Virus record (IMG/VR): IMGVR_UViG_3300023174_005175
Coordinates: 1 to 43,960 of that record
DNA: 43,960 bases
Reading direction: 5' to 3' (one strand)
Source of the DNA: a virus
Position 1 is the first letter of the stretch; each line of letters begins with the position of its first letter. A program made the position numbers and the translations under genes. The notes beneath the pieces are model-generated. The model had not been told where the DNA came from. It did not search any database and saw only the letters and a program-made list of their open reading frames with translations. This document shows positions 1-43,960 of the stretch, in pieces.

Positions 1-2533
1 CAAAGCCATTAACATCGCCGAAGAATGTAGCACTGCTTACACTGATAATAGTAGCAGTTCCCGTAAATGTAAACACTCCGTCAACTTGAAGATTACCGGT
101 AATGTGTGCGTTTCCATTGGTTAATAAACCGCCGGTTCCGACGGTAACAGAATTAAATTCAACATCACTGGTTGTGTCTAGTGCTTGATTAGCACCCGGG
201 CCTTGTGGGCCTTGTGGTCCTTCTACTCCACTTGGTCCTTGTGGTCCTTCTGCTCCACTTGGTCCTTGTGGTCCTTCTGCTCCACTTGGTCCTTGTGGTC
301 CTTCTGCTCCACTTGGTCCTTGTGGTCCTTCTGCTCCACTTGGTCCTTGTGGGCCAGGTGCTCCTTGAACTGTAGCACCACCAGCACTAAAATCTCCACT
401 ATTGCTATTGTATGTAACTACTGGACTACCATTAACTGTTAGTGATGTTGATGTATCAAGAGATAGCGGCACACCACCGATATAAATCGTATTTGTGCTT
501 ACATATAAACTACGCCATTGACTACTAGTGCTACCTAAATCATAGAGATTGTCTGATTGCGGAATAATATTCCCAGAATAGATATCTTTATTAACAGTAA
601 CACGACCACTGATTCTACTTATATCAATTACAGGAGTAGCACTGGCCCAATTTGTCCAATTTTCATCAGCAAAAAATCTAAGATATTGATTACGACCAAT
701 GTTTATGGTATCATTTATGCTTTCGCCGTATATAAAGTTTTCGCCTGCGGCAAAGTCCCCACTTGGAGCAGTGCTGTTTTGATGAACTATCGTCAAACCG
801 CCGCTGTAATTATCAACTATATTAATTTCAGTGGCACTGTCGGGATGAATATTTCTTAATGTAAAATTAAGAATATCAGGGTCATTCTTAATAATTGAAA
901 GATTATCATATCCCTGGTATTGACCTAAAGTAATAAGACCGCCGACACTAAGATCATTAAAGGAGGCAGTAGTAGCGTAAACAAAAACTGAAGATGTAGT
1001 TATTGTGATCACATCTTGATTGGTATTAGCACGTAGTGTTATACCTTGATCTGCTCCAGTATGTAATACTATTTCCCCGCCAGGACCTTCACCATTGTTA
1101 GTGTTTAAGATTAGGTCGCAAGGCTGGTTATTTGTTTCATTAAGATTAAAATTACTAAATGGATCTATTCCGCTGTTAGGGCCAGCCGATGTTATGGTAG
1201 CTGTAGTCCTATAGTCTCCCGAGCCGTTAAATACATGTAAAGCAGAACGATATTGATTTTGCTGGTTATCTAATAATAATCTATAACTATAATTGCTATC
1301 TCCGATATTACTGGTTAATAAGTACGCTCTTGAACCAAACTGTGCATCCGTAAAATCTTCCCTAGCTTCCCAAAAAAGGCTACCGGCCTGTGTTCCTACA
1401 TTAGAACTGTTATCATTTGTCTGTCCCCTGACATTAAACCCACCAATGGTATCATTTTCTTTTAGGGCAAATCGCTTTCCTACAATATTACTTCGTCTTG
1501 CGGCGTCGATGATTAAAAAATTAGTGCCGTTAATACTACTATTATCTGATGGAACTAAACTGATAGTTGCTGTTGAAAATGATTGTGATATATCAACTAT
1601 GTATGTTCCAGTTCCTCCAATACCTGTACCATAGCTTACAATTTGTGTTCCTGTAATTACCCCTATTAGTCCGCTACTTAATAAAGTAGATCCCACTGAT
1701 ATTTTATAAGGAGTATCGAAAATTTCATCGACTGTAAGCACATTTCCTTGAATACTTCCAGTAAAAGTAATCGAACCACCAGGTACTCCGAAAAAAGTTG
1801 GACGAGTATGATGATAATGAATCTCAGTGCGACCTATTCCTTTATAAGGAGTGTTGGTTTGACTATTAACCAATGGAAAAACGGCTTCATCAGCATTACC
1901 GAAATTAATGGTCAATATTGGAGGATAATTTCTAGTGGCAACGTTCCAAGTTGTTGAAAATATAGTTTGATGAGTGTTTGTTGAAAGTTGTATTCCGGGA
2001 GGATGTACATTTAAACTAACATTGGTACCGACATTTGTAGCAGTCAAGGCGATTGAATTCCAATTTTCTGCTGCTGTAAATTCTATCCAACCAACGGAAT
2101 TGCTTCTTTCACTAATCCATTGATTACCATCGTATCCGCCTGCTGCTAATGATGCTATAACTGTTCCACTAGTAATTGCTGTAGGAGCACCTTCTGTTCC
2201 ACCTGCAATCTCGCTAACTAATGCTGTATACGTACCATATCCACGCAGTGTTAACACACTACTATCATCTAATACAAAGGTTTTTGTAGTATCTGAACTG
2301 ATTAATCTATCCGGCGATTCACCTCCAAAGAGATTACCGTTTAATGTAACAGTTCCTGTAGTGGACAATGCAAATGTATAAGTCCCGGCTACTAATGCCG
2401 ACGGTGTGGTAATACCTGAAATTTGATCGGTAACTTCTCCAAAGTTATTATTAATCTTGGTAAATGCTAATCTAATACTATCGCCATCTCCGGCATTGGG
2501 GTTGGTACCAGTGTTAATATACAAAATGGACAT
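1..2533 (-). CDS. Collagen-repeat virion structural (fibre-like) protein, 3' end outside window
   Basis: This is an open frame of 844 codons that runs off the left edge, so the C-terminus is not seen. The N-terminus contains a repeated-family signature of marine T4-like structural proteins: N-T-G-T-N-P-N, then G-D-G-D-S-I-R, then A-F-x-K-I-N-N-N-F. The middle is Ser/Thr/Gly/Asn-rich and predicted to be beta-structured. Near residues 730-775 lies a collagen-like block of five 9-residue units, each with the core G-P-Q-G-P-S-G-A-E. The start at 2533 is chosen because GAGGA lies 9 bases upstream. The gene stands divergently from the HNH gene. The likely role is a tail fibre or tail-associated fibrous protein; the collagen block would trimerise. 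Family assignment rests on the N-terminal signature and composition only, so the exact virion position is unknown. Confidence 0.8.
210..344 (-). repeat. Tandem 27-bp coding repeat, five copies (collagen-like)
   Basis: Five head-to-tail 27-bp units start at 210, 237, 264, 291 and 318. Units 2-5 are identical over 108 bp; unit 1 differs at one base (tac for tgc in the plus-strand reading). Each unit encodes nine residues of the collagen type on the minus strand. There are no spacers between units, so this is a minisatellite inside a gene. Such near-perfect repeats can gain or lose copies by slippage. Confidence 0.95.
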
Positions 2534-2571
2534 TGGGTGTGTTCCTCAGGTTCTTATTATATGCTATTTAG

Positions 2572-2600
2572 TTGCTCTCTGAACAAAAATATGTTATCAT
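2572..2600 (+). promoter_or_regulatory. Candidate sigma70 promoter for the HNH gene
   Basis: TTGCTC at 2572-2577 and TATCAT at 2595-2600 are separated by 17 bases. The -10 box matches the consensus at five of six positions; the -35 matches at three. It points into the HNH gene starting at 2635. It would give the nuclease expression independent of the surrounding minus-strand tail genes. Confidence 0.5.
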
Positions 2601-2634
2601 AAACCTGTAACTTTATACAAAATAAATATTCACG

Positions 2635-3141
2635 ATGGCAACACTTATCCTCAACGCTGACGCTGCTCCTATCAGTATGCTGCCGCTCAGCACTATAACC
2701 TGGGAAGAAAGTATCAAATATCTAGTCACAGACAAGGCTGCTGTGCTAGAATGGTACGACAATTGGATTGTTCACAGCATAAACTGGAGCACTCGTGTGC
2801 CCGCTGTGATGATGCTAAAGGAATATCAAAAGAAGAAAACTGTTGTGCGTTTCAGCAAACAGAATGTGTTCCTAAGGGATCAATACTGTTGCCAGTATTG
2901 TGGAGTAGATATTCAAAAACGCTATGCCACACTGGATCATGTACTGCCAGTTAGTCACGGTGGCAAGAGTGTATGGGAAAATACTGTATGTGCCTGCGGT
3001 GAATGTAACAGTCGCAAAGGCAACAATCACAAGATTCGGCCTCGGTTAACGCCACGTAAGCCCAGTTATTATGAACTGGTGGAAAAGCGAAGAAAGATGA
3101 GTTGGGATTTACAACATCCCAGTTGGGCTGACTACATTTAA
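2635..3141 (+). CDS. HNH endonuclease
   Basis: This 168-aa protein has a C-terminal HNH (beta-beta-alpha metal) nuclease fold. Residues 72-89 read R-F-S-K...V-F-x-R-D...C-Q-Y-C-G, giving the first zinc pair C86/C89. L-D-H-V follows with H102 as the likely catalytic histidine. Then comes W-E-N (N116) and C-x-x-C-N-S-R-K-G-N, with the second zinc pair C121/C124 and N125. The N-terminal 70 residues resemble the lead segment of stand-alone HNH proteins of cyanobacteria and phages. It cuts DNA; whether it acts as a homing enzyme, in packaging or in host DNA breakdown is not visible. It lies on the plus strand between two minus-strand tail genes, and its stop overlaps the stop of the downstream convergent gene. 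No clear Shine-Dalgarno precedes the ATG. Confidence 0.88.
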   Translation: MATLILNADAAPISMLPLSTITWEESIKYLVTDKAAVLEWYDNWIVHSINWSTRVPAVMMLKEYQKKKTVVRFSKQNVFLRDQYCCQYCGVDIQKRYATLDHVLPVSHGGKSVWENTVCACGECNSRKGNNHKIRPRLTPRKPSYYELVEKRRKMSWDLQHPSWADYI

Positions 3142-3539
3142 TCTGTTTTAACCCAGTTAAGTAAAGATTCGTTCCATGTATAACGATTGCCATCTGTTGG
3201 ATACGGGATTGGAGGATTAAACCCGCAGGTTTCTTCATCAAAAATCCATGAGTGAAACCCTACATTATTATTCCATTCAGATCTTACCTGATTCTGTTTC
3301 GCAGATTTTTCTTCACTGTTCATATCACGTAATGACCAGACATCGGTCCATATGCCATTAATTTTTTGATATGTAGGGTTTTCAGAATCTAATATTTGAT
3401 AAACACCGACAGTGGGTCGTTGAACACGAACAAATGGTTCCCAGTTTCCAGGAACGTGTCCGAATACTTGATTAAGATTATCTTCGAAGGCAGGATGATT
3501 TACTGTATGACCATTTTCAACTTGAATAAACAAATTCAT
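3138..3539 (-). CDS. Small tail-associated protein of T4-like phages (tail fibre/assembly type)
   Basis: I place the start at 3539 (MNLFIQVENG), because GGAG lies six bases upstream. An in-frame ATG at 3551 overlaps the previous stop (TAATG) but has poor spacing. The product is 133 aa. It is rich in Trp and Asn and carries a D-E-E-T-C-G-F...P-P-I-P-Y-P-T-D-G...Y-x-W-N-E...W pattern near the C-terminus, which I associate with small proteins encoded beside fibre genes in marine myoviruses. It sits directly downstream of the glycine-rich gene in the same transcript. Role: probably a fibre-tip or fibre-assembly protein. The family link is by pattern memory only. Confidence 0.6.
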   Translation of the reverse strand: MNLFIQVENGHTVNHPAFEDNLNQVFGHVPGNWEPFVRVQRPTVGVYQILDSENPTYQKINGIWTDVWSLRDMNSEEKSAKQNQVRSEWNNNVGFHSWIFDEETCGFNPPIPYPTDGNRYTWNESLLNWVKTD

Positions 3540-3550
3540 TTCTAACTCCA

Positions 3551-4489
3551 TTATCCTGAATAATTAGCAGCATTGCTAGGGAATGATCTACCACCGCCCC
3601 AAATAATTCTCACAGCACCGACTCCTCCATCACCGGCGCGACCTCCTATACTGGCTCCGCCCCCGCCGCCATATCCTCCTCCATTACCTCCGTATGAACC
3701 CGAACCTACGCCATTTGATGTTCCACCAGTCTGTCCATTTGAGCCGCCAGATCCTCCAGATCCTCCGCCTCCGGCCACAATAGCCCCGTTTGTTCCTTGT
3801 CCAAGTATTCCAACTCCGCCCCCGGCGCCTTGCCCGTAAGAGCTTCCAGAATGTCCTCCTGCGCCACCGCCACCACTGCCGGCTGTTTGGTCTCCAGCTC
3901 TTCCGGGGTTATAAAAGGAATCACCAGACGATCCTATACCGCCATCTCCGCTATATCCACCTGCACCACCACCTCCAGATGCTGTATAATATCCGTAAAT
4001 ACCACTCCTTCCACCGTTACCACCACCATCACCTACATAAACACCACCGGTGGACGATGAGGTAAACCTAGCACCGACAGTTGCCCCACCGCCCATAACT
4101 GTACTTGTACTATTAAAATAGCTGTTACCTCCCGCTGTGCCAATCTGATATTCGTAACCGCCAGTACCACCGGCACCAACGACTACAGTATAACTAGTTC
4201 CCGATGTAACAGAAATATTGTTTTTCCACCCGAGCCCGCCACCGCCACCGCCAGTACCGTAACCATTGGAGGCGGCATAATACGATCCAACGCCGTTTCC
4301 TCCCCCTGCGCCGCCTCCAATTGCAACTACTGATATACTAGTTACACCAGCTGGTGCTATCCAGGTAAAAGTTCCTGTGGTTGTATATGATATTTGTCCG
4401 GCAATTACAGGTCGAGGTACGGCTGACATCGTATGAGCTTTGGCTGCTCCGCCTGTACCAAAAGTTCCTTTTCTCCATGTTACTGGCAT
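3551..4489 (-). CDS. Glycine-rich adhesin/fibre-tip-like structural protein
   Basis: The protein has 312 aa, with about 250 of them in a glycine/serine-rich block full of G-G-G-A-G-G and G-G-G-G-S-G-G runs. It starts after a short beta-type segment reading F-T-W-I-A-P-A-G-V-T-S-I-S-V-V-A-I-G-G-G. That lead followed by poly-glycine is typical of phage receptor-recognition proteins, such as the glycine-rich loops of T-even adhesins, and is common in marine myoviruses. The start at 4489 has GAGGAG nine bases upstream. A perfect late promoter box lies 25 bases before the start and is embedded in a hairpin that includes the ribosome-binding site. The stop overlaps the next start (TAATG). It is probably displayed at the fibre tip and contacts the host surface. 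Confidence 0.75.
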   Translation of the reverse strand: MPVTWRKGTFGTGGAAKAHTMSAVPRPVIAGQISYTTTGTFTWIAPAGVTSISVVAIGGGAGGGNGVGSYYAASNGYGTGGGGGGLGWKNNISVTSGTSYTVVVGAGGTGGYEYQIGTAGGNSYFNSTSTVMGGGATVGARFTSSSTGGVYVGDGGGNGGRSGIYGYYTASGGGGAGGYSGDGGIGSSGDSFYNPGRAGDQTAGSGGGGAGGHSGSSYGQGAGGGVGILGQGTNGAIVAGGGGSGGSGGSNGQTGGTSNGVGSGSYGGNGGGYGGGGGASIGGRAGDGGVGAVRIIWGGGRSFPSNAANYSG

Positions 4490-4498
4490 GATGAAAAA

Positions 4499-4528
4499 CT
4501 CCTCTTATTATGGTATTTATAATAGAGG
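4499..4528 (-). promoter_or_regulatory. RNA hairpin overlapping the late promoter and hiding the Shine-Dalgarno
   Basis: On the minus strand, bases 4528-4519 pair with 4511-4501 in a 10-bp stem with one bulged A (4506) and a 7-base loop. The right arm contains part of the GAGGAG ribosome-binding site (4504-4499). The left arm lies upstream of the start point predicted from the TATAAATA box, so it would be present only in read-through transcripts from infA and the oxygenase gene. This layout is the one known for T4 genes e, soc and I-TevI, where early transcripts are translationally silent and late ones are active. The regulation is inferred. Confidence 0.6.
4514..4521 (-). promoter_or_regulatory. 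T4-type late promoter (TATAAATA)
   Basis: On the minus strand the eight bases read TATAAATA, the exact consensus of T4 late promoters (recognised by gp55-RNA polymerase with the sliding clamp). Transcription would start near 4507-4509, about 20 bases before the ATG of the glycine-rich structural gene. The box is in the 57-base gap between the 2OG oxygenase gene and the structural gene, where an early-to-late switch would be expected. Confidence 0.8.
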
Positions 4529-4530
4529 TA

Positions 4531-4560
4531 TTATTTTTCTCTGTACTCAATGCGTCCTTT
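4531..4560 (-). repeat. Remnant copy of the infA 3' end (30 bp)
   Basis: Read on the minus strand this segment encodes K-G-R-I-E-Y-R-E-K and a TAA stop. It matches 26 of 30 bases with 5271-5300, the true end of infA (K-G-R-I-V-Y-R-E-K-stop). Two of the four differences are synonymous, and the other two fall in one codon (V/E). The similarity stops sharply at both edges. The 2OG oxygenase gene reads through this remnant in another frame and takes its TGA stop (4549-4547) from it. Confidence 0.9.
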
Positions 4561-5266
4561 GGATTACATTTAAGAATCTTTGATTTCTTTCTTTTACACT
4601 GATTGTCTTTAATTCTAATACCCCTGTATCATCAGCGCAAACAACACCGTCAAAATAAGAATTAAAAGAAAACGTATATCGTGTTTTTGTAATTTTATGC
4701 TTTTCTATAGAATGAGTTAAATTCGATGGAAAAATTACAAGTTTATTTTTTTTTGGTAAGGATGTAAAAATAAAATGTGGCGGGCAATTAAAATCATCGA
4801 AATCATTGGTATTATGGAGGCCGATAGTTTCTCGTATTCTGTCAACTGTTAAATTTTTGGTGTGGAATCGAGTCCCCGAGCTTGAAAAAGAATCAAAATA
4901 AAATACTCCGCTAAAAATTGATTTTGAATGTAAATGCGGTGTTATACCTTGTCCAAAACTGGTCTTTACAGGCCACGCATCAGATATTGATAATTTAATA
5001 TTTTTAAAATATACCTTTGCTACTTCATCAAGACATTTTTGTAACCAAGAAAAAAATTCTTCGTGATAATAGGGAATACTTAATTTAGGATCAAGGTAGG
5101 CAAAAGAAGCAACATTAGTATCTTCACTAAAAATAGGATTTGGAGATCTAGCCGACGATCTCCAAAATAATTTTGTTTTTTTTATATCTTCTAAGACTTG
5201 ATCGGTTAACGCATCGCTGCACTCAAATTCATATATGTTGAGTGAAGTTAATGGAATTACATTCAT
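4547..5266 (-). CDS. 2OG-Fe(II) oxygenase (PF13759-like)
   Basis: The product has 239 aa if started at MNVIPLTS (5266), five bases after the infA stop. A longer frame to 5311 would overlap infA and is less likely. The iron site is H111-x-H113 in P-H-L-H-S...S-G-V-F-Y-F, with H185 in F-P-S-N-L-T-H and R196 of the 2-oxoglutarate site in R-Y-T-F-S-F-N. That spacing fits the 2OG-FeII_Oxy_5 family, common in marine myoviruses; the second ligand is His rather than the usual Asp, as in that family. The substrate is unknown. The last four residues (Q-R-T-H) are encoded by the infA remnant, so this gene arrived together with or beside a second infA tail. Confidence 0.82.
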   Translation of the reverse strand: MNVIPLTSLNIYEFECSDALTDQVLEDIKKTKLFWRSSARSPNPIFSEDTNVASFAYLDPKLSIPYYHEEFFSWLQKCLDEVAKVYFKNIKLSISDAWPVKTSFGQGITPHLHSKSIFSGVFYFDSFSSSGTRFHTKNLTVDRIRETIGLHNTNDFDDFNCPPHFIFTSLPKKNKLVIFPSNLTHSIEKHKITKTRYTFSFNSYFDGVVCADDTGVLELKTISVKERNQRFLNVIQRTH

Positions 5267-5270
5267 ATTT

Positions 5271-5300
5271 TTATTTTTCTCTATATACAATGCGCCCTTT
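5271..5300 (-). repeat. infA: Functional copy of the repeated infA 3' end
   Basis: These are the last ten codons (including the stop) of infA, partner of the 26/30-identical remnant at 4531-4560. The two copies are in direct orientation and bracket the 2OG oxygenase gene, like the arms of an inserted cassette that restores the end of the gene it enters. Confidence 0.9.
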
Positions 5301-5489
5301 GCTGAGGTCATAAGGGCTCATTTCTACACGTACACGATCGCCTGTGAGGATCTGTATTTTGTTTTGGCGCATACGGCCGCTGATATGGCCCAGAATTATC
5401 GAGCCTTGTTCTAATTCTACACGGAACATAGCGTTGGGAAGTACTTCTTGAACAGTACCTTCCATAGCAATTACATCTTCTTTACTCAC
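5271..5489 (-). CDS. infA: Translation initiation factor IF-1
   Basis: The 72-aa protein matches bacterial IF-1 along its whole length. It has the start S-K-E-D-V-I, the core [10 protein letters not shown], then [19 protein letters not shown] and [12 protein letters not shown]. This is the single S1-like OB fold that binds the A site of the 30S subunit with IF-2 and IF-3. The start codon is GTG at 5489, with AAAGGAGAT upstream. It lies between a methyltransferase gene and a 2OG oxygenase gene on one transcript. Phage-encoded IF-1 is rare. It may bias initiation towards phage mRNAs or support translation when host factor runs low; both are inferences. All key surface residues look intact. Confidence 0.93.
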
Positions 5490-5505
5490 CGGTGTCGGAT
5501 CTCCT

Positions 5506-6165
5506 TTAATAAATGGTTACATTACCGTACTGATTATATATGCCCTGGGCAAAGTCACTGTTGCCTTTTTCTAATACCACTATGCTGTTGTAATAGCTAA
5601 TAGAAAAAGTGTTGGCTAGAACAGGGTTAGGTGCCAATTCGCCATTGGTAAACTGTATATTCAACTGATCAATATATGCTTTACTCTTGTTGATAAAAGT
5701 ATTGGGATTGTTTAATCCACCACCGTGACTGTCCCAATAACTACAATGTAAATCTTCTATCATATAGATAGAATCTTTTCGCATTCGAGGGTACAAAAAT
5801 TCAAATGTGGTATTGACATGGTGTTGTTGGTGACTACCATCATCCAACACCACATCTGGCACTCCAAACTCATCGATAACGGATTGTAAAAATGCCGGAT
5901 CAGATTGATCTCCGATCCTAACCTTGACATTTAATCCCTGATATTGTTGACAAGCAGGATCAATATCTACTCCAACAATGGTGGCCAATGGTCCAAAGTA
6001 TCTAGTCCACATGTGAGCAGAACCACCTCGCAGTACGCCGATTTCTAAAAATGTAAAACTACGATTGCGCCAAGGGGCAAAGTGGCGCTCATAGATGGGA
6101 AAATAATGTGTCCATTTAGGTAGTTGATCTCCTCGGTGATCTAGGAAAGTTTCCCAAAGAGTCAT
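5506..6165 (-). CDS. Class I SAM-dependent methyltransferase (Methyltransf_24/CmcI-like)
   Basis: The 219-aa protein has SAM motif I as [11 protein letters not shown] (39-49), the acidic loop G-V-D-I-D-P (65-70), and V-V-L-D-D-G-S-H-Q (105-113). That D-D-G-S-H pattern is typical of the cephalosporin-hydroxylase/Methyltransf_24 group, which often modifies sugars or peptide antibiotics. Its ATG overlaps the ligase stop (TAATG), so translation is coupled. The substrate cannot be inferred. It is distantly like the 10221 protein, which has the same V-D-P-A-C segment after the acidic loop. Confidence 0.78.
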
Positions 6166-7490
6166 TAAAGTTTTTCCCCAACGCGGAATCCGCGGAATTT
6201 AAGGAATCGAGGAAAACGTAAGCTATATGTGCCATCTTGATTTTGAGTCACTGCGTCGGCACGGACTTCCACAACTTGACCAGCAAGACTATCACGCCCA
6301 CTCCAAAACTCATCTCGATCACTATCGCTAAAGCCACTACCCACATTGACTGTAATAGATCTCCCATCATCCACGCCTGAGCAAACCAATGCTCCAAGGC
6401 GTCCTGCGTTTCTTCCAGTGCCCTCTTCAACATCCGTAATCTCCAGACTAACTTCGATAAATGGTTTTTGTTTCAACCAAGCGTGACTACGCTTACATTC
6501 GTACACAGCATCTACATCTTTAATCATAATGCCTTCAAAACCTTTATTAACAGCATCAGTCATATACTGTTTAAAGATCATCTGTCCAACATAATCATCC
6601 AAATTGGCCTCTTGCCACGGTACTAGATCAACGTGCTCCATTGCATCAAAAACCGGACGCAGACTGTTTAGTAAATGAAATCTACGCCCTTGTCCTAATA
6701 CACTTTGGCCGCGTCGAAACTCGCTAAGAGGAACAATGTCAAACAGTGCAAGACGAGCATCTTCTGCTTGAACATCATCCTTACGATGTACCTGCTTCAT
6801 AAGGTCTTGAAAATTGTTACTGACAACTTCACCATCTAGTAGATAACTACGGCCCAGTGAATCAATATTGGCTAAAATGGCTGCTGTGATATGACCAAAA
6901 TTAACCAATTCTTTTCCATTGCGACTGAACTGTGTTACAGTACGGTTTTCATAATCTATTACGGTAAGGCAGCGAACACCGTCCAATTTAGGCTGTAGGA
7001 TTTTTTTTCCTACCAGTTTCTTTTCGTGATTAGCACCATCGTGCGCCAACATACATTCAAATACCGGAACTGGAGCAATGTTGGGAAATTCTTTCAGCAC
7101 TTTATTAATAGTCTTTTCAGTGACTCCGCACCGTAGGTCTTTGATTAGGATACGGCGATACCAACCATTCCATTGCTGTTCAGTGGCACAGAACATGAGA
7201 TGTTCTACCAAATCACGAGCAGCGTGTCCAGTTGCCCTTCGATCGATCAGGGCTTGTACCTGTAGCGCAAAGGCTTCCCAATGTAGTCCAGTTGGACTGG
7301 TCTGTGGATCAGTTGATTTTTTAATCGGAACCTGTTTAATACCAAAGGTAATTAGGGCATCCAATGCCATTCTCATGCCATCAAAAAGTTCAGTATTGCC
7401 TGCCTCTGCAGCAGCCTCAAGGATCTGTTCTTTGTTGATACGGCTACTATGCTCTTCTAACGAAGTAATAACTCGAAAACAATCACTCAT
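6165..7490 (-). CDS. ATP-dependent DNA ligase (T4 gp30-like)
   Basis: The product has 441 aa. The first ~140 residues form the helical N-terminal domain of ATP-dependent ligases. The nucleotidyltransferase domain follows: motif I Q-P-K-L-D-G-V-R with K168 as the adenylated lysine, motif III L-L-D-G-E-V-V (E221), motif IV G-F-E-G-I-M-I-K-D (317-325) and motif V W-L-K-Q-K-P (338-343). The C-terminal OB fold runs from about 346. The length is close to T4 ligase (487 aa). It seals nicks in phage DNA replication and repair. The gene starts at ATG 7490 with no obvious Shine-Dalgarno, and is driven by a perfect sigma70 promoter, as expected for an early replication gene. Confidence 0.93.
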   Translation of the reverse strand: MSDCFRVITSLEEHSSRINKEQILEAAAEAGNTELFDGMRMALDALITFGIKQVPIKKSTDPQTSPTGLHWEAFALQVQALIDRRATGHAARDLVEHLMFCATEQQWNGWYRRILIKDLRCGVTEKTINKVLKEFPNIAPVPVFECMLAHDGANHEKKLVGKKILQPKLDGVRCLTVIDYENRTVTQFSRNGKELVNFGHITAAILANIDSLGRSYLLDGEVVSNNFQDLMKQVHRKDDVQAEDARLALFDIVPLSEFRRGQSVLGQGRRFHLLNSLRPVFDAMEHVDLVPWQEANLDDYVGQMIFKQYMTDAVNKGFEGIMIKDVDAVYECKRSHAWLKQKPFIEVSLEITDVEEGTGRNAGRLGALVCSGVDDGRSITVNVGSGFSDSDRDEFWSGRDSLAGQVVEVRADAVTQNQDGTYSLRFPRFLKFRGFRVGEKL

Positions 7491-7494
7491 AATA

Positions 7495-7541
7495 GGATCT
7501 GTGTGCGTGTAGTTAAGATAGTATTATTATACCACAGATCC
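7495..7541. promoter_or_regulatory. 9-bp inverted repeat around the ligase promoter -10 (operator candidate)
   Basis: GGATCTGTG at 7495-7503 and CACAGATCC at 7533-7541 are perfect inverted repeats with 29 bases between them. One arm lies in the promoter spacer, the other just before the ligase start codon. Only the second arm would be transcribed, so the symmetry can act only at the DNA level, for example as paired repressor half-sites that loop out the -10 and start point. No regulator gene is recognised in the window. Confidence 0.45.
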
Positions 7542-7554
7542 AATGTGCTGTCAA
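7526..7554 (-). promoter_or_regulatory. Perfect sigma70 promoter upstream of DNA ligase
   Basis: On the minus strand TTGACA (7554-7549) and TATAAT (7531-7526) are separated by exactly 17 bases, a full consensus sigma70 promoter. The start point would be near 7519, giving a leader of about 28 bases before the ligase ATG at 7490. It would drive ligase, methyltransferase, infA and the 2OG oxygenase as an early unit. Confidence 0.9.
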
Positions 7555-7561
7555 CCATAGA

Positions 7562-7885
7562 TTAGACTGAGAAACTGCTGCCACACCCACAAGTGGTCAC
7601 AGCATTAGGGTTGCGAATTACAAAACTACTTCCGGATAAGTCCTCTTTGTAGTCCACTTCGGCACCTTCCAAATACTGCATACTCATGGAGTCTACTATT
7701 ACTTTGTAGTCACCCAATGGCAATTCGAAATCATCTTCGCCCTGTTCTTCATCAAAAGTGAATCCATAACTGAATCCACTACAGCCGCCACCTTGGACAA
7801 AGGTGCGTAGTTTGAGATCGGGATTGTTTTCTTCTGCTAGCAAATCTAGTATTTTGGCTCTTGCGTTTTCACTAATTGTTATCAT
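7562..7885 (-). CDS. erpA: A-type Fe-S carrier, ErpA-like
   Basis: Starting at MITISENA (7885) the product is 107 aa, the normal length. It aligns with E. coli ErpA throughout: [18 protein letters not shown] (C35), D-S-M-S-M-Q-Y-L, and the C-terminal T-T-C-G-C-G-S-S-F (C99, C101). These three cysteines bind the Fe-S cluster or iron. ErpA passes clusters from the scaffold to target enzymes. A longer in-frame extension to 8038 overlaps iscU on the other strand and is rejected. The gene is divergent from iscU/iscA with 44 bases between, so the three form one module. Assignment to the ErpA rather than IscA branch rests on the C-S-G-F and S-S-F-S segments. Confidence 0.9.
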
Positions 7886-7890
7886 ACACT

Positions 7891-7898
7891 TATTTATT
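7891..7898 (-). promoter_or_regulatory. Late-promoter-like box towards erpA
   Basis: On the minus strand the box reads AATAAATA, seven of eight matches to the T4 late consensus TATAAATA. It lies only about six bases before the erpA ATG, so a start from it would leave almost no leader. That makes this box doubtful. Confidence 0.3.
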
Positions 7899-7900
7899 AA

Positions 7901-7908
7901 CATAAATA
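7901..7908 (+). promoter_or_regulatory. Late-promoter-like box towards iscU
   Basis: CATAAATA differs from the T4 late consensus at its first base. A start near 7914 would give a leader of about 15 bases that includes AGGAG nine bases before the iscU ATG. If real, the Fe-S module would be expressed late. Confidence 0.42.
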
Positions 7909-7929
7909 TCAATATAGGAGAAAATACAA

Positions 7930-8316
7930 ATGGCTTATTCAGAAGCAGTATTAGATCATTACAATAATCCACGCAATGTGGGTAAATTAAATCCCAATGA
8001 CGATAATGTAGGTACTGGGCTCGTGGGAGCACCGGCATGTGGGGACGTAATGAAACTTCAAATTCGCGTAGAAGATGGCATCATTACAGATGCTAAGTTT
8101 AAAACATATGGGTGTGGTAGCGCAATTGCTAGTAGTAGTTTAGTAACTGAATGGGTTAAAGGTCGTACATTAGATCAAGCCGGTGCTATTCGTAATACCG
8201 ATATTGCTCAGGAATTAGCATTGCCGCCGGTTAAGATACATTGCAGCATTTTGGCCGAAGATGCAATTAAATCAGCAATAGAAGACTACAGAAAGAAACA
8301 TGCTGACACTAACTGA
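7930..8316 (+). CDS. iscU: Fe-S cluster scaffold protein, IscU
   Basis: The 128-aa protein has every functional residue of IscU: C37 and D39 in [10 protein letters not shown]62 in Y-G-C-G-S-A-I-A-S, and H104/C105 in I-H-C-S. It also keeps the L-P-P-V-K peptide (98-102) that the HscA chaperone binds. Length and spacing are as in bacterial IscU. It assembles 2Fe-2S and 4Fe-4S clusters from sulfide delivered by the cysteine desulfurase IscS. No iscS, hscA, hscB or fdx is in the window, so it would depend on the host partners. AGGAG stands nine bases before the ATG. The stop lies inside iscA (17-bp overlap), so translation is coupled. Confidence 0.94.
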
Positions 8317-8620
8317 GACAGCAGCCAACAAAGTAAAAGATAATATAGCACGTAGAGGACACGGGCTAGGGATTAAAATTGGTGTAAAAACCACAGGCTG
8401 TAGCGGGTTAGCCTACACACTGGAATACTTAGATCAAATAGACGAAACTCTAGCTATATTTGAAAGTCATGGAGTATATGTTTATATGGACCCTAAACAT
8501 ATGCCATACTTACAGGGAGTAGAAATGGATTGGCGTCGGCAAGGTCTCAATGAAGGGTTTGAATTTTCAAACCCAAACTCTAAAGGAGAATGTGGGTGTG
8601 GAGAAAGTTTTCGAGTATGA
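8300..8620 (+). CDS. iscA: A-type Fe-S carrier, IscA
   Basis: The 106-aa protein is close to E. coli IscA over its whole length. It shows G-V-K-T-T-G-C-S-G-L-A-Y (C34), then G-L-N-E-G-F-E-F-S-N-P-N, and E-C-G-C-G-E-S-F at the C-terminus (C98, C100). It receives clusters from IscU or supplies iron to it, and passes clusters on to apo-enzymes. It overlaps iscU at the front and ends in ATGA shared with the next start, giving a tight three-gene unit. It is distinct from the divergent ErpA copy, so this phage carries both A-type branches. Confidence 0.93.
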   Translation: MLTLTETAANKVKDNIARRGHGLGIKIGVKTTGCSGLAYTLEYLDQIDETLAIFESHGVYVYMDPKHMPYLQGVEMDWRRQGLNEGFEFSNPNSKGECGCGESFRV

Positions 8621-8955
8621 ACAAACCTTGGCTAAGGCGCGATACTCAAGAATGGATCTCACAACTGGAACATCGTTTAGAGGACATCAATCACTATCTA
8701 AATCGTGCTGTGGCCTGGTGCGAGGACCACGGAATAACCGACGATCAAACCCTAATGAGTTGTGCCTTTATTACCTGTATTTGGGTAAGCCATATGCGTG
8801 AAGAACCCATCACCTACAGCGAGTTACTGGAATTTATAGGGTTGGCACACTTGGAAGTGGGTGATGACAAAATCTACGATTTAGGATCAACCTTAAGCCG
8901 ATTAGATCACGATGAAGTATTGCAGTTAGTTGCTGGGCGAGTCGCGGACTTTTAA
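8617..8955 (+). CDS. Unknown 112-aa protein coupled to iscA
   Basis: The start ATG at 8617 overlaps the iscA stop (ATGA), so the real product begins M-N-K-P-W-L-R-R-D and has 112 aa; the frame extends further upstream to 8590 but only inside iscA. I do not recognise the family. It is acidic and predicted mostly helical, with two central cysteines (M-S-C-A-F-I-T-C) and a His/Met-rich stretch after them. Position in the Fe-S unit suggests an accessory role, but HscB, Fdx and IscX features are absent. The stop overlaps the stop of the convergent 83-aa gene by four bases. Confidence 0.7.
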   Translation: MNKPWLRRDTQEWISQLEHRLEDINHYLNRAVAWCEDHGITDDQTLMSCAFITCIWVSHMREEPITYSELLEFIGLAHLEVGDDKIYDLGSTLSRLDHDEVLQLVAGRVADF

Positions 8956-9203
8956 CTATGATCTCCACCGTAGTTCTTCACAGGACCACCGTGTTTTTCG
9001 CTTTTCATACGTTTACCTTGTAGCCTAACACCGGAACCTTTTTTCCCTTGTGTGCCAGTACCGGCTGTGTGTTCACTGTCATGTGCTCGCAAGCCAAGAC
9101 TGACACATTGACTGTATCTCACATTGGACAGACGTTTAATAGCACACTGACTCTTAGTAGGATTGGCTATTTTCTTTTCGGCTAATAGTTCGTTGATTCG
9201 CAT
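8952..9203 (-). CDS. Small basic protein of unknown function
   Basis: This 83-aa protein begins M-R-I-N-E-L-L-A-E-K and ends in a Gly/Lys/Arg-rich tail with K-K-G-S-G-V-R-L and G-K-R-M-K-S-E-K-H-G-G. It contains two cysteines (C19, C33) and no membrane segment. It follows the membrane-protein gene by seven bases on the same strand. The basic tail could bind nucleic acid or phosphate-rich polymers. I do not recognise the family, and its place in the lysis cassette may be chance. Confidence 0.6.
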   Translation of the reverse strand: MRINELLAEKKIANPTKSQCAIKRLSNVRYSQCVSLGLRAHDSEHTAGTGTQGKKGSGVRLQGKRMKSEKHGGPVKNYGGDHS

Positions 9204-9210
9204 CAGTTAT

Positions 9211-9531
9211 TTATTTGAACAGTATCAAACTCATTATTACCGTTTGAGCAGCAAAGCCTAAACAAATAGTAGCAATGTAGATAAAGTTGCGATCCAGTAG
9301 GCTCTTAAAGAACAGAGTAATCAACGCCGACCATACAAAGATCATTAGATCCACTGGAGGAAGTTTATCACTCTGTCCTAGCAGTACGGCCAACAGTGTA
9401 GGAATACTGGCAAAGTGTAGCAGGATGATAGTAATCCAACCCAGTGTATGGGCACTGATCCTACCCAAATGATCTCTAAGAAACTGGTAAATGACGACGG
9501 GCAAATTTTGAATGTAGGTAATAACAGGCAT
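9211..9531 (-). CDS. Small three-helix membrane protein, holin candidate
   Basis: I start it at MPVITYIQ (9531), just after the stop of the hydrolase gene; a longer frame to 9591 would overlap that gene. The 106-aa product has three hydrophobic segments near residues 29-51, 60-77 and 82-104, with short loops and a C-terminal F-K. Size and three-helix layout match class I holins, and it is directly downstream of a cell-wall hydrolase. Holin function is inferred from these two facts; there is no recognisable family motif. Other small phage membrane proteins would look alike. Confidence 0.6.
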   Translation of the reverse strand: MPVITYIQNLPVVIYQFLRDHLGRISAHTLGWITIILLHFASIPTLLAVLLGQSDKLPPVDLMIFVWSALITLFFKSLLDRNFIYIATICLGFAAQTVIMSLILFK

Positions 9532-9539
9532 GATAGTGC

Positions 9540-10118
9540 TCACTCGTAAAAAATATGTTGGCCGATTTTGGCAACTCGTTTGCGATTCCATTTGGGATCA
9601 ATGTATGCGGCATGATAATACAGTGCGTTCTTTAGGCTAGGTAATCTGAAATCCTCCAGCAGTACCTTTTTAGCCACAGCCATACTTTCATTATAAGCAG
9701 CATCGTTTAAGGGTTTGAGTTTCAGCACCCTGTCACAAGTCCAACTGAATTGGCAAACAACCTTTTCGTAGAACATGTTTTTCTGATAGATAGTCTTGCA
9801 GATGTCGTCAGGGAACTTACCACTGGCCACACGATTCAGAGTGACCTGTGCCACTGCTGCTTTTCCTTCGAATGGTTCGTTAGCAGCTTCATGGTAAATG
9901 TTTTTAGCCAAACATCCCAGTTGCCGTTCACGAACCTGTGCTGTTACATCCGAACCTACTATCTCTTCTGTTTTGGATAGTTTATCTGTTACTGCCCAAT
10001 CGAGCAGTTTAACCGCTAGTGCTAGTGCCACAACCATAAGCAACACACTAACTAGTACGGTTACTGTTTGAGGAATAGTATTAATTTCCTCTTCCCTACC
10101 TATTACGGTATCAGTCAT
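9540..10118 (-). CDS. SleB-type cell wall hydrolase (endolysin) with N-terminal membrane anchor
   Basis: The start is ATG 10118 because AAGGAGG stands about seven bases upstream, and a longer frame to 10169 would run into the promoter. The product has 192 aa. Residues 18-40 form a hydrophobic helix (signal-anchor type). From 65 on comes the Hydrolase_2/SleB domain, with L-G-C-L-A-K-N-I-Y-H-E-A (probable catalytic E77), E-G-K-A-A-V-A-Q-V-T-L-N-R-V and Y-Y-H-A-A-Y-I-D-P-x-W. This family cleaves peptidoglycan glycan strands. The membrane anchor suggests a secreted, signal-arrest-like lysin, held at the membrane until the potential collapses. Confidence 0.86.
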   Translation of the reverse strand: MTDTVIGREEEINTIPQTVTVLVSVLLMVVALALAVKLLDWAVTDKLSKTEEIVGSDVTAQVRERQLGCLAKNIYHEAANEPFEGKAAVAQVTLNRVASGKFPDDICKTIYQKNMFYEKVVCQFSWTCDRVLKLKPLNDAAYNESMAVAKKVLLEDFRLPSLKNALYYHAAYIDPKWNRKRVAKIGQHIFYE

Positions 10119-10168
10119 AGTAAGACCTCCTTTTTGTTGGGGGTAAGAATAGTTATGCCTACTGAGCA

Positions 10169-10198
10169 AGTATACAGCTAAAAGAGGGCAAAAATCAA
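10169..10198 (-). promoter_or_regulatory. Candidate sigma70 promoter for the SleB lysin
   Basis: On the minus strand TTGATT (10198-10193) and TATACT (10174-10169) are 18 bases apart. The matches are four of six and five of six. The predicted start near 10162 gives a leader of about 44 bases with AAGGAGG before the ATG at 10118. Confidence 0.55.
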
Positions 10199-10220
10199 CC
10201 AGTTTTGGCTTAATATTGAG

Positions 10221-10778
10221 TTATTTTTCGCCAATTATCATAAATCTAGTGAATTTCCACGTGGGATATTCAAATTCCTTGGTACCCTTATACAGAGTTG
10301 TGGTCAATGGAAAAGTGTTGGCAAATTCGGTTAAGTTGTTGAATTCATACACATGATCGTCGTGTACCATATCCGCTCCCTGCAGAGCAACCATTGTGCC
10401 TTGAGGGATGTTGTCCCACCATTGTAGATTATCAAAGTGTTCGGTACTGGTATTGATTATAAGGTCTACTCCAGTTGGAACCACTGTGTTACAATCTTGG
10501 GTCACTGCTTTAAATTTCCAATCTTGATAAACCCAATTCTCGTTGATCATATCGGCTATGGGTTCGCAAGCAGGATCGACATCTATGCTGCGTATCTGTT
10601 TGATAGGTATGTTGTTTCTGGATCGTAATAGAAATGATGTTATACCATACCATCCACCGTAGATCCAAACGGTATCTATGTTAGCGAAACAGTGTTCCAA
10701 TTGCTCGCATAGCCATAGCTTGCTGCCAATTTGTCCACTGCTGAAAGCATCTTTATCTACGTTTAATATCTGTTTCAT
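10221..10778 (-). CDS. Class I methyltransferase-like protein
   Basis: The 185-aa protein has a Rossmann-type core: D-T-V-W-I-Y-G-G-W-Y-G-I-T-S-F-L in the motif I position, I-D-V-D-P-A-C-E-P-I as the acidic loop, D-W-K-F-K-A-V-T-Q-D, and a D-L-I-I-N-T-S-T-E-H-F strand. Motif I has Y-G-G-W-Y-G rather than a standard E-x-G-x-G-x-G, so SAM binding is likely but not certain. Such short proteins are common in marine T4-like phages with no assigned substrate. It stands alone, divergent from the 10885 oxygenase gene. Confidence 0.65.
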   Translation of the reverse strand: MKQILNVDKDAFSSGQIGSKLWLCEQLEHCFANIDTVWIYGGWYGITSFLLRSRNNIPIKQIRSIDVDPACEPIADMINENWVYQDWKFKAVTQDCNTVVPTGVDLIINTSTEHFDNLQWWDNIPQGTMVALQGADMVHDDHVYEFNNLTEFANTFPLTTTLYKGTKEFEYPTWKFTRFMIIGEK

Positions 10779-10838
10779 ACGATAACTTTATTTACTATTA
10801 AATACATACACAATTAAAAATTAATTCATCTATAGGGT

Positions 10839-10846
10839 TATAAATA
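10839..10846 (+). promoter_or_regulatory. T4-type late promoter (TATAAATA)
   Basis: An exact TATAAATA lies 38 bases before the ATG of the 10885 2OG oxygenase gene. The start point would be near 10852-10853, so the transcript would begin just at the UAAGG Shine-Dalgarno-like sequence. Confidence 0.75.
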
Positions 10847-10852
10847 TTGTTA

Positions 10853-10884
10853 TAAGGAAAAAGTCTCTTACTTTTTAGCGGTTC
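10853..10884 (+). promoter_or_regulatory. Structured ribosome-binding site with SD-to-start hairpin
   Basis: TAAGG at 10853-10857 is 27 bases from the ATG, too far to work directly. Between them AAAAAGT (10858-10864) and ACTTTTT (10870-10876) form a perfect 7-bp hairpin with a 5-base loop. With the hairpin folded the remaining spacing is eight bases (10877-10884). The T4 gene 25 mRNA uses such a fold to bring its Shine-Dalgarno near the start. No better site is seen next to the ATG. Confidence 0.5.
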
Positions 10885-11469
10885 ATGATCACAGATAAAT
10901 CAAATAAAATTGTACTTAAAAATGCTGTTCCCGACGAGATTGCTATCGAAGTGCGTCAAGAATTTCTTAAAGCAGATTACGATAAAATAACTCAAGAAAG
11001 AACGAATCATTATCGTAGAGAACTTTTAAATCCTCCTAAGTTTCCTGGTGCTAATGAGATTTACACCGCAGAATTTTACAGATCAAATTATTTAGAAAAA
11101 TCAGATTTAATAAAAAACTGTTTTCAAAATTATATTAAACCTTTAATAGAACAGCATTCAAAAAAAACAATTACAACTGCTGATTTAAGAGTGTATAAAA
11201 TGTTAGAAGGCGGTCATTATCGAATACACAAAGATAATTGGATGGCAACAACCGGTTTCGTGTGGTATTTAAACAAAGATTGGAAATGGGATTGGGGTGG
11301 ATTATTAATTGATCTAGATATGAATAATGAAAATTATGCCAATATAACTATCCCGGAATTTAATCAATTGGTTATTATGAACCACCAAAGTGAGGTACCT
11401 CATTTAGTTACACAAGTAACTTCTTATGCCCAAGAACCAAGATTAACACTTGTAGGTTTTTTAAATTAA
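10885..11469 (+). CDS. 2OG-Fe(II) oxygenase (prolyl-4-hydroxylase-like fold)
   Basis: The 194-aa protein has the iron triad H115-x-D117 (Y-R-I-H-K-D) and H173 (V-P-H-L-V), and R186 for 2-oxoglutarate in P-R-L-T-L-V-G-F. W-D-W-G-G-L-L precedes the last part, as in the prolyl hydroxylase family (G-G-x-L). It belongs to a separate branch from the other four oxygenase paralogues in the window. The gene sits alone on the plus strand under a T4-type late promoter, so it probably acts late, perhaps on a virion protein; that target is inferred. It converges with the 11479 methyltransferase gene. Confidence 0.83.
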   Translation: MITDKSNKIVLKNAVPDEIAIEVRQEFLKADYDKITQERTNHYRRELLNPPKFPGANEIYTAEFYRSNYLEKSDLIKNCFQNYIKPLIEQHSKKTITTADLRVYKMLEGGHYRIHKDNWMATTGFVWYLNKDWKWDWGGLLIDLDMNNENYANITIPEFNQLVIMNHQSEVPHLVTQVTSYAQEPRLTLVGFLN

Positions 11470-11478
11470 TAAAATTTT

Positions 11479-12261
11479 TTAAACTCGAACAATCTCTAAG
11501 AAATAATAGGGGTTTCGGTTGATATCAAAATCATGAGGAACAAAATTGTTCTTGATTTTAAAACCATTAGCAGAGATCATGGGTTCAAAAATCTCTACAG
11601 GGCCTGCACCTCTATTTCCATTTTCACATAACCAAATAACTCCATCCTCAGTTAAGTATCTTCCAATATTATCGAAAAATTCTTGATGGGAAGTCCAGCC
11701 TACATCACTAAGTATACGTGTTTGATCGGCATCTAATTCTGAATTTATATCCGAGCTATGAGGTGGATTTCCTATAACAATATCAAACTTCTCATGGTAT
11801 GGTAAATTTGATATTCGATCAAGATGATAAGAAACTACTTTATCTTGGCAATTATTTTTTTCTATCGTGATGTTTGCATATTTAATAGCCAAATCATGTA
11901 GGTCCATCAGTGCTAGGGTTTCACACAACCCAAAATCCATCATTTCAAATCCGCAATATCCCGGACCGGAACACCAATCTAAGCATCTTTTAAAGGTCCT
12001 AGTTGGGTTTAATTTTTTATAATATATCGGAAAATTAGATCCCCAGTTTCTACCTCCTCCATCGAGGCCGTATTCATCATAAATTTTATATTTGGTGGGC
12101 CCTTTTGTTTCGTAAGGTCTACATTCCCACTTGCCATCGATTAAATCAAATTTTAAAGTATACCATTCATAATAATTGTTTTGAATACGAGGATTTTCCT
12201 CAGGGTCAAAAACGGGTTCATAATAATCTATTGGCAAACTAGGATCAGTTGGTCTTCTCAT
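11479..12261 (-). CDS. SAM-dependent methyltransferase with NPPH motif (paralogue A)
   Basis: The 260-aa protein has motif I as L-D-W-C-S-G-P-G-Y-C-G-F-E (94-106), the acidic segment L-A-L-M-D-L-H, and F-D-I-V-I-G-N-P-P-H (159-168). NPP(Y/F/H) marks N-methyltransferases of the HemK/MTS class that act on amide or ring nitrogens in protein, nucleic acid or small molecules. It is a clear paralogue of the 13085 protein, sharing L-D-G-G-G, the motif I spacing and N-P-P. This is the last gene of the 24.5-kb cluster; AAGGA stands before the ATG, after a 56-base gap. The substrate is unknown. Confidence 0.75.
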   Translation of the reverse strand: MRRPTDPSLPIDYYEPVFDPEENPRIQNNYYEWYTLKFDLIDGKWECRPYETKGPTKYKIYDEYGLDGGGRNWGSNFPIYYKKLNPTRTFKRCLDWCSGPGYCGFEMMDFGLCETLALMDLHDLAIKYANITIEKNNCQDKVVSYHLDRISNLPYHEKFDIVIGNPPHSSDINSELDADQTRILSDVGWTSHQEFFDNIGRYLTEDGVIWLCENGNRGAGPVEIFEPMISANGFKIKNNFVPHDFDINRNPYYFLEIVRV

Positions 12262-12317
12262 TTTATTCCTTTATTTTAATATTTAATAGATCAAGAGAGT
12301 AGTGATTTAAATTATAG

Positions 12318-13082
12318 TTAATGATACTTTCCATACATAGGAAAATTGATAGGAGCTAGATCATTAAGATATCTGGCTCGTATTTGCCCATATATCTTTG
12401 ATTCCTCATCACAGCAATTAAAATTTATGTTGTTTGAAATTTCTTTCATAAAAATACTAGATTTTTCAGTCAACAATTCTGGAAAATATTTTTTAGCATA
12501 ATCAAAGTGTTCTATGGCTGTAGGGTGGTGATTTGTGTCTTTTGAAAATTCCTGTAAAGATTGTTGACTTACGCAATTCTTATAAATTTCAGATGACATT
12601 TCAATCTCACAATCAGCTAATTGTAGAATTTCATTACTCATAAAATGACTGTTATCCATACTCATTATAAATTTAAAATTTACATTTGTTGCCCGGAACA
12701 ATTGAGTAGAATTAATTACCATTAACCAAGTATCATAAATTCCATAGTTTTGTTTCCAGAAATGATTTTTCAAAAATTTAGTTTTTTCATTGTTAGGCCA
12801 ATTCTGTGGACCACCATGACAACACCAAGACAATTTATTATCAATTTCTTCCAACCAATTTAATCTGCCAAAATTTGTTACACCTACAAGTACTAAATCA
12901 TTTTCATTAAATTTATAAAAAGCATTTGCCTCAATTAATCTATTATGAACCATTCGATTAGAACTGCCAGGCATACCGAGATTGTAGAATTGATCGTAAT
13001 TTATCCCGATAAAATCAGCCCAAGTTGGCCAATAAAACCAATGTGTAAAACTACAACCAAAGGCAAAACATCTTTTAATCAT
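12318..13082 (-). CDS. SGNH/GDSL-like protein (paralogue A)
   Basis: The 254-aa protein begins M-I-K-R-C-F-A-F-G-C-S-F-T-H with S11 in the position of the SGNH nucleophile. A second block reads N-L-G-M-P-G-S-S-N-R (Gly block), and a C-terminal T-N-H-H-P-T would supply His. The usual G-x-N-D block is replaced by V-G-V-T-N-F-G-R, so catalysis is likely but not proven. SGNH enzymes are esterases or acetyltransferase-type enzymes on glycans. It is about the same length as the 15120 protein and similar to it from end to end (G-C-S-F-T, A-D-F-I-G-x-N, G-S-S-N, Y-F-P-E). The next gene starts two bases upstream. Confidence 0.65.
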   Translation of the reverse strand: MIKRCFAFGCSFTHWFYWPTWADFIGINYDQFYNLGMPGSSNRMVHNRLIEANAFYKFNENDLVLVGVTNFGRLNWLEEIDNKLSWCCHGGPQNWPNNEKTKFLKNHFWKQNYGIYDTWLMVINSTQLFRATNVNFKFIMSMDNSHFMSNEILQLADCEIEMSSEIYKNCVSQQSLQEFSKDTNHHPTAIEHFDYAKKYFPELLTEKSSIFMKEISNNINFNCCDEESKIYGQIRARYLNDLAPINFPMYGKYH

Positions 13083-13084
13083 TT

Positions 13085-13798
13085 TTATACAGATTTAAAA
13101 TGAACTATTTTTAGATTTGGATCTTTTGGCATCATATCTATAACATTCTTAATAACAAAACCATTAGGTTCAGTAATTTGTTCAACAGTATAATGAATCG
13201 TAGTAGCGTGTAATGTGATAAAAATATCAGCATCTTCATTTAAATAATTTTTTATGTTGCCAAAAAATTCTTTATGTGTTTCAAAATTATCATCTACTGC
13301 GATTCTCAAATCATGAAGGATATGTGCTTCGGTATAACCATTTTCTTCTCCGTGCCTAATGAAGTTGTCTCCATTCATTGAATTGGGAGGATTACCAATT
13401 ACAAGATCCCATTTTTCCGTATTAGGTATGTTAGATATTTTTGGGGTAATATATCCTTTTACCTTATCTTCATATCCTAATCTTTTGGCATTATCTAGTG
13501 AGGTGTTTACTGCCAAGTCATAATAATCACTTAGAGCTAATGTATCACAAATACCATTAATTAATGCTTCAAATCCCAATATTGAATGCCCGCAACACCA
13601 TTCATACGCAGAATTATAGTGAGGTTTTCCAAAGTCGGCAATAGCTTTTAGGAAATAACTTCTATAATCTGTTCCGCCGCCATCCAGATGCCAATCACAG
13701 TAGAGTTTTTGCCCATTTGTTAATAAAACAAATTTTGAGACATGAGTATTCATCTTATCTAGTTCAGTTTTTGTATTTTCAGTCGGCCATGTTTTCAT
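13085..13798 (-). CDS. SAM-dependent methyltransferase with NPPN motif (paralogue B)
   Basis: I start it at ATG 13798 (M-K-T-W-P-T-E-N), with GAGGT eight bases upstream; a TTG at 13813 is also in frame. The product has 237 aa. Motif I is Y-E-W-C-C-G-H-S-I-L-G-F-E (65-77) and the catalytic tetrapeptide is N-P-P-N (136-139). Asn in place of the usual aromatic residue could weaken N-methylation. It aligns with the 11479 protein, so the two arose by duplication. It overlaps the 13779 SGNH gene and is closely followed by the 12318 SGNH gene. Confidence 0.7.
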   Translation of the reverse strand: MKTWPTENTKTELDKMNTHVSKFVLLTNGQKLYCDWHLDGGGTDYRSYFLKAIADFGKPHYNSAYEWCCGHSILGFEALINGICDTLALSDYYDLAVNTSLDNAKRLGYEDKVKGYITPKISNIPNTEKWDLVIGNPPNSMNGDNFIRHGEENGYTEAHILHDLRIAVDDNFETHKEFFGNIKNYLNEDADIFITLHATTIHYTVEQITEPNGFVIKNVIDMMPKDPNLKIVHFKSV

Positions 13799-14378
13799 TT
13801 TCCAATACCTCAATTAATTTTTTATAGACAATCTTATTACCCATTTCATTTAAATGATTTACAGATCCCCTATGGTTTTTAAATATATCATAAAAACTTA
13901 AAAAGTTATTAAACTCAAACACATCCTGGTAGTCAAAAAATGATAGATGTATTACAGATACGTTTTGAGTAAGATTAACAATTTCTTTACAAATCAATCT
14001 ATGAATAAATTTAGCATGGTCCATATCAAAAAAGTTTTCAAAATAATATTTTATATTTGATAAATCCGATCTCTTATCTACGTTCTCTACAACATCGGAA
14101 TAGATAAAATCACTATTGGCATGAAGTGGATCGTTTTTATGAACAGGGTGAGATGAACAATAAATCCTATAAGGGCTTGTATGACTTATCAATACAATAT
14201 CAAAGTTTGATAAATTTTGCGATGCCAACTGTTTATATATTTTATACTCGCCACAACCTGCTTGCGCTAGATTAGTAACTTGGTACCTCTGTCCTATTAG
14301 ATTTGGCCAACCTACAATGTTATACTTCACTTGCCAGTCTGCCGCAAAGCTATCGCCAGTTATCAATATTTTTTTCAT
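13779..14378 (-). CDS. SGNH/GDSL-like protein (paralogue C)
   Basis: The 199-aa protein has a classical-looking first block, I-L-I-T-G-D-S-F-A-A-D-W, with S10 as nucleophile, and A-Q-A-G-C-G-E-Y-K as the Gly block. S-H-T-S-P-Y-R stands in the third block, and N-H-L-N-E-M-G-N-K supplies the C-terminal His. This is the copy nearest to canonical GDSL enzymes in block I. It overlaps the genes on both sides (29 and 20 bases), so it is part of the coupled run. Confidence 0.65.
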   Translation of the reverse strand: MKKILITGDSFAADWQVKYNIVGWPNLIGQRYQVTNLAQAGCGEYKIYKQLASQNLSNFDIVLISHTSPYRIYCSSHPVHKNDPLHANSDFIYSDVVENVDKRSDLSNIKYYFENFFDMDHAKFIHRLICKEIVNLTQNVSVIHLSFFDYQDVFEFNNFLSFYDIFKNHRGSVNHLNEMGNKIVYKKLIEVLENENMAD

Positions 14379-15123
14379 AGGTTGAAATAATTAAATCAGC
14401 GATCAATTGTTGGCATTTTTTAGATGTATGATATGGAGATCCAAATTGAGATCTAGAATCTTCGTCAATGAGATGTTCAATTTCTATGCTAAGATATTGT
14501 GGCAAATAATTTCCTTGTTTATCTATTAACCAAGGAGCTTGATTATGAGTATCTCTAGGTATTTCGTGACAGATAAAATAAGGAATTTTAGAATTGTGTA
14601 ATTTGTGGTAATAAGAATAAATTACAAAATCATCTAATTTTCTTTTTAGATTTATATTGTAACAAGTTTCAAACCATGTATGAATAGGTTTGATAAATTT
14701 TTCTATATCGTTAACTTCATTTTTCCAATTTTTTAGATGGTAACTATCCTCAACAAAAAAATCTCGAATTGCCGTGCTTATAAATTTAGGATTTTTTGTT
14801 CTATGATACGATTTAAATTCAGGAATATGATAAATTTGATCATTTATCGAAACATGAGATATATCTTCGGTTAAAGGAAGTTCAATACGATCAACTGGTA
14901 CATTGCCAGCTAAAATCAAAGAAGGAGTAGGATACCAATCAATTGCTTTTTCAACTTGTAATGCCACAGAAAAATTACTACAACCTCCATTTGATAGAAC
15001 AACTAGGTCGGTATTTAATTTTTGAGCAACGATTTCAGCAAAGTGTGTGCCTGCATAATGATGGGTTTCGTGGGCAGGTGTCATGTAACTACCGCCGCAA
15101 ACTATCACAGGAGATTTATTCAT
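14350..15123 (-). CDS. SGNH/GDSL-like protein (paralogue D)
   Basis: The 257-aa protein starts M-N-K-S-P-V-I-V-C-G-G-S-Y-M-T, with S12 in the nucleophile position. L-S-N-G-G-C-S-N-F is the Gly block and S-P-Y-H-T-S-K-K-C-Q is the C-terminal His block. The third block is L-A-G-N-V-P-V-D-R. Its start codon overlaps the stop of the 15120 gene (ATGA). It is weakly similar to the other SGNH copies outside the blocks, so it is an older duplicate or an independent recruit. Confidence 0.6.
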   Translation of the reverse strand: MNKSPVIVCGGSYMTPAHETHHYAGTHFAEIVAQKLNTDLVVLSNGGCSNFSVALQVEKAIDWYPTPSLILAGNVPVDRIELPLTEDISHVSINDQIYHIPEFKSYHRTKNPKFISTAIRDFFVEDSYHLKNWKNEVNDIEKFIKPIHTWFETCYNINLKRKLDDFVIYSYYHKLHNSKIPYFICHEIPRDTHNQAPWLIDKQGNYLPQYLSIEIEHLIDEDSRSQFGSPYHTSKKCQQLIADLIISTYEKNIDNWR

Positions 15124-15887
15124 AATTTTGTTATTAGTTTATAATTTTGTTGGGATAGTCTAAAATCATACCATTTACCAGCTTGAGCTTGGTTATCACT
15201 AAGATCTAAATTAGTTTCTACAATTTTAAAAAATTCATCGGTTTTTTCATTATCAAATTCTGGAAAATACTGTTTAAAATATCTATAATGCTGTAACTGC
15301 GACGGATGAGTATCGACATAATTGTTTTCAAATCGATATCCTGAAACTTCGTTAGATTGCCTTGTTCGAGCAACATGCTCGTCGATAGTATCATCAATAT
15401 CATGTAATCTGTAAAATTCTTTTAAAAAAGATTGACATTCCTGATCGTCGATAAAATTTAAATTGTTAACAGCTCCATATATTCGATATTTCACTCCAAA
15501 ACTTTCTAATAATAAGCGGATACATTTAATGGCAATGGTAGATCTGTAGGATGCAAAATATTTACTGTCAAACTCATTAGCCCATACTTTACTTAACCTA
15601 GGATGTTCTGGCCAGATATGGAGAATATCTCCGGAATGAGTCCAATCAAGACTGTGTTTATCGATATAACTAAATCTTCCAATGCCAGTTGTACCTACTG
15701 TGACAAAATCATTTTTAGTAAAATTGAATTTTTCGTTGGCCTGTAATAATCTTTCTGCCATATGAGTATTTGAGCTTCCACTAACACCTAAATTTCTAAA
15801 TTCGTCAAAATTTACACCGATAAAGTCTGCTACCGACGCCCATGAATGATTAGTAAAGCTACACCCAAAAGCAAAATATCTTTTCAT
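15120..15887 (-). CDS. SGNH/GDSL-like protein (paralogue B)
   Basis: The 255-aa protein begins M-K-R-Y-F-A-F-G-C-S-F-T-N (S10), then A-D-F-I-G-V-N-F and N-L-G-V-S-G-S-S-N, with V-D-T-H-P-S-Q as the C-terminal His block. It is the nearest relative of the 12318 protein. A G-T-T-G-I-G-R-F segment replaces G-x-N-D. It follows the TPP-enzyme beta-like gene by three bases. Ester hydrolysis or acyl transfer on a sugar is the best guess. Confidence 0.65.
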   Translation of the reverse strand: MKRYFAFGCSFTNHSWASVADFIGVNFDEFRNLGVSGSSNTHMAERLLQANEKFNFTKNDFVTVGTTGIGRFSYIDKHSLDWTHSGDILHIWPEHPRLSKVWANEFDSKYFASYRSTIAIKCIRLLLESFGVKYRIYGAVNNLNFIDDQECQSFLKEFYRLHDIDDTIDEHVARTRQSNEVSGYRFENNYVDTHPSQLQHYRYFKQYFPEFDNEKTDEFFKIVETNLDLSDNQAQAGKWYDFRLSQQNYKLITKL

Positions 15888-15890
15888 AGT

Positions 15891-16433
15891 TTAATTTACA
15901 TAATATAACTCAGGATATTCAACTAGAACATGAACACCCCCAGATGTATAAGCCGTTTTATAGGTATCAAAAATATCAGCTTGATCTTTTAGATCATGAA
16001 ATTTTATATTCGGACACATACTTTCAAATTCTTTCAAATAGTTGCCTTTATGTTGATGTCCAGGATCTAGGGGTTTATCACTGCCCTTGCCTAATCTTAC
16101 TAATAATTTAATGTTTTTTCCAGTCATTAATTTAAATTTATCAACATGATTTATTAGTTGATTGGCGGCTAAAATAATAAAATCCCACCTAGGATAAAAT
16201 GTTACCACAGTCTTGCCTGTCATGGCTAGCCCTAAACTCATACCCATTTGAGTTTCTTCCATTACAGGTAATTCTACCATTAGGTTTTTATCAACACTGT
16301 TCAATGTTGTACTCATAGGATTACCGGCATAGACAATCTGCTGACCAATAAACACGATATCAGTCTGTTGACCGAGCCAGGTCATTGATTCGGTTAAGGC
16401 GTCTTTATAGGGCGATAATTGTGGACTATTCAT
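15891..16433 (-). CDS. TPP-dependent enzyme, E1-beta/transketolase pyrimidine domain only
   Basis: The 180-aa protein matches the pyrimidine-binding domain of E1-beta/transketolase enzymes. P-V-M-E-E-T-Q-M-G-M-S-L-G-L-A-M-T-G holds E59, the glutamate that activates the TPP aminopyrimidine. D-P-G-H-Q-H-K-G-N-Y-L-K-E-F corresponds to the G-x-x-Q-H-S active-site segment (H128). The C-terminal transketolase domain (about 120 aa in normal E1-beta) is absent. It probably pairs with the 23981 alpha-like subunit 7.5 kb away to form a minimal TPP enzyme. Substrate: a 2-oxo acid or ketose, with acyl or ketol transfer in sugar branching as one option; this is inferred. Confidence 0.8.
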   Translation of the reverse strand: MNSPQLSPYKDALTESMTWLGQQTDIVFIGQQIVYAGNPMSTTLNSVDKNLMVELPVMEETQMGMSLGLAMTGKTVVTFYPRWDFIILAANQLINHVDKFKLMTGKNIKLLVRLGKGSDKPLDPGHQHKGNYLKEFESMCPNIKFHDLKDQADIFDTYKTAYTSGGVHVLVEYPELYYVN

Positions 16434-17295
16434 TATTGTCTTGTTTGATACGATTGATTATACTGTCAGCAATAACTCGATGGCATTTTGGAGATGGGTG
16501 ATGATCTTTAGGAGTTTCTTTAAACTCGTCTTCGTCCCATTTAATAGTTAATTCAGGGTTATAAACTTTCCTCTGCATGGTTCCGGGACCCATTAGGTCT
16601 TCTATGCTTAGATATTCTATATCCTTATATTTGAAAGTGATAAATCGGTCATTCATCCATGAATCTTTTCTTATATGATTTACATAATCTCCCGGCCATG
16701 TATAGACATAGGTTTTAATTCCGCTGTTTTCACAGTCTTGCAAGAACGATTTAACATTATCAAATCCAGTTTGAATGTATTCTTCTATCCAGGTACTTAG
16801 ACTTATCTTCCTTGATTCGAGATATTTTATAAAATAATCTCGATTTTCGTCTTGATTTGTAGCATGAAAAGGAATATTAAATTGTTTTCCGTCTATTTCA
16901 AAGAAAAAGTTATCTCTTTGCCATTGGGTAAGCTGAAAAATAACATGTGAAATATCTGATTTTTCTATTTTGTAAATAGGGTAATGATTGTGCTTGTTGT
17001 CGCTTGAAAAGTTAAAACAATTCTTCCACCAGTTAACAGCACCTTCGTTGCTTCCTCCATTTTGAGGATGGACTAATTCAAATGAATTAAAGTGTTGGGC
17101 AACTAATCGAGGGGATCTAATTGTTTCGGCAAATCTTAGATGCGTTGCCTGAACAAAATTTGGATTATATTGATCGGGTGGTGGTTCGCGCAGACTAGAT
17201 AGATTGCTATAATAATAGAGTCCCTGTCCCCAAGTAAAACTACACCCGGCAAAAATCATGCCTTTTACAATTTTATTATTTTGTTTAGATATCAT
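16426..17295 (-). CDS. SGNH/GDSL-like protein (paralogue E)
   Basis: I start it at ATG 17295 (M-I-S-K-Q-N-N-K); the frame continues upstream to a TTG at 17343 inside the 17303 gene, and ATG 17259 is also possible. The product has 289 aa. I-F-A-G-C-S-F-T-W-G-Q-G gives S19 as the likely nucleophile. H-P-Q-N-G-G-S-N-E-G is the Gly block, Q-L-T-Q-W-Q-R-D-N the third, and D-H-H-P-S-P-K-C-H-R the C-terminal His block. D-H-H-P-S-P is the strongest Asp-His block of the set. It overlaps the TPP beta-like gene by eight bases. Confidence 0.68.
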   Translation of the reverse strand: MISKQNNKIVKGMIFAGCSFTWGQGLYYYSNLSSLREPPPDQYNPNFVQATHLRFAETIRSPRLVAQHFNSFELVHPQNGGSNEGAVNWWKNCFNFSSDNKHNHYPIYKIEKSDISHVIFQLTQWQRDNFFFEIDGKQFNIPFHATNQDENRDYFIKYLESRKISLSTWIEEYIQTGFDNVKSFLQDCENSGIKTYVYTWPGDYVNHIRKDSWMNDRFITFKYKDIEYLSIEDLMGPGTMQRKVYNPELTIKWDEDEFKETPKDHHPSPKCHRVIADSIINRIKQDNNE

Positions 17296-17302
17296 TTTAA
17301 AA

Positions 17303-17710
17303 TTACTTCCAGCTAATTTCCCAGTCTTTAAATTCAGCAGCAAGGCAATCTACCTTGTAGTCTTTACGGCCACCTACAAGTTCTTGAATTTTGTTTTTAG
17401 CAGTGTTTCTGATACCATTTAAACCGTGTGTTAACTCTAAATTATTTCCGTCTTTATTACCTTTTCGATAATTTGATTCGTTATGCCAAATATGTAAGTT
17501 CATTTGACTAACAACTACAATAGCACGAATTGTTTCGGCTGTTAATATTGCGTCCTTTTCGCTTAGTATTGTTTGAATATCATGACAAATATCGGCAATC
17601 TCTTGCGAATATTCTGTCCTATGTTCGGGAATAAAAACTTCTTTTAATTGAACAATACTTAGGCGATCAATTAAATCCCCCAATGTATGTTGATATCTGC
17701 GCTCGGTCAT
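17303..17710 (-). CDS. Conserved small protein of sugar clusters (DUF4254-like)
   Basis: The 135-aa, helical, mostly hydrophilic protein opens with H-T-L-G-D-L-I-D-R-L-S-I-V-Q-L-K-E. That L-G-x-L-I-D-R-L-S-I pattern recalls DUF4254-type proteins encoded beside glycosyltransferases in envelope polysaccharide clusters. No catalytic motif is visible. Its ATG overlaps the stop of the upstream epimerase gene (ATGA), so it is likely made in step with it. The family link is by resemblance of one motif only. Confidence 0.6.
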   Translation of the reverse strand: MTERRYQHTLGDLIDRLSIVQLKEVFIPEHRTEYSQEIADICHDIQTILSEKDAILTAETIRAIVVVSQMNLHIWHNESNYRKGNKDGNNLELTHGLNGIRNTAKNKIQELVGGRKDYKVDCLAAEFKDWEISWK

Positions 17711-18636
17711 AGATTTGTAAAACTCCTGTTGTTGTGGGTTATTGCTAAGGGATAAGCCTTTATTAGTTCGTTAATTCCATAATCAAGATCGTAGATAGGT
17801 TTAAACCCTCTATTTTCAATTTTTTTGTTTGAAACAATGTAATTTCTTTTATCAAAGTCTTCTTTAAATTCATCTTGTTTAATCACAAGAGTCGGAAGAT
17901 ATTGTTTAATTTTTTGGGCAAGCTCTAATTTTGTTAGATTGGCCGAACTTAGCCCTACATTGAATACCTCACCTTTGCAAGAATCGTAGTTTTCTATCAT
18001 AAATTCAAAAGCCCTAGCAACGTCCAACACATGAATATAGTTGCGTTTAAAATGTCCTTCAAACAATACCAAATAGCCATCCACTAAAGATTTGTAGACA
18101 AAATCATTAACTAGTAAATCTTGACGCATCCTAGGACTAACACCAAAAACTGTTGCTAACCGTAATACTATTCCATTTCCGTTATCTAAAACATATTTTT
18201 CGGCATCACACTTTGTTTGAGCGTATAGACTTAAAGGATTGAAAGGGCTTTCTTCTGTGATGATAGAGTCGCTAGAGCCATATTGGCTATTGGTATTAGG
18301 TATGATTAATTTTTGTAAAGGAGTTAATACATCAACAATGTCAACAATGTGTTGATAATTCACCATTATGGCCAATTCTGGATTATCTTTACAAGCTGGC
18401 ATACCTACAATTGCTGCTAGAGGAATAACGATATCGTGTTCTTTTACCAACTTTTGAAGTTGTTCTTTGTTTCTTACATCGCCCTTGATAAAATTTAGAC
18501 CTTTGTTGAATAGATGAAGCAAAGAAAGTTGTTTGTAGGTGAGATTATCATAGACCGTGACCGTGTGTTTGTCTAACAATTTTTCAGCAAGTGTGGAGCC
18601 TAAATATCCAGCCCCACCTGTTATAAGAACTCTCAT
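17707..18636 (-). CDS. NAD-dependent sugar epimerase/dehydratase (extended SDR)
   Basis: The 309-aa protein begins with the NAD-binding G-G-A-G-Y-L-G (7-13), has P-N-T-N-S-Q-Y-G (113-120) with the S/T of the catalytic triad, and an intact Y138-A-Q-T-K142. F-K-R-N-Y-I-H-V-L-D-V-A-R-A lies in the substrate-domain part. It is likely a nucleotide-sugar epimerase or 4,6-dehydratase; which sugar cannot be told. It is the only one of the three SDRs in the cluster with the normal catalytic tyrosine. Confidence 0.83.
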   Translation of the reverse strand: MRVLITGGAGYLGSTLAEKLLDKHTVTVYDNLTYKQLSLLHLFNKGLNFIKGDVRNKEQLQKLVKEHDIVIPLAAIVGMPACKDNPELAIMVNYQHIVDIVDVLTPLQKLIIPNTNSQYGSSDSIITEESPFNPLSLYAQTKCDAEKYVLDNGNGIVLRLATVFGVSPRMRQDLLVNDFVYKSLVDGYLVLFEGHFKRNYIHVLDVARAFEFMIENYDSCKGEVFNVGLSSANLTKLELAQKIKQYLPTLVIKQDEFKEDFDKRNYIVSNKKIENRGFKPIYDLDYGINELIKAYPLAITHNNRSFTNL

Positions 18637-18653
18637 GTTGTGGTAGTTTCCTA

Positions 18654-19616
18654 TTAGAGGTTAAACTCGTCTTGGTGTGTTAAGTACCAATCATATGCCT
18701 TTTGTAGGCCAACATGTAAAGGAGTCGAGGCTGACCAACCGAGATGTTCTTTTATTTTATCAGAGCTAATACGACGAGTAGGAATCATGCTAGGTTTGCC
18801 CTTAACATATTCAATAGGATTGTTATTACCTACTAGCTGTTTCATAGTAAACAATACATCGTTTACAGAATAGATATTATTGCTACCAACATTATAAACA
18901 TCGTATACATCTTGTTTTTCAATAACTAATTGTACCGCTTCTACAAAATCATCAATATACAGCAAATCTCTTAGTTCTGTTCCATCACCCCAGACCGGAA
19001 TAGGATTCAAATTATCGGCTACTTTACGGATACTAGCAGGTGTTACATGACATTTAGCAAAGTCGTATTTGTCATGCGGTCCGTACAGGTTGGCAGGTCT
19101 AATCACTATAGTAGTCATAGGATTAGGCAGATACTTGGCATACAGTTCACATTGAACTTCGGCATAACGTTTCATCCACCCCACTGGAAAATAAACAGGA
19201 TAAGGGGCATCAAATAAGAAATCTGACTCCATTACTGAATCGTCGCCCTTGGGAGGGTAAACTGTATTGCTGCTAATAAAAATATATTTTTTAGCCTTGT
19301 TACGATATGCGCTATCAATCAAAAAGTTATTCATAGCCACATTTGGTGTAACATGAGCTAATGGATCTTTAACTGTATCAACCGCGTTACTGGTGCTGGC
19401 TGCGGCATGAACGACTACATCTACATCTTTAGTAACCTCTAGGCAGTCTTTGTAAGTAGTTAAATCGCCGGATACATATTCAACGAAAGGATAATTAACT
19501 CTAGGTTGTCGAGAATGAATGTGTACACGTATATTTGTGTAACCTTGCTCCACCAATCTGTTTGTTAAATTTTGTCCTACTAACCCCGAACCACCTGTGA
19601 TTAAAATTTTATTCAT
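18654..19616 (-). CDS. SDR epimerase/reductase-like protein without the catalytic Tyr
   Basis: The 320-aa protein has G-G-S-G-L-V-G (8-14) for NAD(P), I-S-S-N-T-V-Y-P with the catalytic serine, and I-R-P-A-N-L-Y-G-P. It resembles GDP-fucose-synthase-type SDRs. Where Y-x-x-x-K should be, the sequence is V145-G-W-M-K149, so the lysine is kept but tyrosine is Val. It may use another acid, bind without turnover, or work as a partner subunit. The start overlaps the 19609 gene by eight bases. Confidence 0.78.
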   Translation of the reverse strand: MNKILITGGSGLVGQNLTNRLVEQGYTNIRVHIHSRQPRVNYPFVEYVSGDLTTYKDCLEVTKDVDVVVHAAASTSNAVDTVKDPLAHVTPNVAMNNFLIDSAYRNKAKKYIFISSNTVYPPKGDDSVMESDFLFDAPYPVYFPVGWMKRYAEVQCELYAKYLPNPMTTIVIRPANLYGPHDKYDFAKCHVTPASIRKVADNLNPIPVWGDGTELRDLLYIDDFVEAVQLVIEKQDVYDVYNVGSNNIYSVNDVLFTMKQLVGNNNPIEYVKGKPSMIPTRRISSDKIKEHLGWSASTPLHVGLQKAYDWYLTHQDEFNL

Positions 19617-20271
19617 TGTTCTCTTTTTTTATTTTGCTGATGAAATTAATATAGGCCAGTCTGAGGAAATCGTTTTTAACTGGTTTAACTTCGTGCTCTA
19701 AATTGTTTAGGGTATAGTCTAAAAGCACAAATGTTCCTCGAACCGGTGGTATAATTATATCTGTATTTAATACCAGTTCTCCGCCGCCATCTTTTTTTGA
19801 GTAATCATCATAATTTGAAAGATATACAATAATACCACAAAGTCTATTTGGGTTACCACCATCTCGATGGTTGGTTATGTAATCGCCATCGGCTAGCGCA
19901 CTCAACGAATCGTTGTGATGATAATTAAAATTTTGTTCTAAAGGATAGAGAGATTTGATAAAATCAGTAATGTTATTTTGAAAAAATTTATTAACTTTGT
20001 TGGGTACGGTGGCTATAAAAAGTTGCTGAGCCACCGATAGTTTTTCTTTTTTTAGAAATTCACGTCTAGTAGGAATTTCATCAATCCCAATTACATTGGG
20101 CATATTTTGGTTGGTTAAAATAGCATTATTATATTTCCAGATATCGGGATCTTTTTGGTCAAAACTTTCTTGAATTATTTTAATATTTTCTTCAAGTAAT
20201 GACTTATCAAAAAAAATCTCTTCTATCTTGCCGCAATAGTACCCATTTTTAAAATATTGGGTTCGGTCCAT
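19609..20271 (-). CDS. 2OG-Fe(II) oxygenase (paralogue 1 of a tandem triplet)
   Basis: The 220-aa protein has the iron triad H135-x-D137 (T-N-H-R-D-G) and H193 (L-E-H-E-V), and R204 for 2-oxoglutarate. The motif G-G-G-E-L-V-L sits in between. This follows the prolyl-4-hydroxylase-like pattern. All key residues are present, so it should be active. Its neighbours on both sides in the run are an SDR and two further 2OG paralogues, which suggests hydroxylation of a sugar or sugar-linked intermediate. Confidence 0.85.
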   Translation of the reverse strand: MDRTQYFKNGYYCGKIEEIFFDKSLLEENIKIIQESFDQKDPDIWKYNNAILTNQNMPNVIGIDEIPTRREFLKKEKLSVAQQLFIATVPNKVNKFFQNNITDFIKSLYPLEQNFNYHHNDSLSALADGDYITNHRDGGNPNRLCGIIVYLSNYDDYSKKDGGGELVLNTDIIIPPVRGTFVLLDYTLNNLEHEVKPVKNDFLRLAYINFISKIKKENNE

Positions 20272-20283
20272 GTCTAAATAGAA

Positions 20284-20928
20284 TTACAGAGCAGGAGTAG
20301 GAGTAAAGGTATTTACAGTGGCTCTAAATACAAATCTATGCTGGGAATCTTTTACTGCGTTCACACCCACTGGCAATTTAGAATCAACAATAAAAACAGT
20401 ACCTTTTTTTGGTTTAAAAGCATTATCCCCGATAGTTATCTCTCCACCTTGGATACTGTTTGGATCTAAATCTGAAATGTATACGATGACTTGACAAACC
20501 TTATCAGTTAATAACTGTGGCGAAATAAAGTCATCCATTGTTAAGCAGGTTACCTGCTTGTGAAGGTGTAAGTCTTTTTCCTCTGGTTTTGGAAAAAGTT
20601 CTTCAACTAGTTTTTTAATTTCCTCACCTAATTCTGCTACCATCAAGTTAGGATTCAAATTTAGTTCCCAAAATTGTTGGTCCACTTTTAAATATTCTTC
20701 TTCAATTAGTTTTCGTCTTGCCGATAGGTCCTCTGGAGATATGTTACTATCTAGGTCTGGTCGCCTAAAAACAGTATTTTTATAGGACCAAAAAGTAGAC
20801 TTTTCAACATTCCAACTGTCGCTGAGAGCAGTTAACCAGTCGTTAAAATCAAATATAGGAAAGAGTTCCGAAATATCGACACTGGCAAATCCGTTGGCTT
20901 CTAAGTCACTTTTAATAGATTGAATCAT
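20284..20928 (-). CDS. Degenerate 2OG oxygenase paralogue (metal ligands lost)
   Basis: The 214-aa protein aligns with both neighbours: D-F-I-S-P-Q-L-L...V-I-V-Y-I-S-D-L-D, then G-G-E-I-T-I, then K-K-G-T-V-F-I-V-D, then H-R-F-V-F-R. At the H-x-D position it has Q138-L-L140, and the distal His is Val/Gly near 187-188; only the R198 position is kept. It cannot bind iron in the usual way. It is intact in frame with AGGAG six bases before the ATG, so it is expressed rather than decayed. It may be a regulatory or structural partner. Confidence 0.78.
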   Translation of the reverse strand: MIQSIKSDLEANGFASVDISELFPIFDFNDWLTALSDSWNVEKSTFWSYKNTVFRRPDLDSNISPEDLSARRKLIEEEYLKVDQQFWELNLNPNLMVAELGEEIKKLVEELFPKPEEKDLHLHKQVTCLTMDDFISPQLLTDKVCQVIVYISDLDPNSIQGGEITIGDNAFKPKKGTVFIVDSKLPVGVNAVKDSQHRFVFRATVNTFTPTPAL

Positions 20929-20950
20929 AATAAACTCCTAATAGTTATAT

Positions 20951-21634
20951 TTAACTCAATTCGCCATCTATTGCTACAAAGTCAAGAAAAGCAAACCGTT
21001 TGAAATCATTCTTCACTGGTTCTACTCCGTGATATAGTTGATGCTTTTCTGTGTCTATAATAGCAAAGTTAGGTACTACCGGTGGCACATCCTCTAAAAA
21101 CTTTTTATCTTCAAGTTTAGTTAAAATTAATTTACCACCACCATCATTGTAATCATCTAACTCGCTGAGATATAACAGCACAGCACATTTTCTTCCCGGA
21201 ACGTAATAATCTATATGTAACTCGGTAAAATCTTCGTTTTCATATAAAGTGAATTTAGGATTGTGCCTAATGTTTTCTTCAGTTAAATCTGGGTATAAAG
21301 GAAATACTAATTTTTCTATGATTTTTATGTAATCATGAAGTTGAGCTCCGCCAAAATAAGACCATTGTTGATCTACTGTATAACCTTTTTCTTTAATCAT
21401 TTGTTTTCTGCGGTCTTTCTGGCTTATATCTAATTCATTAGAATATAAATTGCCCACACTGCCATGGATACAATTCATATATCTTATATGATTTTCAGCC
21501 AGTGCCTTATGATAGATTTCAGTTCTTGTTTTAAAAGCCATCCTGCGATATTCGGTAACATTCAGATGAAATTCATCTACGGTGCCAGTGTAGTACCCTT
21601 TTTCATCAAGACTCTGTTTAATCTGTTCAAACAT
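20951..21634 (-). CDS. 2OG-Fe(II) oxygenase (paralogue 3 of a tandem triplet)
   Basis: The 227-aa protein has H140-x-D142 (L-H-I-D-Y), H202 (L-Y-H-G-V) and R213, with G-G-G-K-L-I-L between. All catalytic residues are present. It shares the E-P-V-K-N-D-F-x-R segment with the 19609 protein (K-P-V-K-N-D-F-L-R). It overlaps the epimerase gene upstream by eight bases. Substrate unknown; context suggests the same pathway as paralogue 1. Confidence 0.85.
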   Translation of the reverse strand: MFEQIKQSLDEKGYYTGTVDEFHLNVTEYRRMAFKTRTEIYHKALAENHIRYMNCIHGSVGNLYSNELDISQKDRRKQMIKEKGYTVDQQWSYFGGAQLHDYIKIIEKLVFPLYPDLTEENIRHNPKFTLYENEDFTELHIDYYVPGRKCAVLLYLSELDDYNDGGGKLILTKLEDKKFLEDVPPVVPNFAIIDTEKHQLYHGVEPVKNDFKRFAFLDFVAIDGELS

Positions 21635-22610
21635 TATTATACCTTCCTATGTATTCAACAATAGATCTCTTAATACCTTCTCGAAGAGTCGTTTCTGGAA
21701 GAATGCCATATTGTTTTTGTTTATCAGCACTTAAACATCTCAGAAGATCGCCATTAGGCTTGGTAGTATCCCACACTATCCTTCTAGCATTTCCAGTCAG
21801 TTCATGGTAAATATCAACCATAATTTCTATAGTTTCTTTAATAGATACCGCTTCACCGCAACCAAAATTGATTATATCATTAACTTCTTTTTTAACTACG
21901 TCGATACTGGCTTGGGCAACATCATCACCAAATACAAAATCTCTGCGAGCAGAACCGTCGCCCCAACATATCATATCGCCCTCAGTATTTAACAGCTTCC
22001 AAATGTTTGCTCCAACCACTGTTGCATCAGGAGCAAAATTATCATTGGCTCCGTAGATATTACTAGGTCGAATTACTGTCCAGTTTGTCCAATTATGTTG
22101 TATTCTTAGAGCATCTAGAGCCAGTTCGCCCATACGTTTGGTCCACCCAGGATGCCAATCGTTTTTGCTAGGCATAGTTGTCCAAACCGAATCTTCGAAC
22201 ATAACATCCGCCGGGGCATATACTCCTACAGAAGATAGATAAACAAACCAATCCACATTAGCACGAAAAGAACTTTGAATCATGTTTAGATTAAACATAT
22301 TCATAGGAAATAGATAGTCTGCAGGGCAGGAAGATGTCCTTTTTGGTGAGCCTTTAACACCAGCAATATGTAGGACAATATCAATTTTATAATTTTCAAA
22401 CAAAGATTCACAATTATGTAGATAAGTTAGATCAGTTTGAACCAATATTAGTCTATCATGGTGCTGTTTTTTTAATTTATTAAGTTGCTCTCCAATTTTT
22501 ATATCAGCAGCGATAACCGTATCTGCCTGTTCTAGACATTTTTTAACAGCAGGTAACCCAACTAATCCATTGGCACCTGTAATTAGAATTGATTTATTTT
22601 TAATTTCCAT
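21627..22610 (-). CDS. SDR epimerase-like protein without the catalytic Tyr
   Basis: The 327-aa protein has T-G-A-N-G-L-V-G (11-18), Y-L-S-S-V-G-V-Y with the catalytic serine, and V-I-R-P-S-N-I-Y-G. The Y-x-x-x-K site reads P154-G-W-T-K158, with G-W-x-K-R-M-G-E conserved in context. So tyrosine has become Pro here and Val in the 18654 protein, while lysine stays. It ends inside the start of the 20951 oxygenase gene and begins inside the 22600 gene, so all three are translationally coupled. It may be a nucleotide-sugar-binding protein with altered chemistry. Confidence 0.78.
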   Translation of the reverse strand: MEIKNKSILITGANGLVGLPAVKKCLEQADTVIAADIKIGEQLNKLKKQHHDRLILVQTDLTYLHNCESLFENYKIDIVLHIAGVKGSPKRTSSCPADYLFPMNMFNLNMIQSSFRANVDWFVYLSSVGVYAPADVMFEDSVWTTMPSKNDWHPGWTKRMGELALDALRIQHNWTNWTVIRPSNIYGANDNFAPDATVVGANIWKLLNTEGDMICWGDGSARRDFVFGDDVAQASIDVVKKEVNDIINFGCGEAVSIKETIEIMVDIYHELTGNARRIVWDTTKPNGDLLRCLSADKQKQYGILPETTLREGIKRSIVEYIGRYNNV

Positions 22611-23979
22611 TGCTTAACTCTTTCAAACAATCTTCTAAAATATTATATTTGGTGTATTCCAACAACTTATTTTGATTATGAATTAAATCATCTAGTATAG
22701 AAAAATACCATTTGTGTAACTCTTCCATAGGCATTGAATAAAATTTTAAAATTTCTTTGGTAATCATATTCCAGCGTTCTTGAGGATTTGCCTCTTGATC
22801 GTATGATTCATCTATAAAAGGATGAAATGTCTTAAATCCTAGTTCTTTTAATTTAGTGAGAGCACCAGCATTGTTTACCATAATAAATGGTTGTAAATTC
22901 ATTATAGGTCTAAATGTTTTTTCGGTGATATAAGGTGTTCTGTTTTCTCTAAATTCAGTTTCGGAAATTATATGAACATAACTATCCATGTAAATTTCTT
23001 TTTTATTATTATCAATAGTTCTAAAACTTTCTAAACCTTGACTATTTAAATCAAATGTGTCAATTTGTATAGGCAGTGCTGATTCTATTTCTTTACAAAT
23101 TCTATCCATTTCTTGTTTAGGAAATTTATAAAAATAATCTAAACAATCTTGACAATTACCAAACGAATTTAAAAAAGAAAAATATCCTGCATCAAATAGG
23201 TTATACTTTTGAACAAAATACAATAAAGCATATCTATGACTTCTGTTCAATGTTCGATTCCAACAAAGGAATTTTTTATTTCTAAATTTATTTTCGTCTA
23301 AATCAGTTGTCCTTACATAATCGCTTATATACCCCAAGGATCCTCGTTCAGGATACCCTGCCATAATCAAAGCTACATCTTTAATTGCGCAGATTGCAGA
23401 TTTTTGTTTTAGTTTACCTTTATAATCTAAATTTATATTCCCTGAAATAAAAATAATATTTTCTCTTGGGATCATCTGCATTCTAAATCTAACATCTAAC
23501 GATGCTAAATGACCTTCAAAACATTTGTTATCAATACAAGAAAATACAATTTTAACTTTATTTTTTCTGACTAATGAATATATTTTTGCAGGAATTTGAG
23601 TGAGCATATTATATGTTATTTCTTCTCCAGTATTCCTAACTAATTTCCTGTCAACAAAATTATCATTGCAATAATCTAACTCAACAACATAAAGATAAGT
23701 TGTTTCATTGTCAGACTCATCTACATCTTCGAGTTTAATTAATCCATCATTCTTAAAAAATTCTGTCCAGGTTAAATAAAAATAATCATGTTTTTGAACA
23801 AACTTTACACTGTCATACTGTAATAGTTCATTTATTAGATTTTTTGTAACTTTTTCAATTTCTAACGATTCTGCTCTCTGTACAGCTAAGTCGTTCAAAT
23901 ATTTTAAATTTCCATTCGGCAGAGGAAACGTAATATTTTCTTTTCTAATCCAGTCGGTATAAATTAATTTTATATTCAT
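22600..23979 (-). CDS. Glycosyltransferase-like protein (paralogue A)
   Basis: This is a 459-aa protein. K-K-F-L-C-W-N-R-T-L-N-R-S-H-R (235-249) and the C-terminal block I-T-E-K-T-F-R-P-I (351-359), then L-G-F-K-T-F-H-P-F-I-D-E (380-391), are shared with the 25153 protein and common in marine phage and cyanobacterial sugar clusters. The T-E-K-x-F-x-P-I motif recalls the nucleotide-sugar-binding end of GT10-type fucosyltransferases, but the match is weak. I call it glycosyltransferase-like without naming a donor. Confidence 0.6.
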   Translation of the reverse strand: MNIKLIYTDWIRKENITFPLPNGNLKYLNDLAVQRAESLEIEKVTKNLINELLQYDSVKFVQKHDYFYLTWTEFFKNDGLIKLEDVDESDNETTYLYVVELDYCNDNFVDRKLVRNTGEEITYNMLTQIPAKIYSLVRKNKVKIVFSCIDNKCFEGHLASLDVRFRMQMIPRENIIFISGNINLDYKGKLKQKSAICAIKDVALIMAGYPERGSLGYISDYVRTTDLDENKFRNKKFLCWNRTLNRSHRYALLYFVQKYNLFDAGYFSFLNSFGNCQDCLDYFYKFPKQEMDRICKEIESALPIQIDTFDLNSQGLESFRTIDNNKKEIYMDSYVHIISETEFRENRTPYITEKTFRPIMNLQPFIMVNNAGALTKLKELGFKTFHPFIDESYDQEANPQERWNMITKEILKFYSMPMEELHKWYFSILDDLIHNQNKLLEYTKYNILEDCLKELSNGN

Positions 23980-23980
23980 G

Positions 23981-24610
23981 TTAAAATGCTATCCATTTTC
24001 CCGATCCGTAATGAGGGTATTTTGATTTATAAGTATAATGAATTACATCATTGGGTATTTCTCTTTTGAAATTCCATGTTGCCTCGGTAGGAGTATAAGT
24101 TGAGATGCCATTGTCTTCTACAATAAATTGTAGAGGCAAATTAAAATTTCTAGCATACTTATGAGCTTCGTAAAACGCACCTGTTTCAAAACTCATATCT
24201 CCAATAAAGCACCAAACTTTATTGAGCTTATTATCTTTTTTCAATGACAGGGCCACTCCAAGAGCGATGGAAATTGTAGATGATACAATAGCAGAACTAT
24301 AGAATTTTTCCTCCATATTACATAAAGTAATAGATTTTCCTTTTAGTATTTCTTCTTCAATCCAAACTGGATTGATTGGTTTCAATAAGGCATGATAGTG
24401 ACTTCGCCAAGTTGAAAATACCCAATCATCTTTAGAAATTCTTTGAAAAATTTCTATTAAAGATTCTTCGTTACCATCTGAAAGATGTATAGGACCGCGG
24501 ATCTTTGCCGATTCCCAGTGATTGACAATTTTATTTTCAAAATCTTTTAAATCTTGTACTGTGTATAACTTGTCTCTGACAATTGGATATTGTTCTAAGT
24601 TGGTAATCAT
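23981..24610 (-). CDS. TPP-dependent enzyme, E1-alpha-like subunit
   Basis: The 209-aa protein has the TPP/Mg motif G137-D138-M then, 26 residues later, D166-N167 (family G-D-G-x26-N-N). D138 and N167 as metal ligands are kept; the third Gly and the first Asn are changed. S-T-W-R-S-H-Y-H-A-L (66-75) matches the R-S-H-G-H-x-L segment of E1-alpha. Normal E1-alpha has about 320-360 aa, so this is a compact version. The partner is probably the 15891 protein. The start overlaps the RmlC stop (ATGA). Confidence 0.82.
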   Translation of the reverse strand: MITNLEQYPIVRDKLYTVQDLKDFENKIVNHWESAKIRGPIHLSDGNEESLIEIFQRISKDDWVFSTWRSHYHALLKPINPVWIEEEILKGKSITLCNMEEKFYSSAIVSSTISIALGVALSLKKDNKLNKVWCFIGDMSFETGAFYEAHKYARNFNLPLQFIVEDNGISTYTPTEATWNFKREIPNDVIHYTYKSKYPHYGSGKWIAF

Positions 24611-25152
24611 CTATCTCTCTTTTGTAATATAGGAGTATCTGTAGGCCATTCAATATTAAATCTTGGATCATTCCATTTGATCACACCTTGAGCAGCCTCA
24701 TCTACATAATCTCCAGTATAGAATAAATTATAATGAAAAATACAATCAGTAAGAGCAAAATGACCATTAGCAAAGCCAGGAGGAATCAATACTTGATCTC
24801 TAGTTCTTTCGCTGATTATATATGATTCCCACTTTCCAAACGTTGGAGAATCTTCTCTTGCATCTAGCACAACCAGATATATTTCTCCAACTAATGCTTG
24901 AACTAGTTTCCAGGTTTTATTATCGTAATGAAGTCCACGTAGCACTCCTTTGAAACTTTTGGAGAATCTTCCATGTACATGACTATCTTTATCTACAAAG
25001 CTAATGACTGGATGTTTTTGACTATGAAAAGTAGTAAAAATTTCACCTCTGTATTCTCTATACACACTCGGAGTGAACACAGGAATTTCCTTATCAAATG
25101 TTTTAAGATAAGATATGTCAACTAAATCCCATTGTAAGTTCTTGTAATTCAT
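24607..25152 (-). CDS. dTDP-4-dehydrorhamnose 3,5-epimerase family protein (RmlC-like cupin)
   Basis: The 181-aa protein matches RmlC through most of its length: F-K-G-V-L-R-G-L-H-Y-D (H75 as the catalytic base), V-G-E-I-Y-L-V-V-L-D, I-P-P-G-F-A-N-G-H, Y145 near the active-site Tyr position, and a C-terminal I-K-W-N-D-P. It epimerises a 4-keto-6-deoxy nucleotide sugar. RmlA, B and D are not in the window, so the sugar may come from the host pool or from other phage genes. It stands in a tight row between the 25153 gene and the TPP alpha-like gene. Confidence 0.88.
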   Translation of the reverse strand: MNYKNLQWDLVDISYLKTFDKEIPVFTPSVYREYRGEIFTTFHSQKHPVISFVDKDSHVHGRFSKSFKGVLRGLHYDNKTWKLVQALVGEIYLVVLDAREDSPTFGKWESYIISERTRDQVLIPPGFANGHFALTDCIFHYNLFYTGDYVDEAAQGVIKWNDPRFNIEWPTDTPILQKRDR

Positions 25153-26568
25153 TTAGGGTTTCACTTTGCTATATAAATGATTTATAAATTCCAAGGACAA
25201 AGGCTCAGATTTATATTTTTCTAATAAAAGATTTCTGTTGTATATTAAAATCTCTTCCATTTGCCAGTACCAATTATGTAACTCTTCTCTACTCATTCGA
25301 CATAATCGGTGAACTTCTTCGAATATCATATTCATACGTCTAGTATAGTCATTTTCTAAATCGTAGGTTTCATCAATAAATGGATGAAAAGTTTTGAATC
25401 CTAATTTTTTAAGCTCTTCTAATGCACCCGGAAACGCTATAAAAAAGAATGGTTGTAAATTAGCAATAGGTTTGAATACTTTTTCTGTTATAGACTTATA
25501 TGGAAGATGTACATAAGTTTCCGATGCTATGTAAAAGTAAGAATTAATATAAGGACTAGCAGTACCGTTTGCTTCCCAACCTACTTCGCTGTCAAAATTT
25601 TTGTGCGGCTCGTCTTTTAACGTATGTGGTATTTGATTTCTTAGCGTGTTTACGTTATCCATATTAAGAGAAAATACTTGTGTAGCCTCGTGAATACCAG
25701 TATCAAACGGTGTATGATCGAGCAATGACCAATCTCCTTTTTCTAATAAATTTTCAGAGGCCATCTTAAACAACAGAGCAAGTCTATGTGGTCTTCCTCT
25801 ATGAATAGGAAATAGGAAATAATTTTCTCTTATTTTATGTTTAGAGGACTTGAACTGAAGAGTATCCACCCGTGCCTGAGGATTACTATCAAAAAAGTGA
25901 CTGATATTAGTCATTAAGTAGGGTAAATTTCTAACTTCTAATTTTCTTTGTTCTTCTGGGAACCAAGACTCGTATACTTCTCGGGCGTTGAAGCTATTAA
26001 TTGATAACACAACAGATTCTTTAGGAATACCGCTTAATTCTAAATTTCTATGTAAATCTCGATATTCCCCATTAGTAATAAAATTTTCGTTTGCCCAATC
26101 TAAAAATACGCAGGCTTTTCTAGTTCGAAGGTCGGATAATACTTCTTCGGAAATATGTTTCCAAAAGAACTCTCCGTTTTGTTTGAGTCCTACATTGTCA
26201 AACCCAGTGAACCTGGCAAAATGTAATGTAACTTTAATAGGATAGATATATTTTCCATAAGTCTGTTTACCAAAAAATACAGAATTTTCTTCGATCTGAA
26301 CCATATGTTTAAAACAATGCTGTTTTAAATACGTATAGTTTTGACTAAGACTATTAGGCATCAATCCTAAATGAAACCCAAACATACTAAAAAAAGGATT
26401 ATTAACATTGAATTCTTCGCATCTACTTTCAAAAAAAGTATCGCATTGTAATCTATTTGAGTAATGTGTATTGATATAATTTATAATACCCTGTTCTATT
26501 GGTGTAGCATTAGGTAATATAAAATTTGGGAAAACATAATCGTAAAAGAATGGTAATTTTACTGGCAT
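25153..26568 (-). CDS. Glycosyltransferase-like protein (paralogue B)
   Basis: The 471-aa protein is a paralogue of the 22600 protein. It has F-P-I-H-R-G-R-P-H-R in the middle, and I-T-E-K-V-F-K-P-I-A-N-L-Q-P-F then L-G-F-K-T-F-H-P-F-I-D-E-T-Y-D in the C-terminal third. The N-terminal halves differ strongly. The pair flanks the RmlC and TPP alpha-like genes, which suggests an old segmental duplication. A transferase acting on the product sugar is the likely role. Confidence 0.6.
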   Translation of the reverse strand: MPVKLPFFYDYVFPNFILPNATPIEQGIINYINTHYSNRLQCDTFFESRCEEFNVNNPFFSMFGFHLGLMPNSLSQNYTYLKQHCFKHMVQIEENSVFFGKQTYGKYIYPIKVTLHFARFTGFDNVGLKQNGEFFWKHISEEVLSDLRTRKACVFLDWANENFITNGEYRDLHRNLELSGIPKESVVLSINSFNAREVYESWFPEEQRKLEVRNLPYLMTNISHFFDSNPQARVDTLQFKSSKHKIRENYFLFPIHRGRPHRLALLFKMASENLLEKGDWSLLDHTPFDTGIHEATQVFSLNMDNVNTLRNQIPHTLKDEPHKNFDSEVGWEANGTASPYINSYFYIASETYVHLPYKSITEKVFKPIANLQPFFFIAFPGALEELKKLGFKTFHPFIDETYDLENDYTRRMNMIFEEVHRLCRMSREELHNWYWQMEEILIYNRNLLLEKYKSEPLSLEFINHLYSKVKP

Positions 26569-26578
26569 ACTTTTCTCG

Positions 26579-27322
26579 TTATCTCACTGTAAAAAAGTTA
26601 TATAATTCTTCTGCATAAAGCCGGTGAGGCTCCTCTCCGTGATGATACCATACTGCTTTTTCGTTTATATATCCCTGTTGCTTAAATTTTGTATAAAACG
26701 CTAAATTATTATTATTGAAATTATAATAATGTTTTTTATCTATTAGATCTAAATAAAAATTAAGATGTTCGTCTTGACTAAACAAATGTGTAGAATTACA
26801 CATTAAATAATCGACACTTAAAGATTTAAAAAAATACTGAAGTTGAAGTACGTTGTTAGCACTTAATATCTCAAAATATAAAGGGCTATCAGCCATAAAT
26901 GTATGACAGCTTTTTAAAATAGATTTTTCCCAGTCATTTAACCCTTTCCAAGCAATATTAACTTTTAAGTAATTTCTTGCTGAAATAGAATAAAAATCTG
27001 CGCCAGGATGTCTTATTTCATCGTACTGAACATGATCCATAGGAATAGGAAAATCTATTCTAGTAGGCTCAGTCCATGAAACTAAAACTTTAACATCCAT
27101 TTCATTTTCATTATAATTTTTAGAAAACCATTCTAACACTGTTCTAGAAATACAATGATTGTTAGATCCTCCAATGGCAGCATTAATAGGTGTATAACCT
27201 ATCTTTTCAGCAAATTGATTTCCAAATGATTTTGATCTATTATAACGACTATCTAATGTGCCATCTATTTCGCTGCCAGCAGCGTGGCTACATCCGGAAA
27301 TCAATAAAATCTTATCTTTCAT
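26579..27322 (-). CDS. SGNH/GDSL-like protein (paralogue F)
   Basis: The 247-aa protein opens M-K-D-K-I-L-L-I-S-G-C-S-H-A-A-G with S12 in the nucleophile position, then A-A-I-G-G-S-N-N-H, S-W-T-E-P-T-R and Y-H-H-G-E-E-P-H-R. Its block I has His after Ser rather than Phe-Thr as in copies A, B and E. It is the only SGNH gene in the front half of the cluster, right after the B12 radical SAM gene with an 11-base overlap. Related proteins occur in cyanophages, function unproven. Confidence 0.63.
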   Translation of the reverse strand: MKDKILLISGCSHAAGSEIDGTLDSRYNRSKSFGNQFAEKIGYTPINAAIGGSNNHCISRTVLEWFSKNYNENEMDVKVLVSWTEPTRIDFPIPMDHVQYDEIRHPGADFYSISARNYLKVNIAWKGLNDWEKSILKSCHTFMADSPLYFEILSANNVLQLQYFFKSLSVDYLMCNSTHLFSQDEHLNFYLDLIDKKHYYNFNNNNLAFYTKFKQQGYINEKAVWYHHGEEPHRLYAEELYNFFTVR

Positions 27323-29534
27323 AACGCTTAATTGAAGTTAACGGAATAGTATATACTTCTTCCGGCTGACCAGACATTGAACTTTGATTAGGAACATCAA
27401 TGGCAAAATCTGAATGATTACTCCAGTCTCCTGATCCATTAAATTTATACTCAAAACTGAAATCTGTCTTGGCATTTAATTCAATCTCTTCATTTAACAA
27501 TTTAGCAAAATCATCTCCCGATCTACCTTCATCCAAACTCCAAGTGGGTTTGGCTAATTTCCTTGCCCTACGTGCCGTATTACTTTGAAGCCTACTAAAA
27601 TCAATAGCTAAAAATGGACCCATCCGGACTTGCTCATTATGTTTGTACTTATCGTCAGGGTTTGGTAGTTGAATAAATTTAATATCGAAGTCGGCAGTCC
27701 ATTGCCCTTCACGATTAATACTAAAATTAAAGATTGCTGTTAAGCCGTGAGGCCCATAAGTTGATCCAAATTCTCTTTCATCAATTTCAGGATTGAAAAG
27801 AATAGTAGCATCATATCCACCTCGACATCTCCACAACATTCTAAAGAAAACCCACATTTCATTGACCATTGTATCAGCATATGGATTAATTCCAGGTTTA
27901 ATTATATCATAATCAAATTTTTCATAATCAATTTGCCTAATATCATTTTTATTGTGTAAATTAATTTTATAGTGTTCTTTGGCTAGATTATATCTTATAG
28001 GATAGCTAAATGAATTTTGCGATGTGCCCTGTATAAGATCTAAAAAAATATGAAAAGATTTCACACGAATCATTACATGAGTTCCTCCCATGTCCAGGTC
28101 TTTGGTGATCCAATGGGTTAGATATTTTTGAAAACTTAAATTGAATCGATGCGGATTCTGTCCGGTTATTGTTTCCGGCCCTTGAGCAAAGCCAACACCA
28201 GCACCAATGTTATTGATATTATTATCTTTCATCCTCCAAAGGAATGAAATAGTATCAGCGAAATCTTGAAACTTCTCAGTAGGAAATCCTATGATCCAGT
28301 TTGTGGCGGCCCAAATACCTACTTTTTTACAGTCAATGAAATTCTGTTCCATTTCCTGAATAGTAACACCCTTGTGCATATCGTCTAGTACGTGCTGACT
28401 TCCTGACTCAACTCCGAAGTTAAACATGATACAACCGCCATCTGCAAGATCCTTAAGATATTCATAGGTCATTCTACCGTCACAACGAGCATAGCCTGTC
28501 CACTTTACTTTTAAATTCTTAGCCTTTAACGCTAAAGCAAAGGCACGCAACTCTTTAAGGTTACCATTTACAAGACTGTCAATGAACCAAATAACATCTG
28601 TGCCTTTGTTATAATAAAGCCATTCAACCTCTGTAACAAGATCCACAGCCTGACGTTGCCTATATTTCCAAAAATGTGTTTCTTCACAGAAACTACATTT
28701 AGCGGTACATCCACGACTGATTTCACTGTTGACACCGTTAGGCAAATCATACATACTAAAGTCGATACTTTCGTAATCGGGCATAGGCAGTCCATTAAGA
28801 TTTAATCTTTCGTCTTCGGGCTGTTTTAATATACGAGGATATTCGACCTGTTTCTTTTCTTCAACTTCATCTAATAAAACTAATAGATTATACTCTCCTT
28901 CCCCGACAACAATGTAATCATATTCTGGAATAGCTTCAAACCAGCTCTTGTGAGCATTTGGTCCTCCTACGGCAATTTTAATATGAGGGGCTAGTTGTTT
29001 GATACGTCTAACCATCCATTTGGTAGGTTCTTCACTAATATAGTATATGCTAAATCCTACTACGTCCGGTTTAAGGGCAAGAATCTTATCAACGTGTTCA
29101 TTTAACAACGGTTCTAATAAAGGGTGGACATCTCTATGATAAGTTTCACCTAACCAACGCCAACTGGCACTTGGATCCCATAGTCGAAAAGGTATTTTAT
29201 TGTTAGGGCGCCAGTCATCTCTATATTGCCTATAGGCTAAAACATTAATGTCAAAAATGTGTGTCTCGTATCCAGCGCTCTTTGCCACCCCACTAAGTCT
29301 AGCCAAACTGAACGGTGGCATATACGGGCTCCATTCAGGGCACAATACCAGCACAAGTTTTGTATTTCTTGTTTTATAGTCGATATAAATCGGAGTAAGA
29401 TTTTTCTGCTCGGTGGGTTTAGCATATGGAGCGATAGCCTCCATCATACTTAAATGCCTCTGATTAGAAATGTCTTCGTCTGGTCTATCCTTGGGCTTAG
29501 AATCAGAAGCTAGGTGTCTTAATGTAAAATCCAT
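27312..29534 (-). CDS. B12-binding-type radical SAM protein
   Basis: The 740-aa protein has an N-terminal cobalamin-binding-like Rossmann domain (about 58-230: D-V-V-G-F-S-I-Y, V-G-G-P-N-A-H, V-V-G-E-G-E). The radical SAM core follows, with R-G-C-T-A-K-C-S-F-C-E (C276, C280, C283) and N-F-G-V-E-S-G-S. The D-x-H-x-x-G of many B12 proteins is not seen, so B12 is bound base-off or not at all. A C-terminal ~250 aa extension is of unknown function. Enzymes of this class do methylations and rearrangements on unactivated carbons. It leads into an SGNH gene with overlap. Confidence 0.85.
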   Translation of the reverse strand: MDFTLRHLASDSKPKDRPDEDISNQRHLSMMEAIAPYAKPTEQKNLTPIYIDYKTRNTKLVLVLCPEWSPYMPPFSLARLSGVAKSAGYETHIFDINVLAYRQYRDDWRPNNKIPFRLWDPSASWRWLGETYHRDVHPLLEPLLNEHVDKILALKPDVVGFSIYYISEEPTKWMVRRIKQLAPHIKIAVGGPNAHKSWFEAIPEYDYIVVGEGEYNLLVLLDEVEEKKQVEYPRILKQPEDERLNLNGLPMPDYESIDFSMYDLPNGVNSEISRGCTAKCSFCEETHFWKYRQRQAVDLVTEVEWLYYNKGTDVIWFIDSLVNGNLKELRAFALALKAKNLKVKWTGYARCDGRMTYEYLKDLADGGCIMFNFGVESGSQHVLDDMHKGVTIQEMEQNFIDCKKVGIWAATNWIIGFPTEKFQDFADTISFLWRMKDNNINNIGAGVGFAQGPETITGQNPHRFNLSFQKYLTHWITKDLDMGGTHVMIRVKSFHIFLDLIQGTSQNSFSYPIRYNLAKEHYKINLHNKNDIRQIDYEKFDYDIIKPGINPYADTMVNEMWVFFRMLWRCRGGYDATILFNPEIDEREFGSTYGPHGLTAIFNFSINREGQWTADFDIKFIQLPNPDDKYKHNEQVRMGPFLAIDFSRLQSNTARRARKLAKPTWSLDEGRSGDDFAKLLNEEIELNAKTDFSFEYKFNGSGDWSNHSDFAIDVPNQSSMSGQPEEVYTIPLTSIKRYER

Positions 29535-29537
29535 AAT

Positions 29538-30512
29538 TTATTTGTTAAATGACGCTCGTTTAGGAATTATAATATCAGTCCCGCAGTGGCAATGTTGTTT
29601 TTTGCATATAATAGACTTTGGTCCTACTCCATCAATTTCGTCTAAAATATTACCAACATAACCTCCTTGACCACAGCTGGCCAAACTTACTGCGCCAGCT
29701 GGATTAATAAAAATAGCATCTCCTACATCACACTGCCAATTCATAAAAAAATTCTGTCTATCGATAATTATCTCATTGCTATTTGTATATGGAGTTTTGT
29801 CTTGATTCTCGTATCTAGAATAACTTACACAAAAATTAGTTTTTTGAGGTTTAGGAATAGTAAATTTTATGTCTACTGTATTTGTTTCTAAAAACTTGGT
29901 CATGGTTGGATCTTTATATTCCCAAGGTTTAGCATTGGTGGTCATTTCATCAAACAACGGTGTCCATTCAATAAAATAATTGGGCAATTTTTCTTTGAGC
30001 TCGTTACCAAAGTCTACAACTTCCCAAAATTTTTCTTCATGCATTAGCATCTTGCAGGAAAGATAATTCACTTTATCGCAAAGGAATTCAGCGTTGGCTT
30101 TGTAGATTTTCTTATTGGCAAATTCAATATGAAAACTGGCTACAACATCATCAAAGAGATGATGATGTTCTTTCCACCACTTCAAGGGTCTACTAAGATT
30201 TGTATTGACCGCTATGGTACATTCCGGTATTTCTTTTCTCAGGTATTCACAAATAGGAATAAGATTTTTCCATACGGTAGGTTCTCCGCCGCTAAAGAAA
30301 AACTTAAAGTTTTTATATCCTGAATTTTTGTATTTGGAAATAACAATGTCAAGGTTCTGTAGGTAAATTCCTAAGTTACCATTATTTTTTTCTGTACCAC
30401 TCCAATTGCCCGGATTACAATAACTACATTTAAAATTGCAATAGTTGTTTACTTGCCAAGTGACAGCAAGATATTTAGGTTCTGCTAAAATTTCAATTAA
30501 CTTCTTGCCCAT
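29538..30512 (-). CDS. Radical SAM protein (short, C-terminal Cys-rich segment)
   Basis: The 324-aa protein has C-N-F-K-C-S-Y-C (C25, C29, C32) close to the N-terminus and F-F-S-G-G-E-P-T-V-W as the SAM-binding segment. The C-terminal part has C-D-V-G-D-A-I-F...S-C-G-Q-G...C-K-K-Q-H-C-H-C, a SPASM-like set that may bind an extra cluster. It overlaps the 30497 gene by 16 bases and is followed by the B12 radical SAM gene after three bases. Substrate unknown. Confidence 0.84.
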   Translation of the reverse strand: MGKKLIEILAEPKYLAVTWQVNNYCNFKCSYCNPGNWSGTEKNNGNLGIYLQNLDIVISKYKNSGYKNFKFFFSGGEPTVWKNLIPICEYLRKEIPECTIAVNTNLSRPLKWWKEHHHLFDDVVASFHIEFANKKIYKANAEFLCDKVNYLSCKMLMHEEKFWEVVDFGNELKEKLPNYFIEWTPLFDEMTTNAKPWEYKDPTMTKFLETNTVDIKFTIPKPQKTNFCVSYSRYENQDKTPYTNSNEIIIDRQNFFMNWQCDVGDAIFINPAGAVSLASCGQGGYVGNILDEIDGVGPKSIICKKQHCHCGTDIIIPKRASFNK

Positions 30513-31774
30513 TCGTATACCTCTTTTAATTCCGGGACAACATCTAATAATTTTTCTTTTCTATGTTCATCCATTTCATCGTTTGCTTTTATAAATTCAA
30601 GTATTCCTTCTTTATTAGGAGAACCACTGTTTAAATTATAAACAACCATTTTAAAAGCATTAACTAAATCTTTATTAAAAGAATATTTTTCAATAGACTT
30701 GTTATATCTTAAAGTTAACTTTTCTTTAATATGGGCAGGAAGAATCATTATGTTTGCATACCACGGATATGTGAGCAAATTAAATCTAGCATTGGAATAC
30801 CATCTAGGATTATTAAAATCAAGAAGTTCATCAGCAACCAAACTATCAAAAAAATCCGGAAATCTATGAACATTCCAAATACTAATAGTAGGAGTAATTT
30901 GAAAATTAGCGTGTGGTACTTCTTCTTTTAATTTTTTAATATTTTTAATAATTTTTTTCCAGTCAGTACCTTTACGAATTATTTCAGCATGGTTTTCTTT
31001 TGCGTCTAAACTGGCCCATATTTTTAAATTAGGAAATTTTTTCCATAACTTAATTAAATCTCTATTTTTATACTTTAACACACTAAAATTAGTAGTATAA
31101 GTCAGTTCGACTTGATCAGTTAATTTATTTTCAATCCAATAGTCTAAGCACTCGTAATGTTCGGGCGTAATGATAACTTCTCCGCCAGCAAAATATACTT
31201 CGGTAACATCTTTAAGGTAAGGTTTGAGTTTGGTCATAAACTTTTGATCTTCGTTGCTGTTAACAACAATAGTTTTCATTCCAAAAAATTTCTCAAGTTG
31301 TTCCATACCCCATTTCTTTTTAACATATTCCTCTGCCCATTGGCTAGAACAGCCAGGGCCGCAACTTCGACATTTCATATTACAAAGATTACTGAATCGA
31401 ATATCCATATAACGCATTTCAAAATTATTAATACTACCGTCATCATTGGTATTATTAATCATGTCGATGTATTCAAACCCACGACGTTTATTATGACTTT
31501 GACGCATGGTCCAGGTTCCTAACAGTTCTAAATCATAACAGCGTTTACATTCATCGCTTGGCTTATCATTGAGCATATTAAGACGAAGTTGTTTAAAACG
31601 GTCGCTATTCATCATCTCAATGATAGATTCATCAGATTTAATTTTACCTACAGGCTTTTCACTATCAGCAACACAACAAGGCATAACATTTCCATTAGGC
31701 CAAGAATGAAAATGTATCCACGGTAATACACAAAAATGTTTGCTTTCTTTTATAAGTGTTTTAACATCTGCCAT
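30497..31774 (-). CDS. Twitch-domain radical SAM protein (paralogue 3)
   Basis: The 425-aa protein has an N-terminal Cys segment, F-C-V-L-P-W-I-H (C15), V-M-P-C-C (C33, C34) and C-K-R-C-Y (C76, C79), which looks like a twitch/SPASM half placed in front of the core. The radical SAM motif is C-N-M-K-C-R-S-C (C131, C135, C138), then Y-F-A-G-G-E as the SAM loop. A long helical C-terminal part follows. It is clearly paralogous to the 31776 protein; both have Q-L-R-L-N-M-x-N-D and M-R-Y-x-D-I-R-F-S-N. Confidence 0.83.
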   Translation of the reverse strand: MADVKTLIKESKHFCVLPWIHFHSWPNGNVMPCCVADSEKPVGKIKSDESIIEMMNSDRFKQLRLNMLNDKPSDECKRCYDLELLGTWTMRQSHNKRRGFEYIDMINNTNDDGSINNFEMRYMDIRFSNLCNMKCRSCGPGCSSQWAEEYVKKKWGMEQLEKFFGMKTIVVNSNEDQKFMTKLKPYLKDVTEVYFAGGEVIITPEHYECLDYWIENKLTDQVELTYTTNFSVLKYKNRDLIKLWKKFPNLKIWASLDAKENHAEIIRKGTDWKKIIKNIKKLKEEVPHANFQITPTISIWNVHRFPDFFDSLVADELLDFNNPRWYSNARFNLLTYPWYANIMILPAHIKEKLTLRYNKSIEKYSFNKDLVNAFKMVVYNLNSGSPNKEGILEFIKANDEMDEHRKEKLLDVVPELKEVYEWARS

Positions 31775-31775
31775 G

Positions 31776-33017
31776 TTATTCCTCTAAATATTGTAATTTT
31801 TCTAATTCAGGAAAAGTTTTAAAGAAGTCTTCGTTTCTTAATTTATCTTGAGACCTGGTATGCTTAAAAAATGTATCTTTGTTATCTTTCCAGGTATCCT
31901 CGTGATCGGCAAAATTTATGGCATCATTTACTAATCTAGTCAAACCTTGAAACTCATGGCCATTACTGCTTACAAGTTCCCGAGCCGATAGTTTAGCCAG
32001 TTGTTTTAACTCTTTTGGTAAACTCTTAGCTGAATAATAACTAGGATGAACCGCTAGATATAAGCTATTGTACCAATCATTTTTTTGTACAATATTTTTG
32101 TCCTTGAGATATCTATAAAAATCGCTCAGCGTCGGGTAATTGAACAAACTAAAAACAGTATTGATTTGAAATACCACGTAGTCTAAATTACGAAATGTTA
32201 ACAAATTACTTTCAACTTTTCCCCAATCAGTACCATGTCTTATCCATTCTGCTCGTTCGCCATAATGATCTATACTACAACTCAATTCAATTCTTTTGAA
32301 ATTTTTCCAAAGATCAAGTATGTTATGATTTTTATATTTAATGGCACTGGCATTGGTGTTATATCGAAGAGTTATATCAGTCCTTCCTTTTCTAATCATC
32401 TCTTCTAATATAACATAATGCTCATCTGTAATTAATGGTTCGCCACCAGCAAAATATGCTAAGTCGATGTGTTCTACATGATCTAGTACTTCATTTAGTA
32501 AATCGCCTTTATGGTCATCAGCATGAATTACGATAGGTCTATTCTTATTATAATGTCGTTCCTCAGCTGCCCATTGACTGCTAAATTCTGCTCCACAAGT
32601 TCTACATTTAAAATTACAAATATTACTAAATCTAATATCAAAGTAACGCATTTTAAATTCCGGAACGGTGCCATCTTCTAACGTAGTAGGAATAATTTCA
32701 TCAAATTTATTAGAAAAATTATCTTTGGAGTAAGTTCTAAAACTGTAAGGACCTGCTTCTTCGTGTTTATAACAGAAATTACAGATCTCACTTTTAACAT
32801 CGTTAATCATATTCAGTCTTAACTGTTTCATCTTATCACTATTAAAGGCCTGTTCTAATGTAATTTCTTTAGTATTGCCAAACGGGGTGGAATAATTATT
32901 ACTACAACAAGGATAGATATCTCCTTTAGGAGTAACATTTAAGTGAAGCCAAGGAAACATACAAAAAATTTTACTCTCTTTTAATAAGTGCTCCTTGTCA
33001 AATTGAATTTTATTCAT
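31776..33017 (-). CDS. Twitch-domain radical SAM protein (paralogue 2)
   Basis: The 413-aa protein has N-terminal C19 (F-C-M-F-P-W-L-H), C37/C38 (Y-P-C-C) and C79/C82 (C-N-F-C-Y), and the core motif C-N-F-K-C-R-T-C (C134, C138, C141), followed by Y-F-A-G-G-E-P. It matches the 30497 protein over its length and the 33020 protein in part. Adjacent genes are one and two bases away. Confidence 0.83.
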   Translation of the reverse strand: MNKIQFDKEHLLKESKIFCMFPWLHLNVTPKGDIYPCCSNNYSTPFGNTKEITLEQAFNSDKMKQLRLNMINDVKSEICNFCYKHEEAGPYSFRTYSKDNFSNKFDEIIPTTLEDGTVPEFKMRYFDIRFSNICNFKCRTCGAEFSSQWAAEERHYNKNRPIVIHADDHKGDLLNEVLDHVEHIDLAYFAGGEPLITDEHYVILEEMIRKGRTDITLRYNTNASAIKYKNHNILDLWKNFKRIELSCSIDHYGERAEWIRHGTDWGKVESNLLTFRNLDYVVFQINTVFSLFNYPTLSDFYRYLKDKNIVQKNDWYNSLYLAVHPSYYSAKSLPKELKQLAKLSARELVSSNGHEFQGLTRLVNDAINFADHEDTWKDNKDTFFKHTRSQDKLRNEDFFKTFPELEKLQYLEE

Positions 33018-33019
33018 TT

Positions 33020-34402
33020 TTAGACTTCGCTACACTTTTTAAAAAAGTTTTCCATTTCTGGAAATGTATTAACAAAGTCGGTACCGCGGCGGCGATCTAA
33101 CTCATTAAACCAATTATAAAAGTCATGCTGACCCTTAATAACATGTCTCTGTTCATATTCAGTTGTTCTCATATAATCAACCACTCGTCTAAACTTTTCA
33201 AATTCTATAGTGCTAAATTTAGTAGGATCGTGATCGTCGATATTATCTTTTATAAAATCAAGACTATCTATCATATAAGGCATGAATTGATCTTTTGGTA
33301 GTACATTAATATCGTATTGTAAAGGTTCTTTTAGATAAGGAGTATCAAATCTCACCATCTGTGGTTGATCTGTTTGATTATATTGATTATATTTTGCTCG
33401 CCACTCTAGTATTTTAATTAGAAGGTCTTTAAAGGTGGTCACTGAAAGTATATTGAATGTAATCATAAAACTAACAGGTTGACCAGTTGACCTAAGATAA
33501 TTGTCAAAGTTGTGTTCCCATATTGTTAAATCTAACCCAGTCCTAATATATTCAGCTCTAGGTCCCCAAGTATCAATACTGGTATATAATTTAAACCTTT
33601 TTATTCCTTGATTCTTTGTTAAGAAGTTAACATGGTCTATCATTTTATCAACCAATGCAGTCTTTACTCCTAGGTTACTGTTTATATTAAGTTCAAGATT
33701 TGGCATAGGATCTTCTCTTAAACTTTTTAACAGTTTCCAGGTACTAGTGTGCATTAATGGTTCTCCTCCAGTGATCCTGAGAATGGATAAAGTTTTACGC
33801 ATACTGGGCCACCAACGCCACCAAGCATCGACATAAGGATTTTCTTCTTCTCTTTCATATATCTTTAAATGATCTATATCACATCGATGATTTTCTACAG
33901 CAGTTACAGGCCCGTGTTCACGTATTTCATTATAGAATCTACTGCTGGCTTTAGGATGACAATATCCACATTTGAAATTACATTCATTACCAAATGATAT
34001 TTCAATATATTCAGGGTTAACATCTTGTAACCAATTTTCTTTATTGGATGCTTGTTTAAATCTATCTTCATTATAGATACTACTGGTTTTAATATGTCTA
34101 TCGCTAATATAATCTTTGCCCATATTTTCAATGTTCCAGCAGTATTGGCATCCTTTGGTTTGTATTCCGTCTAACATTTCCTTACGTTCAATCTTTTTAT
34201 GTATGGTATTGTGTAAGGCACTAGGATTATATCTAATTTCTTTTAGATCGATTTGATGGGGAGCAGGATGATAACAACTGTGTGTTTCTCCAGTCTGTAG
34301 ATATAAGGTTACATGATGCCATTTGGCTAAACAGAATGTAGGACTAACACCATTCATTATGGGTATGATTCTTTTAATCCTATCGTGGTTTGTTTCAGAC
34401 AT
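33020..34402 (-). CDS. Twitch-domain radical SAM protein (paralogue 1)
   Basis: The 460-aa protein has C24, C43 and C85/C88 (C-Q-Y-C-W) in front and C-N-F-K-C-G-Y-C-H-P (C141, C145, C148) as core motif, then R-I-T-G-G-E-P-L as the SAM loop. It is the most divergent of the three paralogues, with L-C-Y-type extra Cys replaced by C-Y-H-P. Same family, probably a different substrate or step. Its start overlaps the 34395 gene by eight bases. Confidence 0.82.
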   Translation of the reverse strand: MSETNHDRIKRIIPIMNGVSPTFCLAKWHHVTLYLQTGETHSCYHPAPHQIDLKEIRYNPSALHNTIHKKIERKEMLDGIQTKGCQYCWNIENMGKDYISDRHIKTSSIYNEDRFKQASNKENWLQDVNPEYIEISFGNECNFKCGYCHPKASSRFYNEIREHGPVTAVENHRCDIDHLKIYEREEENPYVDAWWRWWPSMRKTLSILRITGGEPLMHTSTWKLLKSLREDPMPNLELNINSNLGVKTALVDKMIDHVNFLTKNQGIKRFKLYTSIDTWGPRAEYIRTGLDLTIWEHNFDNYLRSTGQPVSFMITFNILSVTTFKDLLIKILEWRAKYNQYNQTDQPQMVRFDTPYLKEPLQYDINVLPKDQFMPYMIDSLDFIKDNIDDHDPTKFSTIEFEKFRRVVDYMRTTEYEQRHVIKGQHDFYNWFNELDRRRGTDFVNTFPEMENFFKKCSEV

Positions 34403-36020
34403 TGCGGACCTTTTTTATAAATTCTTTTTCTAGCCATTTTTGGTCATTGACCTTCAACAACATTTTTAAATTATCAATATTCTTTTTCACGAACTCTACG
34501 GCGTCCGCTGCTCCCTTTAGAGAATATTTGGTGAAAGGTTTACCAATATCCATATGCAACCATACCCTTAACTTTTCCTTTGCTATGCGATCGTCTGGGT
34601 TTTGTTCTAGGTGATAACATAACTTAACACATTCTCTAAAAGCACTACGCCAGGCAGAAAACTCATCAGTATTGAATCGTGTTTCATTACTGATATTGGG
34701 CATAACTGTGATATTTTTCATTACTTCTGTAGTCATGTCTAATCCCTGCCATAGCCAAGCATCTAATAATTTCTGTCTCGGAAACAGTTTAACACCACCA
34801 TACCCGTACTTTAATTCATTAATAGGGTTAAGACTTGTCCACACATAAGCACAATCTCTATTCCATATACTAGGTTGATAATCAAATGTCCACCTATCCA
34901 CTAACCAAGCATCTCCGTCTACTACATAAAACATATCTGTTGTAGCTAACTCAGCAGCACGACAGTGAGCAGCAAATATGCCTTTCACACCATCCACCCT
35001 TTTAGCGTGTGGGGCTCGCTCCAGTACCCTGGCCCAATTTTCTTCAGCATTGGATTCATTATAACTAATAAACACAACATCTAATTGGTCAAATATTGTT
35101 GGAGCAACTGTGCCTACGTATTTGATACCTTTAATATGTTCCACCGCTCGAACCTTGATAGCCCAAACATCAGTATCGCTATCTGTTAAACATCGTCTAT
35201 CCAATGTCCAAACATGCTCATATTCTAGTTCATGCCAGGGAATGACATAATCTAATTCATAGTTTAACTTAGGTAAAGCATTATTGTATTCTATATTGTA
35301 TTCAGGTGTTACAACCCCATACCATTTCCAGTCTCGTGGTTTACGATAAGCAGGGGAGAATTTAATCAACCACATAGGATCATCCTCTGGGCCATGAATG
35401 GTATCCAGCTGCCAGGCACATTCATGATCCAAATCATAGTAAGCCGGATAACATTGATCCACATCGATGGGAATAGCAGGTGCCGATGGGTTGCGTTCTA
35501 CTTTGATAGCAGGCATGAGATACCCCATATCCTTAACCCCCCGAATGGGTTTACCCAACGGTTGACAACTCATTGCCCATACGCGATCCTCTGTAGGATT
35601 AACTCGTGGATCTAAATACCAAACCAATTGATACCCACTGTCCCAAGGTTCGGGCTCAAACACTCCGTATGGATTATTTTCGAACTGCATGGTTCTGTCA
35701 AGGTCGCTGTTCTTACGCCAAACAAATCTTGGTTTGTCCAGCGTAATCTGCGTATATCCATTTTCCAATTTCCATTGTGATGGAAAATACTTAGCGACCC
35801 AAGTATTACGATAATTCCATACTATACAGGTATTAGTATCATCAGGTATATTATCAATATAATGGTGTAAGTTGATATCACGGGCTCCAGGATTAAGCAC
35901 CAATGTTTGACCGTCATTGGCCAATTCAAACAACGCCTGGTCGTATTCGTCAGAATTTCCAGTCCATTCAATTTGTTTAACCACGTCATAATCTAAAAAG
36001 TTAACGTCATCTAACCGCAT
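34395..36020 (-). CDS. Glycosyltransferase-like protein with three W-rich repeats and a GT-A core
   Basis: The first 290 of 541 residues carry three copies of a pattern V/A-W-x-L-D...V/M-W-x-x (W134/W148, W203/W217, W271/W286), about 65-70 residues apart. From ~310 a GT-A-like domain begins: D-V-V-F-I-S-Y-N-E-S-N, then Y-V-V-D-G-D-A-W-L-V-D with D368-G-D370 as the D-x-D metal site. It is the first gene of the 26-gene run. A leading glycosyltransferase fits a glycan pathway. The repeat region may bind the acceptor. Confidence 0.65.
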   Translation of the reverse strand: MRLDDVNFLDYDVVKQIEWTGNSDEYDQALFELANDGQTLVLNPGARDINLHHYIDNIPDDTNTCIVWNYRNTWVAKYFPSQWKLENGYTQITLDKPRFVWRKNSDLDRTMQFENNPYGVFEPEPWDSGYQLVWYLDPRVNPTEDRVWAMSCQPLGKPIRGVKDMGYLMPAIKVERNPSAPAIPIDVDQCYPAYYDLDHECAWQLDTIHGPEDDPMWLIKFSPAYRKPRDWKWYGVVTPEYNIEYNNALPKLNYELDYVIPWHELEYEHVWTLDRRCLTDSDTDVWAIKVRAVEHIKGIKYVGTVAPTIFDQLDVVFISYNESNAEENWARVLERAPHAKRVDGVKGIFAAHCRAAELATTDMFYVVDGDAWLVDRWTFDYQPSIWNRDCAYVWTSLNPINELKYGYGGVKLFPRQKLLDAWLWQGLDMTTEVMKNITVMPNISNETRFNTDEFSAWRSAFRECVKLCYHLEQNPDDRIAKEKLRVWLHMDIGKPFTKYSLKGAADAVEFVKKNIDNLKMLLKVNDQKWLEKEFIKKVRNV

Positions 36021-36075
36021 ATAGACACTAGTTATCTATATTTGTGCAGTAATAATAAAGAATTGATTAGATGTA

Positions 36076-39000
36076 TTATATGTTGATATCATTAGCGCCT
36101 TTGACGTACACAGCATTATGTGTCCAGATCCAACGATCTGGGTCATCACCAGCAGCATAACACTGATTATCGCAAAATATAGTTGCTACGTTACCTTGTC
36201 CTGCATCGACAACTTCCACAATCTCTTCCCAACGGAAACCATTACTGTCTTGAACAGGTAATAGATTACCCAGTGCTTCAGTGCTGTTGATACACGATCC
36301 ATCCTGTAGTGTGAGAGGGGTATTATCCGAACAGGTCAATCTAATTCCGGAACTAGACACCAGTGTTAATAATTTTTGTTGACTAATTCTGTTAGATATA
36401 ACTATTCCGTCTACAACACCCTTACCGTCATCACTTAATAGTAATAACGGATCTCCTGTTGTCATTGCTCCGGCTATCTTGTTTGTATAAGGCATATAAG
36501 CATTTATCGAAACACTGCCACCTCCTCCGCCACCTGGTTCGGGTGCAGGAGGAACATAAGGAGCAGGAGGCTGAGACAATAAAGAAGTAGAGGTAGTGCC
36601 ATTTCTATCAAACCCTGTGAAATACAGGGTTTGCCCATCACCTCTGTTATATTCTAATTGTGTTAATCTATCACTGCCTAATACACCGGTATAATAGTAA
36701 AATAGATAAGAAGCATAGTTGGTAGTTTTGTCAGCAATCTCTCTAGCAGATTTAGTATTTAGAGTTATGTTTATGTCGTTTAATGTACCTTGAGTTACTG
36801 TAAACATACTGCCTTCTTGTACTGATCCTGTATCACCAAAATATGATCCATAACTATAGCCGTTTAATGGGCACAGATTTTTAATAATATAGTCTTTACT
36901 GTAATATGTTGCCGGTGTTGATGTTGAAGTATATAACGGTATTCTATATACTTCGTTCCAATATTGATAAGGAATATAACCAGTTCTAACAGGTTGATTT
37001 GAGTCCCATACTGTTAATCCAGATGGACCAGTTATGGTCAATGCCACTGATCCGGGGTTACCAACATTATCATAAATTCCATTGTTTTCATTATAAAAAT
37101 AAATTGTTAATGTCTTGTCACCAGTTGTCAATTGAAAAATATCTTGTACTGGATCAGGTGTAGTTCGATCTCCATTGGTAGGATATCGTAAATCTCCAAC
37201 AACCACTCCTCCTATAGTAAAGTATGCTAAATTGTCTGCAGCAAATCTGTATGTATGTGTCCCGCCTGTGGCCACAGTAAAGGTAAAGGTTCTAGAAACA
37301 TATACATCAACCGGCGACCAACCCGAGTCATTGACCCATACCCCGTGGCCATCTGGATTGGTACCGGCATTGTAGGGTTTTAAAAAATTACTATATGTAC
37401 CATTGGTAGGACCAGCATAAAGCACAGGACCAACAGCAAAATTAGCATCAGCATTGGTGCCTATGCCTAAATTGATTACATTAACATTGGATCCTCCGGT
37501 GTCTGCTACAGTACCACCACCATCGGCATTCATTCCAAACCCTAAAGTAATATATCTCACACCATTAATAATGTCGTAACTGGCGCCAATAACACCATTG
37601 TCCTTTTGGTAAGCACTTACCCAATCACCTAGATGTTGTGTAACAGGTGTTGCCGGAACATTTAATGTAACGGTGGCTGTGAAAGGATGTGTTATACTGT
37701 TAATACCTATGGTTGTTGTTGTAATATAGGTGTTGTTAGTCAACCCAGAAGGATTGAATGTAATATCAAATCCCACAACAGATGATGAATCTCTAATCGA
37801 AAATCCAGAAGATAAAAAGTTAGTATCTGTTCCATAAGATATGCTGGTAAAACTGCCTTTACCGCCTATCATCACTGATTGAGTCACTGATCTACTATCG
37901 CCGTAGGTATATGTATAATCCCATTTGTCAGGAATCAAATAAAAATCAAATACCGGAGTAGTAACTACTAACTGAGTATCAACCGTTACAGGACTGGTAA
38001 TACCATCGGAATAGACAGAAAAATATCCTGCATAAGTTCCCGCAGTGAGTCCATCTAGCCCAAAGTATCTTACATCAAAGGTACGAGTGGCTCCTGGATT
38101 AATCGACCATGGTGGAGCAACACCACCCGGGTAGGCAACATCTGTTGTAATATAAGACAGTGCAGGATAGGTAATACTACTAACAGTACAGGTTGAATTA
38201 CCAGCATTGGTAACTGTAATAGTTTGTGCGTAACTGTTGCTATTTGATGGGAATGTAAAACTGGTAGGTTGGCTAACCGTTATTATCTTAGTAGGGATGG
38301 TTGGCGGAGTTTGACCCGATCCAAAACTGGTAACGACAGTGGCCTGTGGCCTAGGGGATGGAACACCATAATATCCTCCTATAGAAGGACCCCAATCGCT
38401 ATAGGTCATAACTGAAGTAGCAGTGGTAGGGACAGATACAGTGGTGAGTGCATTGGTTACAGTTAAAGTACTGCGTATTGTATGACTATCTTTAGCATAG
38501 ATACCCAGTTTCACAACACAATTGGTGCTGGAGGTGTAACTGGCATTGATGCTGGTAGAAGCACCGCCCTGATTCCATTCAACCCAGTTATACCCAATTG
38601 AACTTATTTGACTGTTGGCCCAGTCTATGAATCCTGCCCATTGGGTAGATGTACTACCGGAATAGGTACCGTGAGATAGACTAGCAGCAATACTGCCACC
38701 TAGGTTAAAAAAGTAATTGGTGTCGGCATCATCTACAAAAGAATAATCTATCTGATAGGTAACACTGTTACTACCATAGATAGTTGATGTAGAACTGGCC
38801 AAGGAATCTTGCAACTGTTGAGTAGAAGTAGTATTGTGTCTATTCCCAACAACTTCATCTATTATGTTTGCCAAATTCAATAAAGAACTTTCAGTGATCA
38901 GTTGTCCCGAACCAGGGCTATCGGTAAGAAACCCATCTATCCCTCCTGTTTGGTGTATCCAACAACGTCGAAGATCATCAACAATAGCATAATAACTACT

Positions 39001-39135
39001 GGTGGTGATTGTTTTTCCTACAGAGACATCTCTACCGATTAAACCTGCTCCATACCCTGTGCTGGTAGTTCCAAGTACGCTATAAAGTGAAGATCTTAAA
39101 AGATTGATGTATGCTGCGGTGATTTTAGTTGACAT
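36076..39135 (-). CDS. Large tail/fibre structural protein with Ig-like domains
   Basis: I start it at ATG 39135 (M-S-T-K-I-T-A-A-Y-I); a longer frame to 39258 would overlap the GT9 gene on the other strand. The product has 1019 aa, rich in Thr, Ser, Gly and Asn. The N-terminal 130 residues (short helices, I-N-L-L-R-S-S-L-Y) resemble tail-fibre mounting segments. A repeat near 330-430 has T-I-T-V-T-N-A-G-N-S and S-I-N-P-G-A-T-R-T-F-D-V-R-Y, as in Hydin/CARDB-type Ig-like domains; a second copy follows. A poly-Gly/Pro linker lies near 880. It is probably a distal tail or fibre protein. Confidence 0.75.
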   Translation of the reverse strand: MSTKITAAYINLLRSSLYSVLGTTSTGYGAGLIGRDVSVGKTITTSSYYAIVDDLRRCWIHQTGGIDGFLTDSPGSGQLITESSLLNLANIIDEVVGNRHNTTSTQQLQDSLASSTSTIYGSNSVTYQIDYSFVDDADTNYFFNLGGSIAASLSHGTYSGSTSTQWAGFIDWANSQISSIGYNWVEWNQGGASTSINASYTSSTNCVVKLGIYAKDSHTIRSTLTVTNALTTVSVPTTATSVMTYSDWGPSIGGYYGVPSPRPQATVVTSFGSGQTPPTIPTKIITVSQPTSFTFPSNSNSYAQTITVTNAGNSTCTVSSITYPALSYITTDVAYPGGVAPPWSINPGATRTFDVRYFGLDGLTAGTYAGYFSVYSDGITSPVTVDTQLVVTTPVFDFYLIPDKWDYTYTYGDSRSVTQSVMIGGKGSFTSISYGTDTNFLSSGFSIRDSSSVVGFDITFNPSGLTNNTYITTTTIGINSITHPFTATVTLNVPATPVTQHLGDWVSAYQKDNGVIGASYDIINGVRYITLGFGMNADGGGTVADTGGSNVNVINLGIGTNADANFAVGPVLYAGPTNGTYSNFLKPYNAGTNPDGHGVWVNDSGWSPVDVYVSRTFTFTVATGGTHTYRFAADNLAYFTIGGVVVGDLRYPTNGDRTTPDPVQDIFQLTTGDKTLTIYFYNENNGIYDNVGNPGSVALTITGPSGLTVWDSNQPVRTGYIPYQYWNEVYRIPLYTSTSTPATYYSKDYIIKNLCPLNGYSYGSYFGDTGSVQEGSMFTVTQGTLNDINITLNTKSAREIADKTTNYASYLFYYYTGVLGSDRLTQLEYNRGDGQTLYFTGFDRNGTTSTSLLSQPPAPYVPPAPEPGGGGGGSVSINAYMPYTNKIAGAMTTGDPLLLLSDDGKGVVDGIVISNRISQQKLLTLVSSSGIRLTCSDNTPLTLQDGSCINSTEALGNLLPVQDSNGFRWEEIVEVVDAGQGNVATIFCDNQCYAAGDDPDRWIWTHNAVYVKGANDINI

Positions 39136-39190
39136 ATGGATATTTAGCCCTAATCTTGCCACTGCGGTAGCACATTGCATTAAATATGTA

Positions 39191-39196
39191 TATAAT
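39191..39196 (+). promoter_or_regulatory. TATAAT box next to the first GT9-like gene
   Basis: TATAAT lies six bases before the ATG at 39203, with no convincing -35 and no Shine-Dalgarno. If used, transcription would start at or next to the ATG, giving a leaderless mRNA. Confidence 0.3.
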
Positions 39197-39202
39197 AAAA
39201 CT

Positions 39203-39967
39203 ATGAAAAGATTCAAACATTCCGGAGCCTTCGGCGACCTAGTATACAGTTTGCCCATTGTGAAACACTTTGGTGGCGGCGAGTTTTATCTACACCTAGA
39301 CCAAATCAATTGGATAGGTAAACATTACTATGGGTCACCCCCGGATCCTGTGCATCAGGGACGGCTCAATCAAATGGATTTTGAATCCATTGCTCCATTA
39401 TTAGCAGCGCAGGACTACATCACAGCAGTAGACATAATGACTCCTGCTACTGAGATTACTCATAATCTGGATAGGTTCCGTCCTCCTTTTGTAGGACATC
39501 CTGGAAACTATGTTGACATCTATGCTGCTGTATTTGGTATTACTGATGCTGCTGCTCAAGCAGAACTGCGCAACACACCATGGCTCACTGTGCCCGAACC
39601 TAAAACTGTAGAAGGAAGAGACATTGTTATCAATCGTACAGCACGTTGGCTGCCTAACCATATTGGCGACCGGTGGGATTCGTGGGCACGTGGTTGGGAA
39701 AAACGTAGCGTATTTGTAGGTCTACACGAAGAATATGATGCATTTCGCCGAGTCATAGGTTGGGATATTCCACACCAACCAACCAGCAACTTGCTGGAAT
39801 TGGCCGAATACATTGCCGGGGCTGATACTTTTATCGGTAACCAAAGCGTGGCACTGGCCATTGCCATAGGACTGGGTAAGAATTATTGGTGCGAGCATCG
39901 TAGGGACCTGCCCATTGAGCGTAACGAATGTTACTTTCCAAAACATCCAAATGGCAACTATTTTTAG
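39203..39967 (+). CDS. GT9-like glycosyltransferase (heptosyltransferase fold)
   Basis: Starting at M-K-R-F-K-H-S-G (39203) the product has 254 aa; the longer frame to 39104 would overlap the start of the structural gene. H-S-G-A-F-G-D-L-V-Y-S-L-P-I is the N-terminal loop of GT9 enzymes, and the C-terminal half has L-A-E-Y-I-A-G-A-D-T-F-I-G-N-Q-S-V-A-L-A-I-A-I-G. ADP-heptose:LPS heptosyltransferases show the same two parts. The protein is shorter than those (about 320-350 aa), so the donor is uncertain. It is one of a pair with 40183. Confidence 0.7.
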   Translation: MKRFKHSGAFGDLVYSLPIVKHFGGGEFYLHLDQINWIGKHYYGSPPDPVHQGRLNQMDFESIAPLLAAQDYITAVDIMTPATEITHNLDRFRPPFVGHPGNYVDIYAAVFGITDAAAQAELRNTPWLTVPEPKTVEGRDIVINRTARWLPNHIGDRWDSWARGWEKRSVFVGLHEEYDAFRRVIGWDIPHQPTSNLLELAEYIAGADTFIGNQSVALAIAIGLGKNYWCEHRRDLPIERNECYFPKHPNGNYF

Positions 39968-39968
39968 G

Positions 39969-39997
39969 TTGACAACTGTAGAGAACTGCTGTATTAT
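39969..39997 (+). promoter_or_regulatory. Strong sigma70 promoter for the 49-aa gene and second GT9-like gene
   Basis: TTGACA (39969-39974) and TATTAT (39992-39997) are 17 bases apart: -35 perfect, -10 five of six. The predicted start near 40004 gives a leader of ~37 bases with AGGAGA before the ATG at 40041. This suggests early expression of the small protein and the GT9-like protein. Confidence 0.85.
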
Positions 39998-40040
39998 TTA
40001 AATACACACTGAGTAACACACTTTACAGGAGAGCACTAAA

Positions 40041-40190
40041 ATGCAAACATTTGAACTTTGGGTCCGTCTTAGCCCGTATCAAACCACTGTGATTCGTATC
40101 CAGGCACGTTCTGCTTGGGATGCTAAACTGATTGGCGAAGCACAGTTTGGTGCTGGAAACGTACTGAACTACACACAGGTAAATGACTAA
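40041..40190 (+). CDS. Small conserved phage protein (49 aa)
   Basis: The ORF is M-Q-T-F-E-L-W-V-R-L-S-P-Y-Q-T-T-V-I... and ends A-Q-F-G-A-G-N-V-L-N-Y-T-Q-V-N-D. It has AGGAGA eight bases before the ATG and overlaps the next start (ATGACTAA). It resembles tiny proteins of T4-like cyanophages with an A-R-x-x-W/F-D-A-K...A-x-x-G-x-G-N-V pattern, unknown function. Its strong promoter and ribosome-binding site make it more than a chance ORF. Confidence 0.75.
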   Translation: MQTFELWVRLSPYQTTVIRIQARSAWDAKLIGEAQFGAGNVLNYTQVND

Positions 40191-40905
40191 AAAACAGAGA
40201 ATTGGTATTATACAGAGCCGTGGGCTAGGCGATATTGTTATTGCCCTGCCCATAGCTCGACACTATTACAACGAAGGCTATGAAGTATATTGGCCCATAG
40301 TTGAGCACTTTTTACCCAATTTTCAAACCCATGTACCCTGGGTGCATTGGGTTCCTATTCCCTATGATGCCCCGGGCAGATACTTCTACGATGTTCCTGT
40401 GGCTAGGCTTAAGAACTTAGGCGTTACTGAACTTCTACCATTGTATCAACATCTCACCGGGCACGACTTTGCTTCAGAAAAGTATTTCCAGTTCACCAAG
40501 TTTGATCAATACAAATATATTCGTGCCGGTGTGCCTTTCCTCAACAAATGGCAACTGGCAGTATGTATTGAATGGGATATAGCCGAAGAAGACCGTGTAT
40601 ACAACTCCTTAGTAAAGGACGACACTCCCTATGTGGTGTTACACTTAGAAGGCAGTGATCATCGTGCTGCTTACGATCCTGCTATTATTCCAGAAGGGTG
40701 GAACACTGTTGAGATTAAGGAAGGCGTTACCAATTCTATTTTTAATTGGCGTCGTGTTATACACGGTGCCGAGGCCATAGTTATGGTAGACTCGGTAATG
40801 GCCAATCTAGTGGATCAAATGGGTTGGGGGTCGGATCGATATTTTATCCAACGCAGTCATGTTGGACTTACGCCTGTGCAAGGTCATCATTGGACTTGGT
40901 TATGA
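40183..40905 (+). CDS. GT9-like glycosyltransferase (heptosyltransferase fold), second copy
   Basis: The 240-aa protein opens with I-I-Q-S-R-G-L-G-D-I-V-I-A-L-P-I-A-R-H-Y, the same G-x-L/F-G-D loop as the 39203 protein, and ends with I-H-G-A-E-A-I-V-M-V-D-S-V-M-A-N-L in the position where GT9 binds the nucleotide sugar. It is short for the family. The ATG overlaps the 49-aa stop, so the two are coupled. A transferase for a surface sugar is the likely role. Confidence 0.7.
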   Translation: MTKKQRIGIIQSRGLGDIVIALPIARHYYNEGYEVYWPIVEHFLPNFQTHVPWVHWVPIPYDAPGRYFYDVPVARLKNLGVTELLPLYQHLTGHDFASEKYFQFTKFDQYKYIRAGVPFLNKWQLAVCIEWDIAEEDRVYNSLVKDDTPYVVLHLEGSDHRAAYDPAIIPEGWNTVEIKEGVTNSIFNWRRVIHGAEAIVMVDSVMANLVDQMGWGSDRYFIQRSHVGLTPVQGHHWTWL

Positions 40906-40909
40906 ACGA

Positions 40910-41605
40910 TTATGCCCCAGCGGTGCAGTAAAATACGTTTGAAGCTACAATCGGCGAACCTGATGCAGATGTAGAAATATCAATAGTAAATTCGCAACCG
41001 GCTGTGGATCCTTGATTAAATCCGCTTCCGGCAACAGTCCATCCATAGGTACCGGCTGCTGCCGAACTTAGACTAACCCAACTGCCCACTTGTGTACCCG
41101 AGTCCTCTTCGGGAGTATACCCTTCACCGGGAATAAAAAATCCATGCACAGATTGAGCGATTAGACCTGGGCCACTAAAGGACGCATCATCGCCTCCTCC
41201 GCTATATAAATTATATACCGCAGTGGCTCGAACATAAAGACCGGCATAAACATCTGCTGCTTTACTAGTGGGGTTGATCCATCTTGTGGGCGTGAAGTTA
41301 GGTTCCGATGTATCGCTACCCGATCCTACATGGGCAACTGATACTGTAAATGATCCGCCTATGGTGGGCTTGACGTCAACCATAGCAGATTTGATAGCGG
41401 TACTGGCTATATACACACCGCCATACTCTGATACATATGAATAGTTACTTAACCCAAGGAAATCCTGCATACTTTTATCTGGCTGAAGATCGGTTCCACT
41501 TAAAGTAGCTAACCCAGCAGCAACCGCAGCATCAGCTAAAGATCCGGAGGCAAATTCAGTCTGAATCTGCAGTAAGTCGATAGGAACACTTGCTGGTAAT
41601 GTCAT
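40910..41605 (-). CDS. Phage tail/structural protein
   Basis: Start at ATG 41605 (M-T-L-P-A-S-V-P-I-D-L-L-Q-I-Q-T-E-F), two bases after the upstream stop; a longer frame to 41662 is rejected because it overlaps that gene. The product has 231 aa. That opening is typical of phage virion proteins that begin with a short helix and turn to a beta domain; Ser/Gly/Thr/Val dominate the rest. CATAAATA (41620-41613) lies just upstream but too close to the start to be a sure late promoter. Location in the virion unknown. Confidence 0.68.
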   Translation of the reverse strand: MTLPASVPIDLLQIQTEFASGSLADAAVAAGLATLSGTDLQPDKSMQDFLGLSNYSYVSEYGGVYIASTAIKSAMVDVKPTIGGSFTVSVAHVGSGSDTSEPNFTPTRWINPTSKAADVYAGLYVRATAVYNLYSGGGDDASFSGPGLIAQSVHGFFIPGEGYTPEEDSGTQVGSWVSLSSAAAGTYGWTVAGSGFNQGSTAGCEFTIDISTSASGSPIVASNVFYCTAGA

Positions 41606-41607
41606 GA

Positions 41608-42204
41608 TTAAATATTTATGCCATAATATATAGCGTGGAATTGCTGTAAGTGATCTAACCAATCGGCATTATCGTTGGTTGATCCCAACTCTGTCATTGT
41701 TTCAATTGCCCAAACTACAATTCTTTTAAACATTTCCCACTGAACAAATTTATCTGCTTCAATAGTAATGTGATTATATTTTATCAACAAGGTCATTATG
41801 GCATTTTTGTCTGCTGATGCTGTTTCATTATCTAAATCAATAGAAATTCTACTGTTACGATAATCAGTACTGGCGATTACTTGAACTATTCCACTAAAAT
41901 TGGGCCAAGCAGCAATATTTCGTTCAATTTGCGGTATATTTTGACTAACAATGAGCGGAATTTGTTTATTTTTTATAGATCTAGTGATTAAAGCGAGATC
42001 CGAATCAAATGCTCCAGCATCTCCACTTAGGGTAGTTTCATTTTGTTTATTTTGAATGATTTTATTCTTTAAGAATTGAATTTTACTATCGTAATCTTCA
42101 AAATAAAAATTACCCGGAGGTTGAACAAGTGGATGATGTGCCAAACATTGGGCAAAGAATTTAACACTGGTTCCTGGTAGTCCCACAAGATGTAAAGGTT
42201 TCAT
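41608..42204 (-). CDS. Unknown protein with weak sulfotransferase-like N-terminus
   Basis: The 198-aa protein begins M-K-P-L-H-L-V-G-L-P-G-T-S-V-K-F-F-A-Q-C-L-A-H-H-P. The G-L-P-G-T-S-x-K segment followed by F-A-x-x-L recalls the PAPS-binding loop of sulfotransferases (G-x-P-R-S-G-T-T), but the rest shows no second motif. The remaining sequence is mixed alpha/beta with an acidic Asp/Asn-rich middle. It lies between structural genes. I do not assign a function. Confidence 0.5.
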   Translation of the reverse strand: MKPLHLVGLPGTSVKFFAQCLAHHPLVQPPGNFYFEDYDSKIQFLKNKIIQNKQNETTLSGDAGAFDSDLALITRSIKNKQIPLIVSQNIPQIERNIAAWPNFSGIVQVIASTDYRNSRISIDLDNETASADKNAIMTLLIKYNHITIEADKFVQWEMFKRIVVWAIETMTELGSTNDNADWLDHLQQFHAIYYGINI

Positions 42205-42234
42205 GAAAACTACTTATCTACTAACTTGTATTGA

Positions 42235-42612
42235 TCAAGAAATATCTTCGTAAGAATAAAAAACATCAACTACTATTGCTGTATTGTTATTTGCAATAGC
42301 GAGGCTGGTATTTTCTTCTAAGTAACAAGGGTGTTGAGTATCCAACATATCTAAATAGGAAAATCCATTTATTATAGTACCTTGTGCCAAATGATAACTG
42401 GTACCGACACCTGTGCTAGAAGCAGGCAGATAACTCAAAGTCACCGTTGTTGCTGTGATCGAGTTGTTACACGCCCTAATGGCCACTACGCGATAAGCGT
42501 GTCCTGAACTGGCTGCATTACCTAAAAGCAGTGTAGTAGCAGTGGTGGTTAATGACACAGCACCAGACCGTATGGCGACATTGCTGGGCGAAAATGCGTT
42601 AGGTGCTGACAT
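42235..42612 (-). CDS. Small beta-rich structural protein
   Basis: The 125-aa protein is rich in Ser, Thr, Ala and Val and predicted to be a beta sandwich. It carries T-T-A-T-T-L-L-L-G-N and V-A-I-R-A-C-N-N-S-I-T-A-T-T-V-T-L. Short proteins of this type sit beside fibre genes in marine myoviruses. An A-rich AAGGGGATAA ribosome-binding region lies before its ATG, just after the stop of the S74 gene. Probably a minor virion protein; family not recognised. Confidence 0.6.
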   Translation of the reverse strand: MSAPNAFSPSNVAIRSGAVSLTTTATTLLLGNAASSGHAYRVVAIRACNNSITATTVTLSYLPASSTGVGTSYHLAQGTIINGFSYLDMLDTQHPCYLEENTSLAIANNNTAIVVDVFYSYEDIS

Positions 42613-42615
42613 GGC

Positions 42616-43878
42616 TTATCCCCTTGCTTCTAACTGTGCAATACGTGCGGCTTGAGCATCCACTAATGCTTTGAGCTCTTGTATAGCTCTCATCATAGCA
42701 TACTGCATGTCGGTTTGATATACAGCCAGTCTCTTGCGATCAGGCTCAGCTTCGGTAGGCCAAGCATCCTCAGTGACCAACTCGGGCGCAACTACTTGAA
42801 CGTCCTGCGCTATAACCCCTAGGTTTAGATCATCATCGTCTGCATCAGTCACATACAAGAATGTCTTAACTGGAATGGCACATACCTTGTTCAAATAATC
42901 ACCTGCTACAGAGATGCTCTTTTTCTCACGTTGATCTGATAGGTTGGTATTGTTACTGGAGTAGTTGTCAATGCCACCATTGCTTTTTACACGAAATACA
43001 TCTGATCCTGCATGAAGATATACATATCCGTAGATACTAGTAGGTCCGGCAACTGTGCTAGCACGTACACCAAACGATACACTGCCCATAGTAGCAGCAT
43101 TTTCAGCTCGCACAGCCACAGTTGATCCTAAACTTCCAGTTCCTGCACCGGATGTGTTAGCATTGAACCACCCGCCATAGGCAGTGCCAGGACCATTCAA
43201 ATCGGACTGTTTAGAAGTTCCATAAACACCTATACGTGTATTTGTGGGATCACCCTGTCCATCGAAATAACCACCGTAACCTGTAACAGCTGGCCCACCT
43301 GCGATTGTAGCATATACACCATAGGCATTGGTTGTTCCACTGTTACTGGTGTTGCTACAGAAAAATGCTCCGTAATTGTTGCCGGCATACCCAGTACCAG
43401 TATAGATATTTCCCGGAACATAAATTCCATACTGGTCCGTAGCAGCGTGGTTTATTTGTACTTTGGCAGTTCCTAAACTGGTTGTTCCAATACCTAATTT
43501 TAGATTGGTGTTGTCCCAATACAGATGTCCGCTAGTTGGGGCACTGAGTGCAGTACTGGCCGAATAGTAAGGTATGTAACCGGCTGTTCCACTATTGAGC
43601 GTACCCGGGCCACTAGGCCCAGACGGACCACTACTACCGGCAGCACCACTTGGTCCACTTGGCCCTTGCGGACCAGTAACACCAGCTGATCCATTACTAC
43701 CAGTAACACCACTAGGACCAGACGGTCCACTAGGCCCCTGTGGACCACTTGCTGTACCCGTATAGGTCTTTAATGCCAGCCCTGTAATTCTTTTAGTAGT
43801 ACCCGACTCCACTACAGGAATAATGGTAGCATCGGTTACTGTGGCTAATGAGGGCAGTGTGGATATTTTGGTTGTCAT
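42616..43878 (-). CDS. Fibre protein with collagen-like block and C-terminal S74 chaperone domain
   Basis: The 420-aa protein has a collagen-like block at 44-92 with repeats of G-P-x-G-P-S. A beta-rich middle carries repeated Y-G-x-Y-A/F and G-V-Y-G segments that look like stacked triangular repeats. From 312 comes the S74 intramolecular chaperone: N-L-S-D-Q-R-E-K-K (S314/D315, with the S-D-x-R core of the autocleavage site), then L-G-V-I-A-Q-D-V-Q. A short coiled coil closes it. S74 domains trimerise fibres and cleave themselves off. AGGA stands 11 bases before the ATG. Confidence 0.88.
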   Translation of the reverse strand: MTTKISTLPSLATVTDATIIPVVESGTTKRITGLALKTYTGTASGPQGPSGPSGPSGVTGSNGSAGVTGPQGPSGPSGAAGSSGPSGPSGPGTLNSGTAGYIPYYSASTALSAPTSGHLYWDNTNLKLGIGTTSLGTAKVQINHAATDQYGIYVPGNIYTGTGYAGNNYGAFFCSNTSNSGTTNAYGVYATIAGGPAVTGYGGYFDGQGDPTNTRIGVYGTSKQSDLNGPGTAYGGWFNANTSGAGTGSLGSTVAVRAENAATMGSVSFGVRASTVAGPTSIYGYVYLHAGSDVFRVKSNGGIDNYSSNNTNLSDQREKKSISVAGDYLNKVCAIPVKTFLYVTDADDDDLNLGVIAQDVQVVAPELVTEDAWPTEAEPDRKRLAVYQTDMQYAMMRAIQELKALVDAQAARIAQLEARG

Positions 43879-43882
43879 TTAA

Positions 43883-43960
43883 TTAATTTCCTTCTAACTG
43901 TGCTACACGAGCTCGCAAACTCTGCAATTCAGCAACAATGTTGGCTATGAACTCTGCTGA
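43883..43960 (-). CDS. C-terminal end of a second S74-type fibre gene (5' end outside window)
   Basis: The last 25 codons read S-A-E-F-I-A-N-I-V-A-E-L-Q-S-L-R-A-R-V-A-Q-L-E-G-N and TAA. The pattern A-x-x-x-I-x-E-L-x-x-L...R-V/I-A-Q-L-E matches the C-terminal coiled coil of the 42616 protein. The stop is four bases before that gene's ATG, so these look like tandem fibre paralogues. Confidence 0.75.
   Translation of the reverse strand, partial: SAEFIANIVAELQSLRARVAQLEGN

Follow-up and report, generated by a model that had tools for sequence, protein, structure and literature searches.

Parts of the locus described here resemble several known systems. The GDP-heptose pathway of Campylobacter jejuni includes Cj1427, Cj1430 and Cj1428; the chemistry of Cj1427 on GDP-heptose has been described, and sedoheptulose-7-phosphate (S7P) is a heptose precursor (PMC10680097). 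Enzyme pairs resembling the alpha and beta subunits of pyruvate dehydrogenase (PDH) E1 (Plm8/Plm9, the avilamycin and aldgamycin enzymes, KbDH) put a pyruvate-derived C2 unit onto NDP-4-keto sugars (PMC4802897, PMC12247030), as proposed for paulomycin and avilamycin. The LPS or host-recognition clusters of cyanophages and pelagimyophages (P-SSM2, S-SM2, P-TIM68 and the PMP HRC) are large one-strand blocks with SDRs, glycosyltransferases and cupin epimerases, and the PMP clusters carry radical SAM cassettes in hypervariable islands. A literature search returned no paper joining radical SAM enzymes with phage LPS and transketolase, or phages with GDP-heptose.

The window examined here is the whole of a 43,960-nucleotide stretch of viral DNA (IMG/VR record IMGVR_UViG_3300023174_005175). 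In its ORF listing, 26 consecutive ORFs lie on the minus strand from 36020 down to 11479, and 24 of the 25 internal gaps are shorter than 25 nt, 13 being overlaps and the sole exception measuring 56 nt; an earlier sequence-only reading had described this collinear, tightly spaced run correctly. GC content is 0.30-0.38 inside the run and 0.39-0.43 outside it, and sequence scans found promoter-like and terminator-like sites within it at about chance level. That reading had proposed that the genes build and decorate an unusual carbohydrate, by no pathway it recognised. The first part holds in outline and can be sharpened to a GDP-heptose core; the second does not, because the core aligns with the Campylobacter GDP-heptose pathway. 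The explanation preferred here, held at slightly under even confidence, is that the run is a replaceable glycan island that would make a C4-branched higher sugar via GDP-heptose and a TPP-dependent enzyme pair, tailor it, and attach it, most likely to a virion fibre or adhesin. What the sequences show directly is which genes are present, their homologies and conserved motifs, how they are linked and how they divide into modules. From these we infer every reaction, the sequence of steps and the acceptor, with most confidence in the heptose core and least in the acceptor.

The core begins with SDRa (17707..18636, minus strand, as are all genes of the run), a full-length homologue in the Cj1427 family of GDP-heptose 4-dehydrogenases that is far closer to it in sequence than to other SDRs: it matches PDB 6vo6 at E 2.7e-96 over residues 2-300, with a second-best match of 6.6e-20. 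The catalytic Tyr-Lys pair is kept as YAQTK, and YxxxK is present in every aligned row that covers the site. SDRa would oxidise C4 of the sugar. The RmlC-type 3(,5)-epimerase (24607..25152; PF00908, 1e-35) is by sequence nearest to GDP-4-keto-heptose epimerases (7an4, 7m14 and 8dcl, 1e-36 to 1e-40, versus 1e-26 for dTDP-RmlC), and would epimerise C3 and/or C5. The heptose-1-P genes hddA, hddC, gmhA and gmhB are not on the 44-kb fragment, which counts against a heptose-branching pathway and is one difference from Campylobacter; others are the additional TPP pair, radical SAM and 2OG enzymes.

The TPP enzyme is split into two short subunits, E1a (23981..24610; PF00676) and E1b (15891..16433; PF02779, NF006667), of 209 and 180 aa. 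The TPP motif GD...EDN of E1a is conserved across the aligned rows, and the PVxE[ED] motif of E1b, which carries the activating glutamate, is found in 26 of 26 aligned sequences. E1b measures 169-191 aa in all loci, and in all of them only Transket_pyr is present, the transketolase C-terminal domain being missing. On profile evidence the pair resembles a shortened 2-oxoacid (E1alpha/E1beta) type enzyme. The missing domain is one that known E1beta and transketolase enzymes have, which counts against the preferred explanation; as it may or may not be essential to this family, the pair is described as working like the PDH-like (alphaKADH2) branching enzymes and not as a member of that group. By analogy, the most likely role of the pair is the addition of a pyruvate-derived C2 branch at C4: pyruvate (or another 2-oxoacid) would be decarboxylated and the two carbons joined to the C4 ketone, so that a higher sugar branched at C4 results. 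The association of a TPP pair with a 4-keto former and an RmlC epimerase is common to the island and the Plm8/Plm9-type systems; unlike those, the island subunits are short, GDP-heptose-linked and found in phages and surface-glycan clusters, and the likeness is one of sequence.

The pair could alternatively be a small transketolase supplying S7P or another sugar precursor, with no branching of a nucleotide sugar. This is improbable, although in S-SM2 the homologue carries the annotation 'transketolase central region' and has phosphoheptose isomerase, kinase and nucleotidyltransferase genes nearby, and S7P is itself the heptose precursor (PMC10680097). The E1a profile matches PDH E1alpha at 1.6e-18 versus transketolase at 1e-6 or weaker, one relative (L117) has an additional, separate split transketolase-like pair (identified by eye), and the TPP pair remains linked to 4-keto-forming enzymes. 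E1a adjoins makers of keto nucleotide sugars (SDRa or Gmd) in both phage and cellular loci, and in phages L013-L015 a Gmd-type dehydratase occupies the place of the missing SDRa, so that the TPP pair has a 4-keto-forming partner there as well. Distant TPP pairs (L031-L033, cyanophages) keep company with other genes, and the acceptor sugar may therefore vary; in S-SM2 and P-TIM68, E1a and E1b are fused.

The same heptose/4-keto/TPP linkage as in the phage island is found in cellular clusters, and this counts in favour of the branched-sugar pathway. The order is SDRa-hddA-hddC-E1a-E1b in Omnitrophota and SDRa-hddC-hddA-E1a-E1b in Verrucomicrobiae, where the genes adjoin flagellin genes and a B12 radical SAM gene. 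In Pelagibacteraceae it is E1a-E1b-hddC/gmhB-gmd-rmlC-hddA-SDRb-B12 radical SAM.

Two further SDRs resemble GDP-fucose synthase and recall the C4 reductases of the Campylobacter pathway, but lack the catalytic tyrosine. SDRb (18654..19616; PDB 1bws, 2e-28) has valine in its place in 24 of 24 rows and in two SAR11 homologues, and the tyrosine is kept in all 35 paralogues of lower identity (22-29%). SDRc (21627..22610; PDB 7ll6, 1e-18) has PGWTK instead of YxxxK, with Pro, Ala, Gly or Ser at the tyrosine column in 27 of 27 rows. The tyrosine is thus lost in every orthologue examined of both proteins and the fold is kept. Because this residue of YxxxK is missing, neither is assigned to the GDP-fucose synthases or C4 reductases. 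To judge from the motif, both would fit a normal C4 reductase role poorly, which counts against the preferred explanation; they are placed among its putative tailoring enzymes. The earlier description of three SDRs (all of the extended type), an RmlC-type epimerase and split TPP subunits is borne out.

The upstream part of the run is a conserved series of four radical SAM proteins followed by a B12-binding one, all five detected by PF04055 in agreement with the earlier count. The first three are rS1 (33020..34402; N-terminal twitch, NF033640 E 8e-92), rS2 (31776..33017; N-twitch SPASM, 7e-110) and rS3 (30497..31774; N-twitch SPASM, 7e-110). They score 308-368 bits against NF033640, well over its curated cut-off of 170, and the CxxxCxxC motif is invariant (40 of 40 aligned sequences for rS1, 41 of 41 for rS3). 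To our knowledge, the NF033640 family has no assigned function; its members in the island are successive paralogues, followed by rS4 (29538..30512; PF04055, 4e-8), which adjoins rS3 in 46 of 80 loci, and by the 740-aa B12 radical SAM protein (27312..29534; PF02310 and PF04055). The module is frequent in IMG/VR contigs, where relatives of the B12 enzyme occur on 183 stretches, and almost missing from 50,697 deposited phages: among these records tblastn found no B12 radical SAM relative and only three, weak, rS3 matches. An IscA-like A-type Fe-S carrier gene lies at 7562..8038 on the minus strand; across 20 related records it is present in 12 of 12 with at least three radical SAM genes and in three of eight with none or one.

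The radical SAM line would contribute to tailoring, together with oxygenases, methyltransferases and SGNH proteins. Of the three 2OG paralogues named in the earlier reading, two (20951..21634, PF13640/PF13661; 19609..20271, PF13640) match Pfam and have intact HxD...H ligands; the third (20284..20928) has no Pfam match, and both HxD and the distal His have disappeared from it, as they have from its sole orthologue, in L016. Another 2OG oxygenase (10885..11469, plus strand; PF13640, 9e-11) lies at the right edge of the island, and its relatives adjoin rS1 in L016, L070-072, L088 and L105. For SG1 (26579..27322), a PDB profile search by sequence found nothing, but the AF2 model (pLDDT 94.7) matches TesA and CE2 esterases in Foldseek with the top probability of 1.00. 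The SGNH fold was found for this protein only; none of the six proposed SGNH proteins matches Pfam, and the other five are assigned by motif: SG2 (16426..17343; orthologues adjoin E1b), SG3 (15120..15887; cross-matching SG6), SG4 (14350..15123), SG5 (13779..14378; GDSFA) and SG6 (12318..13082). The NPP-motif methyltransferase MT1 (11479..12261; PF05175, 1e-9, MTS; phrog_35227) stands, and MT2 (13085..13813), which adjoins the B12 radical SAM gene in relatives (13 pairs), is related by motif. The similarity of the protein at 17303..17710 to DUF4254 is visible, but at E 0.005 it falls below the Pfam cut-off; conservation among phages is 69-86%, and tblastn found no relative among the 50,697 phage records.

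Phages glycosylate DNA, and 2OG and radical SAM enzymes are known in base modification, so hypermodification of phage DNA by these sugars was considered. It is scarcely credible: among the genes of the contig none was recognised as thymidylate synthase-like, as a hydroxymethylase or as base-modifying, and the relatives of E1a, E1b and Cj1427 sit in cell-surface glycan clusters. It is also very unlikely that the cluster makes a small metabolite or toxin that diffuses away, an interpretation put forward for a second cyanophage cluster. The mix of radical SAM, 2OG, methyltransferase and TPP enzymes recalls antibiotic sugar pathways, and a halogenated metabolite has been proposed for S-SSM6a (PMC7824862); however, no scaffold enzyme of the NRPS, PKS, carbamoyltransferase or halogenase kind was seen, nor any exporter or precursor peptide, three genes are glycosyltransferase-like, and cellular relatives adjoin flagellin or polysaccharide genes. 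The free small metabolite suggested from sequence gained no positive support.

The three glycosyltransferase-like proteins would attach the preferred explanation's branched sugar in the cytosol. GTa (25153..26568) has a GT-B-like AF2 model (pLDDT 80.6) with weak matches to trehalose-6-P synthase, VldE and BshA (TM about 0.35), and GTb (22600..23979) aligns with it as a paralogue, sharing a TEK...GFKTF...ESYD block. The third and first in the run, the 541-aa 'GT2' protein (34395..36020), has a DxD-like VVDGDAW motif by eye and no match in Pfam, PHROG or PDB, leaving its earlier assignment without database support; its homologue is duplicated upstream of rS1 in relatives. The target is most likely a virion fibre or adhesin protein, as no membrane protein is encoded within the 26 genes, tail-fibre genes lie toward both contig ends on either side of the island, and one cellular relative is flagellin-linked. 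Collagen repeats are present on the contig, and hydroxylation of collagen-like tail fibres by the 2OG enzymes is an idea only.

The same chemistry could instead remodel the host envelope (LPS O-chain or capsule) through host lipid-carrier machinery, excluding other phages or changing receptors and leaving the virion unglycosylated. We regard this as a substantial though less probable alternative. It is the published interpretation of similar cyanophage and pelagimyophage clusters (PMC7824862, PMC7029224), and the SAR11 relatives of the TPP-heptose genes are surrounded by polysaccharide genes and a large membrane protein, pointing by analogy to a surface glycan rather than a virion protein. A polymorphic fixed site would also fit serotype-like variation. 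Against it, flippase, polymerase, ligase, initiating transferase and any membrane protein are all missing from the run, and the tail-fibre genes flank it on both sides.

The 26-gene run is considered a replaceable island because its flanks recur in related phages around an interior that varies, being empty or about 7, 8, 20 or 25 kb long at one fixed site; same flanks with an exchangeable interior is the arrangement of hypervariable phage glycan islands. Its left border is a structural or adhesin-like protein (36076..39258, minus strand); in L146 and L160, split homologues of it lie next to the empty site. GT9-like genes were seen at 39104 and 40183. The sequence-only reading had overlooked these two genes, as well as the B12-binding domain of the protein at 27312, the N-terminal twitch/SPASM regions of three radical SAM proteins, the 2OG gene at 10885 and the Fe-S carrier gene at 7562. 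The island consists of two separable modules, the radical SAM line and the heptose/TPP genes, which occur apart in relatives. The sequence-only reading had treated the 26 genes as one set, to be abandoned if relatives carried single genes without the rest; this is nearly what was found, with some sites empty, but the separating units are modules and not mostly single genes. Megablast of the cluster against the 50,697 phage records gave no match. A T4-like origin was considered and rejected, since strong Gp23 matches occur in large relatives (L041, L053, L018 and L029) and not in the close flank relatives.

The island is therefore a variation on already known phage glycan islands, differing from the cyanophage and pelagimyophage clusters in its five-gene radical SAM line with a B12 enzyme, six SGNH-like proteins, Cj1427-type dehydrogenase, and a site found empty in relatives. 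In its most far-reaching form, which we consider doubtful, a C4-branched nine-carbon GDP-sugar made by a TPP enzyme reduced to two minimal subunits and by two SDRs working without the catalytic tyrosine would pass along a series of four radical SAM enzymes plus a fifth that uses cobalamin, giving an undescribed type of glycan on virion adhesins, with whole modules swapped between phages at one site. A 26-gene phage block that had been unreadable can now be tested as a pathway, with GDP-heptose and pyruvate as its named substrates and with predicted mass shifts. A shortened TPP enzyme, predicted to branch sugars, is common to phages, SAR11 and other uncultivated cells, two SDR families have retained the fold and lost the catalytic tyrosine, and a radical SAM line of several enzymes occurs widely in uncultivated phages but hardly shows up in cultured ones. 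If the glycan is indeed carried on virions, virion chemistry would extend far past the addition of simple hexoses.

The window is the whole IMG/VR record (43,960 bases), which is probably a genome fragment. Its ORF map contains 26 ORFs in succession on the minus strand, from 36020 down to 11479, and the collinear run with small gaps described in the sequence-only reading stands: 24 of the 25 internal gaps measure less than 25 nt, with overlaps at 13 of them, and the remaining gap is 56 nt. The GC content is 0.30-0.38 within the run versus 0.39-0.43 outside, which fits imported DNA. That reading's list of genes also holds in the main, but several details need amendment. None of the six SGNH proteins has a Pfam match; the AF2 model of one of them, SG1 (26579-27322; pLDDT 94.7), matches TesA and carbohydrate esterases in Foldseek with probability 1.00. 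Among the genes read as glycosyltransferase-like, GTa (25153) shows a weak GT-B match when its AF2 model is compared with known structures, and 34395 is without support in the databases searched. The DUF4254 match (17303) falls under the Pfam cut-off. Finally, the 2OG oxygenase paralogue at 20284-20928 (minus strand), situated between two intact paralogues, no longer has iron ligands and is possibly a non-catalytic partner; the ligands are likewise lost in its sole orthologue (in phage locus L016).

Every window protein was compared by tblastn with 29 IMG/VR loci detected via E1a, a short TPP subunit (23981), and with 80 of the 183 matches to the B12-binding radical SAM protein (27312). Many of these loci are incomplete, some ending at contig ends, and gene counts per locus are lower bounds. 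L016 shows near-synteny over most of the run. Across the loci, the run divides into two blocks. Module A comprises 34395, four radical SAM genes (rS1 to rS4), the B12 enzyme and SG1, in that order. Adjacent pairs among the 80 B12 loci are rS3-rS4 (46 loci), rS2-rS3 (43), rS1-rS2 (30) and B12-SG1 (29); only 10 of these loci contain both E1a and the epimerase RmlC (24607). The radical SAM cysteines are unchanged in every aligned row. Module B has the order RmlC-E1a-GTb-SDRc-2OG-SDRb-SDRa-DUF4254-SG2-E1b. The 29 E1a loci include RmlC in at least 24, the second TPP subunit E1b (15891) in at least 25, and SDRa (17707), SDRc (21627) and SDRb (18654) in at least 21, 22 and 20, respectively; the B12 enzyme occurs in few (at least four).

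The run is a replaceable island. Searches with its right (10221) and left (40183) neighbours detected relatives with the same flanks and other interiors. The interior is 25.3 kb in the window and, where one locus holds both flanks, about 19.7 kb in L097, 8.3 kb in L153 and 7.0 kb in L144 and L145. In L146 and L160, structural genes directly adjoin a cell-wall hydrolase or ligase gene, with zero enzymes between. The proteins whose relatives mark the left flank in other phages, 39104-39967 and 40183-40905 (plus strand), resemble GT9 proteins by eye. Also by eye, the C-terminal part of 36076-39258 (minus strand), with GDxLxLLS ... SGIRLTCSDNTPLTL, resembles a Hint (hedgehog/intein-like) autoprocessing domain, as it does in L160:5303-8281. 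The right flank encodes an IscA-type A-type Fe-S carrier (7562-8038, minus strand; PF01521), whose homology starts near residue 39-52; the annotated start probably lies too far upstream. All 12 related records with at least three radical SAM genes have this carrier, versus three of the eight with at most one such gene. The 20 records compared are related and often fragments, and this association with radical SAM number (Fisher p 0.0036) is suggestive only.

Module B resembles GDP-heptose pathways. The best PDB match of SDRa is 6vo6 (2.7e-96; second-best structure 6.6e-20); we take 6vo6 to be Cj1427 (PDB table title: putative sugar-nucleotide epimerase/dehydratase). RmlC is nearest to GDP-4-keto-heptose epimerases (1e-36 to 1e-40), with dTDP-sugar enzymes at 1e-26. 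GDP-L-fucose synthase is the nearest match of both SDRb and SDRc. At the tyrosine column of the YxxxK motif, Val stands in all 24 SDRb rows and in two SAR11 homologues of SDRb, and the residue is Pro, Ala, Gly or Ser in each of the 27 SDRc rows; both retain the lysine and the upstream serine. The change is conserved and specific: in a control, all 35 lower-identity (22-29%) SDR paralogues from the same contigs have the tyrosine at this column (YGWEK and similar).

A profile of E1a matches PDH E1alpha at 1.6e-18, versus just 1e-6 for split transketolase, and E1b contains the pyrimidine domain only; the aligned rows show conservation of the TPP motif and of the glutamate in E1b. The cyanophages S-SM2 and P-TIM68 have E1a and E1b fused, with genes for phosphoheptose isomerase, kinase and nucleotidyltransferase close by. 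Profile searches of GTDB species genomes detected at least 11 cellular loci, in which the HddA, HddC and GmhB names are among the best NCBIfam families, mostly under strict cut-offs, and the remaining names were assigned by eye. The gene order is SDRa-hddA-hddC-E1a-E1b in Omnitrophota (L122) and E1a-E1b-hddC/gmhB-gmd-rmlC-hddA-SDRb-Nudix-B12 rSAM-aldo/keto reductase in Pelagibacteraceae (L120), which L117 resembles. In Verrucomicrobiae (L121:1-14000), SDRa-hddC-hddA-E1a-E1b-aminotransferase-B12 rSAM adjoins flagellin genes, a candidate flagellin glycosylation locus that unites the TPP pair with GDP-heptose genes and a B12 radical SAM. Phages L013-L015, in which SDRa, SDRb and SDRc are all absent, have a Gmd-like dehydratase between E1a and E1b; their alternative module is RmlC-E1a-Gmd-E1b plus a phosphoheptose-isomerase-like gene. 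The cellular gene orders and this Gmd indicate that heptose activation and 4-keto formation go together with a 2-oxoacid-type TPP enzyme. PDH-like pairs of paulomycin and avilamycin, proposed with genetic support to add a pyruvate-derived C2 unit at keto-sugar C4 (PMC4802897; reviewed in PMC12247030), keep the same genetic company, and E1a/E1b are predicted to transfer such a unit to C4, here on GDP-heptose.

In the E1a tree, which has several long branches and an arbitrary root, phage and cellular sequences are intermixed and starred branches force at least five label changes. This interleaving suggests repeated movement of the TPP pair between phages and cells. The TPP enzyme of a Prochlorococcus single-cell contig (L127) is close to that of P-TIM68; L127 may be a phage contig, or perhaps represents an infected cell.

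Sugar islands in phages, including radical-SAM cassettes, are already known (PMC7029224, PMC7824862), and one T4-like genome has been described as carrying 12 radical SAM genes (PMC5332604). Relative to the searched literature, which covers few subscription journals, what may be new is the assignment to GDP-heptose, the short TPP pair with its gene linkage, the two SDRs lacking the tyrosine, the conserved succession of radical SAM genes and B12 enzyme, and the comparison with empty sites.

The sugar's acceptor could be the host envelope, a close rival given that the published cyanophage and pelagimyophage clusters were interpreted as host-surface modification (PMC7029224, PMC7824862). No convincing transmembrane segment was found in the run's proteins, the sole value above threshold being in E1a, a soluble fold; the run is thus without a flippase, polymerase, ligase or membrane-bound initiating transferase. 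Both contig ends encode collagen-like tail-fibre proteins with G-P-Q-G-P-S repeats (2-2533 and 42616-43878, minus strand), whose proline the contig's several 2OG oxygenases could hydroxylate, and flagellin genes adjoin one cellular relative. We lean towards a virion protein as the acceptor.
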